Origin: an uncultured Rhizobiaceae group bacterium
GTDB taxonomy: Bacteria > Pseudomonadota > Alphaproteobacteria > Rhizobiales > Rhizobiaceae
NCBI GenBank assembly: GCA_947501445.1
Contig: CANMVS010000003.1
Span: 310,001-374,000, forward strand
Length of the DNA stretch: 64,000 nt
Direction: 5' to 3'
The notes under the pieces were generated by a model that saw only the letters and a list, made by a program, of their open reading frames with translations, was not told where the DNA came from and searched no databases. The position numbers and the translations under genes were made by a program. Positions 1 through 64,000 of the stretch are shown piece after piece (position 1 is the stretch's first letter; each line of letters starts with the position of its first letter).

Positions 1-315
1 GTAACAAGGCTGGATGAGCGTTTGCGTGAAGGTGAAGACCTGGAAAACGCCGCGACCGGTGCCAGCCGTGATCGGCTGCGCGCGGTGCTTTTGACCTCTT
101 TGACGACGATTGGCGGCCTGTTACCATTGCTGTTTGAAAGAAGCCTGCAGGCACAATTCCTGCTGCCAATGGCCGTTACAATTGTATTCGGGCTTGCCAT
201 GGCAACACTGCTGGTGCTGTTCCTGGTGCCGGCCCTGGTCGCCATAGGACAGGATATTCGCAATCTGTTTGTTGCTGTATTCGGGCATGAGCAGAAAATA
301 AGCAGCGCTTCCTGA
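1..315 (+). CDS. RND family efflux transporter permease, C-terminal end (partial)
   Basis: The reading frame is open from the first base, so this is the last 104 codons of a gene that begins outside the window. The peptide has the layout of the end of an RND (resistance-nodulation-division) inner-membrane pump: an amphipathic Arg/Glu-rich stretch, then LLTSLTTIGGLLPLLFE, then a long hydrophobic segment ending in LVLFLVPAL, which matches the last two membrane helices of AcrB/CusA-like pumps. RND pumps use the proton gradient to export drugs, metals or lipids through a periplasmic adaptor and an outer-membrane channel. The substrate cannot be told from this fragment. It ends 37 bp from the convergent trkH gene. 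Confidence 0.8.
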   Translation, partial: VTRLDERLREGEDLENAATGASRDRLRAVLLTSLTTIGGLLPLLFERSLQAQFLLPMAVTIVFGLAMATLLVLFLVPALVAIGQDIRNLFVAVFGHEQKISSAS

Positions 316-351
316 CGATGGGTACCTAATGTAGCGTTTGTACCACGGGCA

Positions 352-1809
352 TCATGTCCGCCAGAAACGCGGCAAAAAGAGCACCAGTATTGTGAAAAGC
401 TCCAATCGACCCAGCAACATACCGGCTGAGAGTATCCATTTGGCCTCGTCTGATAGCGGGCCATAATTGCCAGCAGGACCAATGATGCTTCCAAGCCCGG
501 GACCCACATTGGAAATTGCCGAACCGGCGCCCGAAAGTGCTGTGGTCGTATCCAGACCCGTCAGGATCAGCACGAACGCGATAACACCAAAACTCAGCAC
601 GTATAAGAACATGAAACTCATCACCGACGCGATGACGCGGTAGTCGATCGGCCTGCCATTGAATTTGGGACGAAAGATGCCGTGTGGGTACATCACCTGA
701 TTGATGTGTTGGCGAATGGCCTCAAACAGCACCTGAAACCTGAATATCTTAATCCCGCAGGACGTTGATCCGGCGCAGCCGCCGATAAACATGATCACGA
801 AGAAAAACGACGTCGCATGAGGGCCCCAAATCCCATAGTCAGTCGAGGCATAGCCGGTTCCGGTCATGATCGAGACTGTATTGAAGGCGGCAAAGCGCAG
901 ACCGTCCAACCCCAGGTGATATTCACCGTAATGGGCCATCAGCCAAGCTATAATGGTTGCAATCAACAGCGTTGCCAAAAACACGCGGACCTGGGAATCC
1001 ACAAAGAACGGGCGAACACGGCCCTGCAGCATCTGAACGTAAAGAACAAACGGGATGCAGCCCAAAATCATGAAAACAATGGTTATCCAGTCTATGGCGG
1101 CACTGTTGAAATGCCCGATCGATAAATCCTTGGTCGAAAATCCACCGGTTGCCACGGTTGTCATGGCGTGAATAACCGCATCATCAATCGGCATGCCGGC
1201 AATGAGAAACAGAATGCAGCAGGTCACTGTAAAACCGATAAAGACAAGAGTAATGGAACTGGAAATCTGTGTGGCGCGTGGCAGGATCTTCTCTGCAGTG
1301 TCAAAGGCCTCAGCGCGAAAGAGCTGCATGCCGCCAATCTGCAGCATGGGTAAAACGGCAATCGCCATCACAATGATGCCAAGCCCGCCCATCCATTGCA
1401 GCAGGCCACGCCAAAACAATATCCCTGGCGGTGCATTGTCCAGGCCATGGATTACAGTCGCACCAGTCGTCGTCAATCCGGACATGGACTCAAAAAAAGC
1501 GTCCGTATAGGTCGGCACGACACCAGACCAGAAAATCGGCAATGCCCCAAATGTAACCAGTGCAACCCAGGATACGACAGTCATCAACAGGGCTTGGCGT
1601 GTGGACAATCCTTTTGGCGTGCCGCGGGTTGCTGCAAACAGCGAAAAGCCAACAAGCATAGTCAGCAGTGACGACGCAAAAAATACCGACCAGTCCTCGT
1701 TGCCCGCAGCCAGATCGACGATCATTGGCAGAAGCATTGCGACCCCCAATGTGGCGATCAGAATGCCCGACACCAGGACGACCGGTCGAAAATCCAGGGC
1801 ACCGTTCAA
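352..1809 (-). CDS. trkH: TrkH-family potassium uptake protein
   Basis: A 485-residue polytopic membrane protein that forms the ion-conducting subunit of the Trk K+ uptake system, working with the cytoplasmic NAD-binding TrkA. All four TrkH selectivity-loop motifs are visible: TTTGAT (about residues 113-118), ATGGFST, TGTGYAS and NVGPGLGS. The length is normal for TrkH. The start codon is TTG, overlapping the stop of the upstream apaG by 4 bp (TTGA), which suggests translational coupling and one transcript. No trkA lies in the window. Family assignment is firm; the TTG start is supported mainly by the overlap. Confidence 0.92.
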
Positions 1810-2198
1810 TTGAGTATTCTCGTGGAGCCCGGAACATCAAGCGAGAATGCCGGAATGTCGACGAGAAAAGATTCCCCGTTCTGTCGCTCCATGCGGTATT
1901 GGCCAACCATAACACCCGATGATGTGTCCAGCGGGCAGCCGGATGAATACTCAAACTGTTCGCCAGGCTCCAATACCGGCTGCTTGCCAACGACACCCTC
2001 GCCTTTGATCTCATCCACCTGGCCGGCTGCGTCGGTTATGCGCCAATAGCGATCACGCAATTGCACGCTGTATGATGAGTGGTTGGTGATGGTGATACGA
2101 TAACCCCAAACATAGCGGCTGTCTTCCGGTTCGGATTGCTCCTCCAGATAAAATGGCTCCGCCGTGATCTCGATATTTTGTGTCGTTGCACGGTACAT
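1806..2198 (-). CDS. apaG: ApaG domain protein
   Basis: A 130-residue ApaG-fold (fibronectin type III-like) cytoplasmic protein. Visible family features are [22 protein letters not shown] and the Gly-rich [15 protein letters not shown] segment. ApaG is linked to Co2+/Mg2+ resistance and diadenosine tetraphosphate levels, but its biochemical role is unsettled. An in-frame GTG lies 12 bp upstream at 2210; I prefer the ATG at 2198 because an AGAGGG ribosome-binding site is well spaced for the ATG and touches the GTG. In rhizobia apaG often sits next to metZ; here trkH and a phosphatidyltransferase lie between or beside them. Confidence 0.9.
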
Positions 2199-2368
2199 GC
2201 GCGCTCGCACCCTCTTTGCCAGCTTGCTTGACCCTGCTGCATTTTACCTGGTTTGACAAACACTTTGGTAAAAAACACGCCTAACCGGTCAGGCTGAACC
2301 CTCGCGGTTAACGGGTCAATATTCAAGTTCCCTCGCTATCTGCGGCTTATATAGATCATCATGGGGAA

Positions 2369-2391
2369 AAGGTGAAACCTGTTTTCACCTT
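2369..2391. repeat. Perfect hairpin, 9-bp stem
   Basis: Arms AAGGTGAAA (2369-2377) and TTTCACCTT (2383-2391) are exact inverted repeats around a 5-base loop. No T-run follows on either strand, so it is not a standard intrinsic terminator. It lies 2 bases before the dispersed repeat copy at 2394 and may belong to that mobile unit or be an operator. Confidence 0.6.
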
Positions 2392-2393
2392 CC

Positions 2394-2495
2394 AGAGCAA
2401 TTCAGGTTTTGACGGAATCGGCAAAACCTGAATGCATCAACACAATCAATGGCCAACACCGTTGTCCCGTTTCTGACAAAACGTGAAACGGTCTA
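2394..2495 (+). repeat. Dispersed two-hairpin intergenic repeat, copy A
   Basis: About 100 bp. Hairpin 1 has 12-bp arms ATTCAGGTTTTG (2400-2411) and CAAAACCTGAAT (2422-2433). Hairpin 2 has 7-bp arms CCGTTTC (2467-2473) and GAAACGG (2485-2491). The segment between them reads GCATCAACACAATCAATGG. Closely similar copies occur at 25764-25862, 37986-38088 and 54020-54122, and a half copy at 58148-58204. It encodes no protein and behaves like a REP/MITE-type palindromic element. Confidence 0.88.
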
Positions 2496-2699
2496 ATTAA
2501 CAAGTGTCACTATGCGGACAGTTCCATGGGGCGTGAAAACCTTTGTGTATGGAGCAAGACGATGGGTGACGCAATTGTGAGAAATGATGGCTTTCGTACC
2601 AGGGTTAAACCTGTATGCATGTCACAAAAGCGCTTCGATCCATTTTTTGTTTAATTGAAACATGGTTTGGAAGTACATAGGCTTGAAAAACACAAACCG

Positions 2700-2712
2700 T
2701 TGTACGGTACAA
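2700..2712. promoter_or_regulatory. 13-bp palindrome upstream of phosphatidyltransferase gene
   Basis: TTGTACGGTACAA is an exact inverted repeat around one central base, 28 bp before the ATG of the CDP-alcohol phosphatidyltransferase. Its position fits an operator. No cognate regulator is evident, and a chance palindrome of this size cannot be excluded. Confidence 0.35.
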
Positions 2713-2740
2713 AACCGTGTTTAAACGGGGAGGACTGCAG

Positions 2741-3352
2741 ATGCTGGACGGGGCCGTCAGAAAACTCATTGACCCGACACTGGACGCTGGCGGCAGACGT
2801 ATCGCTGCGCTCGGCGTAACAGCCAACTCTGTAACGATTACCGGGTGTATTATTGGTCTGGCAGCCGCTTTTGCCATATGGCAGCACTATTATGTCGTTG
2901 GCCTTGTGCTATTGCTTGCCAGTCGTCTGTGTGATGGTCTCGATGGCGCTATTGCCAAGGTGACCGAACCGACTGATTTTGGCGGCTTTTTGGACATTGT
3001 GCTGGATTTTGTTTTCTACGGGGCGATTCCGCTTGGCTTTATTCTGGCCGATCCATCAGCCAATGGCGTTGCAGGCAGCGTTCTGATTTTCTCATTTTAT
3101 GTCAATGGAACAACATTTCTGGCCTATGCGATCATGGCCGAAAAACAGGATATGGTCAGCACTGAGCGTGGTGAGAAATCCTTGTATTTCACCACCGGTT
3201 TGGCGGAAGGCACAGAAACGATTGCGGTGCTCTCTGCTTTTTGCCTGTTTCCGCAACATTTCTCGATCGTTGCATATATCTATGCGGGTATCTGTTTTTA
3301 CACAGCGCTGTCTCGCATCATTCTTGCGAACCGTGTTTTCAACCCCCGTTGA
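2741..3352 (+). CDS. CDP-alcohol phosphatidyltransferase family protein
   Basis: A 203-residue integral membrane enzyme of the CDP-OH-P family, which joins an alcohol to a CDP-activated lipid with release of CMP. The catalytic signature is seen at residues 65-89: D65-x2-D68-G-x2-A, then G81-x3-D85-x3-D89, the four metal-binding aspartates. The usual AR after the DG is AK here (K73), a mild departure. Several hydrophobic helices follow. An in-frame GTG lies at 2717, but ATG 2741 is preferred because GGGGAGGA sits just upstream of it. The alcohol substrate (glycerol-phosphate, inositol, choline or other) cannot be told; the protein resembles uncharacterised alphaproteobacterial members rather than PgsA or PssA. 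Confidence 0.82.
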   Translation: MLDGAVRKLIDPTLDAGGRRIAALGVTANSVTITGCIIGLAAAFAIWQHYYVVGLVLLLASRLCDGLDGAIAKVTEPTDFGGFLDIVLDFVFYGAIPLGFILADPSANGVAGSVLIFSFYVNGTTFLAYAIMAEKQDMVSTERGEKSLYFTTGLAEGTETIAVLSAFCLFPQHFSIVAYIYAGICFYTALSRIILANRVFNPR

Positions 3353-3403
3353 GTTGTCAGGCCCGCTCAAATCTCTATCGGCCGGGCCCAATGTTCGCAA
3401 TAT

Positions 3404-4615
3404 TCAGACTGTATCGAGTGCTTGAAGAATATCTTCCATCAGATCATCTTCATCTTCCAGCCCGACGGATAGCCGAACGGCGGCATCCGAAATACCAAGT
3501 TCCGACCGGGCCTCCTCGGAAAGGTTCTTGTGGGTCGTTGTTGCCGGATGCGTGATGAGGCTTTTTGCGTCGCCAAGATTGTTGGATATGCGAATGATAT
3601 TGAGCCTGTTCTCAAATGCAAAAGCTGCTTGCTTGCCACCTGCAATTTCAAAAGCGACCAATGTTGAGCCGCCATGCATCTGTTTCTTGACAATATCGGC
3701 CTGCGGGTGGTCAGCGCGTCCGGGGTAGATGACCTGGTTGATGGCATTGTGTTCTGCCAAAAGGTCTGCAATGCGCGCTGCACTGTGGGTCTGTTGCCTG
3801 ACGCGGACCGGCAGGGTTTCGAGCCCCTTCATCAGGGTCCAGGCATTGAATGGCGAAAGCGATGGCCCCGTGTGGCGGAAATAATCGTGAAGGTTTTCGT
3901 CAATCCAGTCCTTTGAGGACAGGACGATGCCGCCAAGACAGCGGCCCTGTCCGTCAATATGTTTGGTTGCTGAATAGACAACCACATGGGCGCCCAGTTC
4001 CAGTGGTCTCTGGAAAAGCGGCGTTGCAAACACATTATCGACCACCAGATTGCCACCAATGCTGTCAGCCAGCGCAGCAACACCTGCAATATCGATGACT
4101 TCCAGTGTCGGATTTGTGGGGCTTTCCAGAAAAAACACTTTTGTGTTGGGTCGCACCGCATTGTGCCAGTTTTCCAGCTTTGTGCCGTCAATCAGGGTCG
4201 TTTCGATGCCATACTGTGGCATCAAGGTCTCAACGACCCAGCGACAGGAACCAAACAGCGCGCGTGCGGCAACAACATGATCACCGGCACTGACCTGACT
4301 GAGCAGTGCGGCGGAAACGGCTGCCATGCCGGATGCCATGGCCCGGGCATCCTCGGCGCCTTCCAGTGCGCACATGCGTTTTTCAAACATTTCGACGGTC
4401 GGGTTGGCATAGCGTGAATAGATGAACCCGTCATCTTCGCCCTTGAAACGTGCCTCTGCGGCTTCTGCACTGTCGTAGACAAACCCCTGGGTCAAATACA
4501 TGGCTTCACAGGTTTCGCCGAATTGTGAGCGGCTGATCCCGCTATGGATCATTTTCGTAGCAGGGCGCCAGTTGGTGTTTTCAGTGTCACCAGCCTTGAG
4601 ATTGTTATCCGTCAT
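3404..4615 (-). CDS. metZ: O-succinylhomoserine sulfhydrylase
   Basis: A 403-residue PLP enzyme of the Cys/Met metabolism family. It makes homocysteine directly from O-succinylhomoserine and sulfide in methionine biosynthesis, in the cytoplasm. The PLP-binding lysine is K218 in SATKHIDGQGR; SRYANPT, GMAAVSAALL and ESPTNP are family motifs. The length is normal. The ATG at 4615 follows GGTGAAAG. The leader carries a SAM-II riboswitch and then an intrinsic terminator, so the gene should be shut off when S-adenosylmethionine is plentiful. The family also contains cystathionine gamma-synthase and O-acetylhomoserine sulfhydrylase; the riboswitch context and alphaproteobacterial setting favour MetZ. 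Confidence 0.92.
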   Translation of the reverse strand: MTDNNLKAGDTENTNWRPATKMIHSGISRSQFGETCEAMYLTQGFVYDSAEAAEARFKGEDDGFIYSRYANPTVEMFEKRMCALEGAEDARAMASGMAAVSAALLSQVSAGDHVVAARALFGSCRWVVETLMPQYGIETTLIDGTKLENWHNAVRPNTKVFFLESPTNPTLEVIDIAGVAALADSIGGNLVVDNVFATPLFQRPLELGAHVVVYSATKHIDGQGRCLGGIVLSSKDWIDENLHDYFRHTGPSLSPFNAWTLMKGLETLPVRVRQQTHSAARIADLLAEHNAINQVIYPGRADHPQADIVKKQMHGGSTLVAFEIAGGKQAAFAFENRLNIIRISNNLGDAKSLITHPATTTHKNLSEEARSELGISDAAVRLSVGLEDEDDLMEDILQALDTV

Positions 4616-4630
4616 TTTCTTTCACCCATT

Positions 4631-4664
4631 AAAAAAACCGGCCGCACAAATAGCACGCCGGTTT
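4631..4664 (-). terminator. Intrinsic terminator in metZ leader
   Basis: Read on the minus strand: AAACCGGC, a loop of about 14 bases, GCCGGTTT, then a run of T residues. It lies between the SAM-II aptamer and the metZ start codon, so it could act as the expression platform. SAM-II switches often act on translation; here a stem plus T-run makes a transcriptional mechanism plausible. Confidence 0.75.
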
Positions 4665-4671
4665 CAACCCG

Positions 4672-4727
4672 ACCTTTTAGCTACTTGTTTAACGTGGTAG
4701 CAAGCCGGTCGGCCAAATCACCACGGG
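4672..4727 (-). promoter_or_regulatory. SAM-II riboswitch
   Basis: On the minus strand the segment contains CGTGGTGATTTGG, then GACCGGCTTGC, then CCACGTTAAACAAG followed by GCTAAAAGG. These are the conserved blocks of the SAM-II (metA-type) aptamer, a pseudoknot known from alphaproteobacterial methionine genes. CGTGG pairs with CCACG in the core stem. It lies just upstream of metZ in the right orientation. Confidence 0.9.
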
Positions 4728-4811
4728 ATAAGGGTTCTTTACAGCGCCCATATGCTTGCGTCAATCACGCTGCACTGTAAATGATAGGATGTAACCAACG
4801 AGGACTATGGC

Positions 4812-5900
4812 ATGCGTGACGCGGGAATTCTGGCGGACGAGGATATTGGAGCGTTGTTTGAGGCTGGACGTCTGATTGCGGCGCGCCCGTTGGATGGTGA
4901 TCAGATTCAACCCGCCAGCCTTGATCTGCGTCTGGGCAGGATCGCCTACCGCGTCCGCGCCAGTTTTTTACCCGGCCCGAAGAACACTGTGGTCGAAAAG
5001 CTTGATCGGCTCAAACTGCATGAGATAGATCTGTCACAGGGTGCAGTGCTTGAAACCGGCTGTGTCTACATTGTGCCGCTGCTTGAAAGTCTCGAACTGC
5101 CGCAGGAGATATCGGCCTCCGCCAACCCGAAAAGCTCGACAGGCCGACTGGATATATTCACCCGTGTCATGACTGATCACGCGCAGGAATTCGACAAGAT
5201 GCCGGCCGGTTATCATGGGCCCCTCTATCTGGAGGTCAGTCCACGCACCTTCCCTATTGTCGTGCGCACCGGATCACGTCTTTCGCAAATCAGGTTCCGG
5301 AAAGGAAACGCCGGACTGGACGAAACGGCATTGGCTGTCTTGCATGAAAACGAGGTGCTTGTCGCGTCGGAAACGCCAAATATTTCCGGTGGCGGAATTG
5401 CGCTGTCTGTCGACCTGGAGAATGGCCCTGATGGCCTGGCGGGCTACCGGGGCAAGCATCATACCGCCGTAGTTGACGTGGATAAAAAGGCCCAGCACGA
5501 TATTCTGGATTTCTGGGAACCGATCTATACCAGAGGCAACGGTTACCTCATTCTTGATCCGGATGAATTTTACATTCTTGTCTCAAGAGAGGCAGTACAT
5601 GTGCCGCCACTCTATGCGGCGGAGATGACACCATTTGATCCGTTGGTTGGAGAGTTTCGCGTTCATTATGCCGGTTTTTTCGATCCGGGCTTTGGCCATT
5701 CATCGGCTGGTGGTTCCGGCAGCCGTGCTGTTCTGGAGGTGCGCAGCCACGAAGTGCCTTTCATTCTTGACCATGGCCAGATTGTCGGTCGATTGATCTT
5801 TGAACATATGCTGCGCCGGCCACAAGCGCTGTATGGCACTGATCTGGGGTCCAACTATCAGGCCCAGGGACTTAAGCTGTCAAAGCACTTCAGGGTATAG
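4812..5900 (+). CDS. dcd: dCTP deaminase, long two-domain form
   Basis: A 362-residue protein that converts dCTP to dUTP for thymidylate synthesis. It has two dUTPase-like halves: the first holds the signature SANPKSSTGRLD (about residues 104-115) and the second holds VHYAGFFDPGFG (about residues 285-296). The double-length form is common in alphaproteobacteria; the classic E. coli enzyme is about half as long. The ATG at 4812 follows GAGGAC. The 3' end overlaps that of the convergent channel gene by 11 bp. It is divergent from metZ, with the metZ leader between them. Confidence 0.9.
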   Translation: MRDAGILADEDIGALFEAGRLIAARPLDGDQIQPASLDLRLGRIAYRVRASFLPGPKNTVVEKLDRLKLHEIDLSQGAVLETGCVYIVPLLESLELPQEISASANPKSSTGRLDIFTRVMTDHAQEFDKMPAGYHGPLYLEVSPRTFPIVVRTGSRLSQIRFRKGNAGLDETALAVLHENEVLVASETPNISGGGIALSVDLENGPDGLAGYRGKHHTAVVDVDKKAQHDILDFWEPIYTRGNGYLILDPDEFYILVSREAVHVPPLYAAEMTPFDPLVGEFRVHYAGFFDPGFGHSSAGGSGSRAVLEVRSHEVPFILDHGQIVGRLIFEHMLRRPQALYGTDLGSNYQAQGLKLSKHFRV

Positions 5901-6738
5901 TCTTGCCGTCCACGGCGGCATTTCTTTCGCGCAATTCTGCGATATCCAAGCGCAAGGCACGGATCTCGCCAAGAATGAGCTGCTGCTCATTTTGCAGAGC
6001 TTCCCGGTCGGCGGTTGCCTCTGCTTCGTGTTCAGCCTGCATGGCCGATACGATAATGCCGATAAACAAATTAAGCACGGTAAAGGATGTTGCGACAATG
6101 AAGGGCACAAAAAACGCCCAAGCCAGCGGGAAGACCTCCATCACCGGTCGCACAATGCCCATCGACCAGCTTTCCAGAGTCATGATCTGGAAAAGCGAAT
6201 AGGCCGACGCTGGTATCGATCCAAACCATTCAGGAAATGTTGCGCCATACAGCTTGGTTGCCATGACGGAGAATACGTAGAAGACCAGCCCGAGCAGCAG
6301 CACGATGGAGCCCATGCCCGGCAGCGCTGATATCAGGCCGCCAACGACCCGACGCAACGACGGCACCATGCTGACAAGCCGCAATATCCGCAATATGCGC
6401 AGGGACCGCAGGACCGAAAGGCTGCCCGTTGCGGGCAATAGCGCAACACCGACCACAATGAGGTCAAAAATGCGCCAGGGGTCCGAAAAGAATGATTGGC
6501 GATAGACTGCAAATCGGCCAAGCAGCTCAACAACAAAGATTGCCAAAATCAACTTGTCGATGAAGAACAGCACCGTGCCGAAGTTCGCAACCGCAAACGG
6601 TATGGTCTCAAGACCAAGCGTAACCGCGTTGATAACGATTATGACCGTTACGAACCATTCGAATTTTCGGCTTTCCAGCAGGGTTTTGAGTGCAAGCATA
6701 ATTTTGACCGGTGAGAAGAACAGCCCTGCAAATGGCAA
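5890..6738 (-). CDS. Voltage-gated sodium channel, NavBac type
   Basis: A 282-residue single-domain ion channel that assembles as a tetramer in the inner membrane. The S4 voltage sensor is clear, with arginines at every third place (R111, R114, R117, R120). The pore loop has TLESWS (residues 187-192), the Na+ selectivity filter known from NaChBac and NavMs. After S6 a Glu/Gln/Leu-rich tail (about 232-274) looks like the C-terminal coiled coil of this family. The upstream-most start is TTG at 6738; an ATG at 6699 (M14) is equally plausible, and neither has a good ribosome-binding site. In characterised bacteria such channels support motility, pH and Na+ homeostasis. Confidence 0.9.
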   Translation of the reverse strand: MPFAGLFFSPVKIMLALKTLLESRKFEWFVTVIIVINAVTLGLETIPFAVANFGTVLFFIDKLILAIFVVELLGRFAVYRQSFFSDPWRIFDLIVVGVALLPATGSLSVLRSLRILRILRLVSMVPSLRRVVGGLISALPGMGSIVLLLGLVFYVFSVMATKLYGATFPEWFGSIPASAYSLFQIMTLESWSMGIVRPVMEVFPLAWAFFVPFIVATSFTVLNLFIGIIVSAMQAEHEAEATADREALQNEQQLILGEIRALRLDIAELRERNAAVDGKTIP

Positions 6739-6750
6739 TGGACTATGGCG

Positions 6751-6771
6751 CTGTCAAGTCGCACTTGACAG
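6751..6771. promoter_or_regulatory. Perfect palindrome over the tRNA-Gly promoter region
   Basis: Arms CTGTCAAGT (6751-6759) and ACTTGACAG (6763-6771) are exact inverted repeats around CGC. The right arm contains TTGACA (6765-6770), a consensus -35 box for the downstream tRNA gene; GTTAAT at 6790-6795 is a weak -10 candidate with 19 bp spacing. The left arm gives the mirror-image TTGACA toward the channel gene. It could be an operator or a divergent promoter pair. Confidence 0.5.
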
Positions 6772-6827
6772 GTTTCATCATTGCTTCATGTTAATTACAG
6801 GCAGGGTGCCCGGCAAACCTGCCTCAG

Positions 6828-6901
6828 GCGGGTATGATGTAATGGCAGCCTGTAAGCTTCCCAAGCTTGACGTGCGGGTTCGATTCCCGCTACCCGCTCC
6901 A
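6828..6901 (+). tRNA. tRNA-Gly, anticodon CCC
   Basis: A full cloverleaf can be drawn: acceptor stem GCGGGTA with TACCCGC, D-arm with AATGGCAG, anticodon stem TAAGC/GCTTG around loop TTCCCAA (anticodon CCC, reading GGG), T-arm GCGGG-TTCGATT-CCCGC, discriminator T and encoded CCA. It lies between the channel gene and the LuxR-hydrolase gene. No integrase or duplicated 3' end shows it to be an integration site. Confidence 0.95.
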
Positions 6902-6950
6902 ATCTGTTTAAGGTCTTGAGTATTTTTGGCGCCGGCGGTATCAGTGGTGT

Positions 6951-8678
6951 TCACGTGTCTTGCAGCGCCAGATCGATGAATTTTTCCGTATGGGAATAGC
7001 ACAATTGGCCGCCGCCATCATGCTCTTCGACAAGATCGAGACAGTGCGCATTATGTGCGGCAAATTCGCGAACGCCCTCAATGGGGACGTTGGGATCATG
7101 GGATCCGTGGTAAAGGGTAACCGGGGTCTTGAGGTTCCGTATCTCTTCAGACCAGTTCTGAAATGCTTCGACCATTTCCTGGACACCCGCACCCAGACCC
7201 TGTTGTGTTGTCTGATTAGCGCCTGCCCGAATTGATGCAACCACATCCGGGTCGCCTAATATGGTGCAGTCAGAGGTTGAGTTTTGGTACATCCTTTGCA
7301 AAAAGGATGCACCATGAGAGCGTACAAGCAGGCCGTAGCCGGTTCCCAAAATGAGTTTGGCGATGGGGTAGGATACGATTGAGGCACTCATCAATGCGGT
7401 TGTCCATTTGGAGACAATGCTTTTGCCTTCGATATATTCGCGTGGGATCATGCCATTGGCCAGAACACCGCGACTGAACCGGTCGGGCAGTCGGGCCAGC
7501 AGATTGTAAAATGGGCGCGCAGCTGAAGCGCGGGCAATACAGGGGCAATTCTCAATCTCAAGGCTATCCAATATGGCTCGCACGTCACTGGCAATGCAGT
7601 CGTGCAGGTCCTGTCCCTTTGAAGGCGGGCTCGTTCCACCATATCCGGGGCGCATCAGACTGATCAGCAGGATGCCGCGATTACGCAATAGTCGTTCTAC
7701 AACTGGAGTTATGCCGTGGCCGAAAAGGCTGGGCAGGCTCAGCACGGGCTGGCCTGTTTCATCGCCGCTCAGGGCCAATTCAACAATGCGGCCATTGGAT
7801 CGGGGCAATGTCATGGTCCGGCAAAGCTTGCGGTTACTGCTCTGCTGGTCCTTAATCGGATTACCGATAAGCGACATCAGGCTGAACGATAATCGGAACA
7901 GTTCCGTTTGAGAAGCGCAGCCGGTTTTTTCCAAAATCCGTTGAAACTGATTGCGTATCGTCACATAGGACCGCCCGCGTTGGGTGGCTATATCCCGCAA
8001 TGCGCTTCCTTCCAGAAACGCGCTTGCAATTTCTGTCTCCGTCGACGTGAAATCAAATTTATTGGCCATTACCGCTGCAGTTGATCGTACGTCCGGTGGG
8101 ACAATGAACAGCACAAGGAAATGGGCTTCCTGCTCGATATCTGTATCAATTTTTGATATTACCAGAACCACTGATCCGCTGGAGTGGCTGGTCTTTGCCT
8201 GAACCAGATAAAATGTTGACGGCTTGTCTTTCCCCTTTTGTTGCAGCAGGCCTTCTATGTTGTTTTCATTGGTAAATCGGATGCCACAGCTTGAAAGGCT
8301 GCGGCCCGGTATCAGGTTCTCTGATCGGCTGGCAAATTCATTGACTTTTTTTATGATACCGGAACCGTTGACCAGAGCGGCGCCGCATTCATGTTGCCCA
8401 AGATCACCTCCGGACGACTCCTGTCCGGTCTCAAGAAAACTCTGAACGGCATAGGACGCGTAGCGCTCAAAATCTGTAAAAATGCGATGATTGGGCAGAC
8501 TATCGGTATCGTTTTCATCAATCAGCAACTGCCAGGCTTCCAAAAACGCGCTGTAATCGTCCAGATTACGCATCGCCAGATCATGCTTGTGCAGCAAATC
8601 CGCCTGTTTTGATGACAGCCGTTTTTCCATCTCACCAGAATCCCGCCCAGTTCCCTGATTACAGCCGCAGGTTAGCAT
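6951..8678 (-). CDS. LuxR-type helix-turn-helix / alpha-beta hydrolase fusion
   Basis: A 575-residue cytoplasmic protein with three parts. Residues about 80-200 look like a sensor domain of uncertain type. Residues about 208-262 form a LuxR-type DNA-binding domain (FTSTETEIASAFLEG, then RGRSYVTIRNQFQRILEKTG). Residues about 295-570 are an alpha/beta hydrolase with RPGYGGTSPP and an acid-loop HGSHDPNVP. The nucleophile region reads IARASAARP in place of the usual G-x-S-x-G, so the serine remains but the glycines of the elbow do not; a binding rather than catalytic role is possible. The ATG at 8678 gives the longest form; M17 at 8630, behind GGTGAG, is also likely. It is divergent from the giant autotransporter gene with a 109-bp gap, so it may regulate it. 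Confidence 0.8.
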   Translation of the reverse strand: MLTCGCNQGTGRDSGEMEKRLSSKQADLLHKHDLAMRNLDDYSAFLEAWQLLIDENDTDSLPNHRIFTDFERYASYAVQSFLETGQESSGGDLGQHECGAALVNGSGIIKKVNEFASRSENLIPGRSLSSCGIRFTNENNIEGLLQQKGKDKPSTFYLVQAKTSHSSGSVVLVISKIDTDIEQEAHFLVLFIVPPDVRSTAAVMANKFDFTSTETEIASAFLEGSALRDIATQRGRSYVTIRNQFQRILEKTGCASQTELFRLSFSLMSLIGNPIKDQQSSNRKLCRTMTLPRSNGRIVELALSGDETGQPVLSLPSLFGHGITPVVERLLRNRGILLISLMRPGYGGTSPPSKGQDLHDCIASDVRAILDSLEIENCPCIARASAARPFYNLLARLPDRFSRGVLANGMIPREYIEGKSIVSKWTTALMSASIVSYPIAKLILGTGYGLLVRSHGASFLQRMYQNSTSDCTILGDPDVVASIRAGANQTTQQGLGAGVQEMVEAFQNWSEEIRNLKTPVTLYHGSHDPNVPIEGVREFAAHNAHCLDLVEEHDGGGQLCYSHTEKFIDLALQDT

Positions 8679-8787
8679 AGAAAATCAGGATTCATAGTAC
8701 GCGTGCATCATGACGGTGAAGGATACGCCCCGTATATCCCATGCAGATCACCGCGAATTAACGCATTGTTAAGAATGTTGAAGCCGA

Positions 8788-11700
8788 ATGTACGAAGTAG
8801 CGCACAGCACCAAGGCGGGGAAAATTCGCCCTAAAAGGCGAACCCTTGGGCGCGTCTTGGGCTGTGTTGCGCTGTTTCTCATTCTTTGGCCTGTCAGTGT
8901 CTATGCGGTCGCCGTGGGTGATCCGGTTGTCAATCCGCATACCGGTGGAACCGAAACCGTCGTGCAGGTGTTGGGTGACGGGACTGTCCTGACCGATCAG
9001 AACAATGCCATTCTGACCCGCGTTGCTGTGGGCGATCAATACACTTTTGACGGCAAGGTCTATGCCATTGAAGACGTGACAAAAAATGCCGCCGGGCGTG
9101 TCATTTCGATCAAACTCAAAGAGGTTGGCGGTACTGAGGAAGTGGACCGCGATACCTTCGCGCCCCTGGTGGATACCGGCGGTGGCACCGGCGGTATTAC
9201 ACCTGGCAACGCCGGTGGCCCGGTGAACGTTACCGTTGCGCAGGGCGATGTCAACGTCGTTTATGACCACCAGGTCGGACCGCGCGGTTCGGATGGCCGC
9301 AATGGGTATGGCGTGGGTGTCTGTATTGGATTCGGCAAGTTCAAGACATGTTTTGTCGTCGGTCGCAGCGGGCATCACGGCGATCCTGGCGGGAACGGGC
9401 CAACGGTCCATCGCGACATATTGCCATCAAACCAAGGCAATATTCAGACAGTCTCACATGGTCTTTCCGGCATCACTGCCATTAGTCATGGTGGCAATGG
9501 CGGTGATGGCGGCAATTCCTATGGTTCCCTGCCATCCCGGCACGGAGGTGCTGCGGGTTTGGGCGGGTCTGTATACGTCAATTCCGGCGTTGAGATTTCC
9601 ACAAGTGGGGCCGGCGCTCACGGTATTTTTGCACAGAGCCGCGGCGGCAAGGGCGGTGATGGTGGCAACGGCTATATATTCTCCGGCGGCGGTGCGGGAG
9701 GCCCCGCCAGTGCCGGTGGCCCGGTCACTGTCATAAACACCGGTAAAATTCTCACAACGGGCGCGAATGCAATCGGCATTTTTGCGCAGTCAATTGGCGG
9801 TGGCGGCGGTGCAGGTGGCAGCAGCTATGGAATTGTTGGCGATGCCAATAGCGGTAGTGTTGGCGGCCATGGCAGCACCGTTAGAGTAGTCAATGCCGGA
9901 AACATAGAAACCAGAGGTTCAAATGCCCACGGTATTCAGGCCCAATCCATCGGCGGCACCGGTGGAAACTCCGGTGATTCCGTCGGCATTGTCGCCTTTG
10001 GCGGCAGTTCCGACAGTGCTGGCGGTGGAATTGGCGGCAATGTCTACGTGCACAATAATGCCGGTGGCACAATATTGGTCCGGGGCATTGGTTCGATCGG
10101 GATTTTTGCACAGTCAGTCGGCGGTGGCGGGGGCAGCGGCGGCGTCACGGTCGGAATAGCATCTTTCGGTTCAAGGGGCTCGCGTGGCGGTGACGGCGGA
10201 TACGTGGAAGTCAAAACGCAAGCCGCAACATCCATTCAAACGCAGGGCGTGTCTGGTCACGGTATTTTTGCCCAGTCCATCGGTGGTGGCGGAGGAACAG
10301 GTGGCACCGCAGGCGGTTTGGCAGCTCTCGGTGGCGATGGCAATACTGCTGGTAATGGCGGACAGGTATTTGTTGAAAACAGGGGAGTGGTTATCACCAC
10401 AAATGCCGAAGCAAAAGGGTTATACGCTCAATCCATTGGTGGCGGTGGCGGGTCGGCTTCGGGGACCGGTGGCGCGGTGGCGCTGGGTGGTAAAGGTGGT
10501 GCCGGAGGCAATGGCAATACGGTGACAGTTCACAATTTCGGCGGTGTGTTGACCCATGCGATCGGAAGCGATGCCATATTTGCACAATCTGTCGGTGGTG
10601 GCGGCGGCTCCGGTGCTGCGAGTGGTGGAATTGTCGCGCTCGGTGGAACGGGCACAAGGGGTGGTGCAGGCAGCACTGTAGCTGTTCACAACGAGGGAGC
10701 ACTGGAAACCCGAGGCCATAAAGCACGTGGTGTTTTTGCGCAGTCCATTGGCGGCGGAGGTGGGGCCGGCGGTGACGGTGGTGGCTTTGTCGCCATCGGC
10801 GGCAGTGGCGGTATTGCCAGCCACGGCGGAACTGTTGTTGTTGGCAACCTGGGACAAATTTTAACCCTTGGGAATGCCTCCCACGGGATTCAGCTTCAGT
10901 CCGTTGGCGGCGGCGGTGGTGATGGCGGTTCCAGTGGCGGCTTCCTGTCTATCGGTGGTGGCGGTGGCGCGGGCGGTAATGGTGGTGTTGTTACGGGGAC
11001 AAACCATGGCAGTATTTCAACGCATGGAAATGATGCGAACGGAATATTTGCGCAATCGGTTGGCGGTGGTGGCGGCAACGGCGGCAGTGCTTTTTCTGCG
11101 GGTGCATTTATATCCTTTGGCCTTGGTGGAACAGGTGGCAATGGCGGCACCGGGGGAACAACCACGGTCAATCTGGGACCACGTACGGTTATCATCGATG
11201 GCACACCAACATCCATTGACCCGCTCATTGCAACCAAAGGCGATCGATCAAATGGCATATTGGCGCAATCGGTCGGCGGTGGCGGCGGCAACGGTGGTTT
11301 CTCAGCCTCTGTAGCGGTGGGTGCAGCGGCCGCCATGTCGGTTGGTATTGGCGGCAAAGCCGGATCGGGCGGTGCTGGCGGTGAGGTCCAGGTCAATGGA
11401 CGTGGTGCAATTACCACCCAGGGTATAAAGTCAGACGGCATTGTTGCACAAAGTATTGGCGGCGGCGGCGGCAATGGTGGTGCCACGACTTCAGTTGCGT
11501 TTTCCGCAAACACCGCAGGATCGGTATCTGCTTCACTCGGTATTGGTGGTTCTGGTGGCGCCGGTGGCGCTGGCGGCAGGGTTCAGGTTCGATCAGGCGG
11601 CTCCATTACGACCGATGGCACTATGTCTACTGGGCTGCTGGCTCAGTCCGTTGGCGGTGGCGGCGGAAACGGCGGGTTTTCGATCTCTGTATCCGGTGCG

Positions 11701-14700
11701 GTTTCAGGCGTTCATTCTGTTGGTGCAGCTGTTGGCATTGGCGGTACAGGCGGCAGCGGCGGTACGGCAGGTGTTGTTGATGCGCAATATGTCGGCAACG
11801 TTACGACAAAACAGACCCAATCAACCGGTATCGTATTACAGGCTATTGGCGGCAGCGGTGGTAATGGTGGTTTTAATGTGTCAGGCGCTGTCACCGGTGC
11901 AGGCGCTGGAAGCGGTGCCGTTACAACTGGTGTTGGCGGCTCCGGTGGTGGCGGCGGCAATGGTGGTGTGGTCGTCGGCCTGGTAGGTGGCAGTGTCCGC
12001 ACAGAAGCCAATCGGTCATCGGGCATTGTCGCACAATCTGTTGGCGGCGGCGGTGGCAATGGTGCTTTCAATGTTTCCGGTTCGCTGGCCGGTGCGGGCG
12101 CCGGTGCGGGTGCAGTATCTGTCGGCGTCGGTGGTTCTGGGGGCAGCGCCGGGCATGGTTCGACGGTCGATCTGGATGTAGTTGCGACAATAACAACACT
12201 TGGCGATGATTCCGATGGGATTGTTGCGCAAAGTGTAGGCGGTGGCGGTGGCAATGGTCGCTTTAATGTTTCCGGCGCTGTTGCGGGCGCAGGCAAGGGG
12301 GCCGGATCTGCTACAGTCGGTGTTGGTGGCGCTGGAGGCAGTGGTGGCACCGGAGGCGTTGTAAAACTTGATGTGACGGGCAACGTCAGCACCAGAAGCA
12401 ACAGGTCCGACGGTATCGTGGCTCAAAGCCTTGGCGGCGGCGGCGGCAATGGCGGTTTCAATGTATCCGGGAGTCTTACTGGCACCGGCGTTGGCGCGGG
12501 TGCGGTTTCAGTGGGTGTGGGTGGCTCTGGCGGCGGCGGTGGCAGTGCCAATCTGGTGCAGTCCATTTCGATTGGACAAATTTACACTGAGGGCGACCAT
12601 GCCATAGGCATGCTGACGCAATCTGTTGGCGGCGGCGGTGGCAATGGCGGGTTCAACATTTCAGGGTCTCTGGCGGCGGCTGGAACCGGTGCCGGTGCGG
12701 TCTCTGTCGGTGTCGGTGGAACGGGGGGGCTGGGTGGCAATGGTGGTACAGCCATAGCCAATCAAACCGGTGACATCCGAACCATGGGTGCCTATTCAAG
12801 TGCATTCGTTAATCAATCGATTGGCGGTGGTGGCGGCAATGGCGGGTTTAATGTCTCCGCACAGCTCAGTGCCTCGGCCGGTGTTGGCGCGGCATCGGTT
12901 GGCGTTGGCGTTGGTGGTTTTGGCGGCGGCGGCGGCATTGGCGGTGCGGTGGGATCCAGCATCATGGGTAATATCTTCACCGATGGAAAAGGTGCCAATG
13001 GAGTTCTCGTCCAGTCAGTAGGTGGCGGCGGCGGCAACGGAGCATTCAATGTGACTGCCGGTCTCACCGCTTCGAGCAATAGTGCCGCAACAGTTGGCGC
13101 AGGCGTCGGCGGGTTTGGCGGGGCAGGTGGGAATGCCGGTACGGTCTCCATGAATATGCAGGGCAATATCTCCACCACCAAAGACAATGCCTATGGCGCA
13201 CTTGCCCAGAGTCTGGGTGGCAGCGGTGGCAATGGCAGATTGAATGTGACCGGAGCCATAACGTTAGCGACCGGCAACAGCGGATCCATCGGCTTGGGCG
13301 TTGGCGGATTTGGCGGCGGCGGCGGCAGCGGTCAAAGTGTTGACGGCACCCTTAATGGCCTGGTCTACACATCCGGGGCCAATTCGTTTGGTGTCATGGC
13401 GCAGTCTGTTGGCGGTGGCGGCGGAAATGGTGGCGTTAACATTACCGGTGCACTTAATTTGTCAAAGAAAACATCGGGCACCGCCTCGGTTGGAATAGGC
13501 GGTTTTGGTGGCAATGGCGGAACGGGTGGTGATGTCAGTTATGGCCGCATTGGCAATACGGTAACAACGGGTATTTTGTCCGACGCCGTTACCTTTCAAA
13601 GTCTCGGCGGCGGCGGCGGCAATGGTGCGGTCAATATCAGCAGCGGAATTGCGGGCACAACATCAGGTACATCTGCTGCGGTTAACATCGGCATTGGTGG
13701 TTTCGGTGGAACCGGTGGATCCGCTGGAAACGTATTGGGTCGTGTGACCGGTGACGTCATTGCCACCGGTGAAAACATCGGCGTGGGCGTTGATCCTGCC
13801 ATGATCGGTCTGCTGTCTGCACAGGGGGCCAACGGTGTTGTGGCGCAATCTGTCGGCGGTGGCGGGGGCAATGGTGGGATCAACGTATCCGGCGGTCTGT
13901 CGCTTGGCTCGCCGGGCGGCGGTGGCAACTATGCGCTAACCCTTGGTTTTGGCGGCTATGGCGGCGCAGGTGGAAATGCCGGTAACGTTGGTTTGCTGGT
14001 ACTTGCCGAAAGAAAAGAAATTGCCGGCACGATCACGGCACAAGGATTGATTGCGGCGGAGGGGTTTGGAAAATCCGCTGTTCTGGCACAGAGCCTTGGC
14101 GGCGGCGGCGGCAATGGCGCAATTAATGTGGCCGGTGGCATCAGAGTTGACGGCGGTATCGCGGTCGGCATCGGTGGATCGGGCGGTGCCGCGGGGCAGG
14201 GCAATAATGTCACGGCAACTGTCACAGGTGAAATCAGAGCGTCGGGTGCACGTTCAAATGGATTTGTTGCGCAATCCATTGGCGGCGGCGGTGGCAATGG
14301 CTCCATCAATGTGGCTGGTGGTATTCAGAAAAATAACCGGCTGACAAGCCCATCTCTTACCTTTGGTCTGGGTGGTGCAGGCGGTGCAGCCAACGCCAGT
14401 GGAACAGTGCTCGCGACCCAAAGTGGTGACGTTTCCGTTGCCGGTGTGGAATCCACCGGTATTCTGGTGCAATCCATCGCCGGTGGTGGTGGCACCGGCG
14501 GGCTCAATGTTACCGCCGATCTGGCGCTGGGCACCGGCCATAATGCTGCAATCGGCATTGGTGGCAACGGTGGCACCGGGGCCAACTCAAAAATGGTTAC
14601 TCTCAACAGCGACGGCGCAGTGACAGTTGACGGAACCCGCAACTCCAACAGTCTGTATGAAAATGTGCCTCTTACAAATGCAGGCGTGGATTTTACAGAT

Positions 14701-17700
14701 CGGGCCAATGGAATTTTGGTGCAATCCATCGGTGGCGGTGGCGGTTCCGGCGGGATGAATGTGGCCGGTGCCTTTTCGGTTGGCGGCAGCCCGCTGACTG
14801 CAGGTGTTGGTGGTACCGGTGGCGGCGGGGGAAATGCCGGAGCGGTCCTGGTCAACCGCGGTCAGACATCACAGTCCCTGCTGCAGACCTTTGGAAATAA
14901 TGCCACAGCCCTTACGGCCCAGTCCATTGGCGGTGGCGGTGGTGATGCGGGCATCAATATTGTTCTGGCGCTGGGTGTGACCGGGCCTTCCTTCAAACAG
15001 TCGCTGATTTTGGCTGTCGGTGGTGCCGGTGGTGCTGCCGGCAATGCTTCAAGTGTCACCGTGAACCAGAAGGGCGATATCAGAACTGCAGGGGATCAAT
15101 CCGTTGGTCTGCTGGCACAATCGGTTGGCGGCGGTGGCGGCAATGCCAATTTCAATATAGGTGCCGGTACCAACAAGGATTCTCTGGCAATCAATCTGGC
15201 GGTTGGCGGCGGTACCGGCGACGGTGGGCTCGGCAGCAGTGTAACCGTTGACCATACGGGCAACATCACAACAGCGGGCCTTGGATCGTCCGCCATTCTT
15301 GCACAAAGCATTGGCGGCGGCGGTGGCAGCACTGCCCTGAGTATGGCGCCCAATCCGCGTGCCAGTAAATCCCTGAATATTGCCCTTGGGCGCACGGGTG
15401 GCACTGGCGGATCCGCCGGAACAGTCAATGTCGCTGCAAATGGGATATTTGCCACGTCCGGGGATATGGCATCTGCCATTGTCGCGCAAAGCATAGGAAA
15501 TGGCGGCGGTCGCAGCAGCGCAACGACGGTCAGTCTGACCAGCGAGTCAGGCCCTGAGGGCAGTGAGAAATCGTCGGCGCTGCAAGTATCGGTGGGCCTT
15601 GAGGGTGGTAGTGGCGGCGCCGGTGGCAATGTTATTGTGACAGCCGACGGTACCATTTTCACCGGCGGCAAAACAGCCCATGGCATCCATGCACAAAGTG
15701 TTGGCGGCGGCGGCGGAAGTGGTGGCTCTGTGTACAATGTCGTATTGAGGGAAAGTGCCTCTGCCAAAATTGGCGTTGGCGGTGTCGGTGGTACCGGTGC
15801 AAAATCCAACACTGTTGATGTAACCAGTACAGCCAATATCAAGACAAGCAAGGAAGACTCCCACGCCATCTTTGCCCAGTCTGTCGGCGGCTCTGGTGGC
15901 ACCGGTGGAAATGCCACAACGATTGCGGCACTTGCAGGTGGTGCCGCTTCGGGAGGGTCAACAACAGTAACAGTGGGCGTTGGTGGCAGCGGCGGAACAG
16001 GCGCTGAGGCCGAAAAGGTTACCGTCAAAAGCTCCGGTATTATCGAGACAGGGGCGGATCGTTCTGCCGGCATTGTTGCGCAATCCATTGGCGGTGGCGG
16101 TGGTCACGGCGGATTGGTTTTTAATCAAACGAGCACAGGTGGTCAGTCCAGCAAGGCTGTCAATCTGAGTATTGGCGGCAGTGGTGGTACCGGTGGATTG
16201 GGCCGTGCCGTCCATGTCGAGAATGCCGGTTATATCAATACGATTGGCAAACAGTCCTACGGTATTCAGGCACAATCAATTGGCGGCGGCGGTGGCAATG
16301 GTGGTGTGATTGCCAATTCCATTCTGTCAAAGCCAAGCGCTGGCGGTGCAGCGACGAGACTGGATGTCAATATTGGTGGTTCGGGTGGCACTGGTTCAAG
16401 CAGTGGCGACGTTGCCGTTACAAACAAGGTCACTGCCCGCATAGATACCGATGGCGAAAACGCCCACGGGATTTTTGCCCAATCCATTGGCGGCGGTGGT
16501 GGCAACGGCAGCAGCATCGTTACCAAAAACATTGCAAAGGGGCAGGATAGCGTTCTTGCTGGAATCAGTCTTGGTGGTACCGGTGGCAGTGGCAGTACAT
16601 CGGGCAATGTGGTGGTAACCAATGATGGCGCTATCCAGACCCTGGGCAATCAGGCGCACGGCGTTTTCGCGCAGTCTATTGGCGGCGGCGGCGGTAACGG
16701 TGGAACCGCCATTGTGATGAACGCTGTATTGGCCAAGGATCCGACGCGCGTCAGCCCCATGCTGGCGCTGGGCGGCAGGGGCGGCTCGGGTGAAGACTCC
16801 GGTGATGTAACAGTCACCAATACCGGGACCATTCGAACCGAAGGCAAACACAGCCATGGCATATTAGCGCAATCCATTGGCGGCGGCGGTGGCAATGCGG
16901 CTCTTGGCCTTAACATTGGTACCGACAAGGCTGTCACGGCGATTGCCAACACCCTGTCAGCCGTCGTGGGTGGTATTGGCGGCGGGTCCGGCGGGGCGGC
17001 GGGTAAGGTTACGGTCAACCATTCTGGCGATATCACGGTCACAGGAGAAGGTTCCCAGGCGATCAAGGCGCAAAGCATCAATGGCGGCGGTGGCGGCCTC
17101 ATACTGGATATGAATGCTGTTTCGGCTCTCAGGTCCGGTTCGCCCATTCCCATAGGCAACGGTGCGACAACGACCAGCACAACAGCGGTGATCGAAATTA
17201 TCGCCGGTGGCAAAGGCACTGAAAACACCAGCGCCGAAGCCGTTACTGTCAATTCAACCGGTACTTTCGGTCTGACAGGCAACCACAATACGGCCAGCAG
17301 CATACAGGCAATTGGCGGTGGTGGCGGTACAACGCTGACGCAGCTGGTGCTCGCACCATCAGTCGATCCAGCCGCGGAAGATCTGCAGCTAATATCCACC
17401 CTGGGCGGTGAAAACGGCAACAACAACAATGGTGCCGCCATAACAGGCGGGCATGCCGGGATTCTCTATGCACTGGGTTCCGACAGTCAGGGTGTTTTGT
17501 TGCAAAGTATTGGTGGCGGCGGTGGGCGTTCTATTTTCACCGTTGACAGGACCAACGCCGAGATCGGCCTTTCAACATTGAAACTGGGCTCAACCAACGG
17601 CACTGCAGAAGCAGGTGGAGCGGTAAATTATCGTATTGATGATCTCATCATGGTTGCCGGTGACCAGTCCATTGGTGTTCTCATTCAATCCATTGGTGGC

Positions 17701-20214
17701 GGCGGCGGTTACCAGACGTTTGACACGACCCCGCCTGCGCCTGCTTCTGCCGTTGCAACACCTGTCGCCACGACACAGGCCACAACGTCACAGGCCACGC
17801 TTTTTGTTGCTGCAGCAGCTGCGCCCCCGCCGGTAAATCTGGTGCTGGGTGCCAATGGCGGCGCCGGTAACCATGGTGGTGCAATTGATCTTACAAGAGT
17901 CGGAAACACGGTCACGGTTGGTGACAACGCAAGCGCATTTGTTCACCAAAGCATCGGCGCTGGCGGCGGCGCCAAGCAGGTGAGTGCCGGCACTTCCCTG
18001 CTGGATGTCCAGCTTGGTGGGCAATCCGGTGCCAGCGGCAATGGAGATGTGGTAACCCTTCACAATACCGGCATGGTTCTCACCGATGGCAGCCGTTCGC
18101 ATGGTATTCTGTTGCAATCGATCGGTGGCGGCGGTGGCGCGGTTTTGCACGATGCGGATGCGGGTCTGGTGCGCAATACACTCAGTGCGGCGAATTCAGG
18201 AGATGGCGGTGCCGTCAAACTGGTGCAAACCGGTGATGTTGAAACAATCGGCGAAGGCTCATTTGGTATCCTGTTGCAAAGCATTGGCGGCGGTGGCGGC
18301 TTCATCGATGGGGTCTTTGCCGGTACTGCCGGAGGCAATGGCGTTGGTGATACCATTGACCTGACCATTGATGGCAGGGTTGAGACCCGTCACGAAACAT
18401 CCACAGCGGTGATGGCGCAAAGCACCGGGACATCCGGTGGCGACATCTCAATCACTCTGAAAGCCGGCGGGGTTGTTTTGGGTGGCGCAAACGGAGTGGG
18501 CATTGACCTCAAAGAAGGGGCCCAAAATACAATCACCAATGATGGCATCATAACAACAGCGGCGCTTTTGAAGGGGCTGGCTGTATCGGGGACCAGCGGC
18601 AATGACACGATTGAAAACAATGAACTGATAATCGGTAGTTTGAAGCTTGCGGGCGGTACGAACAGATTCAACAATAATCTGGAAACATCCCTTTTCAATA
18701 TGGGCACAACAGTGGATCTGGGCCTGGCATCCAACCAGCTCTACAACAATGGAACAATCCGACTTGCGGATACGGGGAAGATCGAGACGGTATCCACCAC
18801 CGACCTGAGTGGCACATTTGTGCAAACGGTTTCGGCAAACATGGAAGCTGATTTCGACTTCGTATCTGGTGACACAATAGTAGGTAAAATTGACCGCATA
18901 AATGCGACCGGCTCCGCTTCACTTGATGGGACGCTCGACCTGTTTGTTGTCAATCCCAATGCGGCAGCACCCGGCACCCACGAAGTGACTTTCTTTACGA
19001 CACAGCAGGATATGACCTTGCAGGATCTGACCCTGAATGCACCGGTCTCCGCTGTCGCCATGTATGATATTTTGTACCCAAGCCTGAAAGAGGCCAAATT
19101 TGAATATGTGGTTGATTTTTCCCCCATAGGCCTGAACGGCAATCAGACCTCATTTGGTGATTATATCAACAATGTTCAGTTGGCCGGGGGCTCCGGCACA
19201 TTTGCTGATCTTGTCGGCACGATATTCCAGATTGAAACGCTGGATGGTTTGAAGGTTGCCTATGATTCGCTGAGCCCCGAACCATATGCCAACAATCTGA
19301 CGGCAACTGTCACCAGCATCGGTAATTTTAACAGCGCCATGATGAGTTGCCGTAAACCGGATGGGGAAGACAGATTTATTTCCGAAGGAAATTGCCTGTG
19401 GGCTCAGGCGGCCAAAGGCGAACAGAACTATACCGGCAATACCGAGAATTTTGCCTATAACGAGCAAAGCTATCGTTTTGCAGGCGGCGGCCAGTGGGAT
19501 GTTTCAAACAACCGATATCTGGGCATTGCCGGTTCGTTTGAAAATACCACAACGGGTTCCGGGCTTAATGCGTCAAGCGACGGGTTGCGGCCGCAATTGG
19601 GTGCTGTGCTTAAACATATTAAAGATGGCACAAAGTTAGCTGGATCATTGATTGGCGGTTTTGGTGTCTACGATACAAACCGCGTGGTCAATATCGCTAA
19701 TCTGGGCGGCATAACCGATGCGACACAACAGATTCGGTACGTGTCGTCCAATGTGAACCTGTCCCATGTGTTCAATTTTGGCGATTCCTATCTGCTGCCA
19801 TCGCTGGATGGATCTGCGGTCTATATGCACCAGCGCACCTTCACGGAAACCGGCGGTGGACTGACCAATCTGACCATTGCCGACCGTTCGCAGGTCTATT
19901 GGTCAATTGCACCGAGTATTGAAGTGGGTGGCGAAGTTGAACTCACCAGATCGGTTCTGCGCGCAAGGGCCAAGGTCGGCCTGCTGCAGTATCTGGGCGA
20001 AGCGCCCTCAGTTGCGGCATCGCTGGTGGGCACACCTGATGGTGTCTCTCCGGCCATTATCCAGTCCGGTCGTGATGATTCATTACTGACCCTGGATGCG
20101 GGTGTCGACTGGATTTTGAACAATGGCGTTAACCTGCGGATTGGTGTCGGCGGTCAATTTGGCAAGGACACCACAAACCAGCAGGGTTCGTTGAAAATGA
20201 CAATGCCATTGTAA
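8788..20214 (+). CDS. Giant glycine-rich repeat autotransporter (type Va)
   Basis: A 3808-residue predicted surface protein. Residues 1-40 form a long signal peptide (basic N-terminus, hydrophobic core, VYA cleavage site). A short non-repeat domain follows to about 130. From about 270 to 3215 it has about 47 imperfect repeats of 50-90 residues; each ends in a motif like GIFAQSIGGGGGNGG preceded by a TxG turn, which suits a long beta-helix. A further beta-helix-like part (about 3215-3500) leads to a C-terminal beta-barrel (about 3517-3808) with a Cys pair at its start (SCRKPDGEDRF...GNC). The last residue is Leu rather than the usual aromatic. No frameshift was seen. The ATG at 8788 has only a weak ribosome-binding site. 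Adhesion or biofilm functions are typical of such proteins but inferred here. Confidence 0.88.
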   Translation: MYEVAHSTKAGKIRPKRRTLGRVLGCVALFLILWPVSVYAVAVGDPVVNPHTGGTETVVQVLGDGTVLTDQNNAILTRVAVGDQYTFDGKVYAIEDVTKNAAGRVISIKLKEVGGTEEVDRDTFAPLVDTGGGTGGITPGNAGGPVNVTVAQGDVNVVYDHQVGPRGSDGRNGYGVGVCIGFGKFKTCFVVGRSGHHGDPGGNGPTVHRDILPSNQGNIQTVSHGLSGITAISHGGNGGDGGNSYGSLPSRHGGAAGLGGSVYVNSGVEISTSGAGAHGIFAQSRGGKGGDGGNGYIFSGGGAGGPASAGGPVTVINTGKILTTGANAIGIFAQSIGGGGGAGGSSYGIVGDANSGSVGGHGSTVRVVNAGNIETRGSNAHGIQAQSIGGTGGNSGDSVGIVAFGGSSDSAGGGIGGNVYVHNNAGGTILVRGIGSIGIFAQSVGGGGGSGGVTVGIASFGSRGSRGGDGGYVEVKTQAATSIQTQGVSGHGIFAQSIGGGGGTGGTAGGLAALGGDGNTAGNGGQVFVENRGVVITTNAEAKGLYAQSIGGGGGSASGTGGAVALGGKGGAGGNGNTVTVHNFGGVLTHAIGSDAIFAQSVGGGGGSGAASGGIVALGGTGTRGGAGSTVAVHNEGALETRGHKARGVFAQSIGGGGGAGGDGGGFVAIGGSGGIASHGGTVVVGNLGQILTLGNASHGIQLQSVGGGGGDGGSSGGFLSIGGGGGAGGNGGVVTGTNHGSISTHGNDANGIFAQSVGGGGGNGGSAFSAGAFISFGLGGTGGNGGTGGTTTVNLGPRTVIIDGTPTSIDPLIATKGDRSNGILAQSVGGGGGNGGFSASVAVGAAAAMSVGIGGKAGSGGAGGEVQVNGRGAITTQGIKSDGIVAQSIGGGGGNGGATTSVAFSANTAGSVSASLGIGGSGGAGGAGGRVQVRSGGSITTDGTMSTGLLAQSVGGGGGNGGFSISVSGAVSGVHSVGAAVGIGGTGGSGGTAGVVDAQYVGNVTTKQTQSTGIVLQAIGGSGGNGGFNVSGAVTGAGAGSGAVTTGVGGSGGGGGNGGVVVGLVGGSVRTEANRSSGIVAQSVGGGGGNGAFNVSGSLAGAGAGAGAVSVGVGGSGGSAGHGSTVDLDVVATITTLGDDSDGIVAQSVGGGGGNGRFNVSGAVAGAGKGAGSATVGVGGAGGSGGTGGVVKLDVTGNVSTRSNRSDGIVAQSLGGGGGNGGFNVSGSLTGTGVGAGAVSVGVGGSGGGGGSANLVQSISIGQIYTEGDHAIGMLTQSVGGGGGNGGFNISGSLAAAGTGAGAVSVGVGGTGGLGGNGGTAIANQTGDIRTMGAYSSAFVNQSIGGGGGNGGFNVSAQLSASAGVGAASVGVGVGGFGGGGGIGGAVGSSIMGNIFTDGKGANGVLVQSVGGGGGNGAFNVTAGLTASSNSAATVGAGVGGFGGAGGNAGTVSMNMQGNISTTKDNAYGALAQSLGGSGGNGRLNVTGAITLATGNSGSIGLGVGGFGGGGGSGQSVDGTLNGLVYTSGANSFGVMAQSVGGGGGNGGVNITGALNLSKKTSGTASVGIGGFGGNGGTGGDVSYGRIGNTVTTGILSDAVTFQSLGGGGGNGAVNISSGIAGTTSGTSAAVNIGIGGFGGTGGSAGNVLGRVTGDVIATGENIGVGVDPAMIGLLSAQGANGVVAQSVGGGGGNGGINVSGGLSLGSPGGGGNYALTLGFGGYGGAGGNAGNVGLLVLAERKEIAGTITAQGLIAAEGFGKSAVLAQSLGGGGGNGAINVAGGIRVDGGIAVGIGGSGGAAGQGNNVTATVTGEIRASGARSNGFVAQSIGGGGGNGSINVAGGIQKNNRLTSPSLTFGLGGAGGAANASGTVLATQSGDVSVAGVESTGILVQSIAGGGGTGGLNVTADLALGTGHNAAIGIGGNGGTGANSKMVTLNSDGAVTVDGTRNSNSLYENVPLTNAGVDFTDRANGILVQSIGGGGGSGGMNVAGAFSVGGSPLTAGVGGTGGGGGNAGAVLVNRGQTSQSLLQTFGNNATALTAQSIGGGGGDAGINIVLALGVTGPSFKQSLILAVGGAGGAAGNASSVTVNQKGDIRTAGDQSVGLLAQSVGGGGGNANFNIGAGTNKDSLAINLAVGGGTGDGGLGSSVTVDHTGNITTAGLGSSAILAQSIGGGGGSTALSMAPNPRASKSLNIALGRTGGTGGSAGTVNVAANGIFATSGDMASAIVAQSIGNGGGRSSATTVSLTSESGPEGSEKSSALQVSVGLEGGSGGAGGNVIVTADGTIFTGGKTAHGIHAQSVGGGGGSGGSVYNVVLRESASAKIGVGGVGGTGAKSNTVDVTSTANIKTSKEDSHAIFAQSVGGSGGTGGNATTIAALAGGAASGGSTTVTVGVGGSGGTGAEAEKVTVKSSGIIETGADRSAGIVAQSIGGGGGHGGLVFNQTSTGGQSSKAVNLSIGGSGGTGGLGRAVHVENAGYINTIGKQSYGIQAQSIGGGGGNGGVIANSILSKPSAGGAATRLDVNIGGSGGTGSSSGDVAVTNKVTARIDTDGENAHGIFAQSIGGGGGNGSSIVTKNIAKGQDSVLAGISLGGTGGSGSTSGNVVVTNDGAIQTLGNQAHGVFAQSIGGGGGNGGTAIVMNAVLAKDPTRVSPMLALGGRGGSGEDSGDVTVTNTGTIRTEGKHSHGILAQSIGGGGGNAALGLNIGTDKAVTAIANTLSAVVGGIGGGSGGAAGKVTVNHSGDITVTGEGSQAIKAQSINGGGGGLILDMNAVSALRSGSPIPIGNGATTTSTTAVIEIIAGGKGTENTSAEAVTVNSTGTFGLTGNHNTASSIQAIGGGGGTTLTQLVLAPSVDPAAEDLQLISTLGGENGNNNNGAAITGGHAGILYALGSDSQGVLLQSIGGGGGRSIFTVDRTNAEIGLSTLKLGSTNGTAEAGGAVNYRIDDLIMVAGDQSIGVLIQSIGGGGGYQTFDTTPPAPASAVATPVATTQATTSQATLFVAAAAAPPPVNLVLGANGGAGNHGGAIDLTRVGNTVTVGDNASAFVHQSIGAGGGAKQVSAGTSLLDVQLGGQSGASGNGDVVTLHNTGMVLTDGSRSHGILLQSIGGGGGAVLHDADAGLVRNTLSAANSGDGGAVKLVQTGDVETIGEGSFGILLQSIGGGGGFIDGVFAGTAGGNGVGDTIDLTIDGRVETRHETSTAVMAQSTGTSGGDISITLKAGGVVLGGANGVGIDLKEGAQNTITNDGIITTAALLKGLAVSGTSGNDTIENNELIIGSLKLAGGTNRFNNNLETSLFNMGTTVDLGLASNQLYNNGTIRLADTGKIETVSTTDLSGTFVQTVSANMEADFDFVSGDTIVGKIDRINATGSASLDGTLDLFVVNPNAAAPGTHEVTFFTTQQDMTLQDLTLNAPVSAVAMYDILYPSLKEAKFEYVVDFSPIGLNGNQTSFGDYINNVQLAGGSGTFADLVGTIFQIETLDGLKVAYDSLSPEPYANNLTATVTSIGNFNSAMMSCRKPDGEDRFISEGNCLWAQAAKGEQNYTGNTENFAYNEQSYRFAGGGQWDVSNNRYLGIAGSFENTTTGSGLNASSDGLRPQLGAVLKHIKDGTKLAGSLIGGFGVYDTNRVVNIANLGGITDATQQIRYVSSNVNLSHVFNFGDSYLLPSLDGSAVYMHQRTFTETGGGLTNLTIADRSQVYWSIAPSIEVGGEVELTRSVLRARAKVGLLQYLGEAPSVAASLVGTPDGVSPAIIQSGRDDSLLTLDAGVDWILNNGVNLRIGVGGQFGKDTTNQQGSLKMTMPL

Positions 20215-20269
20215 CGGGCTTGTGCCGTCACCTTATGCAAAATTGGACCCCGATCTAAACGGAAACAGT

Positions 20270-21109
20270 CTAATTGACCTGGCCGCTTTCCTTCAGGAAC
20301 CGCGCCATGCCGCGAACATTGAGCGCGCGCCAGGCATCGTATTGTGCCCAATCCCTGTAGGCGTCCAGTGTTACTGTGTTGGCCAGTTCTTCCTCGGTTT
20401 TCCCGGCTCTTAAGCCGGCCAAAACCTCCTCACGCAAAGTCTCCATGTAGATGCGCGCGTCTGTTGCATCGGCCCTGACGCCAATATTGCCGTGTGCTGG
20501 TGCAAAAATTTCGAAATCCAATGATTCAATCATCCGTACCTGATTAATCCAGTCATCAATATTGGCGCCGGCCATATCGCGAAACGGCAATCTCCTGGGT
20601 GAGGCGGCATCGACGATGAAGGCGACGTTTTCCGGGCGCACCACAACCGCAATCAGGTCGGTTCCATGACCCTCGCCAAGCCAGGTCAATTCAAGGGTCT
20701 TGTCACCAATAATCAGTGTTTTTTTGTCGCTGAACCGAATGTCCGGTTTGACACCGTCAATTGTAGCAGGCGCATTTTGGTGGGCGATGACCTGGGCGCC
20801 ATCAAAAACCTGGCCACCGGATGCGTGGTCCGCGTGGCTGTGGCTATAAATCAGATGACTGATTTTTTTGTCTGTAATTGTGTCGAGATTCCCCGACAGC
20901 CATTGCGCGGCATTTGTGTTGATCGGGTCAACAACCACGACCCCTTCGCTGGTGACAACAACGAGTGAAAAATGAGCGTTGTTCTGAAACCGGTACACAT
21001 CACATGCAACATTGGTGATTTCGCGTTTGGCTTCCTGCGCTGTCGATGTGCCGGCGAGCAGCAATGTGGCCAGTAAAGCCATAAAAGTATGTTTGAATGC
21101 GTATGACAT
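20270..21109 (-). CDS. Secreted metallo-beta-lactamase-fold hydrolase
   Basis: A 279-residue protein with a signal peptide ending near TSTAQ, then an MBL fold. The zinc motif H90-S-H92-A-D94-H95 (SHSHADHASGG) is intact, with later metal ligands in GEGHGTD, FIVDAAS and APAHGN. The last of these and the C-terminal tail resemble quinoprotein-relay or SoxH-like MBL proteins and periplasmic lactonase-type enzymes. Substrate unknown. An in-frame upstream ATG would add 10 residues; the chosen start has GGAG 7 bases before it and begins the signal peptide. It converges on the giant autotransporter gene with a 55-bp gap and is divergent from the dioxygenase gene. Confidence 0.82.
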   Translation of the reverse strand: MSYAFKHTFMALLATLLLAGTSTAQEAKREITNVACDVYRFQNNAHFSLVVVTSEGVVVVDPINTNAAQWLSGNLDTITDKKISHLIYSHSHADHASGGQVFDGAQVIAHQNAPATIDGVKPDIRFSDKKTLIIGDKTLELTWLGEGHGTDLIAVVVRPENVAFIVDAASPRRLPFRDMAGANIDDWINQVRMIESLDFEIFAPAHGNIGVRADATDARIYMETLREEVLAGLRAGKTEEELANTVTLDAYRDWAQYDAWRALNVRGMARFLKESGQVN

Positions 21110-21445
21110 GGAGTTTCTCCAGCAACGAATTGTCCTCATCAGCCAAAAGGCCGAGAGGTAATCATGATGGCATCATAGTGTTCACAATGCGGCGCATAAC
21201 GCCTGCAAAGAACTCCTCAGGTGGTCGCAATAACCATGACCAACAGGAAATGAGGCGCGTGTGCGCGCTGTTTGCGCCAACAGATTGCGTTTGAAAACCG
21301 CATTGTAGTTCGCTTCTGCAACCGGTGAAATCAAATTGCCGACAATTGTCGAGCCCATTTCAAACCAGGGTTCACCTGGATTTGTATTGTAATGGCGTGA
21401 TGAGATTGCCTAGTCTGCTCGCCTTGAGACAAGGATAAAGCCGGA
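21110..21445. other. Intergenic region, divergent genes
   Basis: About 336 bp between the MBL-fold gene and the dioxygenase gene. I see no reading frame with homology, no clear hairpin and no convincing palindrome. It must carry the two divergent promoters. Confidence 0.5.
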
Positions 21446-22060
21446 ATGAGACAAAACCGCAGAAATCTTTTGCGTCTGTTTTTGACGCTGCCGTGGATCG
21501 GTCATTTTACCGGTTTTGCAGTTTCAGCGACGCCTACGCCCGGCGCGGCCGAGGGACCCTTTTATCCGACACCAAACATGCGGTTTCGTGATGCGGACAA
21601 TAATCTTCTTCAGATTGAGGGCTCAGATGCCAAGGCACAGGGCACGGTTGTCGTTCTCACGGGGAAAGTCACAAACGCAACCGGTGAGCCGGTGGATAAT
21701 GCAAGGGTTGAGATTTGGCAGTGTGATGCCAATGGTCGTTACCTCCACACCGGCGACAGCGGTTCCGCGGACCGGGACCCGGGTTTCCAGGGATTTGGCC
21801 ATGTGGTCACAAATGAGAGCGGGGCTTATGCGTTTCGCACCATCATGCCCGTGCCATATCCCGGACGAACACCGCACATTCATGTGAAGGTGATATCCGG
21901 TGGCAACGAATTGACCACGCAATTTTACATTGCCGGTAATCCCGAAAACGAGCGCGACAGCCTTTTTCGCCGCTTGAGCGCTGAAGAGCGAAGGCAGGTG
22001 GAGATGCATTTTGCGGATGGACCGGATGGCAGGCAAACGCAGCTGGACATTATGATTTGA
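21446..22060 (+). CDS. Exported intradiol ring-cleavage dioxygenase-like protein
   Basis: A 204-residue protein with an N-terminal signal-like segment (basic MRQNRRNLLR, hydrophobic stretch, cleavage near AVSA). The rest is the beta-sandwich of protocatechuate/catechol dioxygenases. The four non-haem Fe(III) ligands are visible: Y99 (DANGRYLHTG), Y138 (PVPYPGRTP), H144 and H146 (PHIHVKV). Cytoplasmic members open catechols between the two hydroxyls; exported single-subunit members are common in environmental bacteria, mostly of unknown substrate. No beta-ketoadipate genes are nearby, so a classic aromatic pathway role is not supported. It is convergent with the aldolase-dehydrogenase gene. 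Confidence 0.85.
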   Translation: MRQNRRNLLRLFLTLPWIGHFTGFAVSATPTPGAAEGPFYPTPNMRFRDADNNLLQIEGSDAKAQGTVVVLTGKVTNATGEPVDNARVEIWQCDANGRYLHTGDSGSADRDPGFQGFGHVVTNESGAYAFRTIMPVPYPGRTPHIHVKVISGGNELTTQFYIAGNPENERDSLFRRLSAEERRQVEMHFADGPDGRQTQLDIMI

Positions 22061-22115
22061 TAAAGCCGCGAAGGTTGGCCCCATTGCCATAGGTCCAACG
22101 CTCAGGTTCCAGCCG

Positions 22116-24173
22116 TTACCTCAAAGCCGCTTCGATATTTCCGCCATCCACGGTCAGGACAGCCGCTGTTGTGCGCTCGGACAATGCAAGGTCGAGGAAA
22201 GCCTGCGCCACATGGTCGGCGGTGACTTCCTGTTTCAGCAGGTTGCCGGCCATATAATCATCTTCACTGACGCCGCGCGCCTTTGATCGGCTGGCAATCA
22301 TATCATCGCTCAACAGGCCGGATCCGATGCGATCGGCATTAACGGCACTACTGCGGACGCCAATTTTGCCGTATTCAAGGGCATACTGGCGGGACAGGAA
22401 CAAGGTGGCGGCTTTTGGCAGGCCATAGGCACCGAAGTTGGCGCCGGGGTTGATGGCCTGCTTTGAGGTATTGAACAACAACACGCCACCGGTCTGTTGC
22501 GCCTTGAAAAGACGCACCGCATTTTGGGCGACACATTGGTGGGCAAAGAAATTCAGTTCGAAGCTTTTGCGCAATGTTTCATCTTCAAGCAAGCCGATCT
22601 CACCCTGCCAGGCTGCACCGGCATTGGAAATGACAATATCCACACCACCAAATTGGCTGGTTGCACGATCAAAGGCAGCCCGAACCCTGGCGGCATTCGT
22701 CACGTCACAGCCAACACCAACGGCGTCATTGCCAATTGAAGCAGCAACCGCGGATGCCGCTTCGCCATCAAGGTCGGCAACAACCACATGCGCTCCGGTT
22801 TGTGAGAGCAGCCGTGCAGTGGCCGCACCAATGGCGCCAGCCCCGCCTGTCACAAGAGCGACCTGGCCGGTCAGTGGCAGAATTTTACGGCTTTTGAGCT
22901 TGGCCTGTTCGAGCGACCAATATTCCAGTTTGAACAGGTCTTCTTTCGGCAAGGGGGAGAAGTCACCAATACTATGGGCGTTGGCAACCGTATCCATCCA
23001 CACTTCGGCAACATCGCCTGATATGTGCGCTGTGCGGGCGGTGCGGCCAAAGCCGAATACACCCAAACCCGGAACGATTGCCATACGCGGCATTGGGTCC
23101 AGCATGGTGCGTTCGATATCATCAGCGCCATTGCAGCTTTCGAAATATGCCTGATAATTTTTTGCATAAGCAGCGATTGCAGCGCGGGCTTTTGGTGCCC
23201 AGGCATCAACACCATCTGCCGGGCACGGTGGCAGAATGACCGGCCAGTTTTTAACGTGGATCGTCAGGTCCGGCGTTGTCACACCGCGCATACCATAGTC
23301 TTCAAGTTCAGCACCGTTGATGAATTCCAGAACCCGGTTGGATGTTCTGAAATCGGCAACAAATCGATTGTAGTGCCCCTCTCCAAGAGCTTCGGCCACA
23401 GCGCCGCGCAAAATGGGCACCAGTGCCGTGGCATCGGCTGATTGTACAGGCAGGTCAGGACGGGCAGAGATCACCCTTTTGTGGTTGGCAGCAACATAAT
23501 CTTCGGCAGCATTGACCGCATCAATCATCCGGTCATAGGCCTGTTTGGCCGTATCGCCAAAAGTAAATATACCGTGTTTGTCGAGGATCAGACCTTCGAC
23601 TGATGGGTCTTTGTCAAAGACTTCGGCGGCCACCTTTGCCAATTCGAACCCCGGCGGAATATAGGGCACAAACCCCATGCGGCTGCCGTAGACTTTGCCT
23701 ATGCGCCCGGCGCTATCTTCCTGATCCACCAGCGCAAGTACGGCTGTGGAATGGGTATGATCAACAAATTTGTGCGGCAGGAAAGCATGAAGCAGGGTTT
23801 CAACGGACGGGTTTGGGGAGGATGGATCGATAAGATTGGCCCGTTGCAGCGCCACCATGTCTTCATCACTGAGCGTGTTGCGTGCACGCGCCTTCAACAG
23901 TGGCTCCAGCTTGACGGCGGGCAGGCCCGCGGGTTCGATGACGGCCATATCCCAGCCGCTGCCCTTGACGCACAGCACATCCCAAACGTCTCCGAGAATA
24001 TCTGATGTGCGTGTTTTTACCGATGTGTTACCGCCGCCATGCAGCACGAGTTGTTGGACGCCGCCCAGAAGTTGTGTCGTATAAACCCGTAAAGCCAGAT
24101 CTTCAGAGATATTGTTGGCCGCATAACGTGCAATACAGGCGCTTGCCTCATGATCATTCCACAGGTTTTTCAT
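22116..24173 (-). CDS. Bifunctional class II aldolase / short-chain dehydrogenase
   Basis: A 685-residue fusion. Residues about 1-400 are a class II (zinc) sugar-phosphate aldolase with GGGNTSVK and VDHTHSTAV (zinc His-x-His). Residues about 430-685 are an SDR with the Rossmann motif TGGAGAIG, SNAG, and YxxxK in AYGLPK. The best-known relatives are RhaD/RhaEW, which split rhamnulose-1-phosphate into DHAP and lactaldehyde and then oxidise the lactaldehyde. No rhamnose genes lie here. The divergent SorC gene and an operator-like site shared with the mtnK/ABC promoter region suggest instead 5-methylthioribulose-1-phosphate or 5-deoxyribulose-1-phosphate as substrate, with the SDR acting on the aldehyde. 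Enzyme class is firm; substrate is inference. Confidence 0.85.
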   Translation of the reverse strand: MKNLWNDHEASACIARYAANNISEDLALRVYTTQLLGGVQQLVLHGGGNTSVKTRTSDILGDVWDVLCVKGSGWDMAVIEPAGLPAVKLEPLLKARARNTLSDEDMVALQRANLIDPSSPNPSVETLLHAFLPHKFVDHTHSTAVLALVDQEDSAGRIGKVYGSRMGFVPYIPPGFELAKVAAEVFDKDPSVEGLILDKHGIFTFGDTAKQAYDRMIDAVNAAEDYVAANHKRVISARPDLPVQSADATALVPILRGAVAEALGEGHYNRFVADFRTSNRVLEFINGAELEDYGMRGVTTPDLTIHVKNWPVILPPCPADGVDAWAPKARAAIAAYAKNYQAYFESCNGADDIERTMLDPMPRMAIVPGLGVFGFGRTARTAHISGDVAEVWMDTVANAHSIGDFSPLPKEDLFKLEYWSLEQAKLKSRKILPLTGQVALVTGGAGAIGAATARLLSQTGAHVVVADLDGEAASAVAASIGNDAVGVGCDVTNAARVRAAFDRATSQFGGVDIVISNAGAAWQGEIGLLEDETLRKSFELNFFAHQCVAQNAVRLFKAQQTGGVLLFNTSKQAINPGANFGAYGLPKAATLFLSRQYALEYGKIGVRSSAVNADRIGSGLLSDDMIASRSKARGVSEDDYMAGNLLKQEVTADHVAQAFLDLALSERTTAAVLTVDGGNIEAALR

Positions 24174-24480
24174 TGCCCACTCCGTTAACGTATCATCACT
24201 GTATGATTTGTCCTGTTTCTAGCGGAAACCCCGTTTATTGACAATAGTCAAAATGTAATGACAAACGTCAATACGGATTATGTTAACGTTTGATCTGTTG
24301 CGCGAGACCCTGGGCAGGCAATGATTTATGGCCCAATATTCATGCTGCCGTGGGTGGTGGTGAATGATGGCTGCCAAAACACAGGCATTCCTTTATGGAT
24401 GAGCCTGAACTATGGCTTTGATTAAGTGTCCGGATTGATTTAACAATCCTTCAGGATGGCTGCTTGGGAGTGATTGACGA
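24174..24480. other. Divergent promoter region aldolase-SDR / sorC
   Basis: About 307 bp. It contains an overlapping pair of inverted repeats at 24238-24262 and the TAACGTTTGAT box at 24284-24294, both of which recur in the mtnK/ABC divergent region. The remainder shows no gene. Confidence 0.6.
24247..24262. promoter_or_regulatory. Predicted SorC-family operator, site 1
   Basis: GTCAAAATGTAATGAC is an imperfect palindrome 74 bp upstream of the aldolase-SDR start. It agrees at 14 of 16 positions with GTCAAGATGTATTGAC at 34178-34193 in front of the ABC importer. It overlaps a second inverted repeat TTGAC-AATA-GTCAA (24238-24251). The box TAACGTTTGAT follows at 24284-24294, and the same 11 bases recur at 34211-34221. 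A regulator gene of the SorC family is adjacent. Confidence 0.6.
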
Positions 24481-25452
24481 TTGGGGCAGGAAAAGAAAAA
24501 AGCGCGCCGTCGTTACCGGCCGGATGAATCTGTAGAAGATACATTGTTGCGTGCCGCGTGGCTTTACTACTACGAAAATCAGAATCAGAACGAGATTGCA
24601 GAGGCGTTCGGTGTGTCACGGGCGACTGTGGTCAACTATCTGCAGCAGGCTCGTGAACGCGGTCTTGTTGAGATCCGGTTGGATCCGGCGGCCTTTAACA
24701 GACAACGCATATCTGTCGAATTATGCCGCAAGTATGGCCTGCAGGAGGCGGTGGTCGTGCCCGGCACCCAGGTCTCACTGCCCGGTGTTGCCATTGGTGC
24801 CGCCCGGCGTCTGCCTGATCTTTTGTCACCCGGGGATGTGGTGGGTGTCGCCTGGGGCATGACCATATTCAGCCTGTCGGAAAAATTGACCCGGCGCACC
24901 ATCGATAATGTCACAATTGTCCAAATGGTCGGCTCAATGGCCAGTCCATATGTCTTTGCCGCAGAAAGCTGCTCAACCAATATTGCCCGCAGGCTTGGTG
25001 CCCGCGTGGCAAATTTCTATGCGCCGGCAGTCCTGTCATCGGCGCAGGCCGCTGATATATTGATGCAGGAACCGATAATTCGTACGCAGTTTGAACTGTT
25101 GAATAAAATCAACAAGGCTGTGTTTGCGGTAGGTTCGTGCGAGATGGACAGTCATGTCGTGCAAAGTGGTATTGCATCGCCCGCTGACCTGGAGACCTAT
25201 AAGGCACGTGGTGCTGTTGGCGTTGTGTGCGGTCGTTTTATTGATGCTGCAGGCGCACATATCGTTGGTCCGCTTGATGAAAGAATGATCGGTATTACAC
25301 CCGATGCATTGCGCGGCCTTTCGGTTGGCATGCTTGTCTCCAACGGGTTTGACAAGGTGGCAGGCATGCAGGCAGCCATGCTTGGCGGTTATGTTACCCA
25401 TCTGGTCACGGATGCACCCACAGCGCAGGCGCTGCTCAATCTCGATACATAG
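24481..25452 (+). CDS. SorC/DeoR-type sugar-binding transcriptional regulator
   Basis: A 323-residue regulator. Residues about 17-62 form a helix-turn-helix (YYENQNQNEIAEAFGVSRATVVNYLQQARERGLVEI). The rest is the SorC sugar-phosphate-binding domain, with GAARRLPDLLSPGDVVGVAWG and a C-terminal GMLVSNGFDKVAGMQAAMLGGYV. SorC proteins bind phosphorylated sugars and switch off or on neighbouring catabolic genes. The start is TTG at 24481, about 10 bases after GGGAG; no better start exists. It is divergent from the aldolase-SDR gene and likely controls it, itself and the mtnKA/ABC genes 9 kb away. Confidence 0.9.
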   Translation: MGQEKKKARRRYRPDESVEDTLLRAAWLYYYENQNQNEIAEAFGVSRATVVNYLQQARERGLVEIRLDPAAFNRQRISVELCRKYGLQEAVVVPGTQVSLPGVAIGAARRLPDLLSPGDVVGVAWGMTIFSLSEKLTRRTIDNVTIVQMVGSMASPYVFAAESCSTNIARRLGARVANFYAPAVLSSAQAADILMQEPIIRTQFELLNKINKAVFAVGSCEMDSHVVQSGIASPADLETYKARGAVGVVCGRFIDAAGAHIVGPLDERMIGITPDALRGLSVGMLVSNGFDKVAGMQAAMLGGYVTHLVTDAPTAQALLNLDT

Positions 25453-25763
25453 CCGGAATAAAATTGCAGATAATGCGATATTAAGGCAACTCAGGTGTGG
25501 TTGGCGACTTGATACTGGTCCACGAGCCGAACGCAATGACGACCAAAACCAGTCGAAGTTCTGTTTGCGGTGATCCAAATTTTGCCTGTGTGCTGCACTG
25601 CGACTCGCGAACGATGACCCGTATCGCCCTTTCAGACCGCCTTGTCTTCAGACGATTCCGGGTCATCATTGGGGCCATAATATCGATGCTTGGTATTAAT
25701 CGAGTGTGTTGTCGAATTCCATTTTTATCTCGTTTGATGAGCACGAATGCGGGTGCGATGAAT

Positions 25764-25862
25764 TAGACCGTTTCACGGTTTGTCAGAAACGGGATTACGG
25801 TGTTAGTCTTTGATTTTATTGATGCATTCAGGTTTTTCCGGTTCCGTCAAAACCTGAATTGC
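25764..25862 (-). repeat. Dispersed two-hairpin intergenic repeat, copy C
   Basis: Same unit as 2394-2495 in the opposite orientation. It begins TAGACCGTTTCAC and ends CAAAACCTGAATTGC, with GATTTTATTGATGCATTC between the hairpins. Both hairpins are more diverged than in copies A and B. It lies at the left edge of the TetR-TRAP cassette. Confidence 0.82.
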
Positions 25863-25967
25863 GCCAGCGCATGCAGTGAGTCAATTCCCAGATCCCTTGG
25901 TACCAATTACGGACCTTCTTTGCCCGCTTCAATGGGGGCTCAATGAAAATAATGGGCGCATGATCTT

Positions 25968-25991
25968 TACATACCGACCGGTTGGTATGTA
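25968..25991. promoter_or_regulatory. TetR-type operator
   Basis: Half-sites TACATACCGACC (25968-25979) and GGTTGGTATGTA (25980-25991) are inverted repeats with one mismatch. ATACCGACCGGT-type palindromes are typical TetR-family sites. It sits 38 bp before the tetR start codon, so autoregulation is likely. Confidence 0.75.
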
Positions 25992-26029
25992 TGATGGCGA
26001 AACATTCAGTTTTAACCTGAGGGAATTTC

Positions 26030-26674
26030 ATGAAGCAGAAAAAGCCAAATCAACGGGTGCGTGATGGCGAGCGCACGGTGGCACTTCTCAAGAGGGCAAC
26101 CATGGAGCAACTGATATCCAATGGCTTTGCAGGTTTGTCGGTTGGACCAATTTGCGAGAGGGCCGGAGTATCTCGTGGTGCGCTATTTCATCACTTCCAG
26201 TCGAAAGACCATTTGGTAGCTGCATCCTTCGAAGAGCTTCTCAAGGATTTTGCGAAGCAAATGCATGAAATTGGGCGAAACCTGCGGCGCGGCGCGATCT
26301 CGATTGATGAGTTTGTGGTCCGGATAAGCGACACAATGGCCAGCGATCTCTTTGTGGGATGTATGGAAATTTCGCTCGGAATTCGATCAGAGTTTGGTCT
26401 TTCGCCTTTGGTTGAAAAGGCAATTACCGATTGGCGTCTATCGCTCTTTGACTTTTGGAACAGCACATTTGACCTTCCGGGCTTTGATGCAGAAGACCGC
26501 GCGACCCATTGGGCGATGGCGTCAAATTTGCTTCGAGGTCACGCGTTTTCGTCCTCCTTCGGAGCAGGTCCGCAAGCCAAGGAGAGGCTCTATCGTGGTT
26601 TTCCCAAGCTCATTTTGAACTGTGCGGTCGTGAGACCAGAGCAGGAAAATATCGTCCAACTCAACAACAAATAA
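26030..26674 (+). CDS. TetR/AcrR family transcriptional regulator
   Basis: A 214-residue regulator. Residues about 18-66 form the TetR helix-turn-helix (AGLSVGPICERAGVSRGALFHHFQSKDHLVAAS), followed by an all-helical ligand domain. It stands first in a co-directional set with the TRAP transporter, M24 protein and GAF protein, 23 bp before the binding-protein start, so it probably controls that set together with the palindrome upstream of it. The ligand is unknown but may be the TRAP substrate. Confidence 0.88.
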   Translation: MKQKKPNQRVRDGERTVALLKRATMEQLISNGFAGLSVGPICERAGVSRGALFHHFQSKDHLVAASFEELLKDFAKQMHEIGRNLRRGAISIDEFVVRISDTMASDLFVGCMEISLGIRSEFGLSPLVEKAITDWRLSLFDFWNSTFDLPGFDAEDRATHWAMASNLLRGHAFSSSFGAGPQAKERLYRGFPKLILNCAVVRPEQENIVQLNNK

Positions 26675-26697
26675 ACCGATCATCAAGGGGAAGTATT

Positions 26698-27831
26698 ATG
26701 AAGCTTTTGACCTGCGCTTTGGCGCTGTCAATTGGTGCAGTCACTGTAACTGGTCCTGCACTGGCACGAGATTCGATTGTGGCTGCGACCTGGTTACCAC
26801 CCAATCACCAATACTCGCGGTTTCTCTACACCTATTGGGCAGAGCGGCTGGCAATGCACTCTGGTGGAGCATTAACCGCTGAGGTGGAACTGGGCTCACC
26901 TCGCGTCACCGCATCGAGTAACCTTGCAGAAATAGCAGATGGCCTGGCCGATGTTTCCGGACACTTTGCACAATACACGCCAAGTGAATTGCCGGTCTCC
27001 AATGCCGTTGAGGAATTGGGGATGACATTTGGGGATCCCAGGGTCATCATTGCTGCGGCAACGGAATTCAACGTTATGGATCCCGATCTGCAGGCTGAAT
27101 GGGCGGACCATGACGTTGTGTTTGCTGGCTCGTACGCAACCAATCACTACAAATTCATCTGTAACCAGCAAATCACAAACCTCGAAGAATTGCAGGGTGC
27201 CAAACTTCGGCTCCCTGGGCGGGCACCTGCTGAGTGGGCGAACGCTGCCGGCGCGGTGACCGTCGCATTTAACACCAACGAGCAGTATGGCGCGCTGGAC
27301 AAGGGCGCACTGACTTGTACGACGACGACAGCAGCAGACGCCTATGTGCGCAAACTTTATGAAGTTGCTCCCCATGTCACCGATTTGCCCATCACGCTCT
27401 TCTGGGCTGGTCTTGGTCATGGATATAATCCAGGCGTTTGGTCGGAACTGACGATCGAGCAACGCCGTGCTGCCTTGAATGCAGAAGCGGATGCCATGGC
27501 TGCTCTGATTGTCGAGGGAACCTTGCTGGAAGAAGCAACTGCACGCGAAAAACTCAAGGAGAAAGGTGTGCTGTTTCACGAGCCGCAGGATGACCTGATT
27601 GCCTCCATCACTGCATTCCGCGAAGCGCAGCCAAAAGCTGCGGTCAATGTAGTGCGCGATACTTTCAATATTGAAGATCCCGAGGCGTTGCTGGGCCGGT
27701 TCCGAGCAACCGTAAAAAAGTGGGAAGAGCTCCTGCAAGACGTACCGGTGCAAGACCAGGCTGCGTTGGCTACACTCATCCGTACACAGATCTATGACAA
27801 GCTCGATCTGGCGACTTACGGCGTCAATTGA
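26698..27831 (+). CDS. TRAP transporter solute-binding subunit (DctP family)
   Basis: A 377-residue periplasmic protein that captures a substrate, usually an organic acid, for a TRAP importer. Residues 1-22 form a signal peptide (ending GPALA). GAKLRLPGRAPAEW contains the conserved arginine that normally binds a carboxylate. The ATG at 26698 follows AGGGGAAG; the frame is open further upstream but those starts fall within tetR. A strong hairpin separates it from the permease genes. The substrate cannot be read from sequence; the M24 protein downstream hints at an amino-acid derivative or dipeptide-like compound. Confidence 0.88.
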   Translation: MKLLTCALALSIGAVTVTGPALARDSIVAATWLPPNHQYSRFLYTYWAERLAMHSGGALTAEVELGSPRVTASSNLAEIADGLADVSGHFAQYTPSELPVSNAVEELGMTFGDPRVIIAAATEFNVMDPDLQAEWADHDVVFAGSYATNHYKFICNQQITNLEELQGAKLRLPGRAPAEWANAAGAVTVAFNTNEQYGALDKGALTCTTTTAADAYVRKLYEVAPHVTDLPITLFWAGLGHGYNPGVWSELTIEQRRAALNAEADAMAALIVEGTLLEEATAREKLKEKGVLFHEPQDDLIASITAFREAQPKAAVNVVRDTFNIEDPEALLGRFRATVKKWEELLQDVPVQDQAALATLIRTQIYDKLDLATYGVN

Positions 27832-28023
27832 GCACGGGTCATCGTTCGAGAGACGTAACGCAGCTCGGCGGGCGAATTTGGGCCACCGCAGGCTGGAATT
27901 TCTGTAGGTTATGGACGTCGTTGCGATCGGCTCGTGGTACCAGTACCAAGTCGCCGACCGCGCCTAGCCAAAACCCGCAGAAACTCCAGTCATAGGGGTC
28001 AGTATTATCGACGCTTGGTATAA

Positions 28024-28052
28024 AGGCCGGGGTTCACCGGGTGCCCCGGCCT
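28024..28052 (+). repeat. Intercistronic hairpin between TRAP binding protein and permease
   Basis: Arms AGGCCGGGG (28024-28032) and CCCCGGCCT (28044-28052) are exact inverted repeats with an 11-base loop. No T-run follows. Its place after a solute-binding-protein gene fits a structure that slows 3' decay or partly terminates, giving more binding protein than permease. Confidence 0.65.
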
Positions 28053-28077
28053 CCTGAAAAGAGCGGGAGGACAGCAC

Positions 28078-28575
28078 ATGGACTGGATAAATCGCGCAGT
28101 GGGGCGCATGGCAAATTTTCAATTGGTTTTATCCGCAATCGGCGTTCTGGCAATTCTGCTGACAATATCCCTCGACGTATTCCTGCGCGCCGCTTTGAAT
28201 GCTCCCCTCAGTTCCACCATCGAAATCGTTTCGTTCTATTACATGATACCTGTTGTGTTTTTTCCGATGATGTATCTGGAGCATACCGGCACGCATATAG
28301 ACACTGACCTCTTCTATCGCCTGTTCCCAACAGGTTTCCAAAAATTCTCTGATCTTGTCTCAGGACTGATCACGATCTGTATCTACAGTGTGATTGCGTT
28401 TCTATCGTTCAAACAGGCCATCACATCGACGAAGAGCGGTGAAGTCGCAATGGGCGTGAATCTCATTCCGATCTGGCCAGTGCGATGGGTTTTGCCGCTC
28501 GTTTTTGCCAGTTCTGCACTGGCAGCAATGCTCTTTACAGTCCATCGAATCCGAAAAGGAAATAACGATGCTTGA
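28078..28575 (+). CDS. TRAP transporter small permease (DctQ family)
   Basis: A 165-residue inner-membrane protein with four predicted helices, the small subunit that joins the large permease. The DctQ pattern is visible (LDVFLRAALNAPLSSTIEIV, then GTHIDTDLFYRLFP). The ATG follows GGGAGGA. It overlaps the next gene by 8 bp. No fusion to the large subunit. Confidence 0.88.
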   Translation: MDWINRAVGRMANFQLVLSAIGVLAILLTISLDVFLRAALNAPLSSTIEIVSFYYMIPVVFFPMMYLEHTGTHIDTDLFYRLFPTGFQKFSDLVSGLITICIYSVIAFLSFKQAITSTKSGEVAMGVNLIPIWPVRWVLPLVFASSALAAMLFTVHRIRKGNNDA

Positions 28576-29881
28576 GCAACTCCTTCCAGTTCTCGTCGCG
28601 TTTGGAGTGTTGCTTTTTCTCATTGCGATACGCACGCCGATCGGCTTGGCGCTGATTGCTGTTTCCTTCGTGGGTATCGCATATGAAACCAGCGTTCGGG
28701 CGGCAATTGGATCAATTGCGCGTCTCCCCTATGAGTTGGCAACCAACTGGAGTTTCTCAGCCGTTCCAATGTTTCTCCTGATGGGCTACGTCGCCTCTGA
28801 AACGGGGCTGACCAAAGGGCTCTTCGGTGCCTCGCGTGTTCTGCTGTCCAAGCTTCCCGGGGCTCTGGCCTGTGCGAGCGTCATGGCGAGTGCGTTGTTT
28901 GCAGCAGCTTCGGGGTCTTCTGTCGCCACGGCTGCGTCCATGTCCCGCATTGCAATTCCAGAGATGCTCGATCGCAAATATGATCCGGGATTGGCATGCG
29001 GTACAATCGCGGCCTCGGGCACATTGGGTTCCCTAATCCCGCCAAGCATTCTCATGATCCTCTACGGGGTCTACTCAGACGTATCCATCGGAGCCTTATT
29101 CATGGCTGGTGTAATACCGGGGATTCTTTCTGTCGCAATCTACATGAGCATGATTGTAACGCGCTGCAAACTGAACCCAAATCTTGGAGGTAGTCACTTT
29201 GTGGATGAAGGCCCCAGGCCCGACCTTAGCAAAATCGTGATGGATATAGCGCCTTTGCCAGCCCTGATTGCAATTGTGATGGGCAGCATTTCTTTTGGGA
29301 TTGCCACACCCACTGAAGCAGGTGCGCTGGGCGCAATCGGTGCCGTGCTGATCGCACTAATCTCAGGGCGTTTTCAATTGCGCGCTTTTTTTAGCGCACT
29401 GAAACACAGCGCGATCTCGTTCACATCAATCTTCATCATCGTAATCGGTGGTGCATTGCTCACGCGATTTGTGGCTGTGGCAGGATTAAACCGGCTACTG
29501 GAGGATGTTTTCCAACAAAGCGCGGCAGGACCTATTGCCCTGATTTTAGCCGTTACGCTTCTCTACATCGTGCTCGGAATGTTCATCGACTCAATCGGGT
29601 TGCTTTTGCTGACTGCACCACTGATCATTCCGCTGGCAAATTCTCTCGGTATTGATTTGATCTGGTTTGGAATCATCCTCATCAAGCTTCTTGAAATTGG
29701 ATTGATAACGCCGCCTGTCGGGCTGAATATCTTTGTAATCCAGGGCTCATTGGCAGGTCGGGTTCCGCTTCCAGCCATCTTCAAAGGTGTGACGTGGTTC
29801 ATTGCCATGGATGTTGTCACGCTGGTTATCCTCATCACATTCCCTTCCATCACTCTATGGCTGCCTAGCTTCCTGAATTGA
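28568..29881 (+). CDS. TRAP transporter large permease (DctM family)
   Basis: A 437-residue membrane protein with about 12 helices, the channel subunit that couples uptake to Na+ or H+. Family features include FLLMGYVASETGL, GSSVATAASMSRIAIPEM, GTLGSLIPPSI and TPTEAGALGA, and near the end LLEIGLITPPVGLNIFVI. The start at 28568 overlaps dctQ by 8 bp, which implies translational coupling. Confidence 0.92.
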   Translation: MLEQLLPVLVAFGVLLFLIAIRTPIGLALIAVSFVGIAYETSVRAAIGSIARLPYELATNWSFSAVPMFLLMGYVASETGLTKGLFGASRVLLSKLPGALACASVMASALFAAASGSSVATAASMSRIAIPEMLDRKYDPGLACGTIAASGTLGSLIPPSILMILYGVYSDVSIGALFMAGVIPGILSVAIYMSMIVTRCKLNPNLGGSHFVDEGPRPDLSKIVMDIAPLPALIAIVMGSISFGIATPTEAGALGAIGAVLIALISGRFQLRAFFSALKHSAISFTSIFIIVIGGALLTRFVAVAGLNRLLEDVFQQSAAGPIALILAVTLLYIVLGMFIDSIGLLLLTAPLIIPLANSLGIDLIWFGIILIKLLEIGLITPPVGLNIFVIQGSLAGRVPLPAIFKGVTWFIAMDVVTLVILITFPSITLWLPSFLN

Positions 29882-29892
29882 AAGACACAAAT

Positions 29893-31047
29893 ATGAAAAT
29901 CGAAGAAATTTTCGTGGGACCGTCCACCATTGAAATGTCATCTCGCATTGGCCGGGTTCAGGCAGAACTGCAAGAACGGGGTTTGGCCGCCTATGTCAGC
30001 GCTGCGCCAGCCAACATTCTGTGGTTGACGAATTTTGCCAACTTCATTCACGAACGCCCATTTATCCTGGTAGTCCCGCAAAATGGCAGGCCGATGTTTT
30101 TGGTGCCTTTATTGGAATTGGACCATGTAAATCACCGGGTGGTTGGAGACGTTGAGTTTGTCACTTATTCTGAGTTTCCCGCCCCTGACGGAAATCGCTG
30201 GCAAGATCGTTTTTCCAACATTCTTCCTGTCACGGGAAACATCGGCATCGAGGAAATGCTGCCGAATGCAATCGTTCGCGCCTGCGGAGATCGCGTTACC
30301 CCGTTGGATCTGGTTGATCTGCTGCGAGCAATAAAATCAGACTATGAGCTTGGAAGGATCGCATATGGTTGCCGCCTGATGAGCGATGCCCATATCGATC
30401 TGCTTTCCAGGGCACACCCTGGCATGTCACAAAGTGATATCAATCAAACCATAGGAAGGTCCGTCCTGAAGCGGCTTGGAGACGACAATGCGGCTATGAA
30501 CCCCTTTGCAACAAGCATCATGACCTTGATCCAAAATCAACGCGTTTCCCATGATCCGCACAATTTCACGGATCTGGATATGGCGATGTTACCAGGAGGG
30601 CCCCATATCACCGTCTTTAACTCGGTTCTGAATGGATATGGCGCAGAAGTAGAACGCACCTTTTTTCTCGGAGCTGTACCAGAAGACGCCAAAGCTCCAT
30701 TTGAGGCGATGATGGAAGCTCGACGTCTGACGTTCGAGCTCACACGGGCCGGAAACATTCTGGGCGATGTTGACCGGGCAGTGAACAAGCTGTTTGCAGA
30801 CAGCGGATACGCCGAGGCCCGCCGACACAGGGCAGGTCACGGTATGGGGGTAACCGCACACGAAGCTCCATTTATTGCAGACGGAGATGAGAGCGAGATC
30901 CGCCCGGGCATGGTATTTTCAATCGAACCCGGAATTTATCTCCCGGGACTGGGCGGTTTTCGTCACTCGGACACTGTTGTCGTTACCGATGATGGTTTGG
31001 AATGCCTGACGTCGAGCCCTGATCTGCTGGAAGACTTGATCCTGTGA
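29893..31047 (+). CDS. M24 (creatinase/aminopeptidase P fold) family protein
   Basis: A 384-residue protein with the two-domain creatinase/prolidase layout: an N-terminal domain (about 1-145) and a C-terminal pita-bread fold. Metal M24 peptidases have five ligands, Asp-Asp-His-Glu-Glu. Here the region of the first two reads TVFNSVLNGYGAEVERTFFLG, so the Asp pair is replaced; His in RAGHGMGVTAHE and Glu in FSIEPGIY remain; the last Glu region reads GGFRHSDTV. This resembles creatinase- or ectoine-hydrolase-like members that do not use two metals. It probably hydrolyses a C-N bond of the imported TRAP substrate. An upstream TTG (29878) overlaps dctM; the ATG at 29893 is preferred. Confidence 0.8.
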   Translation: MKIEEIFVGPSTIEMSSRIGRVQAELQERGLAAYVSAAPANILWLTNFANFIHERPFILVVPQNGRPMFLVPLLELDHVNHRVVGDVEFVTYSEFPAPDGNRWQDRFSNILPVTGNIGIEEMLPNAIVRACGDRVTPLDLVDLLRAIKSDYELGRIAYGCRLMSDAHIDLLSRAHPGMSQSDINQTIGRSVLKRLGDDNAAMNPFATSIMTLIQNQRVSHDPHNFTDLDMAMLPGGPHITVFNSVLNGYGAEVERTFFLGAVPEDAKAPFEAMMEARRLTFELTRAGNILGDVDRAVNKLFADSGYAEARRHRAGHGMGVTAHEAPFIADGDESEIRPGMVFSIEPGIYLPGLGGFRHSDTVVVTDDGLECLTSSPDLLEDLIL

Positions 31048-31055
31048 GGTGAAGA

Positions 31056-31574
31056 ATGGTTGACCATGGCTCAGACACAGTTATCCGTAACGCCCGCCAC
31101 CAGTCCTCGAGTTCCGAGCGCCTTGTTGCCAAATGTGCGCTTAAACTCCAGGCATTGGTTGGATGCAAGGCAATCACGATACTCGCGATTAATACCGAAA
31201 CTGGTGCAGCGCGCCGAATCTATTCTTCAGCTTCTGACGTTTTTCCATTATTCGGCACGAAACAAATTCCCACGGGTCTTTGGACAGACCTTGTTGTGAC
31301 CAAATGCGTTCCCGCCATTTTCACCGGTAGCGAGCAGATTCAAAACACCTTCGCAGATCATCGAGAAATCCTGACGCATGGGTTTTGCTCGGTGTTGAAC
31401 ATTCCGATCTGTTCAGAAAGAATTTGTGTTGGCAGCGTCAATTGCCTTTTTCACGACGAAGAAGCCGCCGCGATCTATGCCAGGAACAAGGATTCAATAT
31501 CATCCTACATTGAAACCTGCGGTTTGGATGATGCCTTGAAATCAGAAAACGAACTTCGTCCTGTGGTGAAATAA
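31056..31574 (+). CDS. Small GAF-domain protein
   Basis: A 172-residue cytoplasmic protein made almost entirely of one GAF domain, seen in AITILAINTETGAARRIYSS and the closing strands SVLNIPICSERICVGSVNCLF. GAF domains bind small molecules. There is no output domain. The ATG follows GAGGTGAAG and it is the last gene of the TRAP set, 8 bp after the M24 gene. It has five or more cysteines but not the pattern I expect for free-methionine sulfoxide reductase. Function unknown; a sensor of, or binding partner for, the imported compound is possible. Confidence 0.7.
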   Translation: MVDHGSDTVIRNARHQSSSSERLVAKCALKLQALVGCKAITILAINTETGAARRIYSSASDVFPLFGTKQIPTGLWTDLVVTKCVPAIFTGSEQIQNTFADHREILTHGFCSVLNIPICSERICVGSVNCLFHDEEAAAIYARNKDSISSYIETCGLDDALKSENELRPVVK

Positions 31575-31640
31575 TTCCAAATGGGATCGCACCGTCGAAC
31601 TGGCTCGCATGTCGTTTGACTGCGGGTTCTGCAACAGACT

Positions 31641-32759
31641 CTAGACAGCCCGCATGACATCGCTACCGGCTTTTTCCGGGAACAGCTTGGCAAGGCCTGC
31701 CTTGCTGGCACTGCAAACGCCACGTTCGGTTATCAGCCCGGTCACCAGACGTGAAGGTGTGACATCAAAGGCATGGTTGGCAACGGGCGTGGTTTCAGGG
31801 CAAATCAAAACACTGGTCTCCTTGCCATCCTTGTCCTTGCCCGCAACCCAGGACACCTCTTTGCCGTCGCGTTCTTCTATGGGAATTTCACGAAGCCCGT
31901 CATTGATGGTCCAATCAACGGTCGTCGATGGCAATGCAACATAAAAGGGCACACCATTGTCGCGTGCCGCCAGCGCCTTCAGGTAGGTGCCTATTTTGTT
32001 GCATACATCACCGCTCGCAGTTGTTCTGTCGGAGCCAACGATACAAAGATCCACTTTACCATGCTGCATCAGGTGGCCGCCTGAATTATCCACAATTAAC
32101 GTGTGGTTGACCCCGTGTCGTCCCAGTTCCCAGGATGTCAGCGAGGCACCCTGATTGCGCGGTCTGGTCTCGTCCACCCACACATGCACGGGCAAACCCA
32201 TATCATGGGCCTGATATATCGGTGATGTCGCCGTGCCCCAATCCACCGTTGCCAGCCAACCGGCATTGCAGTGCGTTAGTATATTCACCGGGTCGCCAGG
32301 TGCCTTGCGTGTGGCGATGTTTCGAATGATATCAACGCCATGTTTGCCGATCGCATGATTGGTATCAACATCCCTGTCGCAAATCTGAGCCGCCAGGGTC
32401 CAGGCCGCAGCAATGCGCTGGTCTGCAGGCAGTGGCAGCAAGTGACCGACAACCTCATCAAGGGCCCATTTCAGATTGATGGCCGTTGGCCGCGTTGCAT
32501 GCAAAATATCGTAGGCGCGGCCAAGTGCCTCATCGCTGGCATCTTTTTGCATGGCAAGCGCCATGCCATAGGCCGCCGTTGCACCAATAAGCGGCGCGCC
32601 GCGCACCCACATATCCTCAATGGCAATAGCTGCGTCATCGCGGGACTTGAGGGGAATAGTCACAAAGGAATGCGGCAGTCGTGTCTGATCAATGATACCG
32701 ACTGTTTTTCCGTCCGGTTCAGCCCAGATTGAACGGTATTTTTTGCCGTCTATTTTCAT
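31641..32759 (-). CDS. mtnA: S-methyl-5-thioribose-1-phosphate isomerase
   Basis: A 372-residue cytoplasmic enzyme that turns 5-methylthioribose-1-phosphate into 5-methylthioribulose-1-phosphate. It belongs to the eIF2B-like isomerase family. The catalytic pair is present: C164 in [15 protein letters not shown] and D244 in [34 protein letters not shown] is also typical. Its ATG overlaps the stop of mtnK by 4 bp, so the two are translated together. The other methionine-salvage genes (mtnB, mtnC, mtnD) are absent from the window, which points away from the full methionine cycle and toward cleavage by an aldolase. Confidence 0.93.
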
Positions 32760-34045
32760 AATGATACACCCCGGCTTTTAATGGCCCGCGCCAGCGCGCA
32801 CAGCTGACCCATTCCGGAAAAATGATTGCGTCCGACGAGCAATTCACGGCCCATTGCAAGTGCATTGGCCTCGCATGGTGCTCTGCGTTTCGGATCTTCG
32901 ATTGATTGCAGGTCTTCCACATGTGCCAGGCCAACCAGTCTGCGCAGCATCTTGGTGCCTGCAAATCCAATCGTATCGGCAAGCAATTCATCAAGGACCC
33001 TGGTAAGCGCCTGCTCCGAGCCGATGGCATCGTCCTGGTCTTCAAACAGAGTGCGCGGGAACAAAATACCGGTGCGTTCTTCATGCCACAATTGCCGAAA
33101 GCTTGTTTCAAAGCTTGCCCAGGTATCCATCACCGTTGACAACAGCCATTCCTGATACGCATCACGGCTGCCCGGCGCTTCCGCATGGCCGTCCTGAGAA
33201 AAATAGGCCAGAAAATAATTGGCAAACAGGGCACCGGTGTCAAAACCCATCGGGCCATAGAAAGCAAATTCAGGGTCAATGACGCGCGTGTCATCTTGCG
33301 TCACCATCACAGAACCGCTGTGCAGATCGCCGTGCAGCAGGGACTGTGCGTTGCTGGTGAAGCGCTGTTTCATCAATTGGGCCGCGACTTTGAGATCACG
33401 GTCCGTGCGCAGCGATAATGCCAGTCTGTCGAGTTCCGGTGTCGTCCAGCTATTGAGTTCCGCATCATGATAGGGATCGGTAAAGACCAGGCTTTCTGTG
33501 ATGTCACACAATTCCACGTTATCGACAAACAGGGCGACATCGCCTTTCTTTTGCGCCGTCTCCATGTGCAGATCTGAGGTGCGAAACAAGGTTTGCGCCA
33601 TGAATGTGCCAAGGTCATGGGCAATTTTCGGATAGATCGTCGCGGCGATAAATCCTTTGCGCAGAATGATATGTTCGGCAAGAAATTCCATTGCGATCAG
33701 CGCGTTGGCTTCGTCAAAAGCATATATTTCCGGCACCCGCGCACCACTCGTAACAGCATTGGTCTGCCGGGTCAGCGCGTGATACTCAAAAAAGGATCGT
33801 TTGAGTGGCAAAGGCCACGATTCGCCCACCAGCCGCACATAGGGCAGGGCCTGCTTGATGATAAGGGAACCGGATGGGCCTTCAACAATGAACACTAGGT
33901 TCAGATTGCCGTCACCCACTTCCACTGTCTTGAGGTCGGATTGTTTGCCACCAACAATGGCCGCAAGCGCCGGGCTGTCACAAACATAAGCTTTGATCGT
34001 CTCAGCTGAAAACGCCGTGTAGTCCTTTGGTGTTTCTATTGCCAT
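32756..34045 (-). CDS. mtnK: S-methyl-5-thioribose kinase
   Basis: A 429-residue kinase of the aminoglycoside-phosphotransferase fold that phosphorylates 5-methylthioribose at C1. The active-site loop [13 protein letters not shown] (about residue 236) and the metal-binding [14 protein letters not shown] (about 252) are clear. The frame opens at 34093, but the ATG at 34045 has GGAGGAG five bases upstream and matches the family N-terminus. It is divergent from the sugar ABC importer genes. Related kinases also accept 5-deoxyribose, so the substrate may be wider than methylthioribose. Confidence 0.92.
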
Positions 34046-34177
34046 CGCCTCCTCCGGGTATCGCGCATACCGACCACAGCCGCTCTGCGGCACATCCGTT
34101 TATTGCCGGTTGTAACTATGACATGCCGGACGAAAACGATTTTGATCCGTTCCAGTAAATGCGTCAAATTGAATTAT

Positions 34178-34193
34178 GTCAAGATGTATTGAC
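34178..34193. promoter_or_regulatory. Predicted SorC-family operator, site 2
   Basis: GTCAAGATGTATTGAC has inverted arms GTCAA/TTGAC and matches the site at 24247-24262 at 14 of 16 bases. TAACGTTTGAT follows at 34211-34221, as at the first site. It lies in the divergent region between mtnK and the ABC ATPase gene, 43 bp from the latter's start, so one bound regulator could control both. Confidence 0.6.
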
Positions 34194-34235
34194 TTTTGAC
34201 AGATTGATTGTAACGTTTGATGCAGGGAGTGAGAT

Positions 34236-35801
34236 ATGAGTGCAGAAAAATTGCATGAAGCTTCCGTGTCCCTGGTGCTTGATCTGGAGGGCGTGGAAAA
34301 GTCCTTTGGTGCGAACAAGGTGCTTCAGGGTGTTGATCTATCGATACGTGCGGGTGAAGTCGTTGTGCTCATGGGAGCCAATGGTGCCGGCAAGTCGACG
34401 CTTGTGAAAATCATCGCTGGTGTCCATGCCGCTGACAAGGGCCGTATTGAGCTTGAGGGCAAGCCGTTCCAGCCATCAACTCCTGCAGCAGCAATCCGGT
34501 CGGGCGTATGCATTGTGCACCAGTCAATCAATGATGGTGTGGCACCGGATTTGAGCGTGGCGCAAAATCTGTTGCTTGATCGGCTCTGCAATGGTGAAAC
34601 GGAATTGTTTTTTCGGCCGGGCCGCGCCCGCAAGCAGGCCGCCGCCATTGCCGCAGCGCTTGAACTTGATCTGGATCTCGACCGCCCGGTACATGAATTG
34701 AACCTTGCTGACCGGCAGCTTGTATCCATCTCGCGTGCCCTGGCGCAAAATCCAAAACTGCTGATTCTGGACGAACCCACTTCCTCCCTGTCGCAGCGCG
34801 AAGCCGAACGGCTGTTTGCCATTATTGACCGTTTGAAGGAAAGCGGTGTGGCAATCCTTTATATCTCGCATCGCATGTCGGATATCCGCCGCCTTGCAGA
34901 TCGCATTATCTCGTTGCGCGATGGCACGATAACCGGCACATTTGAAAAGCCGCTGAATTATGAGGCTGCGGTCCACGCCATGCTCGGACATGCCATTGAG
35001 GTGACCGGGCAACAGGTGGCACAGCGAGGCGAGGCATTGTTTTGCGCATCTGATATCCGGTTGAAACCGACCAGTGACCCTTTTTCGCTGGTGCTGCATC
35101 GCGGTGAAATCGTGGTTCTTACCGGGCTTGTGGGCACCGGTAAATCGGCGCTGGCCGAGTGTATTTTCGGTGTGGCAAAACCTGCCGCAGGTTCATTTGA
35201 GCTTGATGGAATTGCATTTAATCCGACTGATCCGGGAGACGCCATTGCGCGGGGCGTCTTCATGGTGGCAAAGGACCGGGCCAATTCCTCCATCATTCCA
35301 GGTTTTGATATTGCCCAGAACCTGACTCTTCCATTTCTCACACGGTTCTCAACTGCAGGCACCGTTCGGCTGGCCCGTGAAAAACAATCCGCCCGCGCCA
35401 TGATTGATGCCCTGGATGTTGTGTGCCAATCCGAGCAGGATGTTCTTTCGGCGCTTTCTGGCGGGAACCAGCAAAAGGTGGTTATTGCCCGGTGGCTGTC
35501 ACAACCCAGCAAGCTGCTTGTTCTTGATGAGCCATTTCAGGGCGTGGATATCCGTGCACGTGGTGACATCGGCACCAAACTGCGCAACACATCCGATCAA
35601 CGGGCAACACTGGTGCTGACGGCTGAGCTGGATGAAGCCCTGGAAATTGCCGATCGTATTCTTGTCATGAGCAATCATACGATTGTTGGAGAACACCTGA
35701 CCGCTGATCTCAATATGGATCTGCTGATGTCTCAGATATCCGGAGCAACTGCCATGGCTCCGTCCGAAATTGAATCCCTACAATCAACCTACAGGAACTA
35801 A
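34236..35801 (+). CDS. Sugar ABC importer ATPase, RbsA type (two ATPase domains)
   Basis: A 521-residue cytoplasmic protein with two fused ABC domains. Domain 1: Walker A GANGAGKST (about 47-55), a degenerate signature LADRQLVSI, Walker B LLILDEPTSSLS. Domain 2: Walker A GLVGTGKSA (about 295), canonical signature LSGGNQQKV (about 407), Walker B LLVLDEP. The asymmetry is normal for ribose-type importers. The ATG follows GGGAG. Sitting opposite mtnK and sharing its promoter region, it probably powers import of methylthioribose or a related deoxypentose. Confidence 0.92.
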   Translation: MSAEKLHEASVSLVLDLEGVEKSFGANKVLQGVDLSIRAGEVVVLMGANGAGKSTLVKIIAGVHAADKGRIELEGKPFQPSTPAAAIRSGVCIVHQSINDGVAPDLSVAQNLLLDRLCNGETELFFRPGRARKQAAAIAAALELDLDLDRPVHELNLADRQLVSISRALAQNPKLLILDEPTSSLSQREAERLFAIIDRLKESGVAILYISHRMSDIRRLADRIISLRDGTITGTFEKPLNYEAAVHAMLGHAIEVTGQQVAQRGEALFCASDIRLKPTSDPFSLVLHRGEIVVLTGLVGTGKSALAECIFGVAKPAAGSFELDGIAFNPTDPGDAIARGVFMVAKDRANSSIIPGFDIAQNLTLPFLTRFSTAGTVRLAREKQSARAMIDALDVVCQSEQDVLSALSGGNQQKVVIARWLSQPSKLLVLDEPFQGVDIRARGDIGTKLRNTSDQRATLVLTAELDEALEIADRILVMSNHTIVGEHLTADLNMDLLMSQISGATAMAPSEIESLQSTYRN

Positions 35802-35804
35802 AGA

Positions 35805-36812
35805 ATGCCAGAAAGCCCCAAGGCACAGCCGCGTTTCCGGGACCTAGCGATCCGCTACGGGTTCCTTGTTCTGCTGCTGGGGATCGTGATTTTCTTTTCC
35901 ATCATGGAACCGGCATTCATGTCACTGCGTTCCATGGTGTTCGTATTCCAATCCGTGTCAATCACCGCCATTCTAGCGCTTGGCGTGACGGCTACGCTGG
36001 TTGTGGACGGGTTCGATCTGTCCATCGGTTCTGTTGCTGCATCATCGATGATGGCAGCGTCCTATTCGATGGTTATCTGGGGTTTCAGTTCGGTTGAAGC
36101 CGTGGCGTTTTGCCTGTTTTTGGGATTGGCTGTTGGCCTGTTCAACGGGCTGCTTGTTGTGGTTGCCCGGGTCCCGGATCTTCTGGCAACACTCGGCACA
36201 ATGTTCCTGCTTCTCGGGTTGCAGCTGATACCAACGGCCGGACGTTCCATTGCCAAGGGCATGATGCTGCCTGATGGATCAACCGCAACCGGTGCATTCG
36301 ACAAATCCTTTTTGTATCTGGGTCGGCATCGGCTGTGGGATATCCTGCCGGTTTCCGTCCTCATCATGCTTGTTCTGGCGCTGGCGATCTGGTTTTTTCT
36401 GGAATTCACCCGCTGGGGCAGGGTGATGTATGCGATTGGCAGCAATGAGTTGGCAAGCCGGTTGGCTGGTGCACCCGTCGCCCGTTACAAGATTGCCGCC
36501 TATATGATTTCCGGCGTTTCTGCGTCAATCGGCGGCATCCTGCTTGCCGCCCGGGTGGGGCGCGGTGACGTGAGTTCGGGCAATAACCTGCTTCTTGATG
36601 CGGTTGCGGCGGCGCTCATCGGTTTCGCCGTTCTGGGTGTGGCCAAACCCAACGCTTTTGGAACGTTGATTGGCGCGCTCTTCGTCGGTGTTTTGCTACA
36701 GGGTCTGACAATGATGAATGCGCCCTACTACGCACAGGATTTTGTCAAGGGTGCCGTTCTTGTCGTTGCCCTTGTATTTACCTTCAGCCTCACAAGGGCT
36801 GTTCGTCGCTAA
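35805..36812 (+). CDS. Sugar ABC importer permease, RbsC type
   Basis: A 335-residue inner-membrane protein with 8-10 hydrophobic helices, of the branched-chain/ribose permease family. Visible motifs are LGVTATLVVDGFDLSIGSVAA, NGLLVVVARVPDLLATLG and YAIGSNELASRLAGAPV. It starts 3 bp after the ATPase gene with AGGA upstream. It forms the channel for the substrate delivered by the binding protein encoded next. Confidence 0.92.
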   Translation: MPESPKAQPRFRDLAIRYGFLVLLLGIVIFFSIMEPAFMSLRSMVFVFQSVSITAILALGVTATLVVDGFDLSIGSVAASSMMAASYSMVIWGFSSVEAVAFCLFLGLAVGLFNGLLVVVARVPDLLATLGTMFLLLGLQLIPTAGRSIAKGMMLPDGSTATGAFDKSFLYLGRHRLWDILPVSVLIMLVLALAIWFFLEFTRWGRVMYAIGSNELASRLAGAPVARYKIAAYMISGVSASIGGILLAARVGRGDVSSGNNLLLDAVAAALIGFAVLGVAKPNAFGTLIGALFVGVLLQGLTMMNAPYYAQDFVKGAVLVVALVFTFSLTRAVRR

Positions 36813-36884
36813 CGCGGTTGCCGCGTTGGAACTTCGTGTGCCGGATGCATATTGCACCGGTCTATCCTATGGGAGGAAACAATA

Positions 36885-37934
36885 ATGCTTACCAGTATTA
36901 CCCGGCGCATGATGCTCGGGCTTGCCGCAGTGGCAACAACCGGAATGGGGTTTTCGGCCTTTGCTGCTGATATGCCCAAACCGTTTGATAACCCGGGCGA
37001 CGTGAAGATTGCACTCGTGCGTTACCTTTCAACAGGCGATTTTTTCCAGGCCTATCTTTCGGGCGTTGAACGCCAGGCGGCGGCGCTGGGTGTGGATCTG
37101 CGGATATTCGATTCACGTCAGGATGCTGCATTACAGGCTGATATGGTGGATCAGGCCATCGCCCTTGGCGTCGATGGTATCGTTGTTCAGCACGGTCTGA
37201 CTGAATCCATGACAGAAGCTGTACAGCGCGCAGTTGATGCAGGCATCAAAGTCGTTGCCTTTGATGTTAATGTTGAAAATGATGCGGTTCCGCAGGTTGA
37301 GCAAAGCGATCAGCTGCTGGCCCAATTGGCGCTGGAACAGGCGATCAAGGACAATGGCGAAAGCTTCACAGCAGGCTATGTCTATGTGCCCGGCATTGCT
37401 CCGCTTGACCGGCGTGATGAAAAATGGCGCGAATTCAAGGAACGCTACAGCGGCATCAATGAAGTCGCACAATTTGGCACATTGGACAACCCAATCGCCA
37501 ATTCCGTTGCCAATCAGGCATCTGCCGTTTTGCGGGCCAATCCGACAATCAACGTAATGTTCGCTCCTTATGATGAATTCGCCAAAGGTGTGAAAATTGC
37601 GGTGGACGAGGCCGGTGTCAGCAAGGATGTCAAAATCTACAGCGCCGACGTTTCTTCAGCCGACATTCAGGCCATGCGTGAAGACGACAGCGCCTGGGTT
37701 GCGACAGCTGCAACCAATCCTGCTGTTGTGGGAGAAGTCTCCGTTCGTGCGCTGGCAATGCTTCTTGCCGGTGAGGATCCGGGTTCAAATGTGATCGTGC
37801 CACCAACGCTGATCACCCGTGACATGCTGATGGATCTTGGCATTGAAAACATGGAACAGCTTTCGGCAAAACTGCCGCAGTTTGCCCATGCGGATGTTGC
37901 CGTGACCGAATGGATGCCGCTGCCAGATCGGTAG
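36885..37934 (+). CDS. Sugar ABC importer periplasmic binding protein, RbsB-like
   Basis: A 349-residue exported protein. Residues 1-25 are a signal peptide ending FSAFA. The mature part is a type I periplasmic-binding fold (DVKIALVRYLSTGDFFQAYLSG, then ALGVDGIVVQHG and GIKVVAFDVNV). The ATG at 36885 follows GGGAGGAAAC; an upstream in-frame start is unlikely as it would hide the signal peptide. A GC-rich hairpin follows the gene. The ligand is inferred from the neighbouring mtnK and mtnA. Confidence 0.9.
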   Translation: MLTSITRRMMLGLAAVATTGMGFSAFAADMPKPFDNPGDVKIALVRYLSTGDFFQAYLSGVERQAAALGVDLRIFDSRQDAALQADMVDQAIALGVDGIVVQHGLTESMTEAVQRAVDAGIKVVAFDVNVENDAVPQVEQSDQLLAQLALEQAIKDNGESFTAGYVYVPGIAPLDRRDEKWREFKERYSGINEVAQFGTLDNPIANSVANQASAVLRANPTINVMFAPYDEFAKGVKIAVDEAGVSKDVKIYSADVSSADIQAMREDDSAWVATAATNPAVVGEVSVRALAMLLAGEDPGSNVIVPPTLITRDMLMDLGIENMEQLSAKLPQFAHADVAVTEWMPLPDR

Positions 37935-37946
37935 AGTAACTCTGTG

Positions 37947-37973
37947 CAGGGCGGCGAAAAATCCGCCGCCCTG
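37947..37973 (+). terminator. Strong GC-rich hairpin after the sugar-binding protein gene
   Basis: Arms CAGGGCGGCG (37947-37956) and CGCCGCCCTG (37964-37973) pair perfectly over a 7-base A-rich loop. It begins 13 bp after the stop codon. No T-run follows, so it may act as a 3' stabiliser or a Rho-linked end rather than a classic terminator. Confidence 0.6.
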
Positions 37974-37985
37974 GAACGCCTGACA

Positions 37986-38088
37986 TAGAGCAATTCAGGT
38001 TTTGACGGACTCGGCAAAACCTGAATGCACCAACAAAATCAACGGCCGACGCCGTTGTCCCGTTTCTGACAAAACGTGAAACGATCTA
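37986..38088 (+). repeat. Dispersed two-hairpin intergenic repeat, copy B
   Basis: The copy closest in sequence to 2394-2495 and in the same orientation. Hairpin 1 arms ATTCAGGTTTTG and CAAAACCTGAAT are identical to copy A, and the hairpin 2 core CCCGTTTCTGACAAAACGTG is also identical. Most differences lie in the spacer, but an A for G before the terminal TCTA breaks the outer pair of stem 2. It starts 13 bp after the hairpin that closes the sugar importer operon. Confidence 0.9.
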
Positions 38089-38259
38089 GTAATTTCCTTT
38101 ATTGAATTGTTGCTGTTGCGTGTGGATTCATGCCACTGTTGCCTGTCAAAAATCCTGATCGTATTGACGGTCGATTGATTTTTGTTTCGCAAAGTTGGAC
38201 ATGCGCGCATGTCAGCCGGGCCTCGAATGCCCGCCTATGGAAAATACGAGTGCCTGCTG

Positions 38260-39153
38260 ATGGTCCTGAAGTTGATTTGCCGCGTTGTGCTTGTTGCGAC
38301 TATCAGCATCCTGTCTCCAATATTGCATTTGGCTCCACTGTCAGCTTTGGCCCAAACAACAGCAGAACAGACATTGGCAGAACCGGCCAGCGTACCCAAT
38401 TACTGGGACCCGCGCGAACGTGTCATCGTTCCTGATCTGTCGACACGAAACCGCCTCCGTTTTCTGACAACCCATGATTTCCCGCCGTTCAATTTCATTG
38501 ACCAGCGTGGGCGGGTCTCCGGGTTTCAGGTTGATCTGGCGCGCGAAATCTGTCGGGAACTTGACATATCGGACAAATGTCAGGTGCAGATGCTGCCGTG
38601 GGAGGAGTTGGCTCCCGCATTGGCCAGCGGGCAGGGGGACGCGTTGATTGCCGGTATTGCAGTGAACGAGAAAAGCCGCGATGATTATCTTTTCACCCGC
38701 CCATTTATCAAATTCCCGGCACGGTTTATCCGCAAAAACAACAGCAAAACTGATGGGGATGCCATCGCCAATTTGACAGGGAAACGAATTGGTGTGCAGG
38801 CGGGATCAGCCCATGAGGCGCTCTTGCGTGCATATTTTCCCGATATGAATCCGGTTACCTATGAAAAGGCGGACTGGGTGTATGATGGTCTCAAATCCGG
38901 TGAGATTGATGCAGCCTTCGGAGATGGGGTGCATATGTCATTCTGGCTGGCCAGCAAAGGTGCCGCTGATTGCTGTTCATTTGTCGGCGGGCCCTATTTC
39001 GCGCCAGCATTTCTTGGTGAAGGCCTGACCATTGCCGTGCCGCGTGAAAGCGCTGACCTTGTTGATGCCTTTGATCATGCGATCCACGCAATAAGCAGTG
39101 ATGGACGCATGCGTGAACTCTACCTTCAATATTTTCCAAATGGTCTGTATTAG
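38260..39153 (+). CDS. Family 3 periplasmic solute-binding protein (amino-acid type)
   Basis: A 297-residue exported protein. A signal peptide (MVLKLICRVVLVATISIL... to SALAQ) precedes a type II binding fold of the SBP_bac_3 family: HDFPPFNFIDQRGRVSGFQVDLAREICREL, then ALASGQGDALIAGIAVNEKSRDDYLFTRPF and GKRIGVQAGSAHE. No permease or ATPase partner of this family is nearby, so it is an orphan binding protein or a sensor-type component. The frame is open from a TTG at 38182; the ATG at 38260 begins a normal signal peptide but has a poor ribosome-binding site. Confidence 0.82.
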   Translation: MVLKLICRVVLVATISILSPILHLAPLSALAQTTAEQTLAEPASVPNYWDPRERVIVPDLSTRNRLRFLTTHDFPPFNFIDQRGRVSGFQVDLAREICRELDISDKCQVQMLPWEELAPALASGQGDALIAGIAVNEKSRDDYLFTRPFIKFPARFIRKNNSKTDGDAIANLTGKRIGVQAGSAHEALLRAYFPDMNPVTYEKADWVYDGLKSGEIDAAFGDGVHMSFWLASKGAADCCSFVGGPYFAPAFLGEGLTIAVPRESADLVDAFDHAIHAISSDGRMRELYLQYFPNGLY

Positions 39154-39218
39154 AGCTTGTTGTGCACTGAGCTGCACCGGTTAAGATCATATAGAGAAAA
39201 TTGGGGGAAATGGTCTCA

Positions 39219-40106
39219 ATGGAAACGCTCTTTGTTCACATTACCAATGTCATTTTGCCCATATTGATCTGCGTGTGTGCAGGGTACGGACTTTCAAGGT
39301 TTTCACTTCCCTTCGACAACAAGACAATAAGTGCACTTGTCACAAATATAGGCTATCCGACGTTGATCATTTCTCATTTGACCGGCGCGCATATTGAGCT
39401 GGGGGCCTTTGTCGATATGCTCGGGGCTGCCGCTCTTGCCGTCATCTGTTTTGGACTTATCAGCTTCATATTTCTCAAGATCATGGGCTTGGAAATACGC
39501 GCTTTCCTGTCGCCCATGATGCACAATAATGTCGGCAATGTCGGCCTGCCTGTGGCAATGCTCGCCTTTGGTGATGCCGGTCTTGCCTATGCAATGGCGT
39601 TCGTGATTGTTGTTCTTGTCAGCACGTTCACCATCGGCATGTGGGTTCCCATGGGCCGGTTTTCCATACGACAATTGCTGACATCACCGATCATCTATGC
39701 GGTCATCATTACACTCATCATCATGGCAACAAAAACTGAACTTCCAACGCCGATAGCCCAATCCTTCAAGATTCTGGGCGGTCTTTCCATTCCCCTCATG
39801 CTGCTGACACTGGGGCACACGCTGGCAACACTGCGGATCAATACAATGTGGCGAGCGACCTATCTGAGTTTGTTTCACATCGCCATGGCTGTCACCGTCG
39901 CATTCGGCATTGTCCATCTGTTTGGCTTCACCGGCACACAACGCGGCGTCTTCATTCTCGGCTGTCTGATGCCGGTATCGGTTGCGACCTATCTGTTTGT
40001 GGATCGGCACGTCCATGAACTTGCCCATGAGGTGGCTGGTTTCATTCTTGTCTCGACACTCCTGACGGTGCCGGTGCTGACCCTGGCATTGACGTTCTGG
40101 ATTTAA
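39219..40106 (+). CDS. AEC family transporter (auxin efflux carrier / malonate permease type)
   Basis: A 295-residue inner-membrane protein with about 10 helices and the two-half layout of the AEC family. Motifs seen are YGLSRFSLPFDNKTISALVTNIGYPTLI and the crossover region NNVGNVGLPVAMLAFGDAGLAYA. Members export or exchange organic acids; the substrate here is unknown. In-frame starts are at 39201 (TTG), 39210 and 39219; the last is best spaced from GGGGGA. It converges on the ABC permease pair with an 11-bp gap. Confidence 0.85.
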   Translation: METLFVHITNVILPILICVCAGYGLSRFSLPFDNKTISALVTNIGYPTLIISHLTGAHIELGAFVDMLGAAALAVICFGLISFIFLKIMGLEIRAFLSPMMHNNVGNVGLPVAMLAFGDAGLAYAMAFVIVVLVSTFTIGMWVPMGRFSIRQLLTSPIIYAVIITLIIMATKTELPTPIAQSFKILGGLSIPLMLLTLGHTLATLRINTMWRATYLSLFHIAMAVTVAFGIVHLFGFTGTQRGVFILGCLMPVSVATYLFVDRHVHELAHEVAGFILVSTLLTVPVLTLALTFWI

Positions 40107-40117
40107 GGCACAACAAA

Positions 40118-40939
40118 TTATTTTACCTGCCCAAGGGACAGGCCGCGGGCGATGTGGTTGCGCACGAAAAAGATCATCAGGACACCGGGCAAAATAGTCA
40201 GAACGCTGGCGGCGGAAAGCAGACCCTCATGGACACCGCCAACCAGGCCGCCCGCCCGGCCCATGATGGGACCAATGGGTTTGGTATTGATGGTGGTCAG
40301 CGCATTGGCGAGCAATAGTTCGATCCAGGAAAACATAAAGCAGAAAAAGGCCGTAACACCTATGCCAGGCGCGATCTGTGGGATGAGAATCCGGAAGAAA
40401 AAACGCGGCAGCGAGTAACCGTCCACACGGGCCATCTCGTCAATTTCACGCGGGACGGAAGAGATGAAGCCTTCCAGAATCCACACAGCAATCGGCACCG
40501 TAAACATGCAGTGGGCCAGGGCGACTGCAAAATGCGTATCAATCAGTTGCAGCTCGGAAAAAACCTGCACAAACGGCACCAGCATAACGGCGGGCGGGGT
40601 CATGCGGCTGGCCAGAAACCAGAAAAACATGTGTCGACTGCCCATGAACCGGTAGCGTGAAAACGCATAGGCTGCAGGCAGGGCAACGGTAATGGACATG
40701 GCCACATTCATCAGCACATAGATGGCCGCATGCATATAGGCCAGATACCAGCTTGGATCAGAAAAGATGATGGCGTAGTTGAACAGTGTCGGATTATGCG
40801 GCCAAAGGGTTACTTGCGATCCGATTTCGTACTGTGTCTTGAAACTCATATTGATGAGCCAGTAAATTGGCACCATCAATAGGAAAACATAGATGGCAGG
40901 TACGATGGATTGCCGGGATTTTTTGTGCATTTGCCGCAT
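40118..40939 (-). CDS. Carbohydrate ABC importer permease, MalG/GlpQ type
   Basis: A 273-residue membrane subunit of a CUT1-type importer. The ATPase-docking EAA loop is seen in EIDEMARVDGYSLPRFFFRILIPQIAPG. ASRMTPPAVMLVPF and the ending RNHIARGLSLGQVK resemble the glycerol importer subunit GlpQ of rhizobia. It lies 3 bp after the partner permease gene. No ATPase, binding protein or sugar enzyme gene accompanies the pair, so the complete importer must draw on subunits encoded elsewhere or the pair is a relic. Confidence 0.85.
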   Translation of the reverse strand: MRQMHKKSRQSIVPAIYVFLLMVPIYWLINMSFKTQYEIGSQVTLWPHNPTLFNYAIIFSDPSWYLAYMHAAIYVLMNVAMSITVALPAAYAFSRYRFMGSRHMFFWFLASRMTPPAVMLVPFVQVFSELQLIDTHFAVALAHCMFTVPIAVWILEGFISSVPREIDEMARVDGYSLPRFFFRILIPQIAPGIGVTAFFCFMFSWIELLLANALTTINTKPIGPIMGRAGGLVGGVHEGLLSAASVLTILPGVLMIFFVRNHIARGLSLGQVK

Positions 40940-40942
40940 GTT

Positions 40943-41800
40943 CTAATCCGCCGGTTTCATCATGACTTTGAAAAGCGACCACGACACCGCCAGCATGATC
41001 AGGAAATAGATGACACCCATGGCGCTGGCGCGACCGAGGTCAAATTGCTTCAATGCAGTTTGCACCAGTTCGACGGACAGAAATGTCGTCGCGGTTCCCG
41101 GACCACCTCTGGTGACCACGAATGGCTCCGCGTAAACCATGAAACTGTCCATGAAGCGCAGCAATATGGCGATAAGCAATACGCGGCGCAGTTTGGGCAA
41201 CTGAATATAGCGAAAAATGCTCCATTTGCTGGCGCCATCAATGCGGGCAGCACGATAATAGTCATCTGGAATGGACATCAGTCCCGCATAACAAAGCAGT
41301 ACGATAAGGCTGGTCCAGTGCCAGACATCCATTGCAATGATTGTCGCCCAGGCAACGACGGGGTTCTCCAGGTTGTAAACCAGCCCTATGGCAGCCAGTG
41401 CTGAACCCAGCAGTCCGGTTTCAACATTGATCAACAGTTTCCAAACAAGCCCGACGACCATCCAGGGGGTCAGCAGCGGAATGCACATCAAAATGATGTA
41501 AAAGCCAGCAAGGCGGCTTTTGCCCGGCATGCGCAGCGCTATGAAAATGCCCAGTGGCAACTCGATGGCCAGAACAAGCAGGCAAAAGAGCAGGCTTCGC
41601 GCCAGCGCCCAGCGAAATTGGGAGGAGTTCAGCAGTTCCTGGAACCATGTGGTGCCAACCCAAAAATAGTTATCGCCCGGAAATACGTCCTGAAAGGCGT
41701 AATTGATCACCGCCATCAACGGTAATCCGGCACTGGCTATGATGAGCACAAGTGCCGGCAGGACCAGCAACCAGGCGCGATTGTTCGTAGCTCTCACCAT
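40943..41800 (-). CDS. Carbohydrate ABC importer permease, MalF/GlpP type
   Basis: A 285-residue membrane protein with six helices, partner of the downstream permease. The EAA loop reads DDYYRAARIDGASKWSIFRYIQLPKLRRV. LPALVLIIASAGLPLMAVINYAFQD at the N-terminus and RGGPGTATTFLSVELVQTAL near the end are CUT1 features close to GlpP. It is the first gene of a two-gene unit and is divergent from the peroxiredoxin gene. Confidence 0.85.
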   Translation of the reverse strand: MVRATNNRAWLLVLPALVLIIASAGLPLMAVINYAFQDVFPGDNYFWVGTTWFQELLNSSQFRWALARSLLFCLLVLAIELPLGIFIALRMPGKSRLAGFYIILMCIPLLTPWMVVGLVWKLLINVETGLLGSALAAIGLVYNLENPVVAWATIIAMDVWHWTSLIVLLCYAGLMSIPDDYYRAARIDGASKWSIFRYIQLPKLRRVLLIAILLRFMDSFMVYAEPFVVTRGGPGTATTFLSVELVQTALKQFDLGRASAMGVIYFLIMLAVSWSLFKVMMKPAD

Positions 41801-42030
41801 CTCTGCGCCTTCATTGTGTCAGTGCGTGGTCCCGATAAAGTCTCTTGCGGATGTGTCATTGTACAATCATCGCCCGGAGCTTATCACAGCGCCCGTCCGC
41901 ACAGCGGCGCGATCATTGGAAATTCCACAGACATTGCACATTTCATCAAACTGCCAAAAAACGGTTGCCCGGTTACCTCGGGTTGGGCAAGTTGTCCGCA
42001 TTCACACATCGAACGGAGCAACAATCAATC

Positions 42031-42606
42031 ATGGCCAATGCACCTTCGCTGGAACACGTCAATTGGGATGACCTTCCCAGACCAGAAGATGATGGTGCGG
42101 CAGATCACCTGCGCGGCAAAACGCTTCCGCATCTCAGTTTGCCCGCAACGAATGGGCAGAGCGTCACGTTGAGCGACCTCGACGGCCTGACGGTGATCTA
42201 TATTTACCCGATGACAGGCCGTCCAGATACGCCGCTGCCTGATGGATGGGACATGATCCCCGGAGCGCGTGGGTGCACGCCGCAAAGTTGTACGTTTCGC
42301 AACCATTTCGCTTCGCTGAAGGACATGGGTGTCAGCCACCTTTTTGGCCTGTCAACCCAATCCACAGATTACCAAAAGGAAGCATGCGAACGCCTGCATC
42401 TGCCCTTTCCCCTGTTGTCAGACGAAAAGCTGATTCTGGCCAAGGCGCTGTGCCTGCCAACCATGAATGTCGGTAGCGAGACATTGCTCAAACGGCTGAC
42501 AATGGTGATTGAAAACGGTTCAATCATCTTCATTCGCTATCCGGTTTTTCCACCTGACAGCGATGCAGCAAACGTAATGGAGTGGCTCGGTCGGCAGGCA
42601 GGTTAA
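42031..42606 (+). CDS. Peroxiredoxin, PrxQ/AhpC-TSA type
   Basis: A 191-residue thioredoxin-fold peroxidase that reduces peroxides in the cytoplasm. The active region reads ARGCTPQSCTFRNH with C82 as the likely peroxidatic cysteine and C87 as the resolving one (C-x4-C, as in PrxQ/BCP). LPATNGQSVTLSDL starts the fold. An insert (TGRPDTPLPDGWDMIPGA) lengthens the loop before the cysteine compared with BCP. The ATG at 42031 follows CGGAGCAAC. The frame is open 186 bp further upstream, but that part is not peroxiredoxin-like. Confidence 0.85.
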   Translation: MANAPSLEHVNWDDLPRPEDDGAADHLRGKTLPHLSLPATNGQSVTLSDLDGLTVIYIYPMTGRPDTPLPDGWDMIPGARGCTPQSCTFRNHFASLKDMGVSHLFGLSTQSTDYQKEACERLHLPFPLLSDEKLILAKALCLPTMNVGSETLLKRLTMVIENGSIIFIRYPVFPPDSDAANVMEWLGRQAG

Positions 42607-42816
42607 ACGGATCGCAGAATCCATTGCAAACCTGCAGACCTGCTCCAGGCAGCCTGTTTGTTTCTGACAGCGATGACCGGTCAGGAATTTCGTCAACCAT
42701 CAGGGCCAATCCTGGATAACAGATTACAGCCATAGCGAGCGTTTGTATCTGGCGGATTATTATCGATATGCGGCGATCAATTTTCTGCCGGCTTGTTGAC
42801 ATGTTCTCGCTCAAAT

Positions 42817-42839
42817 GCAACCAATATGATATTGGTTGC
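42817..42839. promoter_or_regulatory. Perfect 23-bp palindrome before the peptide/GGT operon
   Basis: Arms GCAACCAATAT (42817-42827) and ATATTGGTTGC (42829-42839) are exact inverted repeats around one G, 21 bp before the first ATPase gene. The centre contains TATGAT, which could be a -10 box. The operon ends with a GntR/FadR-type regulator gene, and such regulators bind palindromes of this kind, so this is its likely operator. Confidence 0.7.
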
Positions 42840-42860
42840 TGTAAAGGTTGACCTGTCTCA

Positions 42861-43886
42861 ATGGAATTCTCGACAAAAATGCACGAAAAAACCGATGGTA
42901 CCGGTACGGACCCATTGTTGCGGATTGAAGATTTCAGTCTGCGCTTTCAGGGCCACGACGTTTGCGTCGTGGATGAACTGAATATTTCGGTAAGCGCCGG
43001 TGAAACCCTGTGCATTGTCGGAGAATCGGGTTGCGGGAAATCCGTATCGGCGATGGCGTTGATGGGATTGCTGCCCAAAGATGTGATTGATATTCCCGAT
43101 GGTGAGATGTGGTTTGAGGGTCAATCCTTTGATCTGACAACAAGCACGCTGGATGCACACCTGCGTGGCAATCGCATGGCGATGATCTTTCAGGAACCCA
43201 TGACCTCGCTCAACCCGTCCTTTCGCATTGGCGACCAGATTTCGGAGGCGGTGCGTCGACATACAGACAGTACAAAATCCGAAGCCCGCGTGCGCGCACT
43301 GGAAATGCTGCACCGGGTTGGCATAACCGCGCCGCAGCAGCGAATGCGCGAATATCCGCATCAATTGTCCGGCGGGATGCGCCAACGTGTGATGATCGCC
43401 ATGGCGCTGGTCAATGACCCGTCACTGCTGATTGCTGACGAGCCCACAACAGCACTCGACGTGACCATTCAGGCGCAGATACTGAATCTGATTCGCGACC
43501 TGCAGGATCAAACCGGCATGGGCACCATATTGATCACTCACGATTTGGGCGTGGTCGCCGAAATCGCGACGACAGTGGCCGTAATGTATGCCGGGCAGAT
43601 TGTCGAAAGCGGACGTGTTGCTGACATTTTTGATGACCCGCAACATCCCTACACACTTGGGCTGATGAGCTCCGTCCCGCGCCTGAGCGGACCACGGGCG
43701 CGATTGACGACCGTGCCGGGTGTTGTGCCGACAATTGCCAATATGCCAAAGGGCTGCCGGTTCAGATCACGCTGTCCATTTGCCAGCGAACAATGCGCGG
43801 TTCGACCGGCTTTGATCGACATAGGCAAGGCGCATCAGGTGGCTTGCCATCATGCACCGCTGGAACAGGTGGTGTCGGTTCAATGA
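42861..43886 (+). CDS. Oligopeptide ABC importer ATPase, DppD type
   Basis: A 341-residue ATPase of the dipeptide/nickel family. Walker [10 protein letters not shown] (about 54), QEPMTSLNP, signature LSGGMRQRV, Walker [13 protein letters not shown] and the H-loop LITHDLGV are complete. The C-terminal oligo_HPY region with [15 protein letters not shown] is typical and may hold an Fe-S cluster in this family. It is the first gene of a nine-gene co-directional run; its stop overlaps the next start (ATGA). Confidence 0.92.
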
Positions 43887-44989
43887 GTGATGTCCTGTTG
43901 GAAGCGATTGATCTGGTGCGCCACTTTGAAGTGGGCTCAAGCCTTTTCAAAAAGGGCAAACGGGTACGCGCGGTTGATGGTGTATCACTGCAGGTTGAAC
44001 GCGGCGAAACATTTGCAATTGTTGGCGAATCGGGCTGCGGCAAATCAACACTTGCCCGGCTGCTGATGCGTCTGGACAATCCGACAGCCGGGAAAGTGCT
44101 GTTTGAAGGGCGCGAAACCCGTGGCTTGAAAGGCAAGGAATTAACCGAACTGCGCCGTGATCTGCAGTTTATTTTCCAGGACCCGTTTTCATCGTTAAAT
44201 CCGCGTATCACTGTCGGAAAACTGGTGGGTGAACCCATCGAGGTGCATGCGCCTGAACTGGACGCCGATGCCCGTCGCCAAAAGGTAGGGCAGCTGCTGG
44301 CTCAGGTCGGTCTGCTGCCTGAACACGCCAACCGCTACCCCCATGAATTTTCCGGTGGTCAGCGCCAGCGGATCGGCATTGCCAGAGCGCTGGCCTCCGG
44401 TCCGCGGGCCATTATCGGTGATGAGCCGGTTTCCGCACTGGATGTGTCTGTTCAGGCTCAGGTAATCAATCTGCTGAGTGATCTGAAATCCGAACTGAAG
44501 CTGACGCTGCTGATTATTGCCCATGATCTGGCGGTTGTGCGTCATATGAGTGATCGTGTGGCCGTCATGTATTTGGGCCAGATTGTCGAAATTGGTCCGG
44601 CCGATGCGGTTTTTGAAACAGCGCGGCATCCCTACACAAGGGCGCTCCTGTCGTCGATCCCGGAACCACAACACAATCATAAACGCAATCCGATGCAATT
44701 GACCGGTGAAACACCAAGCCCGCTGGCACCGCCGAGCGGCTGTCGGTTTCATACCCGATGCCCCTTTGTGCAGGACAATTGCAAAACAACAGAACCGCAG
44801 CTCGATGAAGCCGGGCAGGGACATTCAGTTGCCTGCCATCACTGGCGTGACATCGGCAAAACCGCGCCGCCGGAGCAGATGAAACCACGCAGCGAGAATG
44901 TGGCGAAACGCTTTGCCATGTATCAGGCAGCGGTCAATGAGAGCGTGAATGACAGTCCGGAAAATATCCGATTAACCAGAGAGGAATGA
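43883..44989 (+). CDS. Oligopeptide ABC importer ATPase, DppF type
   Basis: A 368-residue ATPase, partner of the DppD-like protein. Walker [21 protein letters not shown], signature FSGGQRQRI, Walker B AIIGDEPVSALD (first residues differ from the usual LIV-A-DEP pattern), and the C-terminal GCRFHTRCPFVQDNC motif are visible. The frame is open 90 bp further upstream, but ATG 43883 overlaps the previous stop by 4 bp and begins the ABC domain correctly. Confidence 0.92.
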   Translation: MSDVLLEAIDLVRHFEVGSSLFKKGKRVRAVDGVSLQVERGETFAIVGESGCGKSTLARLLMRLDNPTAGKVLFEGRETRGLKGKELTELRRDLQFIFQDPFSSLNPRITVGKLVGEPIEVHAPELDADARRQKVGQLLAQVGLLPEHANRYPHEFSGGQRQRIGIARALASGPRAIIGDEPVSALDVSVQAQVINLLSDLKSELKLTLLIIAHDLAVVRHMSDRVAVMYLGQIVEIGPADAVFETARHPYTRALLSSIPEPQHNHKRNPMQLTGETPSPLAPPSGCRFHTRCPFVQDNCKTTEPQLDEAGQGHSVACHHWRDIGKTAPPEQMKPRSENVAKRFAMYQAAVNESVNDSPENIRLTREE

Positions 44990-44991
44990 AA

Positions 44992-46503
44992 ATGAAACTC
45001 GCAAAAATCAGTTTGTTATGTGCCCTGATGGGTGCCATCGCCCTGCCGGCCGGTGCGCAGGACCTGCGTATTGCGCTGCAATCAGATGCCGATGTTCTTG
45101 ATCCTGATCAGTCGCGCACATTTGTTGGGCGTATTGTTTATGCATCCATGTGCGACAAGCTTGTCGACATCACGCCGGATCTGAAGCTGAACCCGCAACT
45201 GGCGACGGGTTGGGAATGGTCACCGGACGGCAAATCCCTGACAATGACCTTGCGCGAGGGTGTGGTTTTTCATGATGGCACACCATTCAATGCGGAAGCT
45301 GTTGCAGCCAATATCAACCGATCGCAAACGCTGGATGTTTCCCGTCGCAAATCCGAGTTGAAATCAATCACCGGGATGGAGGTTCTTGATCCATTCACAA
45401 TCCGTTTCGACATGGCCGCACCGGACGCCACGTTGTTGGCACAGTTCGCAGACCGGGCTGGTATGATGGTCTCGCCGACAGCTGCCAATGCTGCCGGTGC
45501 TGATTTTGGTCTTAATCCAGTTTGCTCCGGCGCGTTCAAATTCAAGGAGCGTGTCGCGCAGGATCGCATCGTGCTGGAAAAATTTCCCGATTACTGGAAT
45601 GCCGATCAGATCCATTTCGACACTGTGACCTATTTGCCCATTCCCGATACGACCGTACGTCTTGCCAATCTGCAGTCCGGTGACATTGACATGCTGGAAC
45701 GTCTGGCTGCCACAGATCTGACACAGGCCAATGGCGATGCCGGTGTCAATGTAGAAAGCGCTGTGTCACTGGGTTATCAGGGCATCACCATGAATGTGAA
45801 CAATGGTGAAAAGGGCGACAACCCGTGGGGCAATGACAAAAGATTGCGCCAGGCGCTCAGCCTTGCAATGGACCGCGAAGCCATTAATCAGGTTGTATTT
45901 GATGGTGCCTTCGCATCCGGAAACCAGCCCTATCCCCCGACGTCACCCTGGTATAATGCAGATCACCCTGTCCCGGCACGCGACGTTGCCAAAGCCAAGG
46001 CGCTTCTGGCTGAGGCAGGGTATCCGGACGGGATCAAGCTGGAGGTCCAGGTGCCCAATACAACCGTGCCGCTGCAATTGATGCAGGTGGTTCAGGCAAT
46101 GGCCGCTGAAGCAGGCATTGATATCACGATAACGTCGAAGGAATTTGCGACCCTGTTGGCCGATCAAAGTGCCGGCAATTATCAGGCGAGCCAGATCGGC
46201 TGGTCAGGCCGGGTTGATCCGGATGGCAATATCCATCAGTTCATGACAACCGGTGGCGGGATCAATGACAGTCATTATTCTCACCCCGAAGTGGATAAAT
46301 TGTTGAACGCGGCACGCACCTCGACAGACGTTGCAACACGCAAGGAAAGTTATGATGCGGCCCGTAAAATTCTGATTGATGAACTGCCCATCGTATATCT
46401 TTATCACCAGACATGGATCTGGGCTCTGGATTCATCAATCAAGGGCTTTACGCCTTATCCGGACGGTATGATCCGCCTGGAAGGTGTGACCCTCGAAAAG
46501 TGA
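44992..46503 (+). CDS. Peptide ABC importer periplasmic binding protein (SBP family 5)
   Basis: A 503-residue exported protein. Residues 1-22 are a signal peptide ending PAGAQ. The fold matches SBP_bac_5 (DppA/GsiB): YASMCDKLVDITPDLKLNPQLATGWEWSPDGKSLTMTLREGVVFHDGTPFNAEAV pattern, here seen as separate blocks. An ATG 6 bp upstream overlaps the dppF-like stop but touches the GAGGA site; ATG 44992 is better spaced. The adjacent gamma-glutamyltransferase suggests glutathione or gamma-glutamyl peptides as ligand (compare GsiB). Confidence 0.9.
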   Translation: MKLAKISLLCALMGAIALPAGAQDLRIALQSDADVLDPDQSRTFVGRIVYASMCDKLVDITPDLKLNPQLATGWEWSPDGKSLTMTLREGVVFHDGTPFNAEAVAANINRSQTLDVSRRKSELKSITGMEVLDPFTIRFDMAAPDATLLAQFADRAGMMVSPTAANAAGADFGLNPVCSGAFKFKERVAQDRIVLEKFPDYWNADQIHFDTVTYLPIPDTTVRLANLQSGDIDMLERLAATDLTQANGDAGVNVESAVSLGYQGITMNVNNGEKGDNPWGNDKRLRQALSLAMDREAINQVVFDGAFASGNQPYPPTSPWYNADHPVPARDVAKAKALLAEAGYPDGIKLEVQVPNTTVPLQLMQVVQAMAAEAGIDITITSKEFATLLADQSAGNYQASQIGWSGRVDPDGNIHQFMTTGGGINDSHYSHPEVDKLLNAARTSTDVATRKESYDAARKILIDELPIVYLYHQTWIWALDSSIKGFTPYPDGMIRLEGVTLEK

Positions 46504-46513
46504 TAAATCACGT

Positions 46514-46538
46514 GCTGCCCCGGATGTTTCGGGGCAGC
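46514..46538 (+). repeat. Intercistronic hairpin between binding protein and permease genes
   Basis: Arms GCTGCCCCG (46514-46522) and CGGGGCAGC (46530-46538) pair exactly over a 7-base loop. It lies 10 bp after the binding-protein stop with no T-run. As with 28024-28052, it probably protects the abundant binding-protein mRNA. Confidence 0.65.
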
Positions 46539-46560
46539 CTCCTTAACGCGAGCGCCAAAC

Positions 46561-47505
46561 ATGTTGTCCTTTATCCTGCGTCGGCTGTTGATAGCGATAC
46601 CTACGATCATCCTGATTTCGGTCTTCGTTTTTGCTTTGCAGAAACTTCTCCCCGGAGACCCGGTTCTGGCGATGGCGGGCGAGGAACGCGATCCCGATGT
46701 GTTGGAATTTCTGCGCGAAAAATACCGCCTGAATGATCCGGTTCCGGTGCAGTATTTTACCTGGATCGGCAATGCCCTGCGCGGTGACCTGGGCATTTCC
46801 CTGCGAACCAACCAACCGGTAACCGAACTGATCGCCAGCAAGCTGCCTGTCACAATTCAACTGGCCACAATGGCGATTATATTTGCGCTGGTCATTGGAA
46901 TCCCGGTCGGCATTATTTCATCGGTCAAAAAGGGAACTGTCACGGATTATGTGGCCAACACCGTGGCACTGTCCGGCTTGTCCATTCCCAATTTCTGGCT
47001 TGGGATCATGCTCATTCTTCTGTTTTCGGTGCGCTGGAAACTGCTGCCGGCTTCCGGATACGTGCCGCTCAGCGAGGACCCGGTCAAATCAATCACCACA
47101 ATGTTGATGCCGGCCTTCGTGCTCGGTACAGCGCTGGCGGCGACACTGATGCGCCACACAAGGTCCGCCATGCTCGGCGTTCTCAAGTCAGACTACGTCC
47201 GCACCGCACGCGCCAAGGGGCTGCGTGAGCGGTCTGTTGTGCTCAAACATGCATTTCGAAATGCGCTTACGCCAATTGTCACCCTGACTGCATTGCTGTT
47301 TGGAGAGCTGATTGCGGGTGCGGTGCTGACAGAGCAGATTTTTACCATCCCCGGGTTTGGCAAGCTTGTGGTCGATGCTGTTTTCAACAGAGATTATGCC
47401 GTTGTCCAGGGCATCGTGCTGGTAACGGCAGTGGGTTTCATTTTCATGAATCTGATTGCTGATGTGCTCTACGTGCTTTTAAATCCCCGGCTGAGGGGGC
47501 AGTAG
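46561..47505 (+). CDS. Peptide ABC importer permease, DppB type
   Basis: A 314-residue inner-membrane protein with six helices. Family features are FILRRLLIAIPTIILISVFVF at the start, LPGDP, and the EAA-like loop DYVRTARAKGLRERSVVLKHAFRNAL. The C-terminal VQGIVLVTAVGFIFMNLIADVLY is also typical. The gene ends one base before the next start codon. Confidence 0.93.
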   Translation: MLSFILRRLLIAIPTIILISVFVFALQKLLPGDPVLAMAGEERDPDVLEFLREKYRLNDPVPVQYFTWIGNALRGDLGISLRTNQPVTELIASKLPVTIQLATMAIIFALVIGIPVGIISSVKKGTVTDYVANTVALSGLSIPNFWLGIMLILLFSVRWKLLPASGYVPLSEDPVKSITTMLMPAFVLGTALAATLMRHTRSAMLGVLKSDYVRTARAKGLRERSVVLKHAFRNALTPIVTLTALLFGELIAGAVLTEQIFTIPGFGKLVVDAVFNRDYAVVQGIVLVTAVGFIFMNLIADVLYVLLNPRLRGQ

Positions 47506-48369
47506 ATGAGCGTCAGCGAACCTGCAATTTCCCATCGGGCGGAAAATCGTGTCTGGAAGAAGTTTCGCTATCACCGCAGCGCCATGCTGGGTGGCATTTT
47601 GGTGGTTTTCTTCATCCTCATAGCGCTGACAGCACCACTGTTGCCAATTCCCGACCCGGCGGCGACAGATTGGGGTGCGGTGCGCAAGGCACCCTCTGCT
47701 GCGCATTGGCTGGGCACCGACGAAATTGGCCGCGATGTCCTGTCCCGGATGATATGGGGTGCACAAGCCTCCCTGCTGGCCGGCGTCGTCTCGGTGGCAA
47801 TCGCGCTGCTTCTTGGGGTGCCGCTGGGCATCATTGCCGGTTACTTCGGTGGCTGGAGCGACGCGGCCATATCGCGCTGTACGGAGGCTTTGCTTGCCGC
47901 GCCGTTTCTGATTTTGGCAATCGCACTGGCCGCATTTCTTGGGCCATCACTGACCAACGCGATGATTGCCATTGGCATATCCGCCACGCCGATCTTTATC
48001 CGCCTGACGCGCGGTCAGGTTTTATCCGTCAAGGCCGAAGATTATGTCGATAGCGCCCGGGCAATTGGCCTGTCGACACCCAAAATCCTGGTGCGCTATA
48101 TTTTTCCCAATATTCTGCCACCCGTACTGGTACAGGCGACTTTGACAATCGCAACGGCCATCATTGCCGAAGCCTCGCTTTCCTTTCTCGGCCTGGGACA
48201 GCAACCACCCGATCCCAGCTGGGGCTCCATGCTGAACACAGCGAAGAATTTTCTCAATCAGGCTCCGTGGATGGCCCTGTGGCCGGGCATCGCAATCTTC
48301 CTTGTGGTGTTGGGCTTTAATCTGTTGGGCGATGGTTTACGTGATGCTCTGGACCCCCGCGAACACTAA
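47506..48369 (+). CDS. Peptide ABC importer permease, DppC type
   Basis: A 287-residue partner permease. HWLGTDEIGRDVLSRMIWGAQASL and the loop DYVDSARAIGLSTPKILVRYIFPNILPPVLV are diagnostic for DppC/OppC, as is ASLSFLGLGQQPPDPSWGSML. Its ATG directly follows the TAG of the DppB-like gene. Confidence 0.93.
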   Translation: MSVSEPAISHRAENRVWKKFRYHRSAMLGGILVVFFILIALTAPLLPIPDPAATDWGAVRKAPSAAHWLGTDEIGRDVLSRMIWGAQASLLAGVVSVAIALLLGVPLGIIAGYFGGWSDAAISRCTEALLAAPFLILAIALAAFLGPSLTNAMIAIGISATPIFIRLTRGQVLSVKAEDYVDSARAIGLSTPKILVRYIFPNILPPVLVQATLTIATAIIAEASLSFLGLGQQPPDPSWGSMLNTAKNFLNQAPWMALWPGIAIFLVVLGFNLLGDGLRDALDPREH

Positions 48370-48386
48370 ACGAACCGGAGATACCC

Positions 48387-50180
48387 ATGTCAGTTTTTAC
48401 CACCCGTCCTGAAATTCGCGGCACTTTCGGTGTCGCCACATCGACCCATTGGATCGCTTCCGCTGTCGGGTTCGGTATTTTGGAACGGGGCGGCAATGCC
48501 TTTGACGCCGCCGTTGCCACCGGCCTGACATTGCAGGTTGTTGAGCCGCATCTTAATGGTCCTGCCGGTGACATGCCGGCGATATTCCATTCGGTCAAAA
48601 CCGGAAAAACAGAAGTTTTATGTGCACAGGGGCCAGCCCCGGCAGCAGCCACTGTGGAACATTATACCGATCAGGGGCTGACCCTTGTGCCGGGTTCCGG
48701 TCTGCTTGCAACGGTTGTCCCCGGAGCATTTGATGGCTGGATGCTGATGCTGCGTGATCATGGAATTTTGTCGCTGCGTGACGTCATGCAACCGGCCATT
48801 GACTATGCCCGTGACGGACATCCGGTGCTGCCGCGTGTTGCAGATACGATTGCCAGTCTTGCCGACTATTTTGCCAGGGAATGGCCAAGCTCGGCACAGG
48901 TCTGGACGCCGGACGGTAAAGCACCCGCACCAAATGCAATTTTCCGCAACCCGGATCTGGCGGCAACCTATGAGCGGCTGGTTGCAGACAGCGAAGCCAG
49001 CCATACCGACCGTACGGCACAGATTGATGCCGCGCGGGACGCCTGGAAACAAGGGTTTGTTGCCGATGCCATTTTTGACTACCTCAAAGACGCTGAAGTA
49101 ATGGACGTTTCCCTTAGCCGTCACCGGGCAGTGCTGGCACCACAGGACATGGCCGGATGGCAGGCAACCTATGAAAAAACCCTGCAATATGTCTATGAGG
49201 GCTGGACGGTGCACAAGACCGATGCCTGGAGCCAGGGTCCGGTGATGTTGCAGACGCTGGCTCTGCTCAAGGGCATGGATATTGGTTCCATGGACCCCAA
49301 CGGCGCACAGTTCATCCATACGATCATTGAAGCAATGAAACTGTCCTACGCTGATCGTGAGGCCTATTATGGTGATCCGGTCCATAGCGAAATTCCGATG
49401 GAATATCTGCTGAGTGACGCCTATGCCGACGCGCGCCGCGCGCTGATATCCGATGTGGCATCACACGATCAACGGCCAGGCATTGTGCCCGGATTTGAGC
49501 ACCTTGCTGACGCCTATCTTGAAAGGTCCACCCGTGATTTCCGGGCGGCCAAGGGTGCCAGTGCCGGCGAACCGACCATGTCTCATCTGACAGAAAAACG
49601 CGGTGACACGGTTCATCTGGATGTGATTGACCGGTGGGGAAATATGGTTGCCGCAACCCCGTCGGGTGGATGGCTGCAGAGCTCGCCTGTCATTCCCGGT
49701 CTCGGGTTTCCACTCAACAGCCGCGCTCAGATGTTCTGGCTGGAAAACGGGCTGCCATCGTCGCTGGCACCGGGCCGTCGTCCGCGCACAACCCTGACAC
49801 CGAGCCTGGCTGAAAAGGATGGCAGACAGCTGGTGTTCGGCACACCGGGTGGAGATCAACAGGACCAGTGGCAGTTGATCTGGTTTTTGCGCTTTGTGCA
49901 TTTTGGACAGGATATGCAGGCCTGTATGGATGCACCATTGTTTCATTCGATGCATTTTCAGGGATCGTTCTATCCGCGAGAAACCCATGCGGGCGCGATG
50001 ATGATCGAAGACACCTTTGGACAAAGCGTCATCGATGATCTGAAAGATCGCGGACATGTGGTAACAGTGGCAGATCCATGGACCATAGGGCGGTTGACGG
50101 CTGCCCTGCGTGAACCGGATGGATTATTGCGTGCAGCGGCCACACCACGGCTGATGCAGGCCTATGCGGTAGGACGATAA
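48387..50180 (+). CDS. Gamma-glutamyltransferase family protein
   Basis: A 597-residue Ntn-hydrolase-type enzyme. Relatives cleave themselves before a catalytic Thr and then cut or transfer gamma-glutamyl groups, as from glutathione. GNAFDAAVATGLTLQVVEPHLNGPAGD at the N-terminus and the segment RGDTVHLDVIDRWGNMVAATPSGG (Thr near residue 408) mark the large and small parts. The usual TTH motif is DTVH here. There is no signal peptide, so it should act in the cytoplasm on imported peptide. The ATG follows CGGAG and is 17 bp after the permease gene. Cephalosporin-acylase-like activity is an alternative in this family. Confidence 0.88.
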   Translation: MSVFTTRPEIRGTFGVATSTHWIASAVGFGILERGGNAFDAAVATGLTLQVVEPHLNGPAGDMPAIFHSVKTGKTEVLCAQGPAPAAATVEHYTDQGLTLVPGSGLLATVVPGAFDGWMLMLRDHGILSLRDVMQPAIDYARDGHPVLPRVADTIASLADYFAREWPSSAQVWTPDGKAPAPNAIFRNPDLAATYERLVADSEASHTDRTAQIDAARDAWKQGFVADAIFDYLKDAEVMDVSLSRHRAVLAPQDMAGWQATYEKTLQYVYEGWTVHKTDAWSQGPVMLQTLALLKGMDIGSMDPNGAQFIHTIIEAMKLSYADREAYYGDPVHSEIPMEYLLSDAYADARRALISDVASHDQRPGIVPGFEHLADAYLERSTRDFRAAKGASAGEPTMSHLTEKRGDTVHLDVIDRWGNMVAATPSGGWLQSSPVIPGLGFPLNSRAQMFWLENGLPSSLAPGRRPRTTLTPSLAEKDGRQLVFGTPGGDQQDQWQLIWFLRFVHFGQDMQACMDAPLFHSMHFQGSFYPRETHAGAMMIEDTFGQSVIDDLKDRGHVVTVADPWTIGRLTAALREPDGLLRAAATPRLMQAYAVGR

Positions 50181-50181
50181 G

Positions 50182-50931
50182 ATGACCTATTCAATCATTG
50201 CCAGAGACCCGACATCACGTGATATCGGCATCATTGTTGCCAGTCGATTTTTTGCCTGTGGTGCCCGGGTCCCAAATGTTGGAAAATACAGCGCCGTTGC
50301 CACACAGGCATTCTCCAATCCCGTTTGGGGCACGGAAGGTTTGCGTCGCCTTGAGGCTGGGGAAACGGCGCAGGCCGTGATGGCCGACTTTGTCGCCCGC
50401 GATGAGGGCCGCGCCAACCGGCAGGCGCATATGCTGGACAAATCGGGGAATTTTCATGCCTATACGGGCGCTGATTGTGTTGACTGGGCAGGGCACAAAA
50501 TTGGCACCAACCACTCTGTCGCCGGCAATATGCTGGCGGGGCCACAGGTTGTTGAGGCAACTTTTGCGGCCTATGAGGATGGACACACTTTATCCTTTCC
50601 CGAGCGTTTGCTCAGTGCAATGGAAGCGGGCGAACGGGCAGGGGGGGACAAGCGTGGAAAACAGGCGGCGGGTCTGTTGATCAATTGCGGGCAAGCCCAT
50701 CCATGGCTTGACCTGCGCGTTGACGACCATGGCGACCCGCTGTTTGAACTTCGGCGTCTTTGGGATGTCTCCGGTGAGCGCTATTTGCATTTTGTCGAAG
50801 CCATGCCGACAGAAAAGAATTTTTCCGGCACGCCGCAACGCGAAACACTGGACCGCGCCATTCGTAGAGCGGACAAACGGCGCAAGGCTGAAGGCCGCAA
50901 GAGCCGGTCTTTTGCCACCGGGGCGGGTTGA
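50182..50931 (+). CDS. DUF1028 family protein
   Basis: A 249-residue protein that matches the DUF1028 family: it opens with TYSIIARDPTSRDIGIIVASRFFACGARVP and contains GLRRLEAGETAQAVMADFVARDEGR and HPWLDLRVDDHGDP. The fold is thought to be Ntn-hydrolase-like, in line with an enzyme processing amide bonds, but no function is established. The gene starts 1 bp after the gamma-glutamyltransferase stop, which suggests the two act on the same compound. The Lys/Arg-rich C-terminus is unusual. Confidence 0.85.
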   Translation: MTYSIIARDPTSRDIGIIVASRFFACGARVPNVGKYSAVATQAFSNPVWGTEGLRRLEAGETAQAVMADFVARDEGRANRQAHMLDKSGNFHAYTGADCVDWAGHKIGTNHSVAGNMLAGPQVVEATFAAYEDGHTLSFPERLLSAMEAGERAGGDKRGKQAAGLLINCGQAHPWLDLRVDDHGDPLFELRRLWDVSGERYLHFVEAMPTEKNFSGTPQRETLDRAIRRADKRRKAEGRKSRSFATGAG

Positions 50932-50934
50932 GTT

Positions 50935-51768
50935 TTGGCTGCGTTTGATTTTCACACGCTGGCAACGCTGATCGCCATAGCGGCGGCAGCCGGTGTCTTT
51001 GGTGGTGTGCTGGCCGGCCTTCTGGGTGTGGGAGGCGGGATTGTTATCGTCCCATCGCTATATTTCGCGCTCTCTCTCACCGGCGGTGACACGGCTTTGA
51101 CCATGAAAGTGGCTGTCGGGACATCATTGGCCACGATTGTCTTTACCTCGCTGTCTTCGAGCTGGGGGCATTATAGGCGCGGCACACTGGACACGGCGCT
51201 GCTGAAAAAATGGGTACCTGCGGTGCTGATCGGCGTCATCATCGGCAGTGTCCTGGGAGGTCTCGTCAGCGGCTATATTCTGCTGGCGGTTTTCGGTCTG
51301 GTTGCCGGATTTGTTGCGCTGGACATGATCATACGCACCCCGGGCGAAAGCGATGAGGTCCGCATATTTCCGGCCTGGATCTGGGCCATAACCGGCGTCT
51401 TTGCCGGTGGGCTTTCGGCCATGATGGGTATTGGTGGCGGAACGATCTGTGTCCCGGTGCTCAGTGCGCTGGGCTATGATATTCGCCGTGCAGTGGGAAC
51501 CTCGGCGGCCATTGGTTTTGTGATTGGATTGCCCGGTGCGCTGATATACGCCTGGACAGGATTGGGTGAAACCGGTTTGCCACCGTTTTCACTCGGCTAT
51601 GTAAACCTGTTGGCGGCAGCGGTCATCATTCCAATGTCGACAACATTTGCACAGGTCGGTGTTCGCATTGCTCATTCGATACCAAAACGTGCCCTGCGTC
51701 TTGCGTTCAGTTGCTTCCTGATGCTTACGTCAATTCGAATGTTCTATGATCTTATCGGAGTTTGGTAA
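50935..51768 (+). CDS. TSUP (TauE/SafE) family membrane permease
   Basis: A 277-residue membrane protein with 7-8 helices and the twin motifs of this family, GVLAGLLGVGGGIVIVPSLYFAL and GGLSAMMGIGGGTICVPVLSALG. Members are linked to export of sulfite, sulfoacetate or related organosulfur compounds. In an operon for thiol-peptide breakdown it may export a sulfur-containing end product; that is inference. The start is TTG at 50935, 3 bp after the DUF1028 stop. Confidence 0.88.
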   Translation: MAAFDFHTLATLIAIAAAAGVFGGVLAGLLGVGGGIVIVPSLYFALSLTGGDTALTMKVAVGTSLATIVFTSLSSSWGHYRRGTLDTALLKKWVPAVLIGVIIGSVLGGLVSGYILLAVFGLVAGFVALDMIIRTPGESDEVRIFPAWIWAITGVFAGGLSAMMGIGGGTICVPVLSALGYDIRRAVGTSAAIGFVIGLPGALIYAWTGLGETGLPPFSLGYVNLLAAAVIIPMSTTFAQVGVRIAHSIPKRALRLAFSCFLMLTSIRMFYDLIGVW

Positions 51769-51771
51769 AAG

Positions 51772-52467
51772 GTGGTCAATAATTTCTCGGATGGCGAGCT
51801 GATGGCCTCCCTATACGCTGGTATCGCTGCAGGAACGTTCTTGAACGACGGTAAATTATTGCCGGAGCGCGCCCTGGCTGAAAAACTCAATGTCACACGG
51901 GCCAAGTTGCGCCGGGTTCTTGATCTGCTGGAACAGGATGGCACCATATTTCGTCGTCACGGCCAGGGGACATTTGCCTCGCCGCCGCCCGCTGTCGAGG
52001 CCAATCCGCTTCGGACCGTTGCCGCCCGTGTCATGCCACGGGACGTGATTGAGGTGCGCCTTGAGATAGAGCCCGCGCTGGCTGCACTGGCCGCTCAACG
52101 TGCCTCGGTCAGGGAACTGAAGGCGCTGGAACAGTTGATGCGGGCGACCTTGACGGCTTCAGACACCGCTGCCTACGCCGCCTCGGACGATATTTTCCAT
52201 TATACGATTGCAAAGCTGGCCCATAATCCGCTGTTTCTTACGGTTTACGATTCAATCCGCGCCGTGCGCCAGCAGGCTGAATGGACGAAGAGCCGCGATA
52301 AACACTATTCAAAACCAACGCTGATCCGGCTGGGTGAGCAGCATGAACAACTTTACAGCTGCATTGCAGATCGTGACAGTCGCGGCGCGGCTGAGGTGAT
52401 GGAAACCCACCTGCTGAGCATCTCAAACACCATGCTGCGTGACAGGAATTACACCAAAGGCACATAG
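51772..52467 (+). CDS. GntR family transcriptional regulator, FadR subfamily
   Basis: A 231-residue regulator. Residues about 8-70 form the winged helix (LLPERALAEKLNVTRAKLRRVLDLLEQDGTIFRRHGQGTFAS); the rest is an all-helical FCD ligand domain with EVRLEIEPALAALAA and the metal-site histidines HYTIAKLAHNP and ETHLLSI. The start is GTG, 3 bp after the TSUP gene. Being last in the operon, it probably feeds back on the palindrome at 42817-42839. Confidence 0.9.
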   Translation: MVNNFSDGELMASLYAGIAAGTFLNDGKLLPERALAEKLNVTRAKLRRVLDLLEQDGTIFRRHGQGTFASPPPAVEANPLRTVAARVMPRDVIEVRLEIEPALAALAAQRASVRELKALEQLMRATLTASDTAAYAASDDIFHYTIAKLAHNPLFLTVYDSIRAVRQQAEWTKSRDKHYSKPTLIRLGEQHEQLYSCIADRDSRGAAEVMETHLLSISNTMLRDRNYTKGT

Positions 52468-52498
52468 AGTATTCAAAAAAAATGTTCTGGCTGACCGG

Positions 52499-53308
52499 TT
52501 ATTTCCGAAATGGCAGCAGCAGCGTCCATATCAGTCGGCTGGGCGCAGTATCGCGGTATTCCTTCAGGCCAATCTCCATGTCGTCATGACCAAGGCGCGG
52601 TTGCGCCCAATAGGTTTTGAACAGGCGATCCCAGAAGGGGAAATTGAACCCGTAATTGGTATCGGTCTCGCGGTTATCGCTGGAATGGTGGACCCGGTGC
52701 ATATCCGGGGTAACCAGAACCAGTCGTAAGACACGGTCCAGGCCAAGCGGCAGGCGGGCATTGGAATGATTGAACATGGCGGTGCCATTCAGCACAATCT
52801 CGAATATCAACACAGCAACCGCCGGTGGCCCCAGGCATACAATGATCAGGGCTTTCCAGAACATCGACAGCACAATCTCAAGCGGATGAAACCGCAGCGC
52901 CGTTGTCAGATCAAATCCCGTATCGGAATGGTGCATGCGGTGGATGCGCCATAACAGCGGAATTTTGTGGCTGGCCCAATGTTCCACCCAGACGATGAAA
53001 TCCAATATGATGAACGCCAGCACGCCAGCCAGCCAGGTGGGCAACTCAAGGATGGTAAAAATTCCATAACCATTATCCTGAGCCCATAGGGCGGTGCCAA
53101 CCGCTGCCAGCGGAAAAATCACCCGCAGGGCAACGGACGAAATCACCACAATGGATAGATTGGTAAACCAGCGTTTCGCCTTGAGTGCGCCCATCACCTC
53201 TCCACGCTCGAGCCGCGGATTAACCAGTTCAAAAACGGCCATTGAGATAAATATGGCCGCAAATGCCAGCAGGCGGACAGTCGGCTCGGAGAGGCCAAAC
53301 AGTTCCAT
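52499..53308 (-). CDS. Sterol desaturase / fatty acid hydroxylase family protein
   Basis: A 269-residue membrane di-iron enzyme. The histidine clusters are complete: EHWASHKIPLLWRIHRMHHSD (HxxxH and HxxHH), FNHSN, and MHRVHHSSD. Four or more helices anchor it in the inner membrane. Relatives hydroxylate or desaturate sterols, carotenoids or ornithine lipids; the substrate is not clear. Its ATG lies 3 bp after the upstream TerB-like gene. Confidence 0.9.
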   Translation of the reverse strand: MELFGLSEPTVRLLAFAAIFISMAVFELVNPRLERGEVMGALKAKRWFTNLSIVVISSVALRVIFPLAAVGTALWAQDNGYGIFTILELPTWLAGVLAFIILDFIVWVEHWASHKIPLLWRIHRMHHSDTGFDLTTALRFHPLEIVLSMFWKALIIVCLGPPAVAVLIFEIVLNGTAMFNHSNARLPLGLDRVLRLVLVTPDMHRVHHSSDNRETDTNYGFNFPFWDRLFKTYWAQPRLGHDDMEIGLKEYRDTAPSRLIWTLLLPFRK

Positions 53309-53311
53309 GAT

Positions 53312-53725
53312 CTAGTGGCTTCTGAAACGCGCCATGGCACCACGTTCGATCGCTGCACAGGTCAATTTGTCGAGACCAAGCCGGTCACGCAAAATCTGCA
53401 ACAGACGCAGTTCTTCCTGTTCAACGTGCAAATCTGCAGCGGCAACTTCCACCGCCAGTGCATAGGCCGTGTCATAGAGGCCATGCGGCAGGGCATCGTG
53501 GGCAATCAGCAGCACCGTGTCGAGACCATCGGTCTCACTCAATATGGCACCGCAGTCCTTGGAGACCCGAACCAGGCGTTCTTCATTGAAGTCCTGAAAG
53601 ATTGGCAGGGTACGCGTGATATTGCCGATTTGTGCCAATTCGGCATCAGTCATTGTCCGGTCAACAGCTGACATTGTGACCATGACATAAATTAGCGCGT
53701 CCTGAATAGTGATCGGGGATGACAT
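53312..53725 (-). CDS. TerB-like tellurite-resistance fold protein
   Basis: A 137-residue, mostly helical, acidic cytoplasmic protein matching the TerB fold: DALIYVMVTMSAVDRTMTDAELAQIGNI and AVEVAAADLHVEQEELRLLQILRDRLGL, the two acidic EF-like repeats that bind metal in TerB. The frame opens at a GTG (53764), but ATG 53725 follows AAGGA with good spacing. It is probably co-transcribed with the desaturase. No other ter genes are present, so a direct tellurite role is unlikely. Confidence 0.85.
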   Translation of the reverse strand: MSSPITIQDALIYVMVTMSAVDRTMTDAELAQIGNITRTLPIFQDFNEERLVRVSKDCGAILSETDGLDTVLLIAHDALPHGLYDTAYALAVEVAAADLHVEQEELRLLQILRDRLGLDKLTCAAIERGAMARFRSH

Positions 53726-54137
53726 GCAAGATCCTTCTACATCGGCTTCCGATTTGCGTTGCACCTAAACTATGAACCAGCGCGATCAAGCGCAAGTCAG
53801 TTCTTCGTCAGATGCTGTTATGCAAAGGTTCTTAGCGATCATTGCCCAACAATACAATATTGACGCGGCCCTGCTGGCAGCATAGGTTCCGCTGCGCTGC
53901 AGCACGCGCAAGATTGGTGCGGCGAAATATCCGGTGCAAATGCAATCTGACAGGAATGCGGCCACGTCTGTGGTGACATTCGTGCGGTCAATGCGCATGA
54001 ACCGGTGTAGACATTCCTTTAGACCGTTTCACGCCTTGTCAGAAACGGAATAACGGTGTCTGCCTTTGGATTTTATTGATGCATTCAGGTTTTGCCGAAC
54101 CCGTCAGAACCTGAATTGCTTTAGTTGCGAAAGTGAT
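53726..54137. other. Intergenic region with a possible small ORF and dispersed repeat
   Basis: About 412 bp between the TerB-like gene and lysK. A 37-codon frame (53772-53885, plus strand) starts MNQRDQAQVSSSSDA and lacks a ribosome-binding site; I do not call it a gene. Copy D of the dispersed repeat fills 54020-54122. Confidence 0.5.
54020..54122 (-). repeat. Dispersed two-hairpin intergenic repeat, copy D
   Basis: Minus-orientation copy, TAGACCGTTTCACGCC to CAGAACCTGAATTGC. Each hairpin has some substitutions. It ends only 15 bp before the start codon of lysK, so it must be part of the lysK leader or promoter. Confidence 0.85.
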
Positions 54138-55805
54138 ATGATGAGCACGAACCGTCTGACCCAGATCGATCTTGATGAAGATATGATTGCGGCTGCGGCT
54201 GAGGCGAAAGCCTGGCCGTTTGAAGAGGCGCGAAAACTTGTCAAACGCTACGGGAAAAGCGGCTATCCCGATGTGGTGCTGTTCGAAACCGGCTATGGCC
54301 CATCAGGATTGCCTCACATTGGCACCTTTGGCGAGGTGGCCCGCACAACCATGGTACGTCAGGCTTTTCGAGTGCTGACCCGTGATACGGTAAAGACAAA
54401 AATATTGTGCTTTTCAGATGATATGGACGGTTTCCGCAAGGTACCGGCCAATCTGCCCAATCAGGACATGCTGCTGGCGCATCTGGGCAAGCCGCTCAGC
54501 CGTGTCCCCGATCCGTTTTCGAACGAATATCCTTCCTTTGGTGCGGCCAATAATGCCCGGCTGATGGCCTTTCTGGATCGTTTCAATTTCGATTATGAAT
54601 TTGCTTCCTCGACCGACTATTATACCCAGGGACGCTTTGATGCGGCTCTGCAGCGCATGCTCGAAGTCTATGATGAGGTGATGGCGATCATCCTTCCAAC
54701 ATTGGGAGAGGAGCGCCGCGGCACCTATTCACCCTTCCTGCCGATTTGCAAACGCACCGGTGTGGTGCTGCAGGTGCCGATGATCGCCCGCAATGTGGAA
54801 GCGGGCACCATTACCTATGAAGACCCGGAAACCGGTGAGCATATCGAAACGGCGGTCACCGGCGGCCAGGTGAAATGTCAGTGGAAGGCCGATTGGGCCA
54901 TGCGCTGGTTTGCGCTTGGTGTGGATTATGAAATGGCCGGCAAGGACCTTATCGACAGCGTCAATCTGTCATCCAAAATCTGCCGCGTATTGGGCAGGCC
55001 CGCACCCGAGGGCTTTAACTATGAGCTCTTTCTGGATGAGGGCGGCCAGAAGATTTCCAAATCCAAGGGTAACGGCCTGACCATTGACGAATGGCTGACC
55101 TACGCGTCTGACGAGAGCCTCAGCCTTTATATGTTCCAAAAGCCAAAGACCGCAAAAAGGCTGTTCTTTGATGTGATTCCAAAGGCTGTCGACGAATATT
55201 ATACCTTTCTGTCTGCCTATCCGCGACAGGACTGGAAGAGCCGTCTCGGCAACCCCGTGTGGCATATGCACCACGGCAATCCGCCGACAACGGACAATCC
55301 TGTTCCCTTTGCCATGCTGCTCAATCTGGTCAGCGCATCCAATGCTGAAAACAGCGATGTGCTGTGGGGCTTTATCTCGCGCTATGCGCCGGGTGTCTCA
55401 AAGGAAAGCCATCCAAAGCTGGATGAACTCGTTGGCTACGCCATTCGCTATTTCAACGATTTTGTGAAGCCCAACAAGGTCTTCAGAGCCGCCGATGCGG
55501 TGGAGCTGGAAGCGCTTGAAGGGATTGACCGGCAATTGGCGCAATTGCCTGCCGGTGCCGATGGCAGTGCCATTCAGGATGCTATCTTGAACGTTGCCCG
55601 TGTTATCGAACGCTATCAGGATCCAAAGAAAAAGAGCCCCGATGGCGGCCCTGGCGTATCGGTGGCTTTTTTCCAGATGCTCTATCAGGTGCTATTGGGG
55701 CAGGAGCGCGGACCACGGTTCGGCTCATTCGTAGCCCTTTACGGTATTGATGAAACCCGCGCTTTGATCAAAGAGGCTCTGTCGGGGAATCTGGCGCAGG
55801 GCTGA
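54138..55805 (+). CDS. lysK: Lysyl-tRNA synthetase, class I
   Basis: A 555-residue class I LysRS that charges tRNA-Lys. This archaeal-type enzyme replaces the class II form in many alphaproteobacteria. The HIGH-like motif is [10 protein letters not shown] and the KMSKS loop is [19 protein letters not shown] and [11 protein letters not shown] are typical. The frame is open upstream into the repeat; starts ATG 54138 or 54141 are supported by GAAAGTG. The 3' end overlaps the convergent nuclease-like gene by 38 bp. Confidence 0.94.
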
Positions 55806-56532
55806 CGACGCTTTCCGTGTCGTCCAGTCCGATAGCAGGTTCGATCTGGCTGTCGATCAGGTCCAGGGGCTGGCGAGGGTCACCACCATAAAGGCCTTTG
55901 GATTGAGCACGGGCCTCTGCATGCATCTTGCCATAGGTGCTTTGTCTGGACGCCCGTGACCATCCGTGGCTGACCAGCCATGCGGCAGGGTCCTGTTTGC
56001 CGACAAGGCAACTGGCCACAACACCATCATCCCACTGTCCCTGCGACACCACACAGGCCAGCGCCCGCCCGCGCAGGAAATTTCTAAAGGCGGTTCGCGC
56101 GATAATGCCGCAAGGCCAGGGATCACCAGTGGGGCCATCGCACATCTCTTCAGGCCTGACCGGGTCAATATCCTCAAATGTCAAAACACCCTGCTTGTAG
56201 GAAACCATGCCCGCCGCAACGACCTTTGGCCGATGCAAAAGGGTGGCCCGGGGGGTGGTGTCGACAGGTGTTGGCGGTGTCAAAGGCTGGCGCGGTTCAA
56301 TGCGTTCCAATTGGCTGGCGTGTTCGGCAAATGGCTGGGCAAATTGCACCGGCGCAATAACGCGCGGGCCGGTTTTCTGGACTGTGTTTTGTTTCAGCGG
56401 TTCGGGTGGTTCCGGTGCATCGGTTTTTTCACTTGGACCGGCGACAGGACCCGCATCCCGATCCGGCACAAATTGGTAGAGGACAATGGCCCCGACCAGA
56501 ATGAACACCAGCGTGATAAGTGTATTGCGCAT
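55768..56532 (-). CDS. Membrane-anchored thermonuclease-like (SNase) protein
   Basis: A 254-residue protein. Residues 5-24 form a single membrane helix ([19 protein letters not shown]), then a Pro-rich linker, then an SNase-like beta-barrel (about 130-235) with [35 protein letters not shown] and [18 protein letters not shown]. The catalytic Arg/Glu set of staphylococcal nuclease is only partly evident, so activity is uncertain. The ATG at 56532 begins one base after the repressor gene stops. Similar proteins in rhizobia are annotated near exopolysaccharide genes, but no such genes are seen here. Confidence 0.75.
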
Positions 56533-56533
56533 G

Positions 56534-57184
56534 CTACTGACTTGCCCAGACAATACGGGCGATCCAGTCGATGTCACTGCGTTGGAACTGCCGATCGGGA
56601 TGATCCCGATTGAGCGAGGCCAATTGTATCGTCTGTTGGTCCATGCGCAGCAGCAGTTTGGCCAGTACCTCGCCCTCGCAGGTTTTAACGACGACCCGGT
56701 CGCCGTTGCGCACCGTCGCTTCCGGATCGACAATCAGCGTATCGCCATCGCGATAGACCGGCAGCATTGATTCGCCCTGCACTTTCAGCGCATAGGCATG
56801 TCTGGCCGCCGCTGCTGGCAGGTCCACCGTGTCCCAGCCGTGCCCGGCCGGAAATCCGCCATCATCGAAAAAACCGCCATCGCCGGCCTGCGCCATGCCC
56901 AGCAATGGGACAGACTGCCGGGCAATGCGCCGGTCGGATGCGGCTTCTTCTTTGGGCGATTGCGCCAGTGCAACAAAGGCATCAAGCGGGCAATTGGTGG
57001 ATGCCAGAATGCGCGAGACCGATTCCGTAGACGGCCAGCGCTTGCGCCCGTCTGCAGCGCTGCGTTTCGAGCGGTTGAATGCCGTCGGGTCAAGGCCCGA
57101 CTGGCGGGCAAGTGCAGACACCGACAGGCCATTGCTAACGGCCAGTGCATCAATTGCCGACCAGATCTGTGTATGGGACAGCAT
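56534..57184 (-). CDS. S24-family helix-turn-helix repressor (LexA/CI-like)
   Basis: A 216-residue protein with an N-terminal helix-turn-helix (SVSALARQSGLDPTAFNRSKR) and a C-terminal LexA-like peptidase. The Ser-Lys dyad is S139 (QGESMLPVYRDGD) and K176 (EGEVLAKLL). AQAGDGG at residues 98-104 offers the Ala-Gly bond that such proteins cut in themselves after DNA damage. The ATG at 57184 follows GTGAGG; the open frame extends five codons more. No phage genes lie nearby; this is a common chromosomal type in rhizobia. Confidence 0.85.
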   Translation of the reverse strand: MLSHTQIWSAIDALAVSNGLSVSALARQSGLDPTAFNRSKRSAADGRKRWPSTESVSRILASTNCPLDAFVALAQSPKEEAASDRRIARQSVPLLGMAQAGDGGFFDDGGFPAGHGWDTVDLPAAAARHAYALKVQGESMLPVYRDGDTLIVDPEATVRNGDRVVVKTCEGEVLAKLLLRMDQQTIQLASLNRDHPDRQFQRSDIDWIARIVWASQ

Positions 57185-57272
57185 GCCCGGCCTCACCAAC
57201 AGGAATAGGGATCAATCATCCTTCCTGTTTAGAGTATGTCCGTCAGTAAATGAAGCCGGGATGCAGGTTCGA

Positions 57273-57887
57273 TCAGGCTTTATAGGGCTGGCGGCCGGTT
57301 TTGAGCGCCTGTTCCAGATATTCTATGCGATCCTGGCCCCAGAAGACTTCGCCGTTGAGCACATAGGCAGGCACGCCAACAGCGTCCGCCGCCACGGCTT
57401 CCTCGGAATTGCCGGCTCTGATCGCAGCTATTTCGTCGGATCCTGCCCGTTCAAGGATGGTCTCGGCATCAAATCCGCAATCGGCGAGAATTTGTGCAAC
57501 GACGTCCCTGTCGGACAAATCACGATCCTCGACCCACACGCCTTCAAAAACCTTCTGCATATAGTCGGCTGGATTGTGGCCTGCTTCCACAAGCGCAATA
57601 ACGGCCTGATCGGCAAGACTAGCATCGACCGGGAAATGTTTTGGTGCCGTATTGATTGGCAGGCCGCGCATTTCTGCTGCCCGCTGCAACTCGACGATAC
57701 GATAGCGCTGGCGCACCGGCGGGCGTTGTCCGGGGGGAACGGCACCTGATTGTGCCCAAAGGGTCATCAGATTGACCGGTTTGTAGTTGATCTGCGCGCC
57801 GTGTTTTGCCGCAGCATCCAATAGGACCTTATGCCCCAGATAGGTAAATGGCGAGATACCAAAAAAATAATAGTCAACGACAGCCAT
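57273..57887 (-). CDS. 2-hydroxychromene-2-carboxylate isomerase / DsbA-like protein
   Basis: A 204-residue member of the DsbA/GST-kappa fold. The active Ser lies in YYFFGISPFTYLG; the C-terminal GVPAYVLNGEVFWGQDRIEYLEQAL is diagnostic of the HCCA isomerase group. Characterised enzymes isomerise a naphthalene-pathway intermediate using glutathione; many chromosomal relatives have unknown substrates, and no naphthalene genes are present. The ATG at 57887 follows AAAGGA; the frame is open six codons further up. Confidence 0.85.
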   Translation of the reverse strand: MAVVDYYFFGISPFTYLGHKVLLDAAAKHGAQINYKPVNLMTLWAQSGAVPPGQRPPVRQRYRIVELQRAAEMRGLPINTAPKHFPVDASLADQAVIALVEAGHNPADYMQKVFEGVWVEDRDLSDRDVVAQILADCGFDAETILERAGSDEIAAIRAGNSEEAVAADAVGVPAYVLNGEVFWGQDRIEYLEQALKTGRQPYKA

Positions 57888-58362
57888 GGGTATTCCTTTT
57901 GACATTCATAAATCGCGTTGAAAACCTTTTTCCAACAATCGAAAAAAGGCCCCGGTGCACCTGTAAAATTATGATGCACCCATCCGCCGGAATAGGGATT
58001 CTCGCGAATATCGATTCCTTCAGGACAACAGGCGATTTAGCAGTTGTAACAGCGCTGGCAAGTGTCTTGATCAATTTTTAGTGGGATAATCTGGCCAATA
58101 AGCCGAAAACCGTATATTTTGAGACTTTAGGATAAATCAAGTGAGCCTTTGTTTTTGTTGATGCATTCAGGTTCTGTCGATTTCGTCAAAACCTGAATTG
58201 CTTTTGCCGGGCAGGTCGTGCCGCACTTGCGGGGTACAGGCAAGTGTGGTCTGCAAACCGATGGCAACACGTTGTGTTTCGTGGTTCCGTGCACTTGATA
58301 ATTGAAATATGGTTGTACGATTCGACCACGGGTGTTCCAATAAATCCAAAAGGCCATATTTG
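57888..58362. other. Intergenic region with partial dispersed repeat
   Basis: About 475 bp between divergent genes. It contains the half copy E of the dispersed repeat (58148-58204). Otherwise AT-rich sequence with no supported gene. Confidence 0.55.
58148..58204 (-). repeat. Dispersed repeat, half copy E (hairpin 1 only)
   Basis: Matches the GATGCATTCAGGTT...AAAACCTGAATTGC half of the dispersed element. The second hairpin (CCGTTTC type) is absent from the bases before it, so the copy is truncated. Confidence 0.75.
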
Positions 58363-58809
58363 ATGACCAGACTATTTCGGACTGCAATGCTTGGTCTTGT
58401 GCTTACCATCGAAATGGGGGCAGCGTCCCCGGTTTACGCAGCCGGGCTCATGGACGCCTGTTCAGCGGATATTGCTTCGCTGTGCAAGGACATTAACAAA
58501 GGACGCGGCCGAATCTCCGCATGTCTTTATGCGCACAGCAACAAGGTCTCGGCCGCCTGTAAACCTGAATTGTCCAAAGTCACCTCCGGTTCGACGTTCG
58601 AACGGATGATCCCGGCCGGCATCCGCAACCTGAACAACACACCCTATGAGGCCGGCCTTAGAAAGATCTGTGCCGCTGACATCAAGGCGTTCTGTCCGGA
58701 TGTCGCGGCTGGCGAAGATCGGCTGCTGGGCTGTCTTTATGCCTGGTCCAACCGTGTGAGCAAGGCCTGTCGAACGGAGGCCAAGACCGTGCTTGATCAG
58801 TTGAAGTGA
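58363..58809 (+). CDS. Exported cysteine-rich repeat protein
   Basis: A 148-residue protein with a signal peptide (MTRLFRTAMLGLVLTIEMGAASPVYA). The mature part has two copies of a four-cysteine repeat: ACSADIASLCKDINKGRGRISACLYAHSNKVSAAC and ICAADIKAFCPDVAAGEDRLLGCLYAWSNRVSKAC, given here as family pattern rather than full text. This is the GLG1-like Cys-rich repeat seen in small periplasmic proteins of alphaproteobacteria. Function unknown. The frame opens earlier, at 58309, but the ATG at 58363 starts the signal peptide. Confidence 0.82.
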   Translation: MTRLFRTAMLGLVLTIEMGAASPVYAAGLMDACSADIASLCKDINKGRGRISACLYAHSNKVSAACKPELSKVTSGSTFERMIPAGIRNLNNTPYEAGLRKICAADIKAFCPDVAAGEDRLLGCLYAWSNRVSKACRTEAKTVLDQLK

Positions 58810-58901
58810 CCGGGCAATTGCATTCGCGGAATTGCACGCAGATGGGGCTGCCAGCAGACAATTGGTTTTGACTACCATTATCGATTGGCACTTTGGGTGC
58901 T

Positions 58902-59387
58902 ATGACCTCCATTATGAACACACTTCCGCCGCTGATACCGGATATTGATTTCGATCTATTGCCGAAAACGGATGATGCATCCGCATTGATATTCGAAATC
59001 AAACGTGATGCCATGGGACCGCACGTCATCAAGCATTGGGGCTGGGTGGAGGATGTGCAGCTTCAAATCCACAAAAAGCATTTTGCTATCAAGCCGTTCT
59101 TCCAGATTAATCAGGGTGGCGTGTGTGTCGGAATAGTCTCGTTCCTTGCTTCAGTGGATTATATTCAGTTTGGAGAGTTCTACTTGCGTGGCCCTTATCG
59201 GGGGAATGGGCTGGGGACCAGAATATTGCAGCACTGTTTGTCTGTTGCCGACGAGAAAGGTTTACCCGTAAGGCTTGAATATCTGAAATGGAATCCGGTT
59301 GGAAGATTATACCTGCGGCACGGTTTTCCGGTTATCGGTGAAAATGAAATTCACTATTTTTTGGAGCGCCCCATCAGCCGATCATGA
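58902..59387 (+). CDS. GNAT family N-acetyltransferase
   Basis: A 161-residue acetyl-CoA-dependent acetyltransferase. The CoA-binding loop is YRGNGLGTRILQHCL and the later WNPVGRLYLRHGFPVIGE is the typical final motif. Substrate unknown. Starts at 58893 (TTG), 58902 and 58914 are all possible and none has a good ribosome-binding site. Confidence 0.82.
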   Translation: MTSIMNTLPPLIPDIDFDLLPKTDDASALIFEIKRDAMGPHVIKHWGWVEDVQLQIHKKHFAIKPFFQINQGGVCVGIVSFLASVDYIQFGEFYLRGPYRGNGLGTRILQHCLSVADEKGLPVRLEYLKWNPVGRLYLRHGFPVIGENEIHYFLERPISRS

Positions 59388-59844
59388 GCCTGGTATTGAA
59401 CGTGGAAAAATGGTCAATTTGATGCAAGTTCAGCGGCCTCGAATGGCTGCCTGACTGTCCTGTGGATGAAATGAGGAAAACACCAAACAGACCGGTAGTG
59501 TTTGAAATTTACCTTGAAACTCATGCCGTACGGGCCAGGACGCCAGTTCTGGTCACGCAATCTGTCAAATTCATCTCAGTCTCGTCGCTCAAGATTTGAG
59601 TTGATGTGAATAAGCGCCATTTGCACCTGAACCTGACAGGTCATCGAGATTGAGCAACGCCATCGCCGCAATGCCAGTGTTACACCACGCTCGCACGATT
59701 TGTGCGCAGATGTTCATAATATGCGTCTCCGGTTGTAGGCCGAAACTCCGCTGTTTATCCGTCCGTTGAAGCCTTCCAAACGTTGTTGATGCCAAACAAT
59801 GTCGAGGAAACGTGTTTGTATTTGAAAGATGGGTTTTCAAAAAA
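59388..59844. other. Intergenic region before the second autotransporter
   Basis: About 457 bp. I see no gene, no clear palindrome and no copy of the dispersed repeat. A minus-strand open frame at 59589-59840 has no recognisable feature. The promoter of the autotransporter gene is expected here. Confidence 0.5.
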
Positions 59845-62800
59845 ATGAATATAGAATCTCGTTGTCATCTGCGTTTCCCCAACATTGTACGCCTGTCCAA
59901 CAGGGCTCTGCTGCTGACCACGACTCTTTGTTGGTTTTCCGGTGTCGCACAAGCACAGGACGCGACCTGGTTGGCAAATCCAGGATCAAACGTTTTGGAT
60001 ATCAGTGGAAACTGGAATACTGGTTCTCTCCCAAGCTCGACCGGTACGGGTTTTTTCGGCGCGTCGAGCCAAACAGACCTCATACTTGCGAATGAGATTT
60101 TGGAAGTCGGTGCATTTTCGTTCAGTAACGGCTCGCCTGACTACGTTATCACTGTGCCCAGGGTACCGATGCCATTTGGCCCGGAAAGTGCTTTGAGATT
60201 TTTGGGTGCCGGGCTCGTTACCAATGGAGTCAACGTCACAATACAAAACGAAGATAATTTGCATTTCAGAAATGCCAGCAAGGCTGGTGGTACAACAATT
60301 GTTAACAAGTATTATACGGAATTTTCAGACGATAGCAGTGCTGAAAATGCTCTGATTCAGAATCGAGTGGGCGAGTTTACCTTCAATATGTATTTTATTG
60401 AAAATTCGAGCGCGGGGAACGCGACCATTGAAAATGGCGATCCTTCATTTAACTTTGCTCCGGGGCAGGGAAGTTTGAGCTTCTTTGGTAACGCGCGCGC
60501 TGGCGCTGCAACAATCAAGAATGAAAATTCGGGCGTAACGTTTTGGGAGAACTCAACTGCAGATAATGCAACAATCATCAATAACAAAGACGGATATATT
60601 ACATTTATCGGCAACAGCACGGCCGGGAACGCCACAATCTTTAACAATGCGGGTGCGTCTTTATCGTTTGGATTTGATCGCCCGGATGTCCCGCATAGCC
60701 CATTCGATGCGCGCGCACCCAATACTATCGACGCAGGGAATGCGCGCATTATTCAAAACAGCGAGATACCAGTCGACTTTTCTGTAACTTTTGGTGCGTT
60801 GGGAGATTTTCGTGTCAGTGCAGGCTCGATAGACGGCACGGGGGGATACACGCTGGGTAAAAATCAGTTCACTGTGGGTGCCAATGGTGATTCAACTGAA
60901 GTCAGTGGTATGATTTCCAGTCTGGGCGGAGAGTTTGCAGAAACCGGCGGATCCCTTGTCAAAGTCGGCACCGGTACACTCACCTTGTCAGGCACGAATA
61001 CCTATGATGGCGGAACAACCGTAAACGGCGGAACCTTGCAACTGGGCAATGGCGGAACGACCGGCAGTGTTTTGGGCAATGTGCTCAACAATGCGCGGTT
61101 CGGCTTTGACTATTCATCTGACATGACTTTTGATGGTGCCATTTCCGGCACTGGATCCGTTTTTAAAGACGGTGGCGGCACGCTGACGCTGACAAATACC
61201 CACACACATGCCGGCGGAACAATGGTTTCTGATGGCGAGCTGCGCGTTAATGGTGTTTTGGGTGGTGCTGCCGATGTGTCTTCCGGTGCTGCACTTGGAG
61301 GCAGTGGAACGGTTGGCGGAATAGCAACGATTGCAAGCGGTGGCACAATTTCGCCCGGCGCTGGTGGTGTCGGAACGCTCAATGTCGGCTCTCTCGATTT
61401 GAGCAACGGCTCAATTCTGGATTTTGAACTCGGGACCGCAACGACTCCAGCCGGCGGTGCTGGAAACGATCTGATTAATGTGGCCGGTGATCTCACATTG
61501 GATGGCCGTCTTGATATTACCGACATTGGTGGCTTTGGAGCAGGTGTCTACCGGTTGATCAACTATGGTGGATCGCTTATCGACAACGGCCTGGACCTGG
61601 GCGCAATGCCGGCCGGCGTTATGCCTGAAAATCTCAATGTGCAGACATCAGTAGCAAGCCAGATAAACCTGATTTCCAGCTTCGGTCTGAATCTCGGGTT
61701 TTGGGATGGCAGCAACATCCTGCTGCACAACGATAACAAGGTTGACGGAGGTTCAGGAACCTGGATTGCAAATGATCGGGCATGGACGCAAGCCAGTGGT
61801 GCCATCAATGGCCCATACCAGCCAAACCCCACATTTGCAGTGTTTCAGGGAAATGCCGGGACCGTCACAGTGGACGATTCTGCTGGAGACATTTCCGTAA
61901 CAGGTATGCAATTTGTCATTGACGGCTACAACATAACGGGAGATTCCGTAACGCTTGCCAATGCCGGCTCGGCAATTCGCGTTGGCGATGGCAGTGCGCA
62001 AAGTGCGGGTATCACAGCCGTTATTTCATCAGATTTGATTGGTGGAGGCGGCCTTAACAAAACTGATCTCGGAACACTGGTTCTTGCAGGCGACAATAGA
62101 TTTACCGGTGGAACAACTGTTTCCGGTGGCACCTTGCAACTTGGTGCTGCAGAGCGACTGCTGAATAGTGGCTCTGTTGCCATTGCCAGCGGTGCAACGT
62201 TTGATCTGAACGGTTTTGATGAAACAATTGGTGCATTGTCCGGTGCTGGCAATGTGACCCTCGGTGCCGGGTCTCTGACAACCGGCGACAGTACAAATAC
62301 ATTGTTCTCAGGCATTGCATCAGGTTCAGGCGGATTGGTCAAAATGGGCAGTGGAACGCTTACCCTCACCGGAGAGAACACCTACACAGGTGACACCACG
62401 ATATCTGCCGGCAGATTACAGATTGGCGATGGTGGTATAACGGGCAATCTGGCAGGCGAAGTTACAAACAACGCGCAAATGGCATTTAACCGTACTGATG
62501 ACCTGGATTTTGGTGGCGTAATCTCAGGCACAGGTTCCCTGATCAAGGATGGCGCAGGTAATCTGACACTGTCTGCTGCCAACAGTTTTTCAGGTAATAC
62601 AAATGTCAATTCGGGCTTCCTGACTGTCAACGGCAGCATTCTCGGCGGTGCATTTGTGAACAATGGCGCGACACTGGGCGGCACCGGAACCATCGGCAAT
62701 GCAACCATTCGGTCCGGTGGAACACTGACTGTGGGCGGTGCAGGCATTGGTACATTGAATGCCAATGGAGATCTGGTGTTTGAGGTCGGGTCTGTTTTCC

Positions 62801-64000
62801 GTGCCAGAATTGACGCAAGGGCCAATTCAGATCAGGTAATCGCGACCGGGACGACGACAATTTCCAACAATGGCACAATTCTGGATGTGTTTGGCTTGCC
62901 GGGCGATTACCCCATCACCGACACCTATACGGTTTTGACATCGGCTGGTGGCGTCACCGGTGAATTTTCCGCCGTTCAGGACAATTTGCCCGACATTGAT
63001 CTGGAGGCAATTTATACCGGCAATGAAGTACGGCTGACCTACATCAAGGCAGCGGCGCTGGAAGGCACACCCAAGCAGATTTTCCCGTCCGCCCTGGCTG
63101 CCGGGCTCGATGTAGCCAATGGTTTTACACAAACACTGCGCCGCCGCGGCGGCCTGTATAACAGAGCCGATGGAACCCGAATTGGATCCGCCGCCGGGTT
63201 TAATTTTGGCAATGCTGGCCGGCAAACACCTGAAACGGGTGCCGGCCTGGCACAATCGGCAACAGAGCCCAATTCCGGCATTTGGGGGGCGGCATTTGGT
63301 GATACATCCAAAACAAATTCATCCGGATCCACACCCGGCTGGGATAGTGAAAGCGGTGGTTTGATTGGTGGCTTTGAACATCGTTTCAGTGGCCGACCTG
63401 CAACTATCGGAATAGCAGTCGGTTACAGCCAAACGAATGTAACAAGCGGTAGCTCCAAATCTGATATCGAAAACGTGCATGTGGGAGCCTATGGGGCAAT
63501 GGCTAAAGGCGCACTCAGCGTATCCGGTGCCGTGTCCTATACCCATCAGTCGTATGATTTTAGCCGTCTGGTCGATCTTGGCGTCGGCGGAAGTGCAACG
63601 GCAAGAAGCGATGCCACCGGCTACACCGTGGCCGCATCGGGCGAGGTGTTTTACAATATCGCTGGATCGGGTGATGGGGCCGAACTGGTATCTGGCCGTA
63701 CCATTCGTTTCGGCCCGCTTGCAACCATGGATGCTGCCTATGGGGTTCGCGACAGTTTGACTGAAACAGATGCCGGCATCCTCAATTTAGCCCTTGGCAA
63801 GGATGATGCCCAGCAGATGACTACGGGTCTGGGTATGGCCATTGGCATGACGCATAGCGTCGGAACCTTACGGGTAAATGTAGATACCCGTGTCGCCTGG
63901 GAACATGTGTTTGGTGATGCGGCCGTCTCGTCCACGGCAAGCATTCCGCTGGCAAATGCAACATTTGTTACCAATTCAGCAGGAATTGACCGCAACAGAA
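59845..64000 (+). CDS. PATR-type autotransporter (partial, runs off the window end)
   Basis: An open frame of 1385 codons without a stop, cut by the window edge. The signal peptide ends GVAQA before QDATW (about residue 38). The first 300 residues are Asn-rich with repeated AGNATI/ENSSAGNA-like turns. Then come several autotransporter-associated strand repeats (GTGTLTLSGTNTYDGGTTV near 60970, again near 61180, 62080, 62350 and 62550). From about 63280 the C-terminal beta-barrel begins (WGAAFGD, then GGLIGGFEHRF and VGYSQTNV). The last barrel strands lie beyond the window. A type Va autotransporter, probably an adhesin or surface enzyme. The ATG has a weak ribosome-binding site. Confidence 0.88.
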   Translation, partial: MNIESRCHLRFPNIVRLSNRALLLTTTLCWFSGVAQAQDATWLANPGSNVLDISGNWNTGSLPSSTGTGFFGASSQTDLILANEILEVGAFSFSNGSPDYVITVPRVPMPFGPESALRFLGAGLVTNGVNVTIQNEDNLHFRNASKAGGTTIVNKYYTEFSDDSSAENALIQNRVGEFTFNMYFIENSSAGNATIENGDPSFNFAPGQGSLSFFGNARAGAATIKNENSGVTFWENSTADNATIINNKDGYITFIGNSTAGNATIFNNAGASLSFGFDRPDVPHSPFDARAPNTIDAGNARIIQNSEIPVDFSVTFGALGDFRVSAGSIDGTGGYTLGKNQFTVGANGDSTEVSGMISSLGGEFAETGGSLVKVGTGTLTLSGTNTYDGGTTVNGGTLQLGNGGTTGSVLGNVLNNARFGFDYSSDMTFDGAISGTGSVFKDGGGTLTLTNTHTHAGGTMVSDGELRVNGVLGGAADVSSGAALGGSGTVGGIATIASGGTISPGAGGVGTLNVGSLDLSNGSILDFELGTATTPAGGAGNDLINVAGDLTLDGRLDITDIGGFGAGVYRLINYGGSLIDNGLDLGAMPAGVMPENLNVQTSVASQINLISSFGLNLGFWDGSNILLHNDNKVDGGSGTWIANDRAWTQASGAINGPYQPNPTFAVFQGNAGTVTVDDSAGDISVTGMQFVIDGYNITGDSVTLANAGSAIRVGDGSAQSAGITAVISSDLIGGGGLNKTDLGTLVLAGDNRFTGGTTVSGGTLQLGAAERLLNSGSVAIASGATFDLNGFDETIGALSGAGNVTLGAGSLTTGDSTNTLFSGIASGSGGLVKMGSGTLTLTGENTYTGDTTISAGRLQIGDGGITGNLAGEVTNNAQMAFNRTDDLDFGGVISGTGSLIKDGAGNLTLSAANSFSGNTNVNSGFLTVNGSILGGAFVNNGATLGGTGTIGNATIRSGGTLTVGGAGIGTLNANGDLVFEVGSVFRARIDARANSDQVIATGTTTISNNGTILDVFGLPGDYPITDTYTVLTSAGGVTGEFSAVQDNLPDIDLEAIYTGNEVRLTYIKAAALEGTPKQIFPSALAAGLDVANGFTQTLRRRGGLYNRADGTRIGSAAGFNFGNAGRQTPETGAGLAQSATEPNSGIWGAAFGDTSKTNSSGSTPGWDSESGGLIGGFEHRFSGRPATIGIAVGYSQTNVTSGSSKSDIENVHVGAYGAMAKGALSVSGAVSYTHQSYDFSRLVDLGVGGSATARSDATGYTVAASGEVFYNIAGSGDGAELVSGRTIRFGPLATMDAAYGVRDSLTETDAGILNLALGKDDAQQMTTGLGMAIGMTHSVGTLRVNVDTRVAWEHVFGDAAVSSTASIPLANATFVTNSAGIDRNR

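Follow-up and report, generated by a model that had tools for sequence, protein, structure and literature searches.

A predicted SorC-controlled mtnK–mtnA locus with a fused aldolase-dehydrogenase in a Rhizobiaceae genome

Gene content of the locus and salvage genes in the genome

Which enzyme takes over the product of MtnA in a bacterium that has mtnK and mtnA but in which two of the later genes of methionine salvage were not found? The question is raised by a locus in a 64,000-nucleotide stretch of a Rhizobiaceae genome (the window, to which all coordinates refer). mtnK (S-methyl-5-thioribose kinase; 32756–34093, reverse strand; 488 bits against TIGR01767, cut-off 275) and mtnA (S-methyl-5-thioribose-1-phosphate isomerase; 31641–32759, reverse strand; 401 bits against TIGR00512, cut-off 279) overlap by 4 bp. 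Opposite mtnK, on the forward strand, lie the genes of a sugar ABC importer, namely an RbsA/AraG-type ATPase (34236–35801), an RbsC-type permease (35805–36812) and a periplasmic sugar-binding protein of the Peripla_BP_4 type (36852–37934); all three match sugar-importer families in NCBIfam, the binding protein also in Pfam, with none of the NCBIfam families shown reaching its cut-off. A bifunctional class II aldolase/short-chain dehydrogenase (SDR) fusion of 685 residues is encoded at 22116–24173 on the reverse strand, divergently from the gene for a SorC-family regulator of 323 residues (24481–25452, forward strand; PF04198). The sequence-only reading had named these genes, putting an RbsABC-type importer opposite mtnK and the fusion beside the SorC gene 7.5 kb from mtnKA, and its placements proved right, all open reading frames being intact. 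The 7.5 kb between sorC and mtnA is occupied by a block encoding a TetR regulator, a TRAP transporter (DctP, DctQ and DctM), an M24 peptidase and an orphan ORF (26030–31574, forward strand). mtnA adjoins sorC in L033 and L034, the relatives nearest to this genome, and the block is probably an insertion outside the pathway.

The later salvage genes had been described as missing from the window, and for two of them this extends to the whole genome (6.8 Mb, 99% complete). A search with PF03079 found no acireductone dioxygenase (ARD, MtnD) in the genome, while the same search did find the Bacillus subtilis control. Nor was any MtnB found above the cut-off of TIGR03328 (137 bits), the three single-domain class II aldolases that were found scoring 60, 56 and 25 bits. 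Since both ARD and an above-cut-off MtnB are missing, the MtnA product needs another exit, and we rejected a universal methionine salvage pathway encoded elsewhere in the genome. An MTA/SAH nucleosidase, MtnN, is present at C5 (329.6 bits against TIGR01705, cut-off 152.2), and among the six PF01048 matches in the genome none was an MTAP above cut-off. A Pararhizobium RuBisCO-like protein (RLP) gave no match in the genome when used as query, in a search run without a positive control.

The SorC regulator and its predicted operators

A paired TGAC-N4-GTCA site with an 8 bp spacer was found by pattern search between the fusion gene and sorC (24239–24270), and a second one between mtnK and the importer genes (34170–34201). 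Both divergent promoters thus carry the paired site, no third full match occurs in the 6.8 Mb, and close relatives have the site at the corresponding positions. A SorC regulon had been named, not shown, in the sequence-only reading, and the paired sites, as predicted operators, lend it support over both promoters. When up to two mismatches were allowed, the paired pattern gave 10 forward and 8 reverse matches compared with 1 and 5 in the control. The 16-bp pattern with up to three mismatches, on the other hand, showed no excess (203/204 compared with 241/218 in the reversed control), so that only full matches count. Likewise, TGACANNNGTCA with one mismatch showed no enrichment, the window containing 21 copies against an expectation of 15.7 (as many were reached in 13 of 100 shuffles), and the similarity between the two intergenic regions of the window is weak on its own, being reached by 12 of 300 shuffles. 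A copy of the paired pattern with one mismatch lies at C12 beside ORFs that by eye resemble a sugar permease and a small regulator; it was not taken into the regulon.

A PF04198 regulator also stands beside the DHAP-shunt operon of E. coli, and E. coli K-12 YjhU belongs to that Pfam family. The SorC protein of the window is 39% identical to the presumed YjhU beside mtnK–mtnA in E. coli KE47. Because another SorC protein of the genome, at C6, reaches 36% against the same protein, this identity to the presumed E. coli MtnR is unspecific and was rejected as specific evidence.

The fusion protein and its linkage to mtn genes

The fusion scores 1037.8 bits against NF006192 (NCBIfam; cut-off 639) over residues 1–685, and is thus a member of the NF006192 / PRK08324.1-6 bifunctional aldolase/short-chain dehydrogenase family, whose NCBI name gives no pathway. 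Pfam places Aldolase_II at residues 39–226 and adh_short at 437–613 within the single protein, and the AlphaFold model (pLDDT 85.2, poor at 572–580 and 677–685) shows one aldolase half and one SDR half. The SDR motifs are conserved, and the aldolase active-site stretch carries residues specific to NF006192, most rows of the family reading SxE..LHAF and DHTH. The variants SxD..LHAF and DHMHP occur in 4 and 7, respectively, of the 14 rows below the cut-off, and in none of the 164 family rows. A plasmid search with the fusion returned 1624 records, 278 of them covering at least 80% of the query.

With RhaEW/RhaD (TIGR02632, RhaD_aldol-ADH) the fusion shares the aldolase-SDR domain order. Unlike these enzymes, it stays under the TIGR02632 cut-off (468 bits; cut-off 567.75), differs in active-site residues and lies next to mtnKA instead of in a rha locus. 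The genome has its own RhaD at C14, which scores 1055 bits on TIGR02632, is 34% identical to the fusion and sits in a rha-like locus (L015); a rha locus devoid of its aldolase was thus not found. In a tree of 109 of the 178 fusion rows, hand-picked and computed by a quick method, a branch with support 99 separates the window fusion from the 14 below-cut-off rows, this RhaD among them; L212, L207 and L154 have long branches, and the program flags a meeting of long branches there. Given the score, the separate RhaD and the tree position, a tight grouping with RhaD was not seen and a RhaD identity was rejected. The earlier proposal that a RhaD/RhaEW-type fusion had been put to a new use is supported as regards the route and needs one correction as regards a RhaD recruited in this strain alone: NF006192 is a family of its own, and throughout the class its members are frequently linked to mtnA or mtnP.

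This linkage was examined in 385 alphaproteobacterial genomes, 181 of which contain mtnA. The gene was present in 65 of the 69 genomes with an above-cut-off NF006192 protein as compared with 116 of the 316 without one (Fisher p values of 5e-20 for mtnA in the class and 1.5e-4 for mtnK in the order, both ignoring phylogeny). Moreover, at 31 of 70 NF006192 places (22 and a further 9) the fusion gene follows mtnA on the same strand at a distance within 300 bp. At other places mtnA is on a different contig (22, one being the C6 paralogue), far off on the same contig (3) or not adjacent when the stretch was fetched (5), and 4 places belong to genomes without mtnA. Also outside the 31 is L207 (G343), where the fusion and an mtnA-like gene are separated by 15 bp and the TIGR00512 place is on another contig. 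As a control, mtnP, mtnK or mtnA was found in none of the fetched stretches around 13 below-cut-off fusions. Three partial below-cut-off rows (G497:C119, G446:C1:1268665 and G438:C296) were left out of the linkage count, and the broken G446 fusion, with one internal stop, was excluded both from the family set and from the 13 controls.

Gene order varies between the linked loci. mtnP–mtnA–fusion is seen in L166 and L173, and with 0.55–1.1 kb between mtnP and mtnA also in L163 and L175; mtnK–mtnA–fusion–sorC in L113, L114 and L115; sorC–fusion–mtnK–mtnA in L094; and mtnA–fusion in Ruegeria. mtnP lies 10–23 bp upstream of the fusion in L147, L157, L160 and L202, and in some relatives of the cluster an RLP gene adjoins mtnA. 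Among the closest relatives, the best 80 of 444 loci, the fetched flanks contain mtnK in 74 and mtnA in 73, but these are mostly Mesorhizobium and hence not independent. Co-occurrence with mtnK/mtnA across Alphaproteobacteria, which the sequence-only reading had proposed to compare, is thus strongly positive, though not for every family member. No mtn gene was nearby in 35 of the 83 family loci inspected, some of which end with their contig; these 83 are no random sample, some having been fetched for their known proximity to mtnA, and include one record twice (L118 and L139). mtnK is absent from 9 of the 21 fusion-bearing genomes in the order sample, and among the 12 with both genes 3 are unlinked and 1 has them 26 kb apart. 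ARD was found in none of these 21 fusion-bearing genomes, and 31 of 33 mtnK-bearing genomes in the sample lack it.

Proposed pathway and alternatives

The known DHAP shunt consists of MtnN or MtnP, MtnK, MtnA and Ald2 (E. coli ATCC 25922, Rhodospirillum rubrum and Rhodopseudomonas palustris), and the 5-deoxyribose pathway of DrdK–DrdI–DrdA; excerpts of PMC6079011, PMC10986504 and PMC12632272 provide the precedent for MtnK, MtnA and an aldolase acting in series. The window locus has in common with them the kinase and isomerase families, a nucleosidase, a class II aldolase and a sugar transporter. It differs in that the aldolase is a 685-residue SDR fusion instead of a FucA-like single-domain Ald2/DrdA, and in having an ABC importer where the known system has a permease. 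The MTA-isoprenoid shunt, with its RLP and cupin, starts from the same MtnA product. Excerpts of open-licence PMC full texts, to which the search was limited, contained no report assigning an aldolase-SDR fusion to a pathway of the DHAP-shunt type.

We interpret the locus, with a probability of about 0.78, as an alphaproteobacterial and oxidative form of the DHAP shunt, with the fused aldolase-dehydrogenase in the place of Ald2, and comparative genomics supports the earlier idea of a route through MtnK, MtnA and the fusion. We infer that the importer would take up a 5-substituted ribose, 5-methylthioribose and/or 5-deoxyribose, for which the MTA/SAH nucleosidase could be an additional, internal source. 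MtnK would phosphorylate it at C1, isomerisation by MtnA would give the 1-phospho-ribulose, and cleavage in the aldolase half would yield DHAP together with either 2-(methylthio)acetaldehyde or acetaldehyde. For the aldehyde, the most likely fate is NAD+-dependent oxidation by the SDR half, with (methylthio)acetate or acetate as product, in analogy to the action of RhaEW on lactaldehyde. SorC would control both divergent promoters through the paired TGAC/GTCA sites. The direction of the redox step is suggested by RhaEW, for which excerpts of PMC3870299 describe NAD+-dependent aldehyde oxidation with lactate as product; since RhaEW orthologues are, according to the same excerpts, always within rha loci, RhaEW serves here as an analogue and not as proof.

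Other readings are less likely. MtnK and MtnA are common to both pathways and might serve universal methionine salvage, with MtnB, MtnC and MtnD encoded elsewhere and the fusion unrelated, but in view of the genome-wide results for ARD and MtnB we find this hardly credible. Only slightly less improbable is that the fusion is a RhaEW/RhaD enzyme, an aldolase for rhamnulose-1-phosphate joined to a lactaldehyde dehydrogenase, whose position near mtnKA is a coincidence: the identical domain order and the 34% identity speak for it, whereas the score below the TIGR02632 cut-off, the separate RhaD at C14, the place outside the branch holding the below-cut-off rows (with its long-branch warning) and the recurrent linkage to mtnA/mtnP across the class speak against it.

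It is unlikely, though to a lesser degree, that the fusion uses the sugar phosphate of another kinase while MtnK and MtnA feed another aldolase, the linkage reflecting shared regulation. At C6 the same genome has an NF006192 paralogue beside genes that by eye encode FGGY- and PfkB-type kinases; the C6 locus also encodes a single-domain, Ald2-like aldolase that shares 41% identity with the presumed Ald2 of E. coli and is a rival candidate for the cleavage. BLASTP gave no significant similarity between this presumed E. coli Ald2 and the aldolase half of the fusion, so function is not transferable by orthology, and the 35 family loci without a nearby mtn gene, taken with this paralogue, suggest that NF006192 may have more than one substrate. 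mtnP–mtnA–fusion runs such as those of L166 and L173, however, have no sugar kinase or importer recognisable by eye among their neighbours, which points to MtnA's own product. Many SDRs are reversible, and the same split might be followed by reduction of the aldehyde with NADH to 2-methylthioethanol or ethanol. Rhodopseudomonas palustris, according to excerpts of PMC5893883, makes 2-(methylthio)ethanol from the aldehyde, presumably via an alcohol dehydrogenase; RhaEW, alike in architecture, requires NAD+ and yields lactate (excerpts of PMC3870299), and we consider the reductive outcome a rather doubtful one.

In the oxidative DHAP-shunt reading, S-adenosylmethionine use leaves behind a sulfur- or deoxy-pentose, for which the cluster looks like a regulated route of import and one-protein splitting. 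In related bacteria, where the fusion gene often comes after mtnA or mtnP, it may supply the step that is lacking. We think it somewhat probable that a large share of the Alphaproteobacteria use NF006192 to remove methylthioribulose-1-phosphate and 5-deoxyribulose-1-phosphate, one protein yielding DHAP and (methylthio)acetate or acetate and standing in for Ald2 and for MtnB–MtnC–MtnD, joined in Rhizobium-type clusters by an RLP and a split transketolase branch. For a family so widely annotated, and so often after mtnA/mtnP, this gives a direct and testable answer on the fate of MtnA's product. If true, it would add an oxidative, aldehyde-handling form to the DHAP shunt, and show how soil and marine bacteria could draw carbon from by-products of S-adenosylmethionine.

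Gene cluster and its predicted control

The sequence-only reading had proposed a SorC-controlled catabolism of methylthioribose or 5-deoxypentoses with a fused aldolase-dehydrogenase, and all the genes that it named are present as intact ORFs: a 685-aa fusion of a class II aldolase with a short-chain dehydrogenase (SDR) on the minus strand (22116-24173), a SorC-family gene divergent from it (24481-25452), mtnA (31641-32759) and mtnK (32756-34093), both on the minus strand and overlapping by 4 bp, and the ABC importer opposite mtnK (34236-37934). Between sorC and mtnA lie a TetR regulator, a TRAP transporter (DctP/Q/M), an M24 peptidase and an orphan ORF (26030-31574). L033 and L034, the two closest relatives in which the cluster is complete (fusion 82% identical to that of the window), have the same gene order, but this block is absent and mtnA adjoins sorC; since the two genes are neighbours there, an insertion is the best explanation for the block. 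The window also encodes a 3808-aa glycine-rich repetitive protein (8788-20214), autotransporter-like as judged by eye.

Both divergent promoters (fusion/sorC and mtnK/importer) carry the paired pattern TGWCNNNNGTCA-N8-TGACNNNNKTCA. The pattern was built from these two sites, whose own match is thus by construction, and it had no third full match on either strand of 6.8 Mb. A slightly looser pattern occurred in both promoters of L033 and L034 and in the fusion promoter of L035, with no further occurrence in these three loci; it gave no match in the other 77 loci (1.62 Mb), which have either no sorC or one of another type. In alignments the intergenic regions are conserved at the paired sites; within the window alone the two regions show a weak similarity, equalled by 12 of 300 shuffles. 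The recurrence of the paired site in L033, L034 and partly L035 agrees with the predicted SorC regulon. MtnR (YjhU), whose K-12 copy is a PF04198 protein like the window SorC, is reported to repress the DHAP shunt of E. coli (PMC12632272). The window SorC and the presumed MtnR of E. coli KE47 share 39% identity; this is taken as family likeness only, because another SorC of this genome, on contig C6, shares 36% with that MtnR.

The fusion family and the rhamnose enzyme

An alternative explanation is that the window fusion is the rhamnose enzyme, RhaD. It scored 1037.8 bits on the NF006192 model (cut-off 639) and 468 bits on the RhaD fusion model TIGR02632, below the cut-off of 567.75. A fusion of this second type is encoded separately on contig C14 of the same genome (1055 bits on TIGR02632), and its neighbouring ORFs, read by eye, resemble a rhamnose isomerase, a DeoR-type regulator, a sugar ABC importer and a kinase. 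A tree of 109 fusion rows, built by a quick method, placed the 14 below-cut-off fusions, including the C14 RhaD, on one side of a branch with support 99, at which the program cautions about long branches coming together. The window fusion lay within a 17-row clade (support 100), 16 rows of which stand beside both mtnK and mtnA. The grouping with RhaD that the sequence-only reading had named as evidence against itself was not observed, and on score, the separate C14 enzyme and tree position the rhamnose assignment was rejected.

The NF006192 family differs from the below-cut-off fusions in having residues of its own at the expected aldolase active site. In the aldolase half, S[VI]E.[LP]LHAF was found in 151 of 164 family rows versus 0 of 14 others and DHTH in 158 of 164 versus 2 of 14; in the SDR half, N.SKQA was found in 156 of 164 versus 0 of 14. 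By analogy with class II aldolases, for which DrdA Glu76 is the reference (PMC6079011), the Glu and His of these motifs may bind metal. The AlphaFold model of the fusion (pLDDT 85.2, pTM 0.85; weak over residues 572-580 and the C-terminus) consists of an aldolase half, whose best PDB match was the Thermoplasma N-terminal class II aldolase domain 3m4r, and an SDR half.

Linkage to the mtn genes

Co-occurrence of the fusion with mtnA across alphaproteobacteria, a proposed check, was positive: among 385 genomes, 69 held 70 NF006192 places above the cut-off, and mtnA was found in 65 of these 69 versus 116 of the remaining 316 (Fisher, 5e-20, with no correction for kinship). By printed coordinates, mtnA comes first, on the same strand and within 300 bp, at 22 of the 70 places; of 14 further places that were fetched because mtnA coordinates were not printed, 9 directly adjoin mtnA, giving 31 of 70 in total. 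Four more lie 0.6-1.9 kb from mtnA and the window fusion 7.5 kb. At the other 34, mtnA is on another contig (22), far off on the same contig (3), not adjacent when fetched (5) or missing from the genome (4). The arrangement varies: mtnP-mtnA-fusion in direct succession (L166, L173) or with mtnP and mtnA separated by 0.55-1.1 kb (L163, L175), mtnK-mtnA-fusion-sorC (L113, L114, L115), sorC-fusion-mtnK-mtnA (L094) and mtnA-fusion on a Ruegeria plasmid. In L147, L157, L160 and L202, mtnP precedes the fusion by 10-23 bp with no mtnA adjoining. The first gene of the mtnP-mtnA-fusion run in L163, L166, L173 and L175 encodes MTA phosphorylase (460-516 bits on NF006492, cut-off 437). As a control, none of 13 fetched stretches around below-cut-off fusions contained mtnP, mtnK or mtnA.

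Among the best 80 of 444 loci in GTDB contigs (presence: at least 40% identity over at least 60% of length), mtnK was present in 74, mtnA in 73, the ATPase and binding protein in 71 and the permease in 70. Of the six loci lacking mtnK, four (L039, L064, L075, L087) are truncated at a contig end and two (L035, L065) have their full length. The usual arrangement in Mesorhizobium has sorC-fusion meeting a convergent importer, from which mtnK-mtnA diverges. In a sample of 150 genomes of the order, 21 had the fusion, 33 mtnK and 12 both (Fisher, 1.5e-4); the two genes lie within 11 kb in eight of the 12, 26 kb apart in one and unlinked in three. In Sinorhizobium meliloti pSymB (L135, L136), mtnK, mtnA and the importer stand beside sorC, and the fusion is absent from the fetched stretch.

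Counting against the tie to mtn genes, 35 of 83 family loci examined (not a random sample, with one record counted twice) had no mtn gene nearby, and the second NF006192 fusion of this genome (G000:C6:335449-337473) stands with other kinases. Around it lie FGGY- and PfkB-type kinases (by eye), the C6 SorC and an aldolase that resembles FucA and shares 41% identity with the presumed E. coli Ald2. In the tree this second fusion clusters with the mtnA-linked Ruegeria fusion.

Proposed pathway and a possible second branch

The later methionine-salvage genes, which the sequence-only reading had noted as missing from the window, were also sought genome-wide: ARD was not found, and none of the single-domain class II aldolases was an MtnB above cut-off, so that the product of MtnA would need a new exit. 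In the order sample ARD is missing from 31 of 33 mtnK genomes and from 21 of 21 fusion genomes; the two genomes that have it, of 150, carry mtnK without the fusion. In the most likely mode of action, import or a nucleosidase would provide methylthioribose or 5-deoxyribose, MtnK and MtnA would convert it to the ribulose-1-phosphate, the aldolase half would split this into DHAP and an aldehyde, and the SDR half would use NAD+ to oxidise the aldehyde. Established families account for the kinase and isomerase steps; linkage points to the split, and RhaEW, with DHAP and lactate as products and NAD+ required (PMC3870299), suggests the oxidation by analogy. An MTA nucleosidase is encoded on contig C5, so the cell could produce the sugar itself in addition to importing it. 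The nearest relatives have an RbsD/FucU-family gene in the gap separating sorC from the fusion (L033:9423-9896, L034:9423-9896), which is missing from this gap in the window; PMC6079011 places a fucose-mutarotase-like gene beside a published 5-deoxyribose cluster. Both would fit a free-sugar substrate.

Clusters of Rhizobium, Pararhizobium and Mariluticola carry genes for a split transketolase and a RuBisCO-like protein (RLP) after mtnA, which suggests a second fate of MtnA's product in relatives. The pair stands directly downstream of mtnA at L133:14363-17426 and L139:13100-16156 and also in L091, L092, L101, L109, L110, L117 (beside the importer) and L118; L113 and L114 have the split transketolase alone. 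The solved structure nearest to the RLP is 3qfw. Both genes are absent from the surroundings of the window cluster, and a search of this genome with the RLP, run without a positive control, had no match. One targeted search of open-licence papers found none on this branch.

MtnK-MtnA-aldolase pathways and aldolase-SDR fusions for rhamnose are already known; their combination, or NF006192 assigned to it, was not found in searches of open-licence papers. New here would be the MtnK-MtnA pathway combined with an aldolase-SDR fusion, and the assignment of NF006192 to such a pathway.
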